Source of the DNA: Arbacia lixula | Lineage: Eukaryota > Echinodermata > Echinoidea > Arbacioida > Arbaciidae | Reading direction: 5' to 3' | DNA length: 64,000 nucleotides | Assembly (NCBI GenBank): GCA_963669155.1 | Contig: OZ022588.1 | Coordinates: 15,523,200-15,587,199, forward strand | In this document: positions 1-64,000 of the stretch, in pieces | Layout of the letters: the number at the start of each line of letters is the position of its first letter | Numbering within the stretch: the stretch's first letter is position 1 | The notes under the pieces: model-generated | Database searches by the model: none | What the model saw: only the letters and a program-made list of their open reading frames with translations | What the model was told of the DNA's origin: nothing | Position numbers and translations under genes: made by a program

Positions 1-789
1 GGGCCCTGCGGTACGGTTGCTGCCCGGTCATGCTAGCTGCGTTGAGCTGATGAGTCGTTCATCGTGCTGCCTCGTCTAGACTAACGCCAACGGGCGTTCA
101 TGAACTGCGCTTGGACCTACTTCATCAATGTCATGGTGAGCTCTACATTATTCAAGCTGCGTGACGCCTTGGAGGTCCCTGCATGGTCGACTGAACAACA
201 GTGACGTTATTTTCTTGGGATCGCTTGGGATGACGGCAAATGAATATCTCCACGCTCCACGACGAGCTTTCTCGAGCTGTGATTGATGGTGAGTGAGCAG
301 CCCAGATAGAGTAAGATGTCGAGTCTAGGCTACTGACAGAAAATATAAAAGTCCAGTACAAAAGGCAGTAGATCTACAGTCATGACAGTTACAGTTGTAA
401 TGTAGATCTACTGAACTCATGGAGCAAATTGTAATGGATTAAAAAAAAGCCTTGTTTTTATCCCTCATTGACATTTGAATTTTTCATGCTAGCTGGGACG
501 GAGGTCAGGAAACGCATTTTGACGATAAGGGTCTATTAAAATTAAATTGACTCTTGAATCTTGTTATGTTTTAATATGCCTGTCTGCTTAATTTAAAGAC
601 AAAAGACTTATATAATTAGATCTATGCTAGATATGCATAATTTGATATTATTTTGTCGAATGATGATGTAGATTTATTCACCTATGAAGTATTCAGAAAT
701 GGCAATATCATAGGCCTATTTGATGATAATTGCTAGTCTAAATCCATCTACATGTATCTAACTTACATTTATTATATACTTGACTCCAT
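1..789. other. No gene recognised
   Basis: The first 350 bases are GC-richer than what follows and could be an edge of something outside the window, but every frame carries stops within about 100 bases. From 400 on it is AT-rich with no structure I can support. Confidence 0.3.
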
Positions 790-1296
790 ATTCTTCTATG
801 TATTGTGACTATCATCACCATCGTCTATTCCTTCTCCTCATCATCGCTTTCCATTTTTCATCATCATCAACACCATTATCATCTATTCCTCCTCATCAAT
901 ATTCATCATCATCATCATCACCATCACAATCATCATCAACATCATTTATTCGTCCTCATCGTCATCGCTATCCATTTATCAACAGTATCACCTTAATTAT
1001 GAATTCGTCGTCATGATCATCATCATGATCATCATCCATTTCTCCTCTTCCTCATCATCCCCATCATCTGTTGATCTGTTCATCATCACTGTCATCATCA
1101 TTTTACATTTATCATCATCATCATTATAATTCGTTATCGTCGTTACTATGCATCATGATCAATCATCATCAATTTATCATCATTATCATCATCATCATCA
1201 TCATCATCACATTATTATCCCTTCTTCCCCATCATCACTGTCATTATCCTCAGTTCCTCCTCCTCATCATCAATATATCATCAGTCATCACATCAC

Positions 1297-1329
<33 letters not shown>

Positions 1330-1385
1330 TATCATCTATTCCTCATCATTGTCAGTCACAATGCATCATGACCAACCATCATCAA
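790..1385. repeat. (ATC)n / (CAT)n microsatellite region
   Basis: Imperfect TCATCA trinucleotide repeats, purest at 1,185-1,210 and 1,290-1,330. The overlapping open frames rich in His, Ser or Ile are by-products of the repeat. Confidence 0.95.
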
Positions 1386-2272
1386 TAAACTCAATTTCAG
1401 CATGCTTGTCTTGTCTTCTTGTTGATCAAGAACGTGAGTCATGCAAGGCAGGTGGCCAATGTTCTGTTTCCACGTAGGCTGAGAGATATGTCCATAAATA
1501 TTTCAAAGCAATCGTCTTTTACCTGAGGCTGAGGGAATTATAATACACATGCTCCCCACGTTGTGTCAATCTGTTGCGTTTTGCAGGTAAAGATAAAACG
1601 ATGGTCAAATACACAGTGACCTCTACTTGTAGTCATGATATCTGTAGGCCTGTGGGTCATAAAGCTAACGAAATAACGCTCTTTTGTTAAGGAAGACATT
1701 GTCAATACGTCGAAGTGCACCGTAGATTTTAAAAATGTTAAACACCCCGGGATACCGTTCATTACAAATGGCAAGAAACGAATGCTAACCTGTATGAAAA
1801 TGATCTTTAAAAACATCATCTACTTGAGCATTGCATTAACCTAAATTCAAGGACATTTTCATTTCCATTCAGTGCTCAATCAATATCTAACTTAATTTAA
1901 ACATATTTGGTTGTGTTGTGTGAGTATGGGGGGGGGGGGGGGGGCAGGCCAAAATTATCCATCTTCAAATTACAATCTACTTGTTGATATTGCCCGCTGT
2001 CATAACTCCCTGGTATGAGTCACCCGTTGTAGTAGTAAGTAGTACGTGCTTGTACGAGGAGACGCGGCGGGAGAGCCCGCAAAACGCGCAAAACACTTGA
2101 CATTGTATAATCCTGAAGTGAACTAGGCATTATTCATTGGTTAAACGATAAACCGTCGAGCAGGATGCCCTTTGAAGTAATGTTATTTCATCTTTTCATC
2201 ACTTTATTTCTACCAACCAGTGCCCCTTCTTATACAAAGCTATGATTAATCTGACTCGATCGCAAGTCCAAT
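1386..2272. other. No gene recognised; poly(G) run
   Basis: AT-rich single-copy-looking sequence with a run of 17 G at 1,928-1,944. Nothing else supported. Confidence 0.4.
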
Positions 2273-2506
2273 GGACAATTCCACAGGTTTGGTTAGAGTC
2301 ATGGAACGTGAGTAACTAAAGCTTCTTTATGTGATTGAAAAAGAAGTTTCTGTGCTGAGGATATGATTGCGTGTCATGGAAAGGTGGACTGTTTGCTTCC
2401 TAGGTAATTATTTACATAATTTCTGCAAAACTATCACAGAATATAAAGTAAAGAAGCTTTGGCTACTCACGTTACATGACTTTAACCAAACCTGTGGAAT
2501 TGCCCC
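2273..2506. mobile_element. Fold-back element with approximately 55-bp terminal inverted repeats
   Basis: The left end (from 2,275, ACAATTCCACAGGTTTGGTT) reads in inverted form at the right end (ending near 2,505). Pairing continues inward through GTCATG, AACGTGAGTA and AAAGCTTCTTTA with a few mismatches. About 230 bp, no coding capacity: a nonautonomous DNA transposon (MITE). I could not fix a target-site duplication. Confidence 0.75.
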
Positions 2507-3756
2507 AATGCCCTATCTCCAATCTACAGAGTTACGGTTGATATGAATCGCAAGACAGGGCCCTGGTTGTTAAAATCATCACGAATGTCATGTACAGGGG
2601 GACCCAGTCAAAATCAAATGAATCTGACCGTAAGTAGTGATGGATACGCAGTTGAGTTGTTGGGGAGGATAGGGGGATGGGAGAAGGGGTTAGCTCTACA
2701 AGTTAAGTTTTCGTTTGTTACTTGACAGTGGTTTGTCCATTGGTTAAAAAAGCCCACATTGCTGTTTAATAATAGTCAGTTGGTCCATTCAGTTATATTT
2801 ACACGTTGAAAAGCAAGAAATATGATTTATTCTATAATTTAGATATCTTATTTTTCAAAATCTGTCTATGAAATACAAATAAATCCACAATTTAAATATT
2901 TCAAAAGTCACAGTCCTTTATGTTCGATATTTTAGTAACAGCCGAGATTTGCAGGCTAACGATAAACATGACAAATGGTAGACCTATCCAAACACACAAA
3001 GTATGAACTGACATTAACACTCCGTAGCTAGTTTAAATTAATTTCCAGTTTTGACATTAATTTTGTCCACAAGATAATCCATGGAATTTCCTATAGATGT
3101 ATTGAATTATGTGTTGAAAGATAAGCACCAAAGGAAAAAAAAAAATAGAATGGGCTTGTGCACGAAAAAACAACAACAACACGTGATTGGATTGGAAAAG
3201 CATCTGCATTGCCTGAGCATTTTTAAATTGAACTAAAAATTGAATAAATTGAACATGTTGAATAAATGAATTTGATCAACAAACTTAGAATTGCGCGGAA
3301 AAACATACGTCAACTACGGAAGGCCGTTATGGTTTCGGATAATAAATTTGAGTTACAGTTTTGATTAACGGAAGTGCTGCTTCCATCATGATTTCCTTGA
3401 AGTGAAATGTATGGATCAGTAATAAAGTATTCATGGTGTGTCCGCTCACACGGGAGCAATTTGATGCTGTCTCTCGCCGCCTGTACTTCGTTACTAGGGT
3501 TTTCCCGTTGCAGCAAAGCAAGACATCTTTAAATACCAACATGGCTCGGTGCTGCACTGGCGGCAAACGTACCTCAGCGGGAAATGCCACTTCGGTTTGT
3601 AGACCCAACACGCCCTGAGTCGCGCCTGCTAAGGAGGTAATAATTACCTACCACAAAAAAGCAAAAGGGGAAACAGAGAAGGCTAAGTTTTAGCAAAGGT
3701 CGGATGGTACTAGGTTAACAAAATATAGGCTAACCGCTCCACAGAACGCGCAAACA

Positions 3757-3791
<35 letters not shown>

Positions 3792-3833
3792 ACAGACAAT
3801 GACACATAATGTATACATGCAAACACGCACACA
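2507..3833. other. No gene recognised
   Basis: AT-rich to 3,300, then a GC-richer patch at 3,430-3,640 with short open frames on both strands that match nothing I know. A perfect 13-base palindrome GGTAATAATTACC follows, and a CA repeat at 3,758-3,789. Confidence 0.3.
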
Positions 3834-4249
3834 TGGGCCTGTCTACAGTAATGGGTACATTTCTGTTACATTTAGTGTAACATATGCATTAATCTCTTAA
3901 TCTTGTTTGTCTTTTAAATAAACCAGCCTATAATAATAAAATATCAAAGAAATGTATTGATTTGCACTTTACAAGGTTTTGTACGCTTCAGAAAATTTGC
4001 CCTGTTCAAATTTGCCACAGCACGTTGGTAACGGGACATACGAGTTTGTAACACACTCGTGTCCCGTTACCACTGTGATATGTACAGGCTTAGTTTATAT
4101 AATAATTATCATTTAGAGCAGGATTTTAGCTGAAGTTATTTTTGAGGAAGTTAATTCAACCCTCTGTCATATTTTGGTGGTGCAAGGTGGTCATAATTTC
4201 AAATGATTCAGTTGTGCCAAAAAATATCCATTTACTGTAGACAGACCCA
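3834..4249. mobile_element. MITE with approximately 20-bp terminal inverted repeats
   Basis: Left end TGGGCCTGTCTACAGTAA at 3,834 matches in inverted form the right end TTACTGTAGACAGACCCA ending at 4,249, one mismatch. Inside, GGTAACGGGACA at about 4,028 and TGTCCCGTTACC at about 4,061 form a second smaller inverted repeat. 416 bp, no coding capacity. Confidence 0.7.
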
Positions 4250-4605
4250 CATACATACACACTAAAATGAAACGAATATGACGAGTTGAATGATGTCATT
4301 AGTCATTACTAAACGATTTTAATTACCTCCAATGCCAATGTGAGTTGTAATAAGAATTATCAAAACCGAAATTATTATATATAAATATCTAAATGAAAGG
4401 GAAAGTTTGGCCCAAACTTGGCGTGAACTTCCTGTTTAAATATAATATTCGAGAAACAGAAAAGCGCAAGCACACATTTTTTTTCAGTGATGATGATCTT
4501 TATTCTGATTCCATGTAATACATCATACAATCAATTTCGAATGTATTGACAAAAATTAAACGAAACAATCATGCAAATTACAATGAAAAAACGCAAACGC
4601 AAACG

Positions 4606-4606
<1 letters not shown>
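4250..4606. other. No gene recognised
   Basis: AT-rich sequence with no supported feature. Confidence 0.4.
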
Positions 4607-4649
<43 letters not shown>

Positions 4650-4689
4650 CACACACACACACACACGGAAGCATGCACATGCACGCACA

Positions 4690-4729
<40 letters not shown>
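4607..4729. repeat. (CA)n microsatellite
   Basis: Two CA blocks separated by a short interruption near 4,668-4,690. The His/Thr and Cys/Val open frames on the two strands are by-products. Confidence 0.95.
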
Positions 4730-4730
<1 letters not shown>

Positions 4731-5574
4731 CTGTAACTCTGTGTGATCTATTTATCTATCATCTACAAAACATAATCATATGAGCATATGAGGTTTTAAA
4801 GTATCTCGCAACCGTGAACGATGCTGCTGGTACTCAATAATGTCCTTGACTATATTAGTAAGCGCTGGAATAAGAGAGTCATTCTTCATCGCATGCTGTT
4901 TATTTGATTTACTGGACGACGAGAGAGGAACCAATACAAAACGAAGATTGAAAGTACAGAGTGAAGGGTGAAAATGACGAGAGTGTTGAACAGACGGAAG
5001 ATTTCGATGTACCATATGCATGTATGTAGTATATATCATCTTTACGATTATCTTACGTCATGAAGTAAAACAGATCTCACCTCATTACATTTATATTAAT
5101 AAATTCGCTTTTACTAATGATTGGCATACAATTGTTGTATGATGAAGTAATACTTTTACTTATAGCTGTGGATAAGACATTTAGATTTCCTTCATAACAG
5201 CATGCAACAAATGAAGGGAGGGCTGTTTGAGCCGCTCCCTTATCTCCTCATTTAATCTTAATGGATGATGCCTCAAGGCTCAAAAAATTAAATGTTTATG
5301 TTTGCGTGCTCATAAAAAAGCCCAAAAGGAATGCGTGAGCTGTTCTACCACAGTTATCTCTTTGCTCTCCGAGAATAGAGTCATTTTGGCGCCACCGTGA
5401 ATATGTGTCATTATACTACATACTTTTTGTACAGTCGTAATCTAGATCAAAAAGAGGGGAGAGTTTGTACATGAGTGCATCACGGGGATGGGACGTGGAA
5501 GATGCCGTTTGCATGATGAAGATGTTTTTACAATATAGTCATGATGCATCAATTCACTTCTCAATCCACATCTA
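4730..5574. other. No gene recognised
   Basis: AT-rich single-copy-looking sequence. A minus-strand open frame at 4,776-5,039 has no recognisable domain. Confidence 0.35.
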
Positions 5575-6000
5575 CTTCATTTCCTTTGCTTCTCGTTCAC
5601 CAGCCCATCATCTTCCTCTTTAGCCTCTTTTCTTATTTCCGCTTCTTCTTTCCCGTTTCGTTTGTCTGTCTCATCCCATTCTGCTCATTGTTCTAGTCGT
5701 TCTTCCTGTCTTGGTTGTTATATTTTTCTCTCCTCTTCTTTCACAATTACCTTCCTTTCTTGTCTTCATCTTCCATATTCCTTTTCTTAGCATTCATCTT
5801 CGTCTCCTTCATGTTCTTCTCCTTCCCTTTTCTCCTTCGTCTTCTTTTTCTTCTTCACGATCCCATTCATTATCGTCTTCCTCATGTTATTCCCTTCCCC
5901 TTTACTTCTTCTTTTTTCTGACTTGGTTTTTCTTCTTGTTGCTTCTTGTTGCTCTCCTTCGTCTTCGTTTTCGTTCTCGCCTTCTCCTGCTCACTTCTCC
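5575..6000. repeat. Pyrimidine-rich (CTT/TCC) tract
   Basis: Plus strand almost entirely C and T with TTCTTC and TCTTCC units, giving false Phe/Leu/Ser-rich open frames. About 2 kb before the purine tract at 8,310. Confidence 0.85.
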
Positions 6001-6059
6001 ACCATGTGTAATGTATTAAATGCACAAGTATAAGGATGCATATCTATGTGAGAAAATGC

Positions 6060-6255
6060 ACATTTTAGAAAAAAAATTGTACACAACATATCGGAGAGCA
6101 CCTCGCATGTGACGTCACAAAATCAAAACTTTAAAATGAAATAACTTTCTTTTCCTTTGACCGATTTTCGTCAAACCTTCACTCATGTCTTTCTTTCATT
6201 TGTCTCTTTTTATTGAAACCAAAATAATTTCAGGGTGAACTTCCCCTTTAAGACA
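6060..6255 (-). mobile_element. Dispersed repeat fragment ending GGTGAACTTCCCCTTTAA
   Basis: The end, read on the minus strand as TTAAAGGGGAAGTTCACC, together with the TTTGACCGATTTTCGTCAAA stretch, resembles a short interspersed repeat I know from sea urchin and other marine invertebrate sequence. The other end is not clear, so the family assignment is tentative. Confidence 0.4.
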
Positions 6256-8309
6256 ACACCACATAAACTAAAATACCACTGTATTTTGATATACTGAAGC
6301 TCTTTTCCCACTAGTACAAGCCGAGGGTGAGCGAGCAATGCGGGCTATTATAGGCCTATGGAATAGCTCGCGCTGCTCCTACAACCAAGAAGGTATTATA
6401 CCTAGTTGCCAAATGAACACGTTTTCATCATTCAGCGCCATCTGAATTGGTCGGGATCGCGTCAACAAATCTCAGCTGTGCAATTTGCGAGTACTGAGAT
6501 TAGATGGGACATCGATGCAGCTCTGAAATAAATTGGTTTCACGCGTTCTGGGTGTGGGGTGGAGAGTCATGTGAATGTGTAGTTAATGCCACGATCTACT
6601 CGACCTATTTCATTATCAAAGCAATACGCGAATCTAAGAAGCCCATATTGTAGATTAGGGAGGAGGCACTATGTATATTTGAGTGTAAAATGGGAACGTT
6701 CTGCTATGTATACATGTGTGAAATGTGCGTTAAGTGGAAGTACCACATCTCCGCACATGTATTTAGGGGCCACGTAAAATATCCGAATCGATCGTTGATC
6801 ACAAGATGTTATGTGATTAAAGGTAGCATCGCCCCTTTGCAGGTAAAAAAAAACCCGACAACGATAGTGTCTAGGTACTACCATGACGACGGAGAATGGA
6901 AGTACGATCTTTTAAAAGAAATTCCCTCACAACAGTAGAACTGGAAACTGAATAATTTGATCGCTCAAAAGATGATAGGTTTTGGACAGTTCGTTGCAAA
7001 CCGACTGGGGCCGAGTTTGTAATCACTAATTAATGTACTTTGTTAGACTTTATAGGCATAAGTGGGGAATTTCATTTCCTTAAATTACGTTTGTCATGAG
7101 TGTCCTGCAAACTTAATATGCTTACTAGCCATATCATATTGCCACGTATCCTAGAAGCTCGAGACCGGTGAGTAATATAAGAAGTTTGTTTTTCTATATC
7201 GTGCCATTTGCATTGTGTAAAAAGTGCGTTGATTTGTGTTGGCTTTGGCCTTCACGCGATGAAGACTTCATTACGTGCCATCAACATGATCAAGTGGATT
7301 TTGCCCGCTTATAAAACTGTGCAGGAGCTCTACTCGAAGCGTAACTTGCTATCTGAAAATGCAGGTATCTGAATTTTGATCGTCCAATTCCATCTAGATG
7401 GCCTTTCTCACAGGATATTATAGTCAGACCGCACAACACAGGCTGTGTTTCCCGAGGAGAATTTGAGAAGAGGGCGTTGAAAGCGATGTTTTCTAGGATC
7501 GGGTCGGACACAATGAGACCAAAATTGGTTTGTCATGGGGTCGGGGTGAGCATGGGGAGTATGGTTGAAACATCACACCCACCAGCTCCCACATACGTCT
7601 GACCCCATCTCCGTCTATTTGTCTCTTTGTTTCCATGTCATCCCCGTCCCCTTCTTCTCTCAATCTCATCGACGTGTACACGTTTCAACCAGTCGTGACG
7701 TCTCTGTGCTCGCACCCCCTCTTTTCCCTCTCTCTTGCGCTCCTTTTTGTTACGCTACTCGCAAAATTGCGGTGCTGAAATTGGTGAATGGATTTATTTA
7801 TATGTCCAACACGAAGGACACATCATTATTACCAGTAAAAGTAGTTCAAGCAATATTCCAATGCACTTAGACATAATTGTGTTCTGCTATAGTAATAATG
7901 GTAATTATAGACAGGGCTGGGCAAAAAAAAAAACACCTCACGAGTATTTTTATTTAAATATTTGATAACATTCAGTTCAGCAGAATAATAGTATGCACGT
8001 GTATAGAGAATCTCGCCAAGGATGATCTCACTATAAATCATCCTCCAGTAATTCATGTTCGTGTCTTGACTGATAATCATTTCATAAATGCCATCAATCT
8101 CACAACTTTGAATGTGAATGTCATGGGTGACCCTTGCGGCAATGCCCATAGGCAAATAATGGCAAGAAACTTGGCGCATAATTTATGACATCTTAAATAT
8201 GGCGTGGTGCTCGGTTTAGCCCACTCAGAATACTTCACCATCATGATTGGTTGCCTGTCTGTCTTCTATCTATCCCCTCGGGGAATTATGACGACTCGTT
8301 TAGAGTGGC
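6256..8309. other. No gene recognised
   Basis: Mixed-composition sequence. Short open frames at 6,586-6,938, 7,290-7,870 and 7,829-8,179 show no domain and many use non-ATG starts. An A-rich stretch near 6,845 resembles one near 20,580 and may be a decayed repeat. Confidence 0.3.
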
Positions 8310-8870
8310 AAGAGAAGGGGGGGGGGGGACAAGGAGAATGTGCAGAAGAATGGGGCAAGAAAAGGTCGAGAAGAAGAAGTGGAGACAAAGAAAACAAGAA
8401 GGGAAAACGAAGGAGATAAGAAGAGGATGGAAATAAAAAAAAAGTGGACACAGAGAAAATGGAAAAAGAAGGAAAAACAAAAGTTGAGAACAGAAGTCAA
8501 GACGGAAAAGAGAGAGAAAGGGAGAAGAAGAAAAACACAAGAAGGGGGCATGAAAATAATGGGGAAGAAGAAAAGAAGAGAAAAATAGAAGTTGAAGAAA
8601 CAGTGAAGGAAAAGAAGGAGACAAGGAAGAGGAAGGAGGAGGAGAGCGAGAAGAAGAAGGAGGAGGAGGAGGAGGAGAAGAAGAAGAAGAAGAAGAAGAA
8701 GAAGAAGAAGAAGAAGAAGAAGAAAAAATGAAGTGGAGGAAGGAAAAGAAGAAAGGGAATGAGAATGAGACAAGATAAAGAGAAGGGAAACAAAGGACAA
8801 GAAGGAGGAGGAGGCGGAAGGTGGGTGGGTGGACGGGGAGGAGAAGATAAAGAAGAACGAAACGTTTCCG
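8310..8870. repeat. Purine-rich tract with (GAA)n core
   Basis: Plus strand is nearly all A and G over about 550 bases; a pure AAG run lies at about 8,680-8,725. Lys/Glu-rich (plus) and Phe/Leu/Ser-rich (minus) open frames are artefacts. Such mirror-like purine tracts can form triplex DNA. Confidence 0.9.
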
Positions 8871-9560
8871 TGGGAATCATAACTCTACTAGAAGAAGTAA
8901 CATTAGATGAAGAATAGGAAGGAAGGCGGTTTCGTTCGAATGATAAAAAACCCAAACATAAATTAGAACATGAAATATGATGACTTGTGTACAACTGTGT
9001 TGATTGAAGAAGTAGCGCACCGCGTCATTAGTTTCTGCATCTCTCACATAGATCAGACAGCATAAAAGTCTGGCAGACACCATACGGTCTAACTCCAACG
9101 CTTTTTGGCTTTATTCGATTTTATTAGAAAAGTTGATAGTTTTGCAGCTATGTAGAGGGGTAAGGTGAAAGGAGGGGGGGGGGGGTGCACACACATCATA
9201 AAAAGTCTTATACTTAAAACGTAAAACGATTGAACCTCAACTGTCTGTGGTGTCGAGCTGCGTCACGTCTTATTACTAGTGTTTACTGGTCTGGACATAC
9301 CCCCGTTTCTTTCTGCTGTTAGCATCGTTTGCCAACATAGAGTTTCCAGTTTGCATAGAAATGGAGGATGCTATCATAACGGGGTTGTCGAAGAAAGGAG
9401 AACTCTAGAAGATCTGTGGATTTCTCTCGATTTTATGACATGTTTTGTTGTTTTTCCATGGACTGTCCTACGCGTTCTAGTTCATGTATATGTACGTTAA
9501 CGGTTAATGCATCCCTTAGCCATTATCCCCATGCAGAGTCGCGGATGGAGGTATGCAGTC
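8871..9560. other. No gene recognised
   Basis: Contains a poly(G) run near 9,173-9,185. The 73-residue open frame at 9,279-9,500 has no recognisable domain. Confidence 0.35.
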
Positions 9561-9619
9561 ATGTCGTTTGTTAGTTTTACAGTATACTGCCAGTATACTG
9601 TAACACTAACAAACGACAT
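9561..9619. repeat. Near-perfect 29-bp inverted repeat with a 1-base centre
   Basis: Arms 9,561-9,589 and 9,591-9,619 (ATGTCGTTTGTTAG at the outer left, CTAACAAACGACAT at the outer right) pair with one mismatch around a single C at 9,590. No flanking duplication is obvious. Most likely a minimal fold-back element or cruciform. Confidence 0.85.
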
Positions 9620-10072
9620 TGAGGCCTACTATGGCTGGAGAGAATGATGAGACATACATATTACATGGACGCCAAACTCGTTATGCACCGTCGATGCATT
9701 ATGACATAAGAAATACACATTAAGTCAGAGTGCTGCAACTTGAGAGGAGGCCGGGATCCCTAGCTGTTTAGTGGGCATGGAAAGAACACCTTGACAAGAA
9801 CGGGAGGAAAATAGAGGATATTCTCATATCGGTATTACTACTAACCGCATTTCAAAGTGGCGGGGACTCTCCCAGACGCCCCCTAATAAAACGAAGGGTT
9901 ACACTTCCACTCGATTCAAGCTGAAGGATGTACCGCTATACTGGTCGCTAGTTCTGTGAAATGTCATCGATTGATATTCTTGGAATAATCCTTTCAATGT
10001 GCAAATATGTTTCCACTTGTGTGTCACTGTGTGTAGCAAGTGTTAATCAAAACTTAATTACTTGCACGCCAA
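9620..10072. other. No gene recognised
   Basis: No supported feature. Might include decayed LINE sequence upstream of the RT relic, but I cannot read it. Confidence 0.3.
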
Positions 10073-10780
10073 ATCGATGATATTTCTAATGTATAATTTT
10101 ATTTCAATTCGAAGATTTGTTAATATGCAGATGATACGGCTATATTTCACAGCATTGGAGATTTAACTTACTTTCTATAGAACGATTTTGATTTAATCGT
10201 TGAATGTTTGAAACTTAATCTACTTCACCTGCATCCAGAGAAGTCCAAAGTTCTGATATTTGGCTCTAGGTGTATTATAGATAGTGTACATTAGAAATTG
10301 ATAAGAATTATAAGGAAACCGAAATGATTAACGAGATTTAATATCTTGAAGTAATGCAAGATTATCTTATCCTATTATCCTATATTATATATTATCCTAT
10401 CTTAGCTGTCTCCACATGTTTATATAAAAAGATATCACGATCGTTCGGCGGTTTACGTAACATTGTGCCTTGCAAAGTTCTAATTCAACTTTATTTCTAA
10501 TTAATATGATTGTACATTGAATATTGTAGTACATTTTGGGGCTATAGCAGCAACATTAGTATAAATTACATTCAGCTACTCTGTTTCGCAACATTCCCTT
10601 CTACAGACTTTACAATGGCAGTCAGTCAAAGAACGAATTATGTTTAACTAATGCCTTCGTCTTCAAGATAGTCCAGAACATAACGCAATAAATGCTCCCA
10701 TGAACCCTCAGCAGAATTTAGGATGGACTCAACAAGAATTAAGACAAATTAATATATTCCATTGTACATTAAAATGTGCG
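10073..10780 (+). pseudogene. Decayed non-LTR retrotransposon reverse transcriptase
   Basis: Read in one frame from 10,073, with several stops, the sequence gives IDDISNV, then YADDTAIFHSIGDLTYFL at 10,124 (the YADD catalytic motif of LINE RTs). LIVECLKLNLLHLHPEKSKV and LIFGSR follow, the conserved block just after YADD in Jockey/CR1-like elements. Further on, in shifted frames, KISRSFGGLRNIVP, IEYCSTFWGYSSN and LGWTQQELRQIN match the thumb and C-terminal region of the same elements. Multiple stops and frameshifts show it is dead. No ORF finder would list it. I judge CR1/Jockey superfamily likely but not proved. Confidence 0.75.
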
Positions 10781-12277
10781 TGCTATGAGCTCTTTCTTGG
10801 TTTCATGCCAGGCGCCATTTCTCACCATTAGGCTGGCTTCCAGGCAGTTGGGCATGTTTAATCCAAACTACAATACATGTAATCAATAAACGGGTCTGGC
10901 TGCGGTAGACTAATCATTGTCATTTCCTTCCCAGCTCGCCTAAACACGGAGGGAGAAAGATGATGAGAATGAGAGGGTGAGTTGTGAACAGTGGATTCTA
11001 TGTTTAAAGTTTGAATTATAAATGTTCAAAAGCCTGGAAGTTAGGCTACACCCCACCCGTTCCTCGACATTCTGTAACGCACCAGAAGTGACAGTGACGG
11101 AGTGATGCTCTGCTCGGTTCCCTTGCCGATGATGGATGTTGGTCGTGGTGGCGATAAGGGCTGAACCTTTCTCGTAGGAGGCGGTGAAATTGTGGACTCG
11201 TCGATTTCTTTAAAGGCAGTGTTTCCCTTTTGCACGTTAACATTATAAAATTGTATGAACACAACCATGATAACAATACATACACACGGTAGAAGAAAAT
11301 AACGTTTCAGAACACTTCATCAACCTACATGGAATTTACGGTTTGAAACGCCTTTGACTTTGACTTTAGTGGAGCTGTATTGACGTTTCTGTTTGTTTAT
11401 GGATGGGGATATATTGTCATCTCTTAATATATGATTATGTAAACAAATGGATCCATATTAAACTGGTATTACAGAGCAAAAGTGAGACACATTCCGCAGT
11501 CTGAACGTCACCTGGACCGTCCTTTTCGTTTGATGAGCCAAACGTGGTTTATGGGAGTTGGTGCATTTCCAACTTGATCCGATGACGTTATTTGAATGTA
11601 TAAGATGAACATGGCAATCTTTGGAAGAGTTCACAGAGAGAATATCTGCTACGCACGCTACATTGGCATTGAACATGTTGAACAGGTGCATCATTATTTG
11701 TTTCCCCTCACGCAAGCAAGTATTAAAGGCAACCATTGTTTCTTTACGAACACGCAAAATGATACTAGTATTTGGATGTACAGTCTCAACAACGAGAGAG
11801 TGAACAAAGGTAGCGCTAGGATAATCGATTGAGATTATGCTTTCAGAGTTTTCATTATTCAGATATGGTACATGCAGCTACATGTAATGGGTCGGCCAAA
11901 ATAACAACTACACATTGATTCGTTCTAACTTAGTAAGGGTATATATGCAATAGCTCACTAACACCAGACCAAATTTTGATGAGCAGTGCCTTTTTTTCTG
12001 GGGAAAGACGCTGAATATTGTGAAAGCAGAAAGTGGTGAGAGTTTAGGAGAAATGAGGATAAATGAAAGAAAGGGTGAAAAGCGGCTCCACCTCCCCCGA
12101 CATTCCCAAGAGAAAGGGAGGAAGAAACACAGGCACTAATGAGAAGACAGACAGAGACATTGGCTGGTTCTGGAACTGGAACAGTGGACTAATATAGTCC
12201 AGGTTTCTACACCGTTTTCCTTAAACCTCTGTTCAGAATAGAGAGAGGTAAGGATAGAGTGAGAGGGAGGGAGACAA

Positions 12278-12283
<6 letters not shown>
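10781..12283. other. No gene recognised
   Basis: Short overlapping open frames on both strands at 11,041-11,285 and 11,458-11,832 have no domain I recognise. The stretch at 10,830-10,930 loosely resembles 16,800-16,870 and 22,420-22,560 (shared AGCCTGG- and GGCTG-type words), suggesting an old dispersed repeat. Confidence 0.3.

Positions 12284-12334
<51 letters not shown>
12284..12334. repeat. (GA)n microsatellite
   Basis: AGAGAG repeat with one or two interruptions. Confidence 0.95.
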
Positions 12335-13300
12335 TGAGACAAGCGTGGGTATCTAACTCTTGGTTTAGGGTTTCATTGTTCAATTACAATTCAGCTGTTC
12401 ATTTGACAGATATCAACGGCATTTGAAAAATGTTATCGAGATCTTTTTTTTTTCTTTTATCTCTGAGCAATTTCCCTGAGATTTATGGGAAGCAGGGACC
12501 ACGAATTTTCATCACGAAAATACCCGGGCATGCTTTGCAGTCTTGATAGTTCCGTGTAATTGGAATGACAAAAATCTTTCTGAACTTGCACACGGAAACC
12601 TCGGCTCAACGGCTTAAAGGTTCGTCAGAAACAGAGTTAATACAGTATATCGTGCTTTATAATGCAATGTATTGGGATGCCCCTTTAGTTGAAGTAGAGG
12701 AAAACTTGGAGGGGGTGGCGGGGAGGGAGTGGGGGGGGGGGGGCGCTATAGCCCCTCCCCAGTTTTGTTTGGAGCCCTGAGGCAGCAGAAAGCATGATAA
12801 ATGACATAAACAAATTTTGTTTTTATTGTACAATATATTCATAATGAGTATGGATAAATGAATGACGAAACCCTCTAGACTTTCCGATCCTTCTAAAAGC
12901 CGCCAAGAGCGACAACTTTTAAGAGTAGCCAAGATGAGCACTATTCAGAAAAGAAGCTGCCAAGAGCAGCAGAAAACACCGAAGGTATACCTTTGTAGGG
13001 CTGTTAAACTGGTTGCTTTGTGAATTGCATTTTATAGGTATTTTAGAAGAATTTCGGGTAAAACAGCAAGAGCTCTTGGCAGCCTCACGGCGGCCTCCTG
13101 GCGGCGTCTGCGCGGCGATACCCAAACGATAGCTAGAACGATCACGAACTCTTGGCTGCCCCTTGGCTGCTCTTCGCGGATTTTAGGAGGACCCATACAT
13201 GCAGTTGCCTGTAATCGCCAAACGATACATGATACTTTAAGCGATAATCCCTCTAGCAGCTTGCACACATAACTAGATTGTGACGTTTGGTGCAGTGTTG
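12335..13300. other. No gene; possible decayed inverted-repeat element
   Basis: GCTGCCAAGAGC near 12,956 and GCTCTTGGCAGC near 13,070 are perfect 12-base inverted copies, and related CTTGGCTGC words recur at about 13,150, suggesting a small decayed DNA element. A G-rich run lies at about 12,730-12,742. Confidence 0.3.
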
Positions 13301-13636
13301 TCATTGGCCGATTGTCATTAAATTATATGAAGGTGCAAGTGTTACTAAAGGCTGCATACTTCTGATGGCCGGAAGCGCAGCTTTCTTGAAGAAAGCAAGA
13401 GGAGGTGCGGAGACTGCATTGCAGTGAAAATGATTCCAAAACCGAAATGATCGTGTGGAAAACGACAATTTATATGGATCAATTGTGCTAGGGGCATTGT
13501 GTATTTGAGACCATGACCATGTCTGCTGAGTACCGATGTGGATACTGTATAATAATTTTTTGATAAGCGCCATATTGTTACAGCAAAAAATTGTAACAAT
13601 TTTGGTGTTATGGCAGCTGCGTGGTACGAGCTTCAA
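13301..13636 (-). pseudogene. LINE C-terminal fragment
   Basis: The minus-strand frame (111 codons) ends with PYKLSFSTRSFRFWNHF, NAVSAPPLAFFKKAALPAI and a stop. This matches in pattern the C-terminus of many LINE polyproteins: an S-F-F/S-R-t-i-x-x-W-N block, then v-s-A-p-s-l-x-x-F-K. Upstream, toward higher coordinates, I cannot trace the RT domain. It is a 3'-end relic, as 5'-truncated LINE insertions usually are. Confidence 0.5.
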
Positions 13637-15299
13637 AAGGGGAAAAACGAGGGATTTTCACTCCTGCACTTTGACCTATGGCTCTGACTACTCGATCGCC
13701 TTTGTGTTTATATACAACTTGTCAACTTTAATGAAACACTAGCTGGCCACGGGCCACAAAACTAATGGCATGTCTGTCTTCATCTACTTAAGGCTATCAG
13801 GCCATAGGCCCGATGGCATTTAGGCTTATAGAACGGCCTTCTTTCACGACTTTGTCTCTCGTGTTTTAAAACGTCCTCCCATATTTTGTTAGTTCCATAG
13901 TGAAGTGTTGATGCCCGAGGAGTTATAATTGACCTGTGTATACAATACGTCAACCTTAAACTGTTCACAATGCAGGTCACTATTTTCCATAATCACACTC
14001 CCACACGAATAGTTTAAAATATATATATTTTGATATTTTTCAAATCATACATAAACCATTTACAGTTTCATATACATAACATAATACGTCAAATACTAAC
14101 ATCTTATTTGTAACCAGAGAATAGAAAAATTACAGTTCTACTGAAATAAAATACATGAAAAATTAAAAATCATCTGTAAATACAATTCACTGATTCCGTC
14201 CTGACCATGGCACACACGTAAATGTGTTTATACATATACACACATAACATGCCATTGGGTAAGGTGCCACCCTCAATGATTATTATGAACATTCATCCAT
14301 CTTCCCCCACACTTTGTCATCCCTCACAAATATATCATAGGAGGGATGCTGCATGGTTGTATTCAAAACAAGAGAAAAAAAAAACCGCGGGGAAATACCA
14401 TCTTCTCAGGGAAGAGAGGAGCGTGTTAACGGTTATACAACTACATCATCATGATAATGGTGGCGCTAACGTGGTATGACCCCCCCCCCCCCCCCCCCCC
14501 CGTTCTCCTGACACAAGACGCCACAGCAAATACGCGCGCCGGAGTTCGTTGACGGCAGCATGCAGACGAGCGACGACAGGAAATGACGAACAGCGATGGC
14601 ACTCGTAAGGTCTTTATTTGATTGCTGGTTGTCGAGGGAGGTCGCTTGTCCGCGTAATCACATTAAAGGGTTGGTTTCCATGACTCTAAGGTCAATGTCG
14701 GTCTTAAGGTCCAGATTGAATATCATGTTCTATATCGGTATCTTACTTTTCGTAGACAGTTTGCCTTTTTTCCCCCTTGCTGAGCATCGCGTCCATTAAT
14801 CACTGAATCCATTCAGCAATAACAAAAATATTACTGCACGAGAAGATATGATTCGCTAAGAAAAACGACTTTGTGAGTACGTCTTGAGACGGAGAGGTGG
14901 TGACATCATGGCTAGAGGTAGTGGGGGTGGGGAAGGCAATGGGGAAGAGGGGTGTGGAGAGTGGGGTGTAGAGAGGAGAGGTGGGGGTGGGGTGCGTAAT
15001 GGGGACGGGAAGGGGAAGACCACATACTAACTATGTAGACATTACTATGCGAGAAAATAGCGCTTCAGAAAAGACGAGTCCATTTGGGTTTTAACACAAT
15101 AATGAGCCCAGGGACTACAGCCCAGAGAAGGTGCATGATTAACATGTGCGTTTTTGTTTTTACTTTTTAGTTAATTAGATTACATATTATGTATTTCCAG
15201 TGTTATTTATTTGGTTAAGTTGGTTTCCAATTTAATTTTGATTTCAAGTTGAATACCAGCAGCGGTGTCTTTTCGAGCGTCGCATTATTGATCAGCTAG
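13637..15299. other. No gene recognised; poly(C) run
   Basis: AT-rich, with 22 C at 14,480-14,501 followed by a short GC-rich patch (14,505-14,600) and a G-rich stretch at 14,910-15,020. Nothing coding is supported. Confidence 0.35.
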
Positions 15300-15960
15300 T
15301 ACATGTAGGCATACTGAAACCGTTTCTACTTTGTGGAATCTAGACGTGTATGTTCTTGGGGCTCGTCGATGCAATCGACCGGCTTTAGTTCGATTTGCTG
15401 GCCTGAATCATTAGGGAATGATATCGCATACAATGGACTGGCCTTACAGTTTGCTCCCAGCCTCCCTCCTTCTCCTATTTATAGCCCCATGTCTTCGCTC
15501 AAGACGTGCATAATTGCGCTCAATCTTCAGGGTGTGATCGAAGGATGTGAAAACCGTTCTCCCGACGCGCGAACTACGGTGATGCGGACGACCGGAAGAT
15601 GGAGAGCGCGAGCAAAAACCGTTCGCATAGCAACACCGAACTATTCATTCATTAGTCTGCACGGTTTAATTCGGAATAATCAGTCCCATCCACAACCCCT
15701 GGCATGGCTTGCATGTCCTGCTGTGTGTGTGCTTGACGTGCATGACGCCGCCTTGGGAAGCCAGCAGTCTGTTTCTCATTTGGGCCCCGCTTGAGCAGCG
15801 GGATGGAGGAGACATCGCGTTCGCTTGTGGTGCACCGGCGGATTTAATATGCACTCTCTCCCGAAGATTCCTGTACGTATACAAGTATGTGTGTCATGTG
15901 TGTGGTGTGGTCGAGCACAATCGCTCTATTGATATTTCGCGTTGTGCAAAAACTGAGTCT
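15300..15960 (+). other. GC-richer island with an uncertain open frame
   Basis: This stretch is more GC-rich than its surroundings and holds an open frame of 141 codons from an ATG at 15,369 to 15,794. No domain is recognisable, there is no strong initiation context, and composition alone could explain its length. It might be a promoter or a 5' exon of a gene outside my view. Confidence 0.2.
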
Positions 15961-16565
15961 TAATTTATTTTGACAAAGATGCTGTTATCATGTGCTGCAT
16001 ATTTCTGCGTGTGTGGGCTTACTTTGCAGGCGTCGATGAAGAATGTGATGTCGCATGAAGGGAATTGTGAAAACAAACGTAGCGCAATCGTGATATGTGG
16101 TACAGATGCAGGTTTTCCCAAAACGTGCCGTTATTTGTTATTGCACTGATCATTATTTACTGGTTTCATCCTTGTAAAGCACAGATAATGGATGTATACA
16201 TCGTGCTTTCATAATGACTATAGCTTACAAAATTATTCAAAAAAAATAGTGTACTTATACTTATTCATTCTCTTCTTTCAATCTTGCATGCAATTAACGT
16301 GTAATGTTGCATTAGGAATAGGGATTCCTTTGAAAATGGGTTGCCAACCTTTTCTTTATAAGCATAACCATTTCATGAACGGGGTATCATGTAAGCCTCC
16401 TGTCGAGATAAAAAGGGGGGGGGGGGGGGTTGGATATGAGGACAAAGGTCATTTATATTCATGATCTCCTAGCTGGTTTGTACAATGTACAGTATGTTAT
16501 TTCTGGATTTTCCTCACTCTGATTGGTAACATTAACCTCATTGGACTGCTTTACCAAGCACCATG
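15961..16565. other. No gene recognised
   Basis: AT-rich, with a poly(G) run near 16,416-16,429. Nothing supported. Confidence 0.4.
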
Positions 16566-16650
16566 AACAAGGTCTTTTATTAAACTGTCAAAATTTAATA
16601 GGGACCCTTTGAAATTGTGTCCGCATAACAAAGACCGTGTTCCTAGTGAA
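16566..16650. mobile_element. Degenerate copy of the palindromic element at 62,898
   Basis: Shares GGTCTTTT, GGGACCCTTTGAAATT and CCGCATAACAAA with the palindrome at 62,898-62,985 in the same order. Here the left arm has diverged and pairs poorly. Two copies in one window mark a dispersed fold-back family. Confidence 0.6.
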
Positions 16651-19600
16651 TGGATGTTGTTTTCATCTGTATTTTGTTGTGCAAGTTTAACGCTAAATAC
16701 GTATTAGTTACCATCCCTGCCAATCGTCCCTAATTGTTCCATCTCAGTTACTCTGGCAAAAGTCCCACGTCTCTCAATTTCCCACTCTTTTCACAAACCG
16801 TTAGCCTGGCGTCAAGGCAGATAGGCACTTTTAATTCAAACTGAATACGGTTGTAACATGGACCCGAGGGTTCATGATTGTAAGAACCAATTTCTCCTAT
16901 AGAATCGGTGCTTATAAGACACAAAGAAGTGGGCCACCCAGATTATCACCGGTCCGGGCCATTAACGCTAGGATGAAGATTGCCACCCACTCTCTCTTTC
17001 TCTCATTATCATACTCTCTAAGCCCTTGTAATCAGCTCTCCTTTTCAACACTGTAATTACACTCTCATTCATAAGGGTGTGGAGTCCTGTACTATGTGAT
17101 TAGCACTTTAATTATACTACCATTCACAAGGATGCAGACTCCTGTCCTAAATACTTCCCACATAGATGAATATACCCCTCCCTGGTATATATTAAACACT
17201 CAGTTCCAGAGAGAAAACTCGACTTCTGTACCACCACCACCAGGTATAGACGTATCTCTCTTTAGCCGCCACATGTAGGATTAAAATGCTAAGTCACAGA
17301 GAGAACGACTTCTACATCGTGATTATACTACAGCTTACTTGATATATATAATTATATTCCTCATACTAAGAATGTTGCTATATGATTGGTCAAGAGTTGA
17401 TCACGTGATAAATCGTAGTTTTGCCCATCTGATCACCTGAGAAGAAAAGTTCGTTACACTCTAGGTGATCGTACTTTTTGGTTTCGCTGATCTCTTCACT
17501 CCTCACAGTCCTAACGCGTGATCAATATGTTCAGTACGCGCGAAATAAAAGTGCGTTACACTCGGACTATCAATTGACTAACAGTAGCTCCTACTAACGC
17601 GCCTTATTGCGCGTCATAGCGCGTGTTTCCAATGTCAGCGGCTCGGGGTTAGGTACAGAAGTAAACACTACTTTTGTACGTCAAATTGTAACTTTTGGTA
17701 TAGATAGTTGGTTTCAGATGTGGAATATAAAGCAAATAATCAACTTTTGGTTTCAGGCAATGCGCTTCGGAATGATAGCTACATCCAGATCGCCTCGGAA
17801 ACCCGTGATAGTTCGTCCCATCACCCTTACCAACGTTGATTATTTGGTTAATATTACTGTTCTACTTGATTCGTCAATAAAGGATCGTGAACTTTAATAT
17901 TCATCGTCTGTGTCTTCGTATTCACCGTCGCCATCTTCTTCATAGTTAAGAGTCTTACTGAGAGACCACGCTACCCGCATTAATTCTTAACACTCAACAT
18001 CACCCCAGTCAGATTCTTACACGGTTTTTGATACAGAAGACTAATCTTTCTCACTTCCTTCACTGGAACAGAGGGAGAAAGAGAACAGTGAAAAGTTGAC
18101 TAGTATTGTGAGTACTACTACTAGACTCTATTTTTTTGCATTATCATTGTCCGAAAGCCTGGAAACCACGCTAAAGAACTGAAGGATTTTGTGTGTCCCA
18201 CGTCTGGTGCAGGTCTTGTGAGGCGAGCTCGAATTTCGTCCCCGCTGTGAGATTCCAAACACACCTGTGTGTATTCAAACAGAATGGCCAATAATGATTG
18301 CTTCTTTCCTTACCATACGTATCGTCAAATGAGTATGGACCCCTCCACAATCGCAAAATCGAGTTTAGTTTTCTCCCCCTTGTTTTGGTAGGGCCTACAT
18401 TTTTTTTTTTTGTGTGTGTTTTAATAAGGAATCAAAACATATTATACGATATACATAAAGAGTTAAAAGACTGTACGACATATAGAACGTGTCGTCATAC
18501 TATAATTCAATTTACATATTTGTCTTCCTGCTGATGATAATAGTGTTTGCAGCAGGGTCCATGGTCTCGGTTGATTATGTTTACAACCAGTAATGTTGCA
18601 GCGATGCATAATGTTACACCAATATACAATGTTTAATGTAGTACTAGAGTGTATGGTAAAGGAAATCATGATTGATGTGGAGAATAATGAATGCGTATTC
18701 AAACCAGGGATGTGTTATGGAAGGATATAAAGCAACTTTTTTTTCTTTGAACCCATGCGGTCTCAGCATGTTCTTTTCATGTATTTTAACAATAACGAAC
18801 AGGATTACGTAGCAACGGTTTCTCAGAGAGAGCAAAAGAAATGTAGAGTCCGATTTCGCTTGTCCAGTTCTGTTGGATTGCATCAATACTTTTGTGAGGA
18901 AATGAGATATCAGCGAACAAAAATACATTTTTTTCTACTAAAATATCTCAGCTGCACGCAAATGCACGCAAACTCTGTTAATGAAAATAAACAGCTTAAG
19001 ATATAATTTTGATAATGATTGAACCCGACATTTCCTGAAATCTCCGGAAAGTGAAGAAATTTGTTAATTGTGTAAGAACATTATCTTATATCTCCGTTTG
19101 GGCATCATTCATCATTTAGAAGAAAACTGAGTACAGGATCTTGAGCGGTGTTGCCCTTAACTTTCTTGAAAATTGCTTTAAAAAATGTGATAAGAAACAC
19201 AGGTTCGAGAGACAAAACAGGGAATTAAATATATTTCTTTCCCAGTTGATAGCAGCTAAATATCGGTGCCGCGCATGGGACATCAAAGCATTGTAGTGAT
19301 TGTGGAATGCTTTGGACATTCATTAGCATGCTTAGTATCCATACAGATGTTTGAATATATCATGCTCGAGTTGTTTCTCCTTCCTAACACATCCCTGGTC
19401 AAACACTGCAGAACAATTCTTGTCATTCACTCTAGAGATACAGGATACTATTTATGTTGGTTCATTGAATTAAGGTAAATTATTTGTCTTTGTTCATTGT
19501 TTATAGTCCTACCAATTTACCGACCAACATTTTCTTCTGCAGCATTTTCTTCGCATCCATTGTTCTCCGAAAATCAATCGTGATTTCGTATCAAACACTC

Positions 19601-19896
19601 TATTAACGCATTATGCGTTGCTTCGACAATGCTGGTTGAGAATCATACAATGACTAGTCTTCGCGGAAGACGACATTTGCTTTATATTTGTTTGGAACAG
19701 CCTGAACACCAGGCAATATTCTACATCGTGGTTTCTTGTTTGCTTCGCGTGAACGATGATGCACTGTGCGTAATATCTCGCATGCTTGATCATCGGGAAC
19801 AGTCAGCATCTTTATTTAACCATTTCACTTCTAGGCGCATCCAGAGAGTGATGAGTCCATCTTTATCTATCGCGCTATCGTGTCTTCCTCGACCGA
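16651..19896. other. No gene recognised
   Basis: Over 3 kb of AT-rich sequence. Direct repeats of a CGTTACACTC word near 17,451 and 17,556 hint at an old element. The 96-codon frame at 17,607-17,897 and shorter ones have no domain. Confidence 0.3.
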
Positions 19897-19918
19897 CCCC
19901 CCCCCCCCCCCCCCCCCC
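19897..19918. repeat. Poly(C) run
   Basis: 22 consecutive C just before a trinucleotide repeat. Confidence 0.95.
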
Positions 19919-19926
19919 GTTACACG

Positions 19927-19935
19927 ATAGTAGTG

Positions 19936-20020
<85 letters not shown>

Positions 20021-20043
20021 AAGTAATAGTAGAAGTAGCAGTA

Positions 20044-20074
<31 letters not shown>

Positions 20075-20290
20075 AAGAAGTAGTAGTAGTAGTAGAAGTA
20101 GGAGTAGTAGTAGTAGTAGTAGTAGTAGTAGCAGTAGTAGTCGTAGTCGTCGTTGAAGTAGTAGTAGTAGTAGTAGTGATAATAGTAGTAGTAGTGATAG
20201 TAGTAGTAGCAATATTGTTACTCTGTAGTAGAATTAGCAGCAGCAGTAGTAGTAGAACTAGTATTATCGTGGTGCTAGTAGTATCATATT
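19927..20290. repeat. (AGT)n trinucleotide microsatellite
   Basis: AGTAGT repeat with scattered AGA and AGC variants for about 360 bases. Gives poly-Ser, poly-Val and poly-Leu false frames on both strands. Confidence 0.95.
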
Positions 20291-22994
20291 AGATTTAGTA
20301 GTATTCAGGAGGTGGAGTAGCCTATATATTTCCCCCACCCCCTCCCGCCCCACCTTACCACACCTCATCTATCTGATTGTGTCAGTGATCAGCTAGCTGT
20401 AAGGGAAACCTGAGGTATGAAATTGCGATCGGGTTGCTCATAAATAACGACGCGTGTTCATTATCTGTTGGAGACGTGCAGCGAACGTCAATCATACACC
20501 TTAAAGACAGGGTGTCCCTTTTGTAGATAAAACCAAAATGATTATGTTAAAAGAAAATACGAAAAAATGGAAGAATATACTGTTTCAGAGCTTCCCTCCC
20601 AAAAAAAAAAAGACTGGAAATTGACTTTAAGCGAAATGGTGGCAATCGCCAGATTTCGAGAAGGTTTTTGGGCGGGTCTTCCGAAACCTATAGCCTAGAG
20701 ACTGGAGGCCACTGTACGCTGCTGTCCGCATGGTCCGCTCCACATCGCATCCGTGCAATGGGAGCAATGCCTGCATCGCACGCTGACAGGGACAATACGA
20801 TTATGAATGTAGACTATGGTCTGTGCGTTTAAAACGTAAACAAGGTTAGTTGTGCACTTTTCCTGAAAATGTTCTTGAAACTATGACTGAGATTTCATGC
20901 ACGTTATCGTTGGGTATACTGCTGATTCCTACCGAGTTTCATGACTTTTGCAAATGGTACACTCTGTCTTCAATGGTGTCAGTCAATCCGGTGTGGCCAG
21001 TCAACTAGCAAATTATGAAGAAAGGAATGAAAAGTGTTTTCTTCCACTCTGCTTCACATCTTGCAACTTGTGTGAGAATGTGGCTAACGGCGTATTAATC
21101 AAAGAATACAAAAAATAATGCGTTTCGATTGATGCATTATACAGACGTGCTCCGCTGCTGTAAACGTGGTTAATGTGGATCTTCCATAATTTGAAAAGGA
21201 ACAACGTGCTTGATTTTATAGTTTCATGATTATAGAGGAACATTTCACAATTAAAGAAAATAAAGTCTCATTATTTCATTAGACTGGACAGGATTAGAGC
21301 AATTTACCGGTAAACACGTGCGTGTATATGATTGGCATGACCATTGTATCAAGGAGTGTGTAATTATTGGGTTGCCGTCTTCAATTTGATTGTGTATTCG
21401 TAATTTGATTTTGTTGCACTCCTGCCTCAGTGAAGTATTTATTATGTAGCATGTTCAAGATTCTAATGTTACATAATTTAGTCAAAGAAACAGAAAAAAC
21501 AGGATGCTGGCAATTATAGTTTCTAAAATGTGTCGTAATTTGTCTGAAGAATCGTTGGCAAGTTGATGTGCACTGTTCTCTGATACCTTCTGGCAAAGGA
21601 TGTTATTCGTATAGAGCTAAAGGTTGTGTATCGCTGCTGTCCCCTTTGGCTAGCCTAAAACAAAAATTGATGTCAGAACTATCATCAGCCTACCTAGAAA
21701 AGAAACTGTTTAGGAGCACCCGTCAAAAATGCAAGGACTAAACAATTACTTTCTATGGGGTTTTATTGATGTTTACATTTCAAATGTATTATTTGATAAT
21801 TATATTTGATTATTTTAGTACCGGCACTCCATTACACTGAACATATGATAGCGACAACCTTAACTTTGCATTTGAAAACGAAGCTTAGTCTAAGAGCCAT
21901 ACAGCTAAGTATTGTTTTTTTTTTTCATGCCGTATTTTGATGAATACATCGCGATTAAGCTTCATACTTCACAAACCTAATGTACGTGTTATTCGTTAAA
22001 GAATTTGCTTCTATCTGCGCCCTAAAATTAGATTAATTCATTGTGGCTCATGCAATGTTTTACAGAATTTGGTTATGCATGCAAGTATAAGCCCATGAAG
22101 CCCACAACATTACTATAAGGCTGGTGAATAATATCTACATAAAAGAATGATGCTATTGTTGGGGACTTTATATCTCTCCTTCATTTTTCCTGGTATTTTT
22201 TTTTTGTGGTTTTGCTGGTATTGAAATGTAATGCCACTTTTTTTTTTATTTTTTTTTTTTATCTGTGCCGTATTAGTCCAGGTTCATTGAAACGCTCGAC
22301 AAAAAGGAAGAAAATGATATGTACGATGAAGAGGGGTATCTTGTTGTTATTTCTTCGCCAGGATTAGCCTAGCCCCTAGCCTGTTGGGTATTTATAATAC
22401 AAAAATCTACGATAAACCTTTCTGGCTGTAGTAGCCTCATCATTTCCTAGTTCTTCTGTGGCTCGAGACAGGGCCACAGAGAAAAGTAGAGTTAGCCTGG
22501 TCTTACATACTAAACCCGAATGTATACTTAATCATGTAATAGTTTGAAATCAATAATGTCAAACAGCCTGGAATGCCGGCGTCGACACAATTATTGGTAA
22601 ATATCCACGAGAAAACGAGCGAGCCATCTGGTGCAGGTCATCATTGACAACCATCACAGCCTGCTACGTAGGCATGGGTGGCTGTGGTATTCCGCAGTTT
22701 CTGATGACACAGACTCACTGTATGCGAGATTTGTGTCTGGCTTGCCAAGGCAACCATTGATTTTTTACCAAATACATGTACTGCCAAACAAAATGAAGAC
22801 ATTGGGGCAGGTTGACTTGCGTCTTGAGTAAAATGTGCCAATGTCATGTCTTTTAATGTATGATAACGTTTGTAAGCCATCATGAAGGAGGGGGGTGGGG
22901 GTGGGGTTGTATGTGGCCTCGTTTTGCAAATTTGATGAGCGGGCCATTGTCAATCAGGAGCAATGTTGGCACGAACGCATGTTAGCTTCCCCCC
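20291..22994. other. No gene recognised
   Basis: AT-rich non-repetitive sequence with short frames lacking domains. A stretch at 20,505-20,620 (AAAGACAGGGTGTCCCTTTT and an A-rich tail) may be the same decayed repeat as near 6,820. Confidence 0.3.
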
Positions 22995-23236
22995 GCCCCC
23001 CCCCCCCCCCCCCCCCCCCCCGCATTACCCACTGCTTTCCGGCACAGTGAACGAACATGATTGAGAGTGGGACAAGGATGACATAAGGAGGGCGCTGCCA
23101 GTAGGCCAGGGGAAGACATATTCCAGTAGATTGTCTCCCCCACTGTGCGCCTTCAAACACTGCACGTCATTATCTCTACCCCTCCCCCCCCCCCACACAC
23201 ACACACGCACACACACACGCACACACACATACACAC

Positions 23237-23281
<45 letters not shown>
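22995..23281. repeat. Poly(C) runs and (CA)n microsatellite
   Basis: A C run at about 22,996-23,021, a shorter one near 23,183-23,193, then CA repeats at 23,194-23,281. About 190 bases before the start of the duplicated segment. Confidence 0.95.
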
Positions 23282-23282
<1 letters not shown>

Positions 23283-23514
23283 CGAAGGTTTCCTTCACGT
23301 TTTACATCGTCATCGGGATACGATTTGATTTTTGATATGTAAGTTTGAGCTCATGTTTTAAGCTGAGTCATGAAATGCCAACTCTCCAGCGCTGTCATCA
23401 GACTGTGTTGTGTATTTTCACGTCGGCGAAGTGGCAACTGCGTCGTCCCTTTTCACGATGTCGATTTTCATGATTGTTTGCTCATGAGCCCTAATTCTCT
23501 CTGTTCTTTTGCAG

Positions 23515-23800
23515 AAATTAAAAGGTGGGAGCTGACCTTGACAACGGCAGATCATCCATCCGTCAGCTCAGCCTCAACAAGAGGGCTTCATGACATGATA
23601 CGTGAGAGAGCCAAGATTGCCCGACCTACCGTCTGTCTCTCACGACAGCTCATCAAGCCACGCAGACGATGATTCGTGATTCCCCGAGATATCAGCGGGC
23701 GCGAAATTAAAGAGGCTTCATCACTTTGGCCGGAAGAAAGCAAGCGGAGGAGAGAGAGAGAGTGGACGGACAAAAGAGATGTTGGTGATCAGTCCTTGAG
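23515..23800 (+). other. Candidate 5' noncoding exon of the sulfotransferase gene (copy A)
   Basis: The stretch is bounded by a pyrimidine-rich acceptor (CTGTTCTTTTGCAG, ending 23,514) and a plausible donor (TTGAG then GTAATG at 23,801). It is more conserved between the copies than the sequence after it: a few substitutions, a GA-repeat length change, and one indel of exactly three bases. An open frame runs through its first half and stops at 23,672. If real, an intron of about 3.9 kb separates it from the exon at 27,658. A leader exon is only one reading; an internal exon of another transcript is possible. Confidence 0.35.
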
Positions 23801-24177
23801 GTAATGATTACTATAGGTCGTGCCCGGGAACAAGCAGTGTTGGGGTTGATGTATTGTTATTGTGCGTTATAAAAAAAAAAAAAAACGTTTCCAAGAAAGA
23901 AATTTTGCTCAAATGAAATCTATCCATGGCTCAGAGATGCAGTTTAAAAGCGTGACCTCCTTACCCATTTTTTTCGGGGGGGGGGGGGGGGGGGGCTTTG
24001 TGGGTTCAGTACGTATTATTCAAGGAAAAACACAATTCATAATACGGTAATGTACAGAAGAGTCAAATTTGCTCAAGCGCTCAAGACATTTCACTTTCAC
24101 TAAAATACTTTGGTCTTTGATAAAATATGTACGTATGTGTGTCTTTGTGTGTGAATTCAGGTTTTTAAATAATTTAA

Positions 24178-24746
24178 AGGGTTACGAAATTAGAAAAATA
24201 AGTTCCCACTAATCTATTTTAAATTATCCACTAAAAACGAATTTCACATTTGTTTGCCGCAATAAAGTCTCATTTTGACGAAAATTTGAAGAAAAAAAAA
24301 CGCAGGCCTCCAGTGACTTTAGAGAAGTCAAAATGCCATGGATTGTACGGAAGTCAGCAATAGACTATTTTCGTAATGTATTCACAACTTTCCCCCCAAC
24401 TGCGTAGTAACGCGTTATTGCATTCACCTGTATCTTATCATTCAGATTCAATGGATGGAATGAACTTTGAATCTATTAGTTGTTGCTACTCGGACAAACC
24501 TCGGACAAATTTTGGGTTCCCATTGGTAACGTATTGTTTGAACGGCGTAAATAAAATATTTTATTCACGCATTTGGCATTTATGGCATTTTGACTTCTAT
24601 GACGTCACTGGAGCCGTGCAGTTTTTTTTTTTTTCAAATTTTCGTGAAAATGAGACTTTATTGCGGTAAAACGAATGTGAACTTCGTTTTTAGTGGATAA
24701 TTTTACATAGATTGGTGGGAACTTATTTTTCTAATTTAGTAACCCT
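24178..24746. mobile_element. TTAA-flanked fold-back element with approximately 165-bp inverted repeats (copy A)
   Basis: TTAA at 24,174-24,177 and 24,747-24,750 flank inverted arms beginning AGGGTTACGAAATTAG and ending CTAATTTAGTAACCCT. The arms pair over roughly 165 bases each (about 24,178-24,343 and 24,585-24,746), through CAAAATGCCA and TGGCATTTTG. The central 240 bases belong to a family also found at 60,945 and 63,166. TTAA is the piggyBac-type target, but the ends begin AGGG rather than CCY, so I leave the superfamily open. Confidence 0.8.
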
Positions 24747-24784
24747 TTAATCACGTCTGGTACCGACCTTTTGCTTCATCAACC

Positions 24785-24862
24785 GCAATACGTGGCCTGG
24801 ATTTGAACATCGAACCTTTGTCGATGTATAACCCCCACAGTCTCTCAACGCTAATTTTTCAT
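24785..24862 (-). mobile_element. tRNA-like fragment, possible SINE head (copy A)
   Basis: On the minus strand TAGCGTTGAGAG resembles a pol III A box and ATGTTCAAATCC a B box, about 45 bases apart as in a tRNA. Acceptor pairing is absent. Either a decayed SINE head or chance. Confidence 0.35.
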
Positions 24863-27196
24863 TTGCTGTGTATGATTTAGTTAAGTATTTCTTAAATATG
24901 TAGGGTTTGTAACACATCGTGGATCTCATCAAAACTTTGGTCTGATCCGACCCATACGGTACATGAATGGTAACCCGTGAAGATGAAACAGAATCCAGCA
25001 GACGAAACCAGAGTTAACCACCTCGCTGCCAAGTCTGGAGAAGAACATTGATTATTTTTCACATTCCATGCTCCCATGGGATAAAGAGGGTTAATTCCAC
25101 GACGAAGTGCGTAATAATTCAATTCAATTTCCACAAAATTGCACATGGGAAATCGATGTTGTCCACCGACCGTACTAAATTCGACAACCTGTGAATGACC
25201 TTCAATGTTAAACGGGTTCATAGCTTGCGCATCAGCTTGCTCAGCAGTGAGTCAGGACTGGATGTTCTTTTCATCTTGTTTTACATCTTGCACTTGCATT
25301 TGGCAACTACATTTATAAATAGTTGGCTGCTTCTAGGACAGTAACCAAATAATCATTGATTTCGAGCTGCCATAATGGGAAATCTGTATGCAACAGTGTG
25401 TATCTCATCTGGTATTGTGCTTCTTGTTCTATTTGTACATTGTAATGGTATTGGTATGGATCATGTATCTGAAATGAAACTGGCTCGTAAATTATGCACG
25501 GTTCCGTGTCATAAACCCTCTTTACCTTTCGGGAGAATCACCCCAGACGCAGCCTAGTCTTCAGGCAAAGACTCGGTTATAACACTGTCTCAGCATTATC
25601 CATGGTTTTGATAATACTGTAGCTCTCACCTGTGCACATTACTGCCCTACTCTGACAAAAGGAAGCAAGTGACAAAACACTCAAATCTGGGTTATTGGTA
25701 TTCTTAGGTTGTACCCAGCATTCCCTACATACCCTACATACAGGCAAAATCTGGACGAGAAATTTTCATCTTGCTGCGAGGTATTCAATCTAATATGAGG
25801 TGTTGCACTGATGCCAATGCAACACATTTTGTTCATTTACAAGAAAAGTCTCTTTTGTGAGTTGCTTCCTTTTGTCAGAGAAGGGCAGTTTATATGGAAA
25901 GAAGTCTCTGCATTTCAAGCTCGACCACCGACTGGAAAAGAAGCTAAGAGTTACCATGGTAACAGAAAGGGCAATGAAAAGAATGATGATAGGTATCACG
26001 AGAATGGACACGGTACAAAAACAAGGGACCTACCTCAAAGAAATGGAGGTATGCTAGTCATTTAGTCAGAGGGAACGATATGAGACTGGACACATATAGG
26101 GCATGTACTATAAAGAAGAAAAGGCAGACAATTATTTAGGAGATGCATATGAAAGAAAGGGACATGGAGAGTTATACAGACGGACAAGAACAGCACAGGG
26201 CCTGCAGAGTGAAATGGAAAATTGGTGTGAAGTGGCCTTCTTCAACACAGAAGTGAAATAGGCTAGATATGTCGATAGATAGATATATATATATATGCAG
26301 GGTGATAGATGTATAGATTGAAAGAGAGATAGGTGATTTATATCGAGAGATAGATTGATACGTTCAAATAAGGTGACAGATGGATACATCGATACATTGT
26401 ATACCGACTGACAAGGATTTGTCAGTGTGCATGGATGTAGGATCCATATGTTCGTGAATGCCCAATGTGCAATGTCTATGTGCGATGTATTATAAACGAG
26501 CACAGCGGGCTATGTCAAGTATCATGAGACCTTCAACTTGGCCTTCATTCGCGTGTCCTGCACGGCGCACAAAGGAAGTACTGTGTCGTCGTCGGGCGCG
26601 CCTATTAGCTCACAACGGGCGTTCACATTCTCAGTTGTCGCAACTTCATCATCTATGAAAACAAATGTACTCGAAGCTAGAGGAAAAAAAACTCTGCACA
26701 CAGCTAGAAACCCCTTTGTACAGATTACGCTTTGTGTTCACTTAGACAGAACCGTGTTCTATGTTTGAGTTTATGATTTGAATATACGCCACACTGGTTT
26801 GGGAAAATCACTGAAATCTGCCAAAATTAAGTGGGGAAAAAATGAGAGAAATTAAAGGAGATGAAATTAAAGAGTATTGTAATCACAACTGAGAACAAAC
26901 ATGAGGACGCATGCCTATTTACTTCGTACCATTAAGTTGACCATTAGCGACCCGTCTTTGTCGACTGAACATGTTCTTTAGTTCGATTTCCCTATGTGGT
27001 TATTGGATCATCTCTTCCTGGTGGAACCACCTTTAAGTTTAAGCACTGGTCGGAAGTATTTCGATGGATTCCGAATTCTTAGTCTCGTCATGGAATGTGT
27101 TGTGGACGAAGATCAGGAGATATTTGAATGATTGTAAATTATATAATCATTGTATTAAAAAAGAAACACCGTCTTACGGGAGTGCGTGATACACTA

Positions 27197-27411
27197 CAGC
27201 TCAAAGGAATTGGCATAGAGAAAGGGAAAGGGAAGAAAGGGAAGGAGCCGCAGTTTAAAACCGCGGTGTATTTTGTCAAGTTCAGCATGACACATGATGC
27301 TTTTTAGGCTAAAACATCGAGTTTCATGCTGAACTGGACAAAATCTACCGCGGTTTAAAACTGAGGTTCCTTCCCTTTCCCTTTCCCTATGCCAATTTCT
27401 TTGAGCTGTTG
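27197..27411. repeat. 215-bp inverted repeat with purine/pyrimidine arms (copy A)
   Basis: The left part (CAGCTCAAAGGAATTGGC, GAAAGGGAAAGGGAAG, CCGCAGTTTAAAACCGCGGT) is repeated in inverted order to 27,411 (ending AATTTCTTTGAGCTG). The hairpin loop is about 25 bases near 27,300. It ends 246 bases before the acceptor at 27,658. Present in copy B. Confidence 0.8.
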
Positions 27412-27657
27412 TGTATATCGTTTCCACTTCCTCTTTCTCCTTCGTTCCAAACTTCTTTAGGAATCACAACTGAAACTCTGATCATGCCACTTGTGGATCG
27501 TTTCACCATCAATACACATTAATCCAACGGAGCAGCATTTTGCTTGGCACGCAAAGAGTTAATGTAGCGCTCTTTGTGAGCTCTCTGCTTCCCCACGCCC
27601 CCACCTTTATTTTGAATATTAATTTACATGTAATATTCTCTCTTCCCTTTCTCACAG

Positions 27658-27852
27658 GTTCTCCAACGTGTGCGACGAAGGATAAGGCGTCGGTTACCAG
27701 GCAACAACAGCCTTCATTGTCAACAGTGGCTGTTACCAAGCTAGTCGCTGTTTCGTGCCAGGAGCTCACAATCCTACGGGCTGAATGATGATGGTGAGAC
27801 ACAGAACGAAGCTACCTCACTGGCGTTTGCTTCAAAGACTCAGTCTCCGAAC
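27658..27852 (+). other. 5' leader part of the sulfotransferase coding exon (copy A)
   Basis: A strong pyrimidine tract ends in CTCACAG at 27,657, giving a good 3' splice site 195 bases before the start codon. From this acceptor to the ATG the two copies differ at one base only, clearly less than in the intron just upstream, which points to exonic constraint. An in-frame stop at 27,742-27,744 shows the stretch is not an N-terminal extension. Splicing here is inferred, not shown. Confidence 0.6.
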
Positions 27853-27862
27853 ATGGCTCTAG
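27785..27862 (+). promoter_or_regulatory. Overlapping upstream ORF with three consecutive ATGs (copy A)
   Basis: Three ATG codons in a row at 27,785, 27,788 and 27,791 open a 25-codon frame that ends at TAG 27,860-27,862, ten bases past the enzyme's ATG at 27,853 and in another frame. A ribosome starting here could not simply reinitiate at the main start, so the uORF would be expected to lower translation unless leaky scanning occurs. It depends on the leader being transcribed as inferred. The same frame is intact in copy B. Confidence 0.5.
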
Positions 27863-29640
27863 GCGCGTTTATGACTCGAAAATGGATCAAACCATTTCTC
27901 GCCTTCTTTCTCCTCACAATCGTCTCGCTCCTTGCCTTCGGGAATATCACGTCAAGAATTAGCTGGAACGTCGTGTACGTGAAGAGCGCAGGAACATCTC
28001 CAGACCCGAGCGCTCGCCACAGCCTAGGCCTTGCGGACGTTGAGCAGATCATGGCGGTATCCAGCGGGGCCGCTTCATCACCGCTTCCTGGCCGAAGGAG
28101 CTCCACCGCTACTACGCCGCCGCAACAGCAGACGACGGAAATACCCGCCATGACCAAGGATGGTGGTGCTTTGCCAGGTCATTCGAACCTGTCCGCCTTT
28201 CACAATGTTAGTAAAGAAGTGAAAAGGGTTTTGTCTGTCAATCGCGCAAATATTTCTCCCGTGCTTATACACAAGCATAGCGGTCTTTCGCTAAGCTTGA
28301 ATGAAAATCACCTTGCATCGAATTCATCAGATTCTTCGTCAGACTTCAGTGCATCATCATCATCAGCAGCATCACCATCTATCAACATTAGCCTGATAAA
28401 TGAAGCAATAGATCACAGTGGTCCATTTTACAATGGGAACGGGTCAAATGACAGGACAGAAAGCGCAGTCAAACAACAAGAAGGGACAACTAAACCGGTA
28501 TTTATTATTTTGTTAGCACGTATGCGCACTGGTTCAACTCTTATAGGAGAAATATTTAATCAAAACTTAGAAGTCGGGTTTCTTTATGAGCCGCTGCATG
28601 CTCTGTGTGACTGGACTAAGCGAGGACTTATACAAAAGTCCCAGTACAATTCGCAGGCTACTAATCTGCTACGTAAACTAAGTTCGTGTGATTTCCCGCG
28701 GGATTTTATATCGAGCGTGGTGAATTGGCCGGCGGGTGGCGGATTTCGAAGCAGCATGATTCACCCTGTGTGTGCCGCAACGAGCTCATGTCGACACGCG
28801 ACGACACAGATGCTGCGCCGTAGATGTCTCACGTTCCACAAGTACAGGAGTATCAAAACTATCCGCGCGGACCTCACTATGGTGTCTAAGATCATCGACG
28901 AGGGCGCTGTCGATGTTAAAATTGTTCACCTCGTTCGCGACCCTCGCGGCGTCGCAAACTCGCGGCGTGGGGTCTACTCGACAGAACGTACCTCAACACA
29001 GCGCAGGCTCGCGGCACGTAGATACAGGACCCGAATTATACATGACCGCGCGTCCAATCCGTTCCATCGCCCAGACGTCAAGGCATTTCCCGCGTTCTCG
29101 AGCCGTTATCAGCGGTTTCGACCACACCCCGGCCAAACGAGACTGGACGCGCTCGGCCTGATGGATACCGCGGATGTTTTCCCCCTCCTAAACACCATGC
29201 CAGCGTACTGTAAGTGGTTGAAATCCACTATTTCCCTGGTGCAGCAGAAACCCCACTGGCTGCGCGGCCGCTACAAGCTGATTCGCTATGAGGACTATGC
29301 GGCAGCGCCCGTGCGCGTCACTGAAGACATCTACCGCTACTTTGGTATGCAACTTCCGGAGAACGTGCACGATTGGGTCGCGACCAACACTAAAACGGAC
29401 CAAACTGACGCCAAGAATGACGATGTGGGTCGGCTCTACGGGTCGCATCGGAATTCCACGGAAACGGCCTTCAAATGGCGGAAGGAGATGACGTCACAGG
29501 AGGCGCTGCAGATTGAGAAGTTGTGCGGTGACGTCATGGAACGGCTAGGGTATCGAAGAACGTCCCGCAATATTCGACTCTCCGACTTGAAGCAATCTCT
29601 ATTCCTCCCTCTTCCAGATGATATTCCACAAGAATTATGA
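27853..29640 (+). CDS. Carbohydrate 6-O-sulfotransferase-like, type II Golgi membrane protein (copy A)
   Basis: The product (595 aa) should transfer sulfate from PAPS to a 6-hydroxyl of GlcNAc, Gal or GalNAc in glycans in the Golgi lumen. Seen: a short basic N-terminus, one hydrophobic segment at about residues 14-30, then a Ser/Thr-rich stem to about 213 with Asn-X-Ser/Thr sites at 31, 112, 118, 133, 157, 178 and 196. The catalytic domain starts near 214: 5'-phosphosulfate loop RMRTGSTL at 223-230, FLYEP at 243-247, 3'-phosphate motif HLVRDPRGVANSRR at 359-372, RYEDYAAAP at 478-486, FKWRKEM at 540-546 and LGYR at 565-568. The order matches the CHST1/CHST3/CHST7 group; the stem is longer than usual. 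The start is fixed by an in-frame TAG at 27,742, by A at -3 and G at +4. The CDS is uninterrupted, as is common in this family. The exact acceptor sugar cannot be read from sequence. Confidence 0.95.
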   Translation: MALGAFMTRKWIKPFLAFFLLTIVSLLAFGNITSRISWNVVYVKSAGTSPDPSARHSLGLADVEQIMAVSSGAASSPLPGRRSSTATTPPQQQTTEIPAMTKDGGALPGHSNLSAFHNVSKEVKRVLSVNRANISPVLIHKHSGLSLSLNENHLASNSSDSSSDFSASSSSAASPSINISLINEAIDHSGPFYNGNGSNDRTESAVKQQEGTTKPVFIILLARMRTGSTLIGEIFNQNLEVGFLYEPLHALCDWTKRGLIQKSQYNSQATNLLRKLSSCDFPRDFISSVVNWPAGGGFRSSMIHPVCAATSSCRHATTQMLRRRCLTFHKYRSIKTIRADLTMVSKIIDEGAVDVKIVHLVRDPRGVANSRRGVYSTERTSTQRRLAARRYRTRIIHDRASNPFHRPDVKAFPAFSSRYQRFRPHPGQTRLDALGLMDTADVFPLLNTMPAYCKWLKSTISLVQQKPHWLRGRYKLIRYEDYAAAPVRVTEDIYRYFGMQLPENVHDWVATNTKTDQTDAKNDDVGRLYGSHRNSTETAFKWRKEMTSQEALQIEKLCGDVMERLGYRRTSRNIRLSDLKQSLFLPLPDDIPQEL

Positions 29641-29819
29641 TAAATACTGATGCTCATTACCAAGTAGTACCTTGATTTGCCCTCCCCCCCCCCCTTACTG
29701 TATATTTAATCTTTTGAACAACTAGCAATCTAAAGATTCATTGGCCCGTGAACCTGACATGTTGCGCACTGATGTAGTATTGATACGAGAAATATTTGCG
29801 ATTCTCCCTCCGTGTCTTA

Positions 29820-29950
29820 GGCTACCGCAGACGACACGGTCCGATTAGTCGTACGACTCTGCGATCAGCTGAATCGCAGGGCCCGGTCACATTTCTAGTC
29901 GTAGGACCTTACGATTGTAGAATCGTTGCAGCATCATGTCGCCCGATATG
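29820..29950. mobile_element. CTACCGCAGACGAC-type MITE fragment (copy A)
   Basis: Shares CGCAGACGAC, CTGAATCGCAGG and CCCGGTCA with the better-preserved element at 34,221-34,339. The right terminal repeat seems lost. Confidence 0.5.
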
Positions 29951-30271
29951 GCCCTAAGACTTGTTTGCCTTTTGTAAAAAAATTCAATTCAATTAAATTT
30001 TTTATTCATTTAACAAACAACAACTTTCATGAACAATGAATATAATGCATCACAGGAAAGCCGATAGCTTGTGAGGCGTGATAACCTTTAACGTGTGGTT
30101 CAATGCACTCAAGTATAAAGTCCATTAGTTAAATGACATACAATAAGATGAACCAAAGTACACAAATTACATACAAATACGTACTTTAAAAATACATCGA
30201 AGAAAGACTAATACAAACACACACAAAACAAAAAACAAACGAATAATAACAGCTAAGGTAATAATCATCAG

Positions 30272-30277
30272 AATAAA
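30272..30277 (+). promoter_or_regulatory. Possible poly(A) signal, copy A
   Basis: AATAAA lies 632 bases after the sulfotransferase stop and is kept in copy B. Its use is not shown; the region is AT-rich, so chance is plausible. Confidence 0.2.
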
Positions 30278-30953
30278 CAGTATGTGATATCAAAATGTCA
30301 AAATATAGTGCGCTTATGTTTACCTCCGTATGTGAGGGCCCTTTACAAAGATCCCTTTGATGATCCACATCTAACCTGAAGAAAGGTGACATTCCACATT
30401 TATGTAAGTGTTTATGTAGACTGAAATATTGTTGAGAAACTGGGCCTATTCCAATTTCATAGAATTTTGATGAAATGGTATTGACAAGTATTGTGTAGCC
30501 TGTAATAGCTTTGTTTCATTTGTGAAAAGTATTGTAATATGTTTTGTTTTTATTCAATTCGATGCATGTGCCAAATGCTGTAGGTGACTTGTAATTTTAA
30601 CAGATACAATATTATTTCAATATCTCAGGAAACGACAAACGCTCGTTATAGCATACAGTAATGGTACAGTGCCCCAGCGCTAGGGTCTTTTTTTTTCACT
30701 CTTGACACACCATTGAGGCGCAATGCACATAATTCCTATCAAGCTGTATTTTGTATGGCACATGGATGATTTCATCTGTCATCTGTCATTCAGTCTGACT
30801 TAGGGTACTTTTAGGAGATAGCAATTTGCCGCTAGTGCTTGCCATAACGGGTCGTTGTGGAGTTTCTTGCCTCTTTGGATGTGGTGATCCATTTTGTCAT
30901 TACTTGTAGATTGTGTATTGCTTTGCCGCAGCGGTAAATTCCTGGCTTAACAG

Positions 30954-31840
30954 CAGTGTTGCCAAAATTCCCCGCCTTAAGTAGCGGTAAGTAGCCGTGA
31001 AAGTCGCCCAATTTAGAAAAAAAAGTAGCCCAAACGGAAATATCGCAATTTCAAGGTTATAGGCCCGGTCACACCGCCAGAATTTTGCTGGAGCGTTCCT
31101 AGAGCGGTGAAAAATGTCATCACCGCTCGTTACCGTTCACCACCGTTTAAAAGAAGTTGGCCTCCGTTAAGGCAACGCCTTATACGCTCGGCCACCGCTG
31201 ATGGTGCCTCCTATCGCTCCGAAAGTTTTGAGCTGCAAAGAATATTGCGAGCGGTGAGGAACGGTAATTTTCTGCTCCGGCAAAGTTCACCACCGCTCCA
31301 ACAACGCCCAGTCAAAGTTTGCCTGGGCGGTGATTAAACGTTGCACAAACGTTGGTGGAGCGGTTGTAAGCGTTTTACGAGCGGACACGAGATTGCTGGA
31401 ACGGTGTTGGGCGTTGAAGCAGCGATCCATTGCGGTGATGAACTTTGGTTTGGCGCTGGTATGGAGGTGTCTGAGCGTCACCGCTCGCGTCACCGCTAAA
31501 CCAACGCTAAACCAACGCCGGCTTCAGCGGTGTACCGCTATGGCAACACCCGTGCTTACGATTTTTTTCCCCCTTATTTTGTGCGCGGTGACGAGCGCTT
31601 TCGAAATTCGGCCCCCTCTCCCTACCGTTCAAGGAACGCTCCAACAAAGCTCGGGCGGTGTGACCGGGCCGTATACAGCATGATGATACTAGGTGCAAAT
31701 GTATGTTTGGTAGTGGAGAAATTAGCAATTCAGAAGTAGTCAAAAAGTAGTGAAGTAGCGGTAAGACTTTGCAAGTCACGGCGCTGAAGTCAAAAGTAGC
31801 GCAATCTGGCGCCTAAATCGTGGCTTAATAGGCAACACTA
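30954..31840. mobile_element. hAT-like nonautonomous element, interrupted by a second MITE (copy A)
   Basis: Ends CAGTGTTGCC at 30,954 and GGCAACACTA at 31,840, flanked by a perfect 8-base target duplication CTTAACAG (30,946-30,953 and 31,841-31,848). The CAGTG end and 8-bp duplication are hAT hallmarks. No transposase remains. The GGCCCGGTCACACC element at 31,062-31,670 sits inside. Confidence 0.8.
31062..31670. mobile_element. GGCCCGGTCACACCGCC-ended MITE nested in the hAT element (copy A)
   Basis: Terminal inverted repeats of about 45 bases start GGCCCGGTCACACCGCC and continue through TTGGAGCGTTCCT-type sequence with few mismatches. The interior is full of ACCGCTC and CCAACGC words. In copy B the flanks are TTATA on both sides, a 5-base target duplication. 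No coding capacity. Confidence 0.8.
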
Positions 31841-32110
31841 CTTAACAGTGCTCGCAGCTAGCGGAAGTCACAAAATTCTTTCGTGTGAACGTACATTAAT
31901 AGGTCTGAAATGCCGGCGGCGACCAGCTGACCTGGTGTACATGCCTCCGTGCTAAACCGATATCACTCAATTGCTGAACGGATGTCGCCATGATTTTTTT
32001 TTACTTTGGATTCCGCCATAGAATGACGAGTTTTGCACGAAGCTATAGTTCAGTATACATGTTTAATAAACTCTGGTACTATGCACAATCGTTTAAAAAA
32101 AAACGTTTCT

Positions 32111-33096
32111 ATGCTTCCGCCACGAATTGGCGGAATTGGCCGGAGGCAATCTGTTTCGGGTTGTCCATTTATCCGTCTGTCCGTCCGTCCCGAATCCGTT
32201 TAAGCAATATCTTGAGAACTATTCAACGGATTTGCTTCTAACTTGATACCTGTATGCCATTCATAAAACCAATGACCTGTGTAAAATTGGGGTCAAATCG
32301 GACGAAGGTCAAAGGTCCATGAACTTTACAAAAAAAAAATGCAAAAATTGTCCCTCCAAAAACTGTTTACGCAAGACATGTATCTTGAGAATCATGTACC
32401 GGTTACGGATTTGCTCCAAAATTGGTACGTATACATTGCATTTATAAAACCAATTAGTGTGTAAAAATTACATCAAATTGGATGTAGGTCAAAGGTTCAA
32501 TGAACGTTATATAGTTTTATAATTATTATTTGTCACCTATTAGATCCTCATCTAACTAAACTTGTTGTGCAGACAGACCATGACACTGTAGTTAACAAGG
32601 GGCATATTTAAAAAAAAACTGAAAGGTCATTGAATTTAGTCCAAAATCACCAAAATAGTCCAAAATGTGATCTTTTTCCAAATATCCAGATCATATATCT
32701 GATCATCCAGTACAACCAGATATGATGCATAGGTGTATCAATCCCTGGAGATAGACTGGAGAGATCAGAACTGAAATTTCTTAGAGGTCAAAGGTCAATG
32801 AACTTTGCCAGCATCAACTAAAAATTGGCCCTAAAGTAATATTTTTTTGCAATAACTAGAAAGTCAATGGTCCAATTTCTAAGCAATGCGATGGTTCACT
32901 ACATGGAGATATGTTAATGAAATTTGAGGTTGACTCATTCGAAGGTCAGAGGTCAATGAACTTTATCAAGGATTAGGAATTCAATGGTCCAACTTCTACC
33001 GAACACATAAGCAGAGTTGAGCATCAATTCAAATTAGGTGAAGCTAACATAAAGGCGGAGACATATTTATAGACTGCGTGGCAGTCGAATTGCTCT
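32111..33096. mobile_element. Helentron-associated-type element, old copy (copy A)
   Basis: Starts ATGCTTCCGCCAC with a hairpin closing at CGGAGGCAA, then TCCGTCTGTCCGTCCGTCC, then diverged tandem units containing AGGTCAAAGGTC-like words. It ends GGCGGAGACAT, hairpin GACTGCGTGGCAGTC and AATTGCTCT. Same architecture as 48,152-49,810 but more diverged, so an older member of the family. Copy B has the same insertion but lost its 3' end. Confidence 0.7.
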
Positions 33097-33327
33097 CCTA
33101 TTTTAGGGAAGAATTAGTATAAACACTCATTACATTGCGTTGCTCTCTATGATCACCTTATTAGGATTTTAACACGGGCGTCATGTCTAATTCTGGGCTA
33201 GCCTCGGTAGTACAGTCTGCTCCTTTCTAATTCGCTACTCTAACCGCAACAGAAGATTGAGTATTATTGATGCGCTATATACATTCGGATTCGGGCTGAT
33301 AAAATGCGTCTAGAACCGAAACTATGA

Positions 33328-34065
33328 CCCCGTTTACAGTGGGGGCCGAGCCGCGGCCGAGCCGCGGCCGAGCCCGGGCCGAGCCTCACTGTAAACGCTC
33401 AAAAGGCCAAATGCGCGGCCAAAAACGGCCGCGCATTTGGCCAACCTCAGGAGGTAGTCTCGGCCCGGGCTCGGCCGCGGCTCGGCCCGGCCTTTTCTCA
33501 CTGTAAACGCATCTCGGGCCAAAATGCGGGGCCAAATCGCCGACCCGGAAGTGCACTGACTGTGACGTCACCATTCACAGGACATGACGTAGTTATCTCC
33601 GAATTCGATTTTCCTCATCCATATTCTTGTGTGCACAGACAGGAGAACCAACTGAAAAAAACTAGGAATGCATATGGGTAGCTAGATACTGTGTGAAGTT
33701 TCGGCAAACCCTACGAAAAAACCGGAGTGAAATGCATAAAATGCAGTACATGCACTGATGTAGCGATGTACTATACTATACTATACTATACTGTACCGGT
33801 AACCGCGCGTACGTGTAAACGTAAACAACTGGCAAATAGCCCGCGCCATATTGCACCTTCGCTCTGTGACCCCGGCGCGCTCCCTAATAATCGTTTGTTT
33901 ACATGCATAGCGCCACTACGACAAAATATTGAAAGGTTGAAGTTATATACCGGGCCGAGCCCAGCACTGTAAACGCACATAATTCGAGGGCCGAGTACCG
34001 CAATTGAAGCCGGGCCGAGCCGCGGCTCGGCCGCGGCTCGGCCCGGCCCTGCACTGTAAACGGGG
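33328..34065. mobile_element. GC-rich MITE with CCCCGTTTACAGTG ends, absent from copy B
   Basis: Perfect 14-base inverted ends CCCCGTTTACAGTG (33,328-33,341) and CACTGTAAACGGGG (34,052-34,065). CACTGTAAACG recurs internally near 33,387, 33,500 and 33,965, always next to GGCCGAGCCGCGG-type palindromes. It looks like an element built of smaller related hairpins. In copy B the site is empty near 53,932; a poorly matching 8-base flank may be an old duplication. Confidence 0.8.
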
Positions 34066-34113
34066 TCTCAGAGAACGGTTGAGATAAGACGAGGAGAAAC
34101 CAGAATGATAGAA

Positions 34114-34137
34114 GGGGGGGGGGGGGGGGGGGGGGGG
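34114..34137. repeat. Poly(G) run of 24
   Basis: 24 consecutive G in copy A; copy B has only a short GGAGGGG here (near 53,975). Confidence 0.95.
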
Positions 34138-34220
34138 ATGAGAGAAGGGGATACCCAAGTATCGCGTCGTGCCACAAAAACAGTTACAGTATTCGTAACA
34201 TCTATTTCATCAGTCTGTTT

Positions 34221-34339
34221 AGGCCCCTGCAGACGAACAGCTTAACATACGACTGTACGACTGGCTGAATCGCAGGACCCGGTCATGGGACTTGTAGGTG
34301 ACGTCACATTTTTAGTCGTCAGTGTCGTCTGTGGTAGAC
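34221..34339. mobile_element. Short CAGACGAC-ended MITE (copy A)
   Basis: CTGCAGACGA at the left and TCGTCTGTGGTAG at the right are inverted; the middle shares CTGAATCGCAGGACCCGGTCA with 29,820. About 50 bases of the left part are missing in copy B (site near 54,076). Confidence 0.55.
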
Positions 34340-36554
34340 TTTGATATTGTTTTTGATGTTGTTGTTGTTTAAAGTAAAATGAATAACTATGCTTGCTGTG
34401 CGTCTTGTTCCGCTATACTGATGCTGCGCAGATATCTGTCTTAAAAGTCTTTCTTCACAATGAGTTAACCAAAATATGTGTCCACATTATATTTAATGTC
34501 TTTATACCACAACTTGATTTAGTTTTAATAATATTTACAAGGGCTGCGTACAAAGTGTGTGTTAAATTTAGTGCATGATATGAAACTTTCATGGACACAA
34601 TGTTACAAACTGGAGATTGTAGAAGGTGATATAAAATCGTGTATGGAATGCCCTAGGCCGAGCCATCAGCGACAGGGAGGTCATTCTCCCGAATCTTCAG
34701 GAGTTGGCAGATACTCTGAGGGAAGAATGTGATGATGTGCCTGTTGACGTCATCAACAAGCTAGTGGACAGCATGCCATGACGTCTGCATTGCGCGGGTT
34801 CGTGGGATCAATAAATTGCCATTGTCATTGGCATTGTCATTGCTATGGGTGGGCCCATAAATTGAGTAAGAACAATTACTCAATTTTAATCAAATTCGTC
34901 CGTGAAATCACAAAAGAGAGAGAGATTGAAATAAATATCTCACGATCCTTACTTTAATGTGTATTGTCGTCATTCTTTGTTCATGATATCCATCGCGTAG
35001 GGCATAAACTTGCTAAAGTCCGTGTCTTATGTGTGCAAGAGGCAGGATGATAAAGTAAAGTCCTTATGACGCACCATATATGCCATTTTCAAATCATATT
35101 AAGCTGATTATGCTGTGAAAAAATACTTTACTTTAATGGCGAACCGTGTATACACACCATTGCTACATTTGCTTGGCAAATACATTACATGTACTACATG
35201 TACTATTAATGTTCATATCGTATGAAAGGTTCAATTTGGGAGGTACTAAATAGGAATTTAACTTTCTAGGTTTGAAGTACATGTATATTGCACATAAATA
35301 TGACAAAGCATTGTCTCTCAGAGTGAGCCTTCAGACCTTGAAATCTGGAAAATGAACACCTTCAGAATTCTCGCAGGACACACCATCTGTCGTCTGCAAT
35401 AGTCTCCTTTTTAGTGCTGGGTACGGATGGTCGTCCTGTTAAAAAATACATACAAATCAGCAGACATTTATGTGTTGAAGGATGTGAATGCAATGATTTA
35501 AGTGTTATTATGCATAGATCCAGTATAATTGGCGGAGTGACATTCAGTCAAATGACAAACAGAATAAAGATACACCTTTTCAGACAAACCTTATGAGCCA
35601 AAAAGGTGGAATGATAAATTTGGTCGGATGGTTAGAATTTCCTTTTTTTTTAGGTAGCCTACATGTATATATATATATATGTGTGTGTCTGTGTGTGCGT
35701 GTATATATGAGTGTGTGGGTGTGTGTGTGTGTGTGTGCAGTAGAAGTACATGTAGTAGTAGTAGTATAGTAGAAGCAGTAGTACTTTCATGAATTTGGAC
35801 ATGAACGCTTGATCCCAAATTTTTATAATTTCAATTTCATCTCAATTCAGAACTTGCATAATCATTAAGTAAAATCAATATTCTTGTGCACACTTCAGAG
35901 CTCGGTGATCTCCCGACCGCCCACCCACCTAACAGTATGCTGATTACTGTATACCCCCTTCAAACTTTGGTTGGTACGGGTATAATGACTTAAATAAATG
36001 ATTTGCATTCTGATACATTTAAGGACTTCTTCACTGTGGAGCACAATATAGATGAAACAAAACGTAACATTTCATGGCAATTCTTAAAAGGCATTACATG
36101 TACTTGAAAACAATTCCAGTTTCAAACTAGAAACGTGCTGTGTCCACAGAACAAAGTTGATCCTGATTGATGTTATCAGTTAAAACAAAAAAGCATTGTT
36201 TTTATCTAGTAATCGGAAAATAATTTGAATTAATATTGAGCTGGGTCCTTAACCTTTAAACTACAGACTCCAAATTTGACCTTAACTTATCTTTTAATGC
36301 AATTTGCCTTAATTAAATCCATCAAAATATTATTCAATATTATCATTGAATATCTTTGTCCACTAGCATGCTGCAACCAATATGCATACCGGTATAACAA
36401 GGTGTGAAGTCAAACTTGACCACTGCAGGGTAGTCGAACGGTAGAACAGATAGGACAATAAAAGCACATGTACAATGTAGATTGGAGGAAAGAAAGTAAA
36501 ACAGGGGGAAGAATGTGAGACAGCAGGATAGAATGTAGAGGAGTGGAGAATGGA
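34340..36554. other. No gene recognised (copy A)
   Basis: AT-rich flank, colinear with copy B. Holds a TA/GT microsatellite at about 35,664-35,740 and AGT repeats near 35,755. The short frame around 35,414-35,596 (ATG-lacking in copy A) differs between copies at mostly amino-acid-changing sites, so is probably noncoding. Confidence 0.35.
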
Positions 36555-37855
36555 ACGTAGAAGGACAACGAGGTAGAACGTAGAAGGTCGGAGGGTAGAA
36601 CATAGGTTGGTAGAACGTAGAGAACCAAAAGGGTGGAACATAGACGGACAGAAGGTAGGGCGTACAGGACGGAAGGTAGAATGTAGAAGGATGGAGGGTA
36701 GAACGTAGATGGATGGAGGGTGGAACGTATAAGGATGGAGGGTGGAACGTAGATGGATGGAGGGTAGAACGTAGATGGATGGAGGGTAGAACGTAGATGG
36801 ATGGAGGGTGGAACGTAGAAGGATGGAGGGTAGAACGTAGAAGGGTGGAGGGTAGAACGTAGGATGGAGGGTAGAACGTAGACGGATGGAGGGTAGAACG
36901 TAGAAGGATGGAGGGTAGAACGTAGAAGGATGGAGGGTAGAACGTAGAAGGATGGAGGGTAGAACGTAGAAGGATGGAGGGTGGAACGTAGACGGATGGA
37001 GGGTGGAACGTAGAAGGATGGAGGGTAGAACGTAGAAGGATGGAGGGGACAACGTAGAAGGATGGAGGGTAGAACGTAGGATGGAGGGTAGAACGTAGAA
37101 GGATGGAGGGTGGAACGTAGAAGGATGGAGGGTGAACGTAGGATGGAGGGTAGAACGTAGACGGATGGAGGGTAGAACGTAGAAGGATGGAGGGTAGAAC
37201 GTAGACGGATGGAGGGTAGAACGTAGACGGATGGAGGGTAGAACGTAGAAGGATGGAGGGTGGAACGTAGAAGGGTGGAGGGTGGCACGTAGAAGGATGG
37301 AGGGTAGAACGTAGAAGGATGGAGGGTGGAACGTAGACGGATGGAGGGTAGAACGTAGAAGGATGGAGGGTGGAACGTAGAAGGATGGAGGGTAGAACGT
37401 AGACGGATGGCGGGTAGAACGTAGAAGGATGGAGGGTGGAACGTAGAAGGATGGAGGGTAGAACGTAGAAGGATGGAGGGTAGAACGTAGACGGATGGAG
37501 GGTAGAACGTAGACGGATGGAGGGTAGAACGTAGAAGGATGGAGGGGACAACGTAGAAGGATGGAGGGTAGAACGTAGGTGGATGGAGGGTGGAACGTAG
37601 AAGGATGGAGGGTGAACGTAGGATGGAGGGTAGAACATAGGTGGATGGAGGGTGGAACGTAGAAGGATGGAGGGTAGAACGTAGAAGGATGGAGGGTGGA
37701 ACGTAGAAGGATGGAGGGTAGAACGTAGGATGGAGGGTGGAACGTAGAAGGAGGGTAGAACGTAGGATGGAGGGTAGAACGTAGAAGGATGGATGGTGGA
37801 ACGTAGAAGGATGGAGGGTGGAACGTAGACGGATGGAGGGTAGAACGTAGAGGCA
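36555..37855. repeat. 22-bp minisatellite, copy A
   Basis: Tandem units of 22 bases, for example 36,900-36,921, with core GGATGGAGGGTAGAAC. Common variants are TGGAAC, GACGG and GATGG, and 19-base units lacking GAA. The degenerate edge begins near 36,430. Because 22 is not a multiple of three and no unit contains a minus-strand stop, all three minus frames stay open for about 500 codons, giving the same 22-residue peptide period. At least two of these frames begin at non-ATG codons. Confidence 0.95.
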
Positions 37856-38213
37856 ACACATTCCCCCAAAAGGTAAATTTTTTACAGGTAATTGACAGAA
37901 ATGCATGAATATGGCTCAATATATTTCACTCATCCCAAGGAGACCAACCATGGAATTTTCATTTTCCCAAATGGGAAGGAATGATGCTTTTTTTTTAACT
38001 TCATGATTTGCTGAGTTCTTGGAGCATTCTTACTTTTTTTTGGCAATGATATATATCTATTCATTGCTACTTTCAAACAATTACAAAATAACACTGCTTT
38101 AATGGTAGGACCAGAAAACTCCCGTAGATGGCGCTATACAAGTTACCTCATCCCAAAATATAGCAGGCTATGGCATATTTTTGGTGTCGGAATTTGTTCG
38201 CTGCTACATTGAT
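37856..38213. other. No gene recognised (copy A)
   Basis: Unique flank between the minisatellite and the next element; closely matches 57,966-58,325 in copy B. Confidence 0.4.
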
Positions 38214-38839
38214 AAACAGGGGCGGTATTCCGAAAATCCACAGAGATAAAAATTTTATCTCCTCTAAGATAAAATGTCCTTAAAATATTTTATCTTTGGT
38301 ATTCCGAAAAACATTTTAGGAAGATTTTAACCAATATTAATGAGCGCATGCACTGCGCTCCTATCTCAGAGCCAGCCAGTAATAAACGTCCTTTCATGTC
38401 TTTTGCATACATTAACACCATCAAGCTGATGGTGTGATGTCATGAAACTGAAAGGGACATTGCGCATCAATGTCTATCAGCGCGCCTTATTGCATTTGAT
38501 GCGCACATGTGCAAAAAGTTGAATGCGCGAATTATTGTTCGCACGTAATGCTATGGGCCTAGGCGCGTACGTCTGGAGATAAAATTGCTTGGGAGCAGTT
38601 TTATCTTTTATCCTAATTTTTTTTCCTAAGTGCGTTTCAGAATACCGATTTAGCTCATTTGCATAAAAATTTTATCTCGGAGGCTCATTTACATAAAAAT
38701 TTTATCTCTAGCTCATTTGAATAAAAATTTTATCTTTTGTTGTAAGTTGGCTCTTCGGAATACCAAAAGATAAAATTTTTCCTAAGTCCCTGAGATACAA
38801 TAAAATTTTTCCTAAGTTCGTTTTCGGAATGCCCCCCCA
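38214..38839. mobile_element. MITE with GGGGCGGTATTCCGAAAA ends, absent from copy B
   Basis: GGGGCGGTATTCCGAAAA at 38,219 is inverted as TTTTCGGAATGCCCCCCC at 38,821-38,838. Inside, AAAATTTTATCT and its relatives occur at least five times in both orientations. GAT on both sides may be a 3-base target duplication. The empty site is at about 58,326. Confidence 0.8.
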
Positions 38840-39540
38840 GATTTTTGGGGAATGATTATACAAATTAGTCCAGCTGCATAGCTGAATAATTGTTCACTTT
38901 TTTCTAAAAGCACCAAATTTGGCACACATGTAGAATTAAATTGTCTAAGCAAATTTGGATATTGAGCCCTCTTGAATTTTGTCCAGGGAGGCAATGGCGG
39001 CCATTTTTAAAAACGTATTTTTTCATATTTCAAGAATCTTTCACACTTATGGACTGAAACGTTTTGAAAATTTACCGATGGATATGTTTCATATTGTGTG
39101 TAAATATGAAATTCCTTCCATTTCATGATATATAGTAATAGTATTCCAAAGTTAAAACTTCGATGCTTGCTAAAGCAGCATTTTGCGCATATCGGTCTTC
39201 CGCCGTATGTTTAACACGCAACCATCATGACCATGTGCATCGGATCTGAACGTCCCATATACTCGCCAGATATGCTAAAACTTGGAAAATTTGGTACCAT
39301 TGTCATCGAGGACTACTACATACAGACATTATTTAATGAAACTTCAACTACCTTCCTCTGGGGGAACAATCTACCAGCTAACACTAATTGTTAAACATAG
39401 ATGTTACTGAAAGAGTATGTTGTTGCTGAGGTAACCAGGAGGAAGACTAGACATTGACAATCTATGTACCGTCGGACAACCCGTCTTGCCCATGAGCTGT
39501 TCTGCCTGTTCACAATTATATAAAACACTAAATAAAAAAC
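38840..39540. other. No gene recognised (copy A)
   Basis: AT-rich sequence colinear with 58,327-59,035. No supported feature. Confidence 0.4.
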
Positions 39541-39552
39541 ATTTAGATTCTA

Positions 39553-39890
39553 ATATTTCGTTTGTATATCTGTTATAATATATTTAACAATTGGTCATAA
39601 AAAACTGTGAAAATTCATTTTTAATTCTTATTTATTTGATTGTTTTTGGATTTTCTTATGCATTTCTTTGTTTTTTTACTTTTGTTTTTCTTTGTTTTTT
39701 TTATTGAAAATTGTCACTGACCACTTTTTAAACTGTTATAATATGTTTAACAATTGGTCATAAAAAAACTGTGAAAATTCATTTTAATTCTTATGTATTT
39801 GATTGTTTTTGGATTTTCTTATGCATTTCTTTTTTTTTCTTTGTTTTTTTTTTATTGAAAATTGTCACTGAACCACTTTTCAGCCATGAT
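39553..39890. repeat. Approximately 175-bp tandem duplication, copy A only
   Basis: A block from TGTTATAATATATTTAACAA to GAAAATTGTCACTGACCAC is followed by a second version (from about 39,735) with small differences. Copy B has it once (about 59,050-59,205). Confidence 0.8.
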
Positions 39891-40335
39891 TAGCATCAAA
39901 TTAATCAATCAAAATTGTCAAATGGAACAATAATTAGGCTTTTATGAGTTTTATGAACGAGCACTGTTTTCCATAGGAAATGCACACAAAATTGCAAAAT
40001 TTGTGCACGTTTTTGGGATGACATGCGTTACGAAAACGGGCGTGGCTCCCGTAAATGGTATGCATGGATGTCGCGAATTTGATCTCAAAAGATGCGCAAG
40101 ACTTAAAAGAAAAAATTCAAGATATTTTGCGATGAGTCGTTCTTGCGTTTGCAGCATTATTGCACGAAACGTCGAGGGGGGAGGGGGGGGGGGGTTGATT
40201 CAACCCCCCCCCCCCCCCCCCCACCCCCCCCCCCCGGCCGTTTTAGGGTTTAAGACCACAGCTGACATGTAAATGGAGAGACACAGAGGAATGGGGTGAA
40301 AGTGCAAACAGACATGCACATCAACCTGAAGAATT
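39891..40335. other. No gene; long G and C runs (copy A)
   Basis: The G-rich run at 40,176-40,194 and the C-rich run at 40,204-40,235 are near-complementary and could pair; both are missing from copy B (near 59,495). Confidence 0.4.
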
Positions 40336-40823
40336 GGACAGACAGACAGACACACAAAGAGACAAAGAGAGATAGAGAGAGAGAGAGAAAGAGAGAGAGA
40401 CAGAGAGAGACAGACAGACACAGAGACATAGAAAGAGAGAGAGAGACACGTAGAGACAGTCAGACAGAGAGAGGAAGAGTGAGAGGCAGATACATAGCTC
40501 AGAGACAGAGAGAGACAGACACACTGAGACAGAGAGAGAAAGAGAGACAGACACAGACACAGAGAGACACAGAGAGAGGAGAGAGAGGAGGAATGGTTAA
40601 AGATGTGACTACATGCAGGAAAACATGGCTGTTATTTGTAAAGAGGCAAACAGACGGGGGTAGAGAGAAAAGGGAAAATCTAGTGAGAGAGAAGAGAGAG
40701 AGAGAGAGAGAGAAGAGACGAGAGAGAGAGAGCGGAGGGGGGGGGGGGGTGGGGGGGGGGGAGGAGAGGGATGCTCCTACAGCTGAAGAGAGGGAGAGGT
40801 AGGGGGGAGGGAGAATACGCTGC
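40336..40823. repeat. (GA)n / (CAGA)n purine repeat up to the gap (copy A)
   Basis: AGAGAG and ACAGAC repeats with a short unique stretch at 40,600-40,670. Contig sequence stops in this low-complexity region, a common place for an assembly break. Confidence 0.9.
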
Positions 40824-41023
40824 NNNNNNNNNNNNNNNNNNNNNNNNNNNNNNNNNNNNNNNNNNNNNNNNNNNNNNNNNNNNNNNNNNNNNNNNNNNNN
40901 NNNNNNNNNNNNNNNNNNNNNNNNNNNNNNNNNNNNNNNNNNNNNNNNNNNNNNNNNNNNNNNNNNNNNNNNNNNNNNNNNNNNNNNNNNNNNNNNNNNN
41001 NNNNNNNNNNNNNNNNNNNNNNN
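40824..41023. other. Assembly gap, 200 N
   Basis: Exactly 200 N, a round number typical of a scaffolding placeholder of unknown size. It lies precisely at the junction between the two homologous segments. Confidence 0.99.
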
Positions 41024-41070
41024 TCACGATTGTTTGCTCATGAGCCCAAATTCTCTCTGTTCTTTTGCAG

Positions 41071-41355
41071 AAATTAAAAGGTGGGAGCTGACCTTGACAA
41101 CGGCAGTTCATCCATCCGTCAGCTCAGCCTCAACAAGAGGGCTTCATGACATACGTGAGAGAGCCAAGATTGCCCGACCTACCGTCTGTCTCTCACGACA
41201 GCTCATCAAGCCACGCAGACGATGATTCGTGATTCCCCGAGATATCAGCGGGCGCGAAATTAAAGAGGCTTCATCACTTTGGCCGGAAGAAAGCAAGCAG
41301 AGGAGAGAGAGAGAGAGTGGACGGACAAAAGAGATGATGGTGATCAGTCCTTGAG
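41071..41355 (+). other. Candidate 5' noncoding exon (copy B)
   Basis: Counterpart of 23,515-23,800, starting 47 bases after the N gap. Acceptor GCAG ends at 41,070 and the donor GTAATG is at 41,356. It lacks three bases present in copy A near the middle (CATACG instead of CATGATACG), which keeps the frame. Confidence 0.35.
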
Positions 41356-41737
41356 GTAATGATTACTATAGGTCGTGCCCGGGAACAAGCAGTGTTGGGG
41401 TTGATGTATTATTATTGTGCGTTATTAAAAAAAAAAAAAAAAAAGGTTTCCAAGAAAGAAATTTTGCTCAAATGAAACCTATCCATGGCTCAGAGATGCA
41501 GTTTAAAAGCGTGACCTCCTCACCCATTTTTTTCGGGGGGGGGGGGGGGGGGGGGCTTTGTGGGTTCAGTACGTATTATTCAAGGAAAAACACAATTCAT
41601 AATACGGTAATGTACAGAAGAGTCAAATTTGCTCAAGCGCTCAAGACATTTCACTTTCACTAAAATACTTTGGTCTTTGATAAAATATGTACGTATGTGT
41701 GTCTTTGTGTGTGAATTCAGGTTTTTAAATAATTTAA

Positions 41738-42304
41738 AGGGTTACGAAATTAGAAAAATAAGTTCCCACTAATCTATTTTAAATTATCCACTAAAAACGA
41801 ATTTCACATTTGTTTGCCGCAATAAAGTCTCATTTTGACGAAAATTTGAAGAAAAAAAAAACCGCAGGCCTCCAGTGACTTTAGAGAAGTCAAAATGCCA
41901 TGGATTGTACGGAAGTCAGCAATAGACTATTTTCGTAATGTATTCACAACTTTCCCCCTAACTGCGTAGTAACGCGTTATTGCATTCACCTGTATCTTAT
42001 CATTCAGATTCAATGGATGGAATGAACTTTGAATCTATTAGTTGTTGCTACTCGGACAAACCTCGGACAAATTTTGGGTTCCCATTGGTAACGTATTGTT
42101 TGAACGGCGTAAATAAAATATTTTATTCACGCATTTGGCATTTATGGCATTTTGACTTCTATGACGTCACTGGAGCCGTGCGGTTTTTTTTTTCAAATTT
42201 TCGTGAAAATGAGACTTTATTGCGGTAAACGAATGTGAACTTCGTTTTTAGTGGATAATTTTACATAGATTGGTGGGAACTTATTTTTCTAATTTAGTAA
42301 CCCT
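41738..42304. mobile_element. TTAA-flanked fold-back element (copy B)
   Basis: Homologous to 24,178-24,746 at the same place; flanking TTAA at 41,734-41,737 and 42,305-42,308. Confidence 0.8.
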
Positions 42305-42344
42305 TTAATCACGTCTGGTACCGACCTTTTGCTTCATCAACCGA

Positions 42345-42423
42345 AATACGTGGCCTGGATTTGAACATAGAACCTTTGTCGATGTATAACCCCCACAGTC
42401 TCTCAACGCTAATTTTTCATTTG
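42345..42423 (-). mobile_element. tRNA-like fragment, possible SINE head (copy B)
   Basis: Counterpart of 24,785-24,862 with the same A-box-like and B-box-like words. Confidence 0.35.
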
Positions 42424-44756
42424 CTGTGTATGATTTAGTTTAGTATTTCTTAAATATGTAGGGGTTGTAACACATCTTGGATCTCATCAAAACTTTGGTC
42501 GGATCCGACCCATACGGTACATGAATGGTAACCCGTGAAGATGAAATAGAATCCAGCAGACGAACCCAGAGTTAACCATCTCGCTGCCAAGTCGGGAGAA
42601 GAACATTTAGTTTTTTCACATGCCATGCTCCCATGGGATAAAGAGGGTTAATTCCACGACGACGTGCGAAATAATTCAATTCGATTTCCACAAAATTGCA
42701 CGTGGGAAATCGATGTTTTCCACCGACCGTACTAAATTCGGCAACCTGTGAATGACCTTCAATGTTAAACGGGTTCATAGCTTGCGCATCAGCTTGCTCA
42801 GCAGTGAGTCAGGTTTGGATGTTCTTTTCATCTTGTTTTACATCTTGCACTTGCATTTGGCAACTACATTTATCCATAGTTGGCTGCTTCTAGGCCACTA
42901 ACCAAATAATCATTGATTTCGAGCTGCACTAATTGGAAATCTGTATGCAACAGTGTTTATCTCGTCTGGTATTGTTCTACTTGTTCTATTTGTATATGTA
43001 TCGTAATGGTAATTGATCATGTATCTGAAATGGAACTGGCTCGTAAATCAAGCACGGTTCCGTATCATAAACCCTTTTTATCTTTCGGGCGAATCGCCCC
43101 TGACGCAGCCTAGTCTTCAGGCAAAGACTCGGTTATAACACTGTCTCAGCATTATCCATGGGTTTGATAATTTAGCTCTAACGAGAGCATGAATTACTCC
43201 TGTGCACATTACTGCCCTACTCTGACAAAAGGAAGCAAGGGACAAAACACTCAAATCGGGGTTATTGGTATTGTTAGGATGTACCCAGCATTCCCTACAT
43301 ACCCTACATACAGGCAAAATCTGACAAGAAATATTCATCTTGCTGCGAGATATTCAATCTAACATGTGGTGTTGCACTGATGTAAATGCAACACATCTTG
43401 CTCATTTACAAGAAAAACCTCTTTTGTTTTGTTGCTCTCTTTTGTCAGAGTTGGGTAGATTATAAGGAAAGAAGTCTCTGCATTTCAAACTCGACCACCG
43501 AATGGAAGATAAGCTGAGAGTAACCATGGTAGCAGAAAGGGCAATGAGAAGAATAATGATAGGTATCACGAGAAGGCACACGGTACAAAAACAAGGGACC
43601 TTCCTCAAAGAAATGGAGGTATGCTTAGTCATCTAGTCAGAGGGAACGGTATGAGATGGAGAAACATGTTTACCAACTGGACACCTATTATAATATATAA
43701 AGAAGAAAGGGCAGACAATTATTTAGGAGGTGCATATAAAAGAAAGGAACACGGAGATTTTTACACGGACAAGAACAGCACAGGGCCTGCAAAGTGAAAT
43801 GGAAAATTGGTGTGAAGAGGCCTTCTTCAACACAGAAGTGAAATAGGCTAGATATGTCGATAGATAGATATATATATAGATTGAAGGAGAGATGGGTGAT
43901 TTATATCGAGAGATAGATTGACACGTGAAAATAGAGTGACAGATGGATACATCGATACTTTGTATACCGACTGACAAGGATTTGCCAATGTGCATGGATG
44001 TACGATCCATATGTTCGTGAATGCCCAGGGTAGGTCTATGTGCAATGTACGATAAACGAGCACAGCGGGCTATGTCAAGTATCATGAGACCTTCAACTTG
44101 GCCTTCATTCGCGTGACCTGCACGGCGCACAAAGGAAGTACTGTGTCGTCGTCGGGCGCGCCTATTAGCTCACAACGGGCGTTCACATTCCCAGTTGTCG
44201 CAACTTCATCATCTATGAAAACAAGTGTACTCGAAGCTAGAGGGGAAAAGACTCTGCACACAGCTAGAACCCCCTTTGTACAGATTACGCTTTGTGTTCA
44301 CTTAGACAGAACCGTGTTCTATGTTTGAGCTTATGATTTGACTATACGCCACACTGGTTTGGGAAAATCACTGAAATCTGCCAAAATTAAGTGGGGAAAA
44401 ATGAGAGAAATTAAAGGAGATGAAATTAAAGAGTATTGTAATCACAACTGAGAACAAACATGAGGACGCATGCCTATTTACTTCGTACTATTAAGTTGAC
44501 CCGTATGTGTCGACTGATCATGTTCTTTAGTTCGATTTCCCTATGTGGTTATTGGTCCATCTCTTCCTGGTGGAACCGCCTTTTAGTTTACGCACTGGTC
44601 GGAAGTATTTTGATGGATTCCGAATTCTTAGTCTCGTCATGGAATGTGTTGTGGACGAGGGTCAGGAGATATTTGAGTGATTGTAAATTATATAATCATT
44701 GTACTAAAGAAGAAACATTAATCACCATCTTACGGGAGTGCGTGATACACTACAGC

Positions 44757-44963
44757 TCAAAGGAATTGGCATAGGGAAAGGGAAAGGGAAGAAAGCGAAC
44801 GAGTCGCAGTTTTGAACCGTGGTATATTATGTCCAGTTCAGCATGACACATGATGCTTTTTAGGCTAAAGCATCGTGTTTCATGCTGAACTGGACAAAAT
44901 GTACCGCGGTTTAAAACTGAGGCTCCTTCCCTTTCCCTTTCCCTATGCCAATTTATTTGAGCT
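44757..44963. repeat. Inverted repeat with purine/pyrimidine arms (copy B)
   Basis: Homologous to 27,197-27,411. Arms CAGCTCAAAGGAATTGGC and GCCAATTTATTTGAGCTG with slightly different mismatches. Confidence 0.75.
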
Positions 44964-45220
44964 GTTGTCATGGTTGTGTATATCGTTTCCACTTCCTCTT
45001 TCTCCTTCGTTCCAAACTTCTTTAGGAATCACAATGGAAACTCTGATCATGCCACTTATGGATTGTTTCACCATCAATACACATTAATCCAACAGAGCAG
45101 CATTTTGCTTGGCACGCAAAGTTAATGCAGCGCTCTTTGTCAGCTCTCTGCTTCCCCACTCGCCCTCCTTTATTTTAAATATTAATTTACATTTAATATT
45201 CTCTCTTCCCTTTCTCACAG

Positions 45221-45415
45221 GTTTTCCAACGTGTGCGACGAAGGATAAGGCGTCGGTTACCAGGCAACAACAGCCTTCATTGTCAACAGTGGCTGTTACC
45301 AAGCTAGTCGCTGTTTCGTGCCAGGAGCTCACAATCCTACGGGCTGAATGATGATGGTGAGACACAGAACGAAGCTACCTCACTGGCGTTTGCTTCAAAG
45401 ACTCAGTCTCCGAAC
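45221..45415 (+). other. 5' leader part of the sulfotransferase coding exon (copy B)
   Basis: Counterpart of 27,658-27,852. The acceptor CTCACAG ends at 45,220 after the same pyrimidine tract. It differs from copy A by one base near its 5' end and keeps the in-frame stop at 45,305 and the overlapping upstream ORF. Confidence 0.6.
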
Positions 45416-45425
45416 ATGGCTCTAG
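45348..45425 (+). promoter_or_regulatory. Overlapping upstream ORF with three consecutive ATGs (copy B)
   Basis: Same arrangement as 27,785-27,862: three ATGs from 45,348, stop TAG at 45,423-45,425, overlapping the main ATG at 45,416. I see no base difference from copy A before the stop. Confidence 0.5.
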
Positions 45426-47203
45426 GTGCGTTTATGACTCGAAAATGGATCAAACCATTTCTCGCCTTCTTTCTCCTCACAATCGTCTCGCTCCTTGCCT
45501 TTGGGAATATCACGTCAAGAATTAGCTGGAACGTCGTGTACGTGAAGAGCGCAGGAACATCTCCAGACCCGAGCGCTCGCCACAGCCTAGGCCTTGCGGA
45601 AGTCGAGCAGATCATGGCGGTATCCAGCGGGGCCGCTTTATCATCGCCTCCCGACCGAAGGAGCACCACCGCTACTCCGCCACCTCAACAGCAGACGACG
45701 GAAATACGCGCCATGACCAAGGATGGTGATGCTTTGCCAGGTCATTTGAACCTGTCCGCCTTTTACAATGTTAGTAAAGAAGTGAAAAGGGTTTTGTCTG
45801 TCAATCACGCAAATATTTCTCCCGCGCTTATACACAAGCATAGCGGTCTTTCGGTAAGCTTGAATGAAAATCACCTTGCATCGAATTCATCAGATTCTTC
45901 GTCAGACTTCAGTTCATCATCATCAGCAGCAGCAACATCATCTATCAACATTAGCGTGATCCATGAAGCAATAGATCACAGTGGTCCATTTTACAATGGG
46001 AACGGGTCAAATGACAGGACAGAAAGCGCAGTCAAACAACAAAAAGGGACAACCAAACCGGTATTTATTATCTTGTTAGCACGTATGCGCACTGGTTCAA
46101 CTCTTATAGGAGAAATATTTAATCAAAACTTAGAAGTCGGGTTTCTTTATGAGCCGCTGCATGCTCTGTGTGACTGGACTAAGCGAGGACTTATACAAAA
46201 GTCCCAGTACAATTCGCAGGCTACTAATCTGCTACGTAAACTCAGTTCGTGTGATTTCCCGCGGGATTTTATATCGAGCGTGGTGAATTGGCCGGCGGGT
46301 GGCGGATTTCGCAGCAGCATGATTCACCCTGTGTGTGCCGCAACGAGCTCATGTCGACACGCGACGACACAGATGCTGCGCCGTAGATGTCTCACGTTCC
46401 ACAAGTACAGGAGTATCAAAACTATCCGCGCGGACCTCAGTATGGTGTCTAAGATCATCGACGAGGGCGCTGTCGATGTTAAAATTCTTCACCTCGTTCG
46501 CGACCCTCGCGGCGTCGCAAACTCGCGGCGTGGGGTCTACTCGACAGAACGTACCTCAACACAACGCAGGCTCGCGGCACGTAGATACAGGACCCGAATT
46601 ATACATGACCGCGCGGCCAATCCGTTCCATCGCCCAGACGTTAAGGCATTTCCCGCGTTCTCGAGCCGTTATCAGCGGTTTCGACCACATCCCGGCCAAA
46701 CGAGACTGGACGTGCTCGGCCTGATGGATACCGCGGATGTTTTCCCCCTCCTTAACACCATGCCAGCGTACTGTAAGTGGTTGAAATCCACTATTACCCT
46801 GGCGCAGCAGAAACCCCACTGGCTGCGCGGCCGCTACAAGCTGATTCGCTATGAGGACTACGCGGCAGCGCCCGTGCGCGTCACTGAGGACATCTACCGC
46901 TACTTTGGTATGCAACTTCCGGAGAACGTGCACGATTGGGTCGCGACCAACACTAAAACGGACCAAACTGACGCCAAGAATGACGATGTGGGTCGGCTCT
47001 ACGGGTCGCATCGGAATTCCACGGAAACGGCCTTCAAATGGCGGAAGGAGATGACGTCACAGGAGGCGCTGCAGATCGAGAAGCTGTGCGGTGACGTCAT
47101 GGAACGGCTAGGTTATCGAAGAACGTCCCGCAATATTCGACTCTCCGACTTGAAGCAATCTCTATTCCTCCCTCTTCCAGATGATATTCCACAAGAATTA
47201 TGA
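45416..47203 (+). CDS. Carbohydrate 6-O-sulfotransferase-like (copy B, probable second allele)
   Basis: This is a second intact 595-aa version of the enzyme at 27,853. All motifs are kept: transmembrane segment, RMRTGSTL, HLVRDPRGVANSRR and RYEDYAAAP. By direct comparison 27 residues differ. Residues 1-61, including the membrane anchor, are identical; 21 changes fall between 62 and 215 (stem) and only 6 in the last 380 (T342S, V358L, S401A, A433V, S461T, V463A), none in the PAPS-binding motifs. Both copies are therefore under purifying selection and neither shows pseudogene decay. The flanks on both sides are homologous to copy A up to the N gap, so I favour an allele over a paralog. The start is supported by the same in-frame upstream stop (TAG at 45,305) and the same initiation context. 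Confidence 0.95.
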   Translation: MALGAFMTRKWIKPFLAFFLLTIVSLLAFGNITSRISWNVVYVKSAGTSPDPSARHSLGLAEVEQIMAVSSGAALSSPPDRRSTTATPPPQQQTTEIRAMTKDGDALPGHLNLSAFYNVSKEVKRVLSVNHANISPALIHKHSGLSVSLNENHLASNSSDSSSDFSSSSSAAATSSINISVIHEAIDHSGPFYNGNGSNDRTESAVKQQKGTTKPVFIILLARMRTGSTLIGEIFNQNLEVGFLYEPLHALCDWTKRGLIQKSQYNSQATNLLRKLSSCDFPRDFISSVVNWPAGGGFRSSMIHPVCAATSSCRHATTQMLRRRCLTFHKYRSIKTIRADLSMVSKIIDEGAVDVKILHLVRDPRGVANSRRGVYSTERTSTQRRLAARRYRTRIIHDRAANPFHRPDVKAFPAFSSRYQRFRPHPGQTRLDVLGLMDTADVFPLLNTMPAYCKWLKSTITLAQQKPHWLRGRYKLIRYEDYAAAPVRVTEDIYRYFGMQLPENVHDWVATNTKTDQTDAKNDDVGRLYGSHRNSTETAFKWRKEMTSQEALQIEKLCGDVMERLGYRRTSRNIRLSDLKQSLFLPLPDDIPQEL

Positions 47204-47382
47204 TAAACACTGATGCTCATTACCAAGTAGTACCTTGACTTGCCCTCCCCCCCCCCCCCCTTACTGTATATTTGGTATTTTGAGCAACTAGCAATCTAAA
47301 GATTCATTGGCCCGCGAACCTGACATGTTGCGCACTGATGTAGTTACTGAAAATATTTGCGATTCTCCCTCCATATCTTAGG

Positions 47383-47505
47383 CTACCGCAGACGACATGG
47401 TCCGATTAGTCGTAGACTCTGCGATCAGCTGAATCGCAGGGCCCGGTCACATTTCTAGTCGTAAGACCTTACGATTACGATTGCAGCATCATGTCGCCCG
47501 ATATG
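47383..47505. mobile_element. CTACCGCAGACGAC-type MITE fragment (copy B)
   Basis: Counterpart of 29,820-29,950, with small internal deletions relative to copy A. Confidence 0.5.
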
Positions 47506-47831
47506 GCCCGAAGACTTGTTTGCCTTTTGTAAAAAAATTCAATTCAATTCAATTTTTTTTATTCATTTAACAAACAAAAACAACTTTCATGAACAATGAA
47601 TGTAAGGCATCACCAGAAAGCCGATAGCTTGTGAGGCGTGATAACCTTTAACGTGTGGTTCAATACACTCAAGTATAAAGTCCATTAGTTAAATGACATA
47701 CAATAAGATGAACCAAAGTACACAAATTACATACAAATACGTACTTTAAAAATACATCGAAGAAAGACTAATACAAACACACACAAAACAAAAAACAAAC
47801 GAATAATAACAGCTAAGGTAATAATCATCAG

Positions 47832-47837
47832 AATAAA
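47832..47837 (+). promoter_or_regulatory. Possible poly(A) signal, copy B
   Basis: AATAAA at the position homologous to 30,272. Same caveats. Confidence 0.2.
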
Positions 47838-48151
47838 CAGTATGTGATATCAAAATGTCAAAATATAGTGCGCTTATGTATACCTCCGTACGTGAGGGCC
47901 CTTTACAAAGATCCCTTTGATGATCCACATCTAACCTGAAAACAGGTGACATTCCACATTTATGTAAGTGCTTGTGTAGACTGAAATATTGTTGAGAGAC
48001 TATTTCATTGAATTTTGATGAAATGTTATTGACAAGTGATGTGTAGCCTGTAGTTGTAATAGCTTTGTTTTATTTGTGAAAAGCATTGTAATATTTTTTA
48101 TTTTTTCTTCAATTCGATGCATGTGCCAAATGTTGTAGATGACTTGTAATT

Positions 48152-49810
48152 ATGCCTCCGCCACGAAGTGGCCGGAGGCATTATGTTTTCGGGTTGTCCG
48201 TCCGTCCGTCCGTCCGTCCGTACGTCCGTCCCGAAACCGTTCAGGCAATATCTCAAGAATCGTTAACCAGATTTGCTTCAAACTTGGTACATGTATGTAT
48301 TGCATGAAACCAATGAAGTATGTAAAATAGGGATCAATTCTGATCGAGGTCAAAGGTCAAAGGTCAATGAACTTTGTGAAAAATTGCCCAAAATTTACCT
48401 TTTTCACAATAAAGCTAAATCCGAGGATGCAATTCTCATGAAACATGGTACAAAGATGGATCATTACTTGGGAATAGACTGGTGACATTTTTGATAAAAT
48501 TCATAAAAGTTCAGAGGTCAAAGGTCAATGAACTTTGCCAAAATTGGCTAAAAACTGCCCCAAGCCTTATATTTTTCACAATAAAGTCAAATCCAAGGAT
48601 GCAATTCTCATGAAACATGGTACACAGATGGATCAGTACTTAATAGACTGGTGATATTTTTGATAAAATTCCTGAAAGTTCAGAGGTTAAAGGTCAATGA
48701 ACTTTGCCAAAATTGGCTAAAAACTGCCCCAAGCTTTATATTTTTCACAATAAATCCAAATCCAAGGATGCAATTCTTATGAAACATGGTACACAGATGG
48801 ATCACTACTTGGGAATAGACTGGTGACATTTTTGATAAAATTCCTTGGGGTACAGAGGTCAAAGGTCAATGAAGTTTGCCAAAATTGGCTAAAAACTGCC
48901 TAAAACTTTATATTTTTCACCATAAAACCAAATCCAAATATGCAATTCTCATGAAACGTGGTACTAAGATGGATCACTACTTGGGGATAGACTGGTGACA
49001 TTTATTTGGTGAAATTCTTGGAAGGCCAGAGGTCAAAGGTCAATGAACTTTGCAACAATTTGCTAAAAATTGGCCTCAAATTGATATTTTTCACAATAAA
49101 CCCAAATCCAATGGTGCAATTCTAGCGAAACATGGTACAGACATGTTTCACTTCATGGAGGTATATTAATGAAAGTTCAGGTAAAGTTCAGAAAGGTCAA
49201 AGGTCAATGAACTTTGCCAAAAATTAGCTAAAAATTGAGCCCGAAGTGATATTTTTCAAAATAAATAACGATCCAATTGTGCAATACCAACCAAACATGG
49301 TGCAAAGATGGATCACTACTTGGGGGTAGACTGATGATATTTTTGGTGAAATTTCTCAAAGGTCAGAGGTCAAATGTCAATGAACTTTGCCAAAATTGGC
49401 CAAAAATTGTCCCTAATTTGATATTTATCTCATTGAATACAAATCTAATGGTTCAATTTAAATTAAACATGGTACAAAGATGTATTACTTCATGGAGGTA
49501 GACTGGTGAAAGTGTGGGTAAAATTTCTGACAGGTCAAAGGTCAATGAACTTTACCCCCAAATTGGCTAATTTTAAACAAACTTGATACAAGGATGGATT
49601 TAGATGGACTGATTTGATTGGAAGTCAAAGAAATAAGAGGTCAAAGTTCAATTTACATTGCCAAACTTGGCTAAACATGGAAAAACAGAATTAAAACAGA
49701 ATTAAATGGTTTATTGCCCACCAAACAGGTTTTCTGAGAGAAAACCCAAATAGAGCTCGCAAAGAGGCGGAGGCATATTTATCGACTGCGCGGCAGTCGA
49801 ATTGCTCTAG
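48152..49810. mobile_element. Helentron-associated-type element with approximately 170-bp tandem units, absent from copy A
   Basis: The 5' end is a 30-base hairpin (48,152-48,181, ATGCCTCCG against CGGAGGCAT), then a TCCG microsatellite. About eight diverged units of roughly 170 bases follow. A 5'-end copy in inverted form lies inside the 3' end (GGCGGAGGCAT 49,766-49,776), then a perfect hairpin TCGACTGC-GCG-GCAGTCGA (49,782-49,800), ending ATTGCTCTAG. An internal tandem array, subterminal inverted repeat, 3' hairpin and T-rich target without a long target duplication are known traits of nonautonomous Helentrons. The matching empty site is at about 30,594 in copy A. Confidence 0.75.
48347..49544 (+). 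promoter_or_regulatory. Array of perfect DR1 motifs AGGTCAAAGGTCA
   Basis: Perfect copies start at 48,347 (extended to three half-sites through 48,366), 48,515, 48,856, 49,030, 49,194 and 49,532, one per tandem unit; variants occur near 48,684 and 49,367. AGGTCA-A-AGGTCA is the consensus direct repeat with one-base spacing bound by RXR heterodimers, HNF4 and COUP-TF. Function here is not shown. Confidence 0.5.
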
Positions 49811-50184
49811 TTTTAACAGATACAATATCATTTCAATATCTCAGGAAACGACAAACGCTCATATTAGCATACAGTAATGGTACAGTGCCCCAGCCCTAGG
49901 GTCTTTTTTTTTTCACTCTTGACACACCATTGAGGCGCAATGCACATAATTCCTATCAAGCTGTATTTTGTATGGCACATGGATGATTTAATCTGTCATC
50001 TGTCATTCAGTCTGACTTAGGGTACTTTTAGGAGATTTGCCGCTACTGCTTGCCATAACCATGATAAGGGCACTTCTGACGGGTCGTTGTGGAGTTTCTT
50101 CCCTCTTGGATGTGGTGACCCATGTTGACATTACTTGTAGCTTGTATATTGCTTTGCCGCAGCCGTAAATTCCTGGCATAACAG
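49811..50184. other. No gene recognised (copy B)
   Basis: Colinear with 30,597-30,953 of copy A; lies between the Helentron-type element and the hAT-like element. Confidence 0.4.
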
Positions 50185-51137
50185 CAGTGTTGCCAAAAAT
50201 TCTCAGCCCAAGTAGCGGTAAGTAGCTGTAAAAGTCGCCCAATTTAGAAAAAAAAGTAGCCCAAACAGAAATATCGCAATTTCAAGGTTATAGGCCCGGT
50301 CACACCGCCAGAACTTTGCTGGAGCGTTCCTAGAGCGGTGAAAAATGTCATCACCGCTCGTTACCGTTCACCACCGTTTAACAGAAGTTGGCCTCCGTTA
50401 AGGTAACGCCGTATACGCTCGACCACCGCTGATGGTCCCTCCTACCGCTCCGAAAGTTTTGAGCTGCAAAAAATATAGCCAGCGGTGAGGAGCGGTAATT
50501 TTCCGCTCCGGCAAAGTTCACCACCGCTCCAACAACGCCCATTCAAAGTTTGGTACCGTTAGACGTAAGTTCGTGGACGCTTGGGTCCGCTAGGCCAACG
50601 CAGAAATCTTAAACGCTGGACCACCGCTGCGTCGCCAGCTTTGCCCGGGCGGTGAGTAAACGTTGCACAAACGTTGGTGGAGCGGTTGTAAGCGGGATTG
50701 CTGGAACGGTGTTGGGCGTTGAAGCAGCGATCCATTGCGGTGATGAACTTTGGTTTGGCGTTGGTATGGAGGTGTCTGAGCGTCACCGCTCGCGTCACCG
50801 CTAAACCAACGCTAAACCAACGCCGGCTTCAGCAGTGCACCGCTATGGCAACACCCGTGCTTTCGATTTTTTCCGCATTTTGTGCGCGGTGACAAGCGTT
50901 TTCGAAATTCGGCCCCCTCTCCCTACCGTTCAAGGAACGCTCCAATAAAGCTCGGGCGGTGTGACCGGGCCTTATACAGCATGATGATACTAGGTGAAAA
51001 TGCATGTTTGGCAGTGGAGAAATGAGGAATTCAGAAGTAGCCAAAAAGTAGTGAAGTAGCGGTAAGGCTTTGCAGGTCACGGCGCGGAAGTCAAAAGTCA
51101 AATGTCTGGCGCCTAAATCGTGGCTTTGGCAACACTG
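50185..51137. mobile_element. hAT-like nonautonomous element with nested MITE (copy B)
   Basis: Perfect 12-base ends CAGTGTTGCCAA and TTGGCAACACTG, flanked by CATAACAG and CTTAACAG (7 of 8). Same nested element inside at about 50,294-50,971. Confidence 0.8.
50294..50971. mobile_element. GGCCCGGTCACACCGCC-ended MITE (copy B)
   Basis: Same element as 31,062-31,670, flanked by TTATA on both sides. It keeps roughly 90 bases (about 50,560-50,640) that are missing from copy A, so copy A carries an internal deletion. Confidence 0.8.
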
Positions 51138-51880
51138 CTTAACAGTGCTCGCAGCCAGCGGAAGTGACAAAGTTCTTCCGTGTGAACGTACATTAATAGG
51201 TCTGAAATGCCGGCGGCGACCAGCTGACCTGGTGTACATGCCTCCGTGCTAAACTGATATGACTCCATTGCTGAACGGATGTCGCCATTTTTACTGTGGA
51301 TTCCGCCATAGAATGAAGAGTTTTGCACGAACCTATAGTTCAGTATACATGTTTAATAAACTCTGGTATATGCACAATCGTTTTTTAAAAAAGACGTTTC
51401 TATGCTTCCGCCAGAGGCCGGAGGCAATCTGTTTCGGGTTGTCTCTTTATCCGTCTGTCCGTCCGTCCCGAATCCGTTTAAGCAATATCTTGAGAACTGT
51501 TCAACGGATTTGCTTCTAACTTGATACCTGTATGTCATTCATAAAACCAATGACCTGTGTAAAGTTTGGGTCAAATCGGACGAAGGTCGAAGGTCCATGA
51601 ACTTTACAAAAAATTGCCAAAATTATCCCTCCCAGAACTGTTTACGCAATATCTTGAGAATCAGGTAACGGATTTGCTCCAAAATTGGTATATATATGGC
51701 ATTTATAAAACCAATTAGTATGCAAAAATTGGATCAAATTGAATGTAGGTCAAAGGTTCAATGAACTTTATATAGTTTTATTATTGTTATTTGTCACCTA
51801 TTAGATCCAATGGTCCTCATCTAACTAAACATGTTATGCAGAAAGACCATGACACGGTAGTTAACAAGGGACATAATTTT

Positions 51881-53520
51881 ATTGTCTCGCCCACCGGAGG
51901 TGAAGGCGAGACTAAGGGATCCAAATGGCGTCCGTCCGTCGTCCGTCCGTCGTCCGTCGTCCGTCACAAATGTTAAAGTTTACCTGCAAGACTCTCTTAT
52001 GATCCATAACTTGGCAACTGTTACAGCAATGGCAGCCACACTTGGTTGATAGAAGCACTAGGGGTATCTTCATGTTATGGTGTTGTCAGAGGTCATGTGA
52101 TGATGTCAAAGGTCATTTGAGGTCATATATTAAAGAGTATATGCAAGACTCTCTTTTTCTATGTTAAAGTTTACCTGCAAGACTCTCTTTTGACAAATAA
52201 CTTCACATAGGTTGCTTAGATTACAACCTAACTTGGGTCATAGATGCACTGGGGGTACCTTCATGTTATGGTACCGTTGGAGGTCACAGGATAAGGTCAA
52301 AGGTCATTTGAGGTCATACGTTAAAGTTTACCTGCAAGACTCTTTTGACAAATAACTTCACATGGGTTGCTTGGATTACAACCTAACTTGGGTCATAGAT
52401 GCACTGGGGGTACCTTCATGTTATGGTGCCGTTGGAGGTCACAGGATAAGGTCAAAGGTCATTTGAGGTCATACGTTAAAGTTTACCTGCAAGACTCTCT
52501 TTTGACAAATAACTTCACATAGGTTGCTTGGATTACAACCTTACTTGGGTCATAGATGCACTGGGGTACCTTCATGTTATGGTACCGTTGGAGGTCACAG
52601 GATAAGGTCAAAGGTCATTTGAGGTCATACGTTAAAGTTTACCTGCAAGACTCTCTTTTGACAAATAACTTCACATGGGTTGCTTGGATTACAACCTAAC
52701 TTGGGTCATAGATGCACTGGGGGTACCTTCATGTTATGGTGCTGTTGGAGGTCACAGGATAAGGTCAAAGGTCATTTGAGGTCATACGTTAAAGTTTACC
52801 TGCAAGACTCATCACTAATGCTTTCGAGAAATGTTTCTCTAAATAATAAGCTCATTATGACACTACATTGTACAAATCATCTAGAAACCCTCAGCTGGAC
52901 TGCAACCACAAACATATTTAACCTTCCCACATATACAATATTAATGCCATAATATTACTCATATCTGTTCAAAATTGTTGCTTTTAAACTGTCTCTAATC
53001 ATTCACTTTTCCCCTGACAGGTTATCAAGTCTCCAAAAAAATTATTCTACTTTGTTCACTTTACATGCATGCCTTATTACAATCATAATGTTCAGCATTA
53101 TTCATGTCTGTTGACAAACTTTCTTATATAAACGTATCAATTTTAGAAACTTTATTCCATGTTCAGTTTTCAACTGCAGCACTAATTTTAACCTTTTTAC
53201 ATTTCTATGCCCCCAGAGACAAAGTTTACTTCGCCTCTATTGTGCAACTGATTATCATCCTGTTTTGTCTTTGTCTAATCTAATAGAACTTGGTGGAGGC
53301 TTTTTATTCCATCTCAAAGAAGGGGGAAGGTGGGGGAGGGGGAGTAGATAGAGGAAGTAGCATTGCGTGAAATAGCCCTTCTCATTTATGGAATGTTACA
53401 TTCTATGGCAGATATTTCACAATCAGCCAGGGATACAATTCTTTTGCGTAGCAACGGAGATCGCGATATTTCTGGTTATTTTCGCAAGTGGGCGAGACAC
53501 AATATTGCTAATGCCTTGTT
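51881..53520. mobile_element. Second tandem-repeat element (ATTGTCTCGCCCAC ends), absent from copy A
   Basis: The 5' end ATTGTCTCGCCCAC begins a nested hairpin (GTCTCGCC against GGCGAGAC, with CACC-GGA-GGTG inside). TCCGTCG repeats and about five units of roughly 156 bases follow (51,970-52,810), then a unique AT-rich stretch. The inverted end GTGGGCGAGACACAAT is at 53,488-53,503, shortly before the junction. The layout resembles 48,152-49,810 but the sequence is different. It sits inside the older Helentron-type relic. Confidence 0.7.
52294..52774 (+). promoter_or_regulatory. Second array of perfect DR1 motifs
   Basis: Perfect AGGTCAAAGGTCA at 52,294, 52,449, 52,605 and 52,762, each followed by TTTGAGGTCA (a third half-site four bases on). 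A variant lies near 52,104. Spacing is 155-157 bases, the unit length of this element. Confidence 0.5.
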
Positions 53521-53765
53521 TAAAAAAACCGCTGAAAGGTCATTGAATTTAGTCAAAAACCGCATAGTCCAAAATGTGATCTTTCCCCAAATATCCAGTT
53601 CAACCAGATAATAATGCATAGGTGTGTCAATGCATGGAGATAGACTGGAGAGATCACAACTAAAATTCCTTAGAGGTCAAAGGTTAATGAACTTTGCCAG
53701 CATCAGCTAAAACTTGGCCCTAAAGTAATATTTTTTGCAATAACTAGAAATTCAATGGTCCAATT

Positions 53766-55480
53766 TAAATTTCAATTTCAATTTCGTCATGTCTAATTCT
53801 GGGCTAGCCTCGGTAGTACAGTCTGCTCCTTTCTAATTCGCTACTCTAACCGCAACAGAAGACTGAGTATTAATGATGCGCGATATACACTCGGATTTGG
53901 GCTGATAAAATGCGTCTAGAACCGAGACTATGAGAACGGTTGAGATAAGACGAGGAGAAACCAGAATGATAGAAGGAGGGGAATGAGAGAAGTGGAATGA
54001 GAGAAGGGGATACCCAAGTATCGCGTCGTGCCACAAAAACAGTTTCAGTATTCGTAACATCTATTTCATCAGTCTTGCTGAATCGCAGGACCCGGTCATT
54101 GGACTTGTAGGTGACGTCACATTTCTAGTCTTCAGTGTCGTCTGTGGTAGACTTTGATATTTTTATGTTGTTGTTGTTGTTGTTTAAAGTAAAATCAATA
54201 ACTATGCTTGCTGTGCGTCTTGTTCCGCTATACTGATGCTGCGCAGATATCTGTCTTAAAAGTCTTTCTTCACAATGAGTTAACCAAAATATGTGTCCAC
54301 ATTATATTTAATGTCTTTATACCACAAGTTGATTTAGTTTTAATATTTACAAGGGCTGCGTACAAAGTGTGTGTTTAATTTAGTGCATGATATGAAACTT
54401 TCTTTGACACAATGTTACAAACTGGAGAGTGTAGAAGGTGATATAAAACCATGCATGGAATGCCCTAGGCCGAGCCATCAGCGACAGAGAGGTCATTCCC
54501 CGGATCTTCAGGAGTTGGCAGATACTGTACTCTGATGGAAGAATGTGATGATGTGCCTGCTGACGTCATCAACAAGCTAGTGGACAGCATGCCATGACGT
54601 CTGCATGCGCGGGTTCGTGGGATAATAAATTGCCATTGTCATTGGCATTGTCATTGCTATGGGTGAGCCTACCCGATGCTAGTAAGAACAATTACTCAAT
54701 TTTAATAAAATTCGCCCGTGAAATCACAAAAGAGAGAGAGAGAGAGATTGAAATAAATATCTCACGATCCTTACTTTACTGTGTATTGTCGTCATTCTTT
54801 GTTCATGATATCCATCGCGTAGGACATAAACTTGCTAAAATCACTGTCTTATGTGTGCAAGAGGCAGAATGATAAAGTAAAGTCCTTATCACGCACCATA
54901 TTATATGCCATTTTCAAATCATATTAAGCTAATTATGCTGTGAACTTTTTTTTTTTACTTTTATGGCCAACCGTGTATACATACCATTGCTACATTTGCT
55001 TGGCAAATACATTACATGTACTACTATTAATGTTCATATCGTATGAAAGGTTCAATTTGGGAGGTACTAAATAGGAATTTAACTTTCTAGGTTTGAAGTA
55101 CATGTATATTGCACATAAATATGACAAAGCATTGTCTTTCAGAGTGAGCCTTCAGACCTTGAAATCTGGACAATGAACACCTTCAGAATTCTCGCAGGAC
55201 ACACCTTCCGTGTCGTCTGTAATAGTCTCTTTTTTTGTGCTGGGTACGAATGGTCGTCCTGTTAAAAAATGCATACAAATCAGCAGACATTTTTGTGTTG
55301 AAGGATATGAATGCATTCATTTCAGTGTTCTTATCCATAGATCCAGAATAATTTGCGGAGTGACATTCAATCAAATGACAAACAGAATAAAGATACAGCT
55401 TTTTAGACAAACCTTGTAAGCCAAAATGGTGGAATGATAAATTTGGTCGGATGGTTAGAATTTCCTTTTTTTAGGTAGCC

Positions 55481-55554
<74 letters not shown>

Positions 55555-56404
55555 TGTGTGCGTGTGTATATATGAGTGTGTGTGTGTGTGTATGTGCAGT
55601 AGTAGTACATGTAGTAGTAGTAGTATAGTAGAAGCAGTAGTACTTTCATGAATTTGGACATGAGCACTTGATCCCCAATTTTTATAATTTCAATTTCATC
55701 TCAATTCAGAACTTGCATAATCATAAAGTAAAATTCATATTCTTGTGCACACTTCAGTGCTCGGTGACCGCCCGACCGCCTACCCACCAAACAGTAAGCT
55801 GATTACTGTATACCCCCCTTCAACTTTGGTTCGTAGGGGTGTAATGACTTTGTAATATGTGTTTACCCAATCATCCGTGGAACTGACATATTTCATTTAA
55901 ATGATTTGCATTCTGGTACATTTATGGACTTCTTTACTGTGAAGCACAAGATAGATGAAACAAAGCGTAACATTCCATGGCACTTCTTAAAAGGCATTAC
56001 ATGTACTTGAAAACAATTCCAGTTTCAAACTAGAAACGTGCTGTGTCCACAGAACACAGTTGCTCCTAATTAATGTTATCAGTTAAAACAAAAAAGCATT
56101 GTTTTTAACGTTTGAACTACAGACTCCAAATTTGACCTTAACTTATCTTTTAATGCAATTTGCCTTAATTAAATCCATCAAAATATTATTCAATATTATC
56201 ATTGAATATCTTTGTCCACTAGCATGCTGCAACCAATATGCATACCGGTATAACAAGGTGTGAAGTCAAACTTGGCCAGTGGAGGGTAGACAGTAGAACA
56301 GGTAGGACAATAATAGTACAATGTAGATTGGAGGAAAGAAAGTAAAACAGGGGGGAAAATGTAAGACAGCAGGACAGAATGTAGAGGAGTGGAGAATGGA
56401 ACGT
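53766..56404. other. No gene recognised (copy B)
   Basis: Colinear with copy A 33,180-36,430 but lacking the GC-rich MITE. A TA/GT microsatellite lies at 55,490-55,602 and is longer than in copy A. Short open frames are not conserved. Confidence 0.35.
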
Positions 56405-57965
56405 ATAAGGACAACGATGTAGAACGTAGAAGGTCGGAGGGTAGAACACTGGATGCATGGTAGAACGCAGAGGAACAAAAGGGTGGAACATAGACGGACA
56501 GAAGGTAGGGCGTACAGGACGGAAGGTAGAATGTAGAAGGATAGAGGGTGGAACGTAGAAGGATGGAGGGTAGAACGTAGAAGGATGGAGGGTTGTACGT
56601 AGAAGGATGGAGGGTTGTACGTAGAAGGATGGAGGGAGGAATGTAGAAGGATGGAGGGGAGAACGTAGAAGGATGGAGGGGAGAACGTAGAAGGATGGAG
56701 GGTAGAACGTAGAAGGATGGAGGGTAGAACGTAGGATGGATGGAGGGGAGAACGTAGAAGGATGGAGGGTAGAACGTAGGATGGATGGAGGGTAGAACGT
56801 AGAAGGATGGAGGGTAGAACGTAGAAGGATGGAGGGTAGAACGTAGAAGGATGGAGGGTGGAACGTAGACGGATGGAGGGTGGAACGTAGGATGGAGGGT
56901 AGAACGTAGAAGGATGGAGGGTAGAACGTAGAAGGATGGAGGGTAGAACGTAGAAGGATGGAGGGTGGAACGTAGATGGATGGAGGGTAGACCGTAGAAG
57001 GATGGAGGGTGGAACGTAGAAGGATGGAGGGTAGAACGTAGAAGGATGGAGGGTGGAACGTAGAAGGATTGAAGGTGGAACGTAGAAGGATGGAGGGTAG
57101 AACGTAGAAGGATTGAAGGTGGAACGTAGAAGGATGGAGGGTAGAACGTAGGATGGATGGAGGGTAGAACGTAGAAGGATGGAGGGTGGAACGTAGGATG
57201 GAGGGTAGAACCTAGAAGGATGGAGGGAAGAACGTAGAAGGATGGAGGGTAGAACGTAGAAGGATGGAGGGTAGAACTTAGAAGGATGGAGGGTAGAACG
57301 TAGAAGGATGGAGGGTGGAACGTAGACGGATGGAGGGTGGAACGTAGGATGGAGGGTAGAACGTAGAAGGATGGAGGGTAGAACGTAGAAGGATGGAGGG
57401 TAGAACGTAGAAGGATGGAGGGTGGAACGTAGATGGATGGAGGGTAGACCGTAGAAGGATGGAGGGTGGAACGTAGAAGGATGGAGGGTAGAACGTAGAA
57501 GGATGGAGGGTAGAACGTAGAAGGATGGAGGGTGGAACGTAGATGGATGGAGGGTAGACCGTAGAAGGATGGAGGGTGGAACGTAGAAGGATGGAGGGTA
57601 GAACGTAGAAGGATGGAGGGTGGAACGTAGAAGGATTTAAAGGTGGAACGTAGAAGGATGGAGGGTAGAACGTAGAAGGATTGAAGGTGGAACGTAGAAG
57701 GATGGAGGGTAGAACGTAGGATGGATGGAGGGTAGAACGTAGAAGGATGGAGGGTGGAACGTAGAAGGATGGAGGGTAGAACGTAGAAGGATGGAGGGTG
57801 GAACGTAGAAGGATGGAGGGTGGAACGTAGAAGGATGGAGGGTAGAACGCAGATGGATGGAGGGTGGAACGTAGAAGGATGGAGGGTGGAACGTAGAAGG
57901 ATGGAGGGTAGAACGTAGAAGGATGGAGGGTGGAACGTAGAAGGATGGAGGGTAGAACGTAGAGA
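56405..57965. repeat. 22-bp minisatellite, copy B (longer, with higher-order repeats)
   Basis: Same unit as copy A but about 250 bases longer. Rare variants recur about 567 bases apart: GTAGACC at about 56,990 and 57,557, GATTGAAGG at about 57,111 and 57,677, and a GGATGGATGG unit at about 57,150 and 57,717. A block of roughly 25 units was therefore duplicated as a whole. One minus frame stays open for 613 codons. Confidence 0.95.
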
Positions 57966-59518
57966 CAACACATTCCCCAAAAAGGTAATTTTGTACAGGT
58001 AATTGACAGAAATGCATGAATATGCCTCAATATATTTCACTCATCCCAAGGAGACCAACTATGAAATTTCCATTTTCCCAAATGGGAAGGAATGATGCTT
58101 TTGTTTTTGAACTTCATGATTTGCTTAGTTCTTGGAGCATTTTTACTTTTTTTTGGCAATGATATATATCTATTCATTGCTACTTTCAAACAATTACAAA
58201 ATAACACTGCTTTAATGGTAGGACCAGAAAGCCCCCGTAGATGGCGCTATACAAGTTACCTCATCCCAAAATATAGCAGGCTATGGCATATTTTTGGTGT
58301 CGGAATTTGTTCGCTGCTACATTGATTTTTGGGGAATGACTGTACGAATTAGTCCAGCTGCATAGCTGAATAATTGTTCACTTTTTTCTAAAAGCACCAA
58401 ATTTGGCACACATGTAGAATTAAATTGTTTAAGCAAATTTGGATATTGAACCCTCTTGAATTTTGTCCAGGGAGGCAATGGCGGCCATTTTTCAAAACGT
58501 ATTTTTTCATATTTCAAGAATCTTTCACACTTATGGACTGAAACGTTTTGAAAATTTACCTATGGATATGTTTCATATTGTGTGTAAATATGAATTACCT
58601 TCCATTTCATGATATATGGTAATAGTATTCCAAAGTTAAAACTTCGATGTTTGCTAAAGCATTTTGCGCATATCGGTCTTCCGCCGTATGTTTAACACGC
58701 AACCATCATGACCATGTGCATCGGATCTGAACGTCCCATATACTCGCCAAATATGCTTAAACTTGGAAAATTTGGTACCATTGTCATCGAGGACTACTAC
58801 ATGCAGACATTATTAATGAAACTTCAACTACCTTTCTCTGGGGGAACAATCTATCAGCTAACACTGATTGTTCAACATAGATGTTACTGAAAGAGTATGT
58901 TGTTGCTGAGGTAACCAGGAGGAAGACTATACATTGACAATCTATGTACCGTCGGGCAACCGTCTTGCCCATGAGCTCTTCTGCCTGTTCACAATTATAT
59001 AAAACACTAAATAAAAACATTTAGATTCTAATATTTCGTTTGTATATCTGTTATAATATATTTAACAATTGGTCATAAAAAACTGAAAATTCATTTTAAT
59101 TCTTATGTATTTCATTGTTTTTGGATTTTCTTATGCATTTCTTTGTTTTTTTTACTTTTGTTTTTCTTTGTTTTTTTATTGAAAATTGTCACTGACCACT
59201 TTTCAGCCATGATTAGCATCAAATTAATCAATCAAAATTGTCAAATGGAAAAATAATTAGGCTTTTATGAGTTTTATGAACGAGCACTGTTTTCCATAGG
59301 AAATGCACACAAAATTGCAAAATTGTGCACGTTTTGGGATGACATGCGTTACGAAAACGGGCGTGGCTCCGAAATGGTATGCATGGATGTCGCGAATTTG
59401 ATCTCAAAAGATGCGCAAGACTTGAAAGAAAAAAGTCAAGATATTTTGCGATGAGTCGTTTTTGCGTTGCAGCATTATTGCACGAAACGTCAAGGGGAGG
59501 GGGACATGCACATCAACC
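57966..59518. other. No gene recognised (copy B)
   Basis: Colinear with 37,856-40,320 of copy A but without the MITE and with one rather than two copies of the 175-bp block. Confidence 0.4.
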
Positions 59519-60255
59519 TGAAGAATGAGACAGACAGACAGACAGACACACAAAGAGACAAAGAGAGATAGATAGAGAGAAAGAGAGAGAGAGAGAGAGT
59601 GACAGACAGACACACAGAGATACAGAGAGAGACAGACAGAGAGAGACAGACAGACACAGAGACATAGAAAGAGAGAGAGACAGAGAGAGACAGACAGACA
59701 CAGAGACATAGAAAGAGAGAGAGACACACGGAGAGACAGTCAGACAGAGAGAGGAAGAGAGAGAGAGAGACAGATACATAGAGAGACAGAGAGAGACAGA
59801 CACACTGAGACAGAGAGAGAAAGAGAGACAGACACAGACACAGAGAGACACAGAGAGAGAGAGAGAGGAGGAATGACTACATGCAGGAAAACATGGCTGA
59901 TATTTGTAAAGAGGCAAACAGACGGGGGTAGAGAGAAAAGGGAAAATCTAGAGAGAGAGAGGGAGGGGGGAGAGAGAGAGAGAGAGAGCGAGGGGGGGGG
60001 GGGGGAGGGGGATGCTCCTACAGCGAGAGAGGGAGAGGTAGGGGGAGGGAGAATACGCTGCTATAGCGAGAGAGGGTGGGGGGGGGGGGGGGGGTATACT
60101 CCTGTAGCGAGAGAGAGGGGGGAGGAGGGGGTCCAGAGTGATAAACTGTAGCGGGAGAGGGGGGGGGGGGGGGGGGGTGAGGGAGAGAGGGAGATGGATG
60201 TACAATAGCGAGAGGGGGAGGGAGAGAGAGATAGAGGGGGGGGGGGGGGTGGTAA
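59519..60255. repeat. (GA)n, (CAGA)n and G-rich purine repeats (copy B into unique sequence)
   Basis: Purine repeats to 59,870, a short unique piece at 59,871-59,940, then G runs (for example near 59,993-60,004, 60,076-60,093, 60,160-60,177 and 60,236-60,249) separated by TAGCGAGAGAGG-type units, themselves a loose tandem repeat of about 60-80 bases. The homology to copy A ends at 60,061. Confidence 0.9.
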
Positions 60256-60335
60256 CATTCCCATGCATGTTTGTTTATATAATTATACATGTATAGAGAG
60301 AGAGATGGATACATTCAGAGCCCTTATGCACATGT

Positions 60336-60581
60336 CTAAAGGGCTGTGGATACATTTCCATTCCCCTTCAACATGCCACATACACACTCACACACGTTGG
60401 GCCAGGGAGGTGCAAGTTCAGTGAAGTGAAACATTTGCATCTTTCTGATTAGCACCCTTTCTTTATCAGACCTTTCAAACTCTACTGGCTTTACAAGACA
60501 ATTCCAAGCCAATGGTAATGAGAGAATCAAGCTATCGGACAATAATACAATTGTTTTGCTCAAGCTGGTTTTATTCTTCAC
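60336..60581 (-). pseudogene. Possible LINE C-terminal fragment
   Basis: The minus frame contains SDSLILSLPLAWNCL, then RKMQMFHFTEL and VCECVCGM before a stop near 60,336. The order (W-N-x-L, a basic F/M-x-x-F-x-F segment, a cysteine cluster) resembles the end of some LINE polyproteins. I cannot trace more of the element. Confidence 0.3.
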
Positions 60582-60944
60582 TCAGAAACAAATTTGATAC
60601 GGGTTCTTCCACTCACATCAATCTCACGTTACAAGAAGCTTACACAATTGATCACATGACAGTAGTCGGATGATAAGGTAATGAGTCACGTGTTCCCAAC
60701 TGCGCAATCTGCATGCATGCATCGACTCAAATTCAGTTACTTCCTCAATATGTGTGTCTGCGAGATTGATTCGCCCATTGTATCTCATATTGGGAGGCAC
60801 GTGCAAACATATGATAGCTAGTCTTCCATTTCAGAATCACTGCCAGAGGTCTGTACCTGCATATCAACCACCACATCGTAGTGTCATCAATCTGTCTGAA
60901 TCTTACTAGCCTATATTTCCTTCACCTTACATCCGCCATTCAAT
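60582..60944. other. No gene recognised
   Basis: No supported feature. Confidence 0.4.
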
Positions 60945-61115
60945 AAGCCGTTTGCTAACTATGTAGTAACGCGTAAATATATTCACTCTACTTCGTGATT
61001 CAGTTTCAATGGGTAGAAAGCATTATTAGTTGTTGCTACTATGGGACAAAACTCGGGCAAGCATTGGATTGCCATTAATAACGTATTGTTTGAACGACGT
61101 GAATAACATATGAAA
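60945..61115. mobile_element. Solo copy of the module inside the TTAA fold-back element
   Basis: Shares GTAGTAACGCGT, ATTAGTTGTTGCTACT and AACGTATTGTTTGAACG in the same order with 24,350-24,560, without the long inverted arms. Confidence 0.65.
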
Positions 61116-61313
61116 ACATATCAGACATGGTGTACGCCCTGCAACTTTCAAAATAGTACGGTCATTGAGAGAGATGAAGATATGAGTAAAGCTTGACCAA
61201 CTCGATTTTAATACGTCCAAATATGGTAACAATAGGTAACAACATGGCGCATCTGATGTTGTTATCCGCTGCTTGCCCAACAAAGTAACACGCGCTATGT
61301 TGTTACTTTCCTA

Positions 61314-62105
61314 ATAGCAGAATATCTGGGGCCCATATGAGCTAGATATGGGTTGATATGGGCCTGGATATGGGCCCCATATGGGGAGCATCTGGTCCTA
61401 CATGGGCCCCATTTGGCCCATCTGGGAGGATATTTTGCACCGTACACCCCATCTGGGGCCCATACGGGCCAAATGGGCCAAAAAAAAAAACGAGGGATGA
61501 TATATCATACTTGGATAGGCAACATACGAACCCATAATCCTTATCCTAACCTCATCCTATCTTATTCTAACCTATCCTATTCGATCATATCGTATTCCTC
61601 AGTACACTCGCTTTCATATATTTACTACGGAAATTTAATTTAAAAAATATTGCTTAGTACAATTAAAGATGAACATTTTGTCGTAATTATTGTTTTCTGG
61701 ATTCAATTAGGTGGCATTTATTTATCTTTTAATAAAACGGTTATTGGAATTCATGCTCAAATATTCCTTCTATCTAGTTATAAACCGGTTATCTATTCTA
61801 ATGTACAAAATATGACACAAGTCAACAGGCCTGATACATGCATGAATATCCATAAGCATCTCAGTTATCATGTGGGTAATTCAAATTGGAAAAGCCCATA
61901 TGGGCCACATATGGGTTTTATATGGCTCAGTCGACCCAGAAATAAGACCACATTACACATATACATACCACATGGGGCCCATATGGTTTTATTATCTGGG
62001 TTCTAGGTGGCACAAACCATATGGGCCCCATATGGTTTGAACATGGTACATATGGGCCCCAGTGAACCCACATGATTCCCATATCTGCCCCAGATACTTT
62101 GCTAT
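61314..62105. mobile_element. Fold-back element rich in ATATGGGCCCCATAT palindromes
   Basis: ATAGCAGAATATCTGGGGC at 61,314 is inverted at the right end (GCCCCAGATACTTTGCTAT, ending 62,105). Both ends are packed with TATGGGCC and GGCCCATA words (61,330-61,480 and 61,895-62,090) around an AT-rich middle. About 790 bp. Confidence 0.7.
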
Positions 62106-62479
62106 CTGGGTTCCAATTACTAGTTTCTTCCAATCACTGGAATTTGTTTTTTTTTTTCAACTCTCGCAAAAGCATGAGGGTGAGTGCGCATTATACTACT
62201 AAATGTGCTATTAGCCGAAGGCCTATATCTTAATGGTATACTTTTTAGTCAATTTTATGGGTTGGGCCTGTAATTAGTGATATGCTGTTGTTTAACTTTG
62301 ATTCGCATCACCCAAGCTTATTGTTAGTAGAGATAAGGATAGAAAACAAATTAGAGTGGATTTCAAAAAGAAAAACAAAAACAAGGGGGGGGGGGGAATG
62401 TTACGGCTTGCTTAATATACAGAGATAGAGGGAAACCAACTAATAAAAAAAAATTAAAAAAAATCAAAAGATTACGCAA
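62106..62479. other. No gene recognised
   Basis: AT-rich, with a G run near 62,387-62,397. Nothing supported. Confidence 0.4.
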
Positions 62480-62790
62480 TGGTTGCCAGGCGTTCAGGTG
62501 TCGTGACTTATGGGCCAAATCAATGACCTTTTACCGACTACCATTAGTGCCCTTCTGATATGACGATCGGCCCAAAGCATGTCTCTTCGTAAACTCCTGG
62601 AACTCTAGCCGAGGCCCTGACGATTTAGGGGAGGAAACAAGGCTGATCCCAATCACACGGTGCCAAACCGCAAAAATCCTTGAACCTGTATTAGCGTCAG
62701 ACGAGATTCGAACCCGTGCGAGGCGCACGAGTGTGAGCTTACTGCCGGCGTATTAGACCTCTCGGCCATAATAGCGTCGGTGCTCAACCG
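62480..62790 (-). mobile_element. tRNA-derived SINE (class II tRNA, Ser/Leu-like head)
   Basis: On the minus strand an A box TGGCCGAGAGG (62,758-62,768) and B box GGTTCGAATCTC (62,703-62,714) lie in tRNA order and spacing. The T arm can pair (ACGGG with CTCGT). The D arm resembles tRNA-Ser/Leu and the region between is short for those tRNAs. No acceptor stem forms, so it is not a tRNA gene. A unique body runs to about 62,480 and ends in an A/T-rich tail, the usual SINE layout. Confidence 0.7.
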
Positions 62791-62897
62791 GGAGAATTTA
62801 GCCGCTACATGGTGTTTATGTTTATGTTTGCATCCCTCCACGATGAATGTTTTAGCTACCCTAAGCTGTGAATGTATCGTGCCCGAAATCGTTCATA

Positions 62898-62985
62898 CAC
62901 TATGAGCATGGTCTTTTGTTATGCGGACATTTCAAAGGGACCCTTTGAAATTTTGCCCGCATAACAAAAGGTCGTGTCCGTAGTG
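62898..62985. repeat. 88-bp palindromic fold-back element
   Basis: Arms of about 42-45 bases around a central A at 62,940. The inner 21 bases (62,930-62,950, TTTCAAAGGG and CCCTTTGAAA flanking the A) pair perfectly, then TGTTATGCGG against CCGCATAACA, then GGTC and CACTA ends with a few mismatches. A second, degenerate member is at 16,566-16,650. Confidence 0.85.
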
Positions 62986-63165
62986 TCAATAATACACACA
63001 GACCCGTGGTACACACAGAGTCATGACCGTATGTATTCAGAGTACATGCTAAGTTTAATGTGCAGCTTATCGCTGGTTTCACGCTGTATTGTACGACGAT
63101 ATCCGGTGGATGTTAGAATGATGTTATTTAAGTGTTGCATATATGCCATCGTACAGGGCTTTTGA

Positions 63166-63285
63166 ATAAGCCGTTTTCGCAATGTATTCATAACTTTATC
63201 CCTAAGACGCTCTGATATTCGCCTGTATCTGGTGATTCAGTTTAAATTGGTGGGATGCATATTAGTTGTTGCTACTCTTCAACTT
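63166..63285. mobile_element. Second solo copy of the TTAA-element module
   Basis: GCAATGTATTCATAACTTT, CGCCTGTATCT and ATTAGTTGTTGCTACT match 24,370-24,490 in order. Ends at about 63,285. Confidence 0.6.
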
Positions 63286-64000
63286 TCCTGCTATCCGCCA
63301 CCTTCGTTACGGACACACCTAGCTGTTTCAATCAAGGAAATTGGTCATGTGTGACTGGTTTGAACCTTCATGCTGACCTGCCGTTGAGCTTGTTCCATAT
63401 CTTCTACCACTCTTCTTGCAGAATCGAGAAGATCTTTTTAATTTTGAGATTTAAGCAGTCTCGAAATAAACACCTGAGCTTGCGCTTGCTGCTCTTGTCT
63501 GGTGACATTTTTGTAAGGGCCATTACTCAAATTATGTCATCAACTGCTGATTTCCGATAGTATAGTCAAGCAAAGCTTGATGAACATGCATTGACTTACT
63601 CTCACTTATGCCCTTGCATCCTCAAAAACTAAAACAACATCCACAACTATTCCTTCTGTTGTCCTTGCAAACATTATCATAATCATAATTTAAGTGTTTT
63701 CTGGATTATCCGCATGCACTTCCTACTCGATATTCTCATTCAAGGTGGCATTTATCAATGAAGAGGATTGATTATGTTATATGGATGTGTCAAAGGGTGC
63801 AAGAAGGTGCTACTGCCAATCAATACTTACATAGTGATTAGCAACATCGAAATAACACAAATGAAGAAGCAAGGATGAAGCAAGGATGTTGCTTACCTCA
63901 AGGAAAAGAGATCAATATGTTCGTGGTGGTAGCTTTTTGTGATGTCATAATGTATATCAAGGCCAGTACAGCATATAGTGTATATCATTTCAAAGCTATG
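63286..64000. other. No gene recognised; coding-like minus-strand stretch
   Basis: Between about 63,345 and 63,510 the minus strand reads QEQQAQAQVFISRLLKSQN, a stop, then DLLDSARRVVEDMEQAQRQ in the same frame. It looks coiled-coil-like but has no start, no clear splice sites and one stop. The rest is AT-rich. Confidence 0.25.

Follow-up and report, generated by a model that had tools for sequence, protein, structure and literature searches.

A doubled sulfotransferase stretch across a scaffold gap in the Arbacia lixula assembly most likely represents two alleles of one locus

The window analysed here, a 64,000-nucleotide stretch of the Arbacia lixula assembly GCA_963669155.1, contains a sulfotransferase gene and its surroundings twice in direct order on either side of a gap, raising the question of whether the gene has been duplicated or whether one locus has been written out twice. 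The doubled stretch of ~18 kb is most likely an assembly error of an ordinary kind rather than a true duplication of the gene; as judged from the sequence, the two copies are very probably the two alleles of one locus, laid end to end as a false heterotype duplication.

The only run of Ns in the window lies at positions 40824–41023 and is exactly 200 N long. A blastn comparison of the left contig part (1–40823) with the right part (41024–64000) shows that the tail of the left contig (copy A; 23468–40823, forward strand, 17,356 bases) is colinear with the head of the right contig (copy B; 41024–60061, forward strand, 19,038 bases), with a chain running from 23468/41024 to 40823/60061. Base 1 of the right contig pairs with position 23468, the alignment opening with two mismatches over 60 bases; at the other end, A and B agree in all 21 bases that lead up to 40823 and 60061. 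Both visible edges of the homology are contig ends situated at the gap edges, namely base 1 of the right contig and the final base of the left contig, and the gap itself forms the junction between the copies on the scaffold. The chain and the edge alignments bear out the first-pass annotation, which had described a colinear segment at both edges of a 200-N gap; its description of the segment as colinear throughout holds in that there is a single colinear chain, but the automatic chain consists of eight blocks with six breaks of at least 100 unmatched bases in one or other copy. The 20-kb flanks to the left and right beyond the window share short repeat matches only, none with more than 250 aligned bases.

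The first-pass annotation had also taken the exact position of these edges as its main argument for probable alleles. However, a match between homology edges and gap edges cannot alone separate alleles from a gapped tandem duplication, because a real duplication of a unit longer than the visible homology, in which the gap has taken the last part of A and the first part of B, sets the visible edges at exactly the same places. Such an origin accommodates two intact reading frames and is helped by the purine- and G-rich tract in which A ends, which offers a reason for a break, but it is improbable: it requires lost sequence to the left and to the right of the gap, the junction is bridged by no contig, the right contig opens in ordinary sequence with no feature seen for a second break, and the age of the duplication must happen to reproduce the rates of substitution and small gaps and the uneven divergence seen in an apparent haplotig pair (see below). 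The true breakpoints of a longer unit could hide in a gap whose true length may differ from the written 200 N.

Copies A and B differ by 4.57% substitutions (657 of 14,366) and 8.4 gap openings per kb in the BLAST chain. Identities of the blocks in the overlap range from ~83 to 96%, and the longest block is 94.1% identical over 7.2 kb. These values are taken from the chain; a global mafft alignment gives an overall identity of 90.3%, which is too low because the alignment is wrong at 32615–34131, where each copy carries its own insertion. Chance similarity between the copies is ruled out by E = 0 for the main blocks. The six chain breaks leave 0/1656, 0/1640, 300/18, 743/0, 988/580 and 613/418 unmatched bases (A/B), and the final two also hold homology that the chain omits owing to overlaps; 37852–38213 and 39733–40187 of A match B in blastn, though they lie outside the automatic chain. 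Two insertions are present only in B: one of 1661 bp (48150–49810) containing a 172-bp tandem array, with an empty site in A at 30594, and one of ~1640 bp (51879–53518) with inverted ends by eye. Two others, both with inverted ends by eye and an empty site in B, are present only in A (33328–34070, 743 bp; 38211–38839, 629 bp, with the empty site at 58323).

The differences between the copies are unevenly distributed. The first stretch of A (23468–24974) is nearly identical to B, with 17 differences in 1500 aligned columns, and the 1500 columns that follow differ by 7–10%. Across 21 non-coding windows masked by hand, the number of differences in 500 columns ranges from 1 to 50 (chi-square 112, df 20), and the dispersion is 5.03 per 500-base window. 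This patchiness fits recombining haplotypes, and gene conversion between real copies could also give it.

Other parts of the same assembly provide a measure of how far its haplotypes may differ. Along its length, the unplaced contig C310 (19,437 bp) follows a single place on C10 (23,909,648–23,932,665) in colinear order and appears to be the leftover second haplotype of that locus; chance matching of low-complexity sequence may account for its last chain block, and pairwise matches span C310 from 1 to 19426. C310 and C10 differ by 5.16% substitutions (770 of 14,909) and 7.3 gap openings per kb, with a dispersion of 4.59 per 500-base window. In substitutions, small gaps and unevenness A and B are therefore like this pair, the only apparent haplotig pair with complete measurements; large chain breaks number 16 for C310 against C10 and six for A against B. 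The copies thus differ as the haplotypes of the individual appear to, taking C310 and C10 as putative alleles. A second unplaced contig, C510, is colinear with C17 at 87–89% over the parts read, is probably a haplotig as well, and diverges from its counterpart more than A does from B. The other two of the four unplaced contigs for which the search gave an answer, C160 and C260, have dispersed-repeat matches only. C10 also contains a second gap of exactly 200 N, but its sides (21 kb against 28 kb) show no overlap, so that overlap is found at one of the two gaps inspected and is not the rule at gaps.

No third copy of the segment or of the gene was found, either with a nucleotide probe (40 of 923 candidates scored) or with the protein (all 25 candidates scored). 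Beyond a dispersed repeat, the 601-base segment probe finds two places only, both of them here, and the sulfotransferase protein likewise finds two; the next sulfotransferase in the assembly is 38% identical. The number of copies is within the two at most that a false duplication should have in the assembly of a diploid. The same probe result bears on a further origin, a misjoin by the scaffolder that brought the right contig here from a paralogous locus in another part of the genome. A dispersed repeat lies directly to the right of B (60270–63509) and matches ~40 scored places, mostly 84–94% identical (40 of 5310 candidates scored), and repeats of this kind opening a flank can mislead scaffolding. 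A misjoin is nonetheless very improbable, as both probe matches are at this locus and an end-to-end overlap of contig tips is typical for neighbouring contigs of one locus.

The left contig before the overlap occupies 1–23467. In a search with 20500–23467 (40 of 6326 candidates scored) the sole full-length match is the query itself; other listed matches cover only positions 1–481 of the query, where there is a dispersed repeat of ~474 bases at its left end, together with one match of 68 bases. Among the same 40 of 6326 candidates, no contig joining the left flank to B-like sequence was found.

The left contig ends within a purine- and G-rich low-complexity tract (40337–40823; A+G 81% over the last 400 bases). 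The counterpart tract in B (59554–60250) includes a ~43-bp G-rich array (59994–60131) that extends past 60061, where homology with A stops. Copy A terminates inside this array, and since the array cut in A goes on in B, the end of A looks like a contig break rather than a duplication breakpoint. The right contig begins in ordinary sequence, in which no feature was seen to account for a break. The cut array also tells against a real tandem duplication with a unit of exactly 23468–40823 and its junction at the gap by chance. The tandem layout is all that favours such a unit, which demands a coincidence of gap and junction and would have A stop partway through an array that B carries on past 60061; it is barely credible.

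The sulfotransferase genes follow each other in the same orientation on the scaffold at a distance of 17.6 kb (A, 27853–29637; B, 45416–47200; both forward strand). Each is an intact single-exon frame of 595 codons from ATG, stop codon excluded, and matches Pfam PF00685 (E 1.2e-12 in A and 4.9e-12 in B) with 48.2 and 46.2 bits, respectively, against a curated cut-off of 22, identifying both products as containing a sulfotransferase domain. The two differ by 47 nucleotides and 27 amino acids (dN 0.020, dS 0.049; NG86). Of the amino-acid differences, 21 lie in the 217 residues N-terminal to the Pfam domain and six in the 378 residues from the domain start onward. A PDB search with the A protein gave no match at E 0.001, no Pfam family was assigned at E 0.01 to ten other reading frames of the window, an Rfam scan of the window gave nothing above thresholds, and 28000–33000 gave no match to a phage collection. 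A real tandem duplication, young or variable in copy number, with a unit of at least 18 kb including this gene and its middle lost in the gap, is unlikely overall; were it true, the 21 and six amino-acid differences before and from the domain would represent early divergence of two enzymes.

The divergence similar to that of C310 and C10, the failure to find a third copy and the cut array all support the proposal of the first-pass annotation that two alleles were placed end to end. The gene count would then be inflated by one, as that annotation had stated; this follows if the two copies are alleles, the best-supported reading. Under the allelic reading, the assembler would have made one contig ending in haplotype 1 (copy A) and another starting in haplotype 2 (copy B), with the break perhaps arising because the purine-rich tract was poorly covered by reads and with an overlap of about one long-read length. 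Substitutions at ~5% of positions and several insertions of 0.6–1.7 kb would set the haplotypes apart, such that the overlap of 17–19 kb may have gone unrecognised, and the scaffolder would have set the contigs end to end with a 200-N placeholder; the read type and the scaffolder behaviour in this scheme are what we infer. The true structure would then be the left flank, a single copy (A or B) and the right flank, with one sulfotransferase gene. Gene-family counts and surveys of recent duplications in this genome may contain similar false pairs, and the locus illustrates that leftover haplotigs of the same assembly can serve as the yardstick for judging a pair from assembled sequence alone.

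In common with a recent tandem gene duplication, the locus has two intact, similar genes in direct order; it differs in that a gap separates A and B and no sequence crosses the junction. It is closer to the false heterotype duplications described by Ko et al. (2022; PMC9516828), in which, according to part of that account, diverged versions stand side by side with a gap between them and an extra gene results, and the divergence is at the level of haplotypes, as here. A gap between the copies is a published mark of false duplication in the same account, and here an assembly gap lies between the copies on one scaffold; the marks given there also include half depth, discordant read pairs and single-copy k-mers, whereas those used here are of sequence alone. 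The locus likewise resembles the heterozygous contig overlaps removed by purge_dups (Guan et al. 2020; PMC7203741), where the tail of one contig matches the head of the next. The relevant part of that paper reports heterozygous overlap, retained between homologous chromosomes, for species that are outbred and heterozygous, most insects and marine animals among them, and calls it from read depth, whereas here it is judged from the assembled bases. Pseudoduplicates in echinoderm assemblies offer a further likeness: as described in part of PMC8361234, several alleles are kept in assemblies of these outbred broadcast spawners and appear as groups of highly similar genes.

The window contains a single run of N (40824–41023), exactly 200 bases long and probably a placeholder, and the sequences abutting it are two versions of one segment. 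Copy A (23468–40823) comprises the last 17,356 bases before the gap and copy B (41024–60061) the first 19,038 bases after it; they lie in direct order and form one colinear segment, with homology extending from base 1 of the right contig to the terminal base of the left one and the final 21 bases identical. Comparison of the two contigs thus confirms the first-pass annotation in placing the edges of homology at both edges of the 200-N gap. Its description of the copies as colinear throughout is correct in that there is a single direct-order chain, but insertions and repeat arrays interrupt that chain at six points where 100 or more bases are unmatched in at least one copy. Outside A and B, the sequences to the left and right of the gap, including 20 kb extra on each side, share short repeat matches only.

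A and B are very probably two alleles of one locus, both kept by the assembler and joined end to end. The annotation had further argued that a real duplication would need the gap to fall on the junction by chance, but this is not decisive. If a tandem unit is longer than visible, with one contig ending inside A and the other starting inside B, the part common to both contigs begins where the right contig begins and stops where the left contig stops, and the edges match the gap without any coincidence. The geometry therefore weighs against a duplication only if no sequence has been lost from it, and a real tandem duplication with the gap inside the unit keeps a slim chance. One point against the allelic reading is that no contig joining the left flank to B-like sequence is present among the best 40 of 6326 candidates (query 20500–23467).

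The left contig terminates within an 81% A+G tract that includes 13 consecutive G. The G-rich array at this end of A runs on in B past 60061 (TRF array 59994–60131), so the end of A looks like a cut rather than a breakpoint, which supports the allelic reading. The B tract has further runs of 17, 19 and 14 G and is followed by a ~3.24 kb dispersed repeat (60270–63509) scored at about 40 places (best 40 of 5310 candidates), mostly 84–94% identical; no Pfam families were found in two reading frames within or overlapping it. Another dispersed repeat of ~335 bases (30001–30334), present in both copies, has more than 30 other genomic places among the matches listed (78–92% identity). The human T2T graph is described in PMC9186530 as fragmented by missing HiFi coverage in GA-rich sequence, and the left contig may have broken through such a loss in its GA-rich tract, where we infer both the use of HiFi reads and the loss. 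The right contig starts in ordinary sequence, as at the start of a read.

A and B differ by substitutions at 657 of 14,366 aligned bases (4.57%) and by 8.4 gap openings per kb (BLAST chain). B alone has insertions of ~1.66 kb (48150–49810; a 172-base tandem array flanked by short ends) and ~1.64 kb, and A alone has two of 743 and 629 bases. Three of these four have inverted ends, judged by eye, and resemble mobile-element insertions, a candidate label. The 48150–49810 insertion ends in CTAG before T, the ending seen in Helitron-like elements, and is a candidate element of that type. A 22-base minisatellite occupies 36525–37851 in A (~57 copies) and 56419–57963 in B (~70 copies); minus-strand open reading frames, the longest of 613 codons, sit within it and are probably by-products of the repeat. 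The differences are unevenly distributed: aligned columns 1–1500 contain 17, and the next three 500-column windows contain 35, 50 and 39; across 21 non-coding windows (536 differences in 10,806 columns, repeat stretches masked by hand choice) chi-square is 112 (df 20).

The genome (606,990,701 bases, 590 contigs; window at C13:15523200–15587199) offers a comparison in four unplaced contigs (C160, C260, C310 and C510), searched by pieces. C310 (19,437 bp) is colinear over its length with C10:23,909,648–23,932,665 (minus strand) and, judged by sequence, is most likely a leftover haplotig. This pair differs at 770 of 14,909 bases (5.16%), with 7.3 gap openings per kb, large blocks of ~92–94% identity, and 16 interruptions with 100 or more bases unmatched in at least one of the two sequences, compared with six in A–B. 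Dispersion indices by the same method are 5.03 for A–B (28 windows) and 4.59 for C310–C10 (29 windows). A–B thus behaves as the C310–C10 pair does in substitutions, small gaps and unevenness, and the allelic reading is supported accordingly. C510 is colinear with C17:14,277,362–14,282,793 (87% identity in the searched piece, 89.1% over the next 3 kb); it too has the look of a leftover second haplotype and seems more diverged than either pair. C160 and C260 match only dispersed repeats in the genome. A further unplaced contig, C110, is exactly 50,000 bases, suggesting a cut by hand or program.

In each copy a single-exon frame is intact and encodes a Pfam sulfotransferase domain. Between the two proteins, 27 of 595 positions differ, 21 in the 217 residues ahead of the domain and six in the 378 from its start onward (dN 0.020 and dS 0.049 by NG86; 0.021 and 0.041 by YN00). 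Given what is established about the family, a hydrophobic stretch close to the N terminus suggests that the product may be a Golgi enzyme with type II membrane topology. The closest other match in the whole genome is 38% identical, on contig C3.

A second gap of 200 N in the assembly (C10:23,909,359–23,909,558) lies ~90 bases from one end of the C310 match; its sides are without overlap, so one of the two inspected gaps shows an overlap, which is a second point against the allelic reading. Gaps of 200 N also occur in another assembly whose paper names YaHS in its text (PMC12134992), and the YaHS paper advises that haplotypic duplications be removed first (PMC9848053). The probable A/B artefact matters for gene counts and belongs to a well-documented type (PMC9516828; PMC7203741; PMC8361234).
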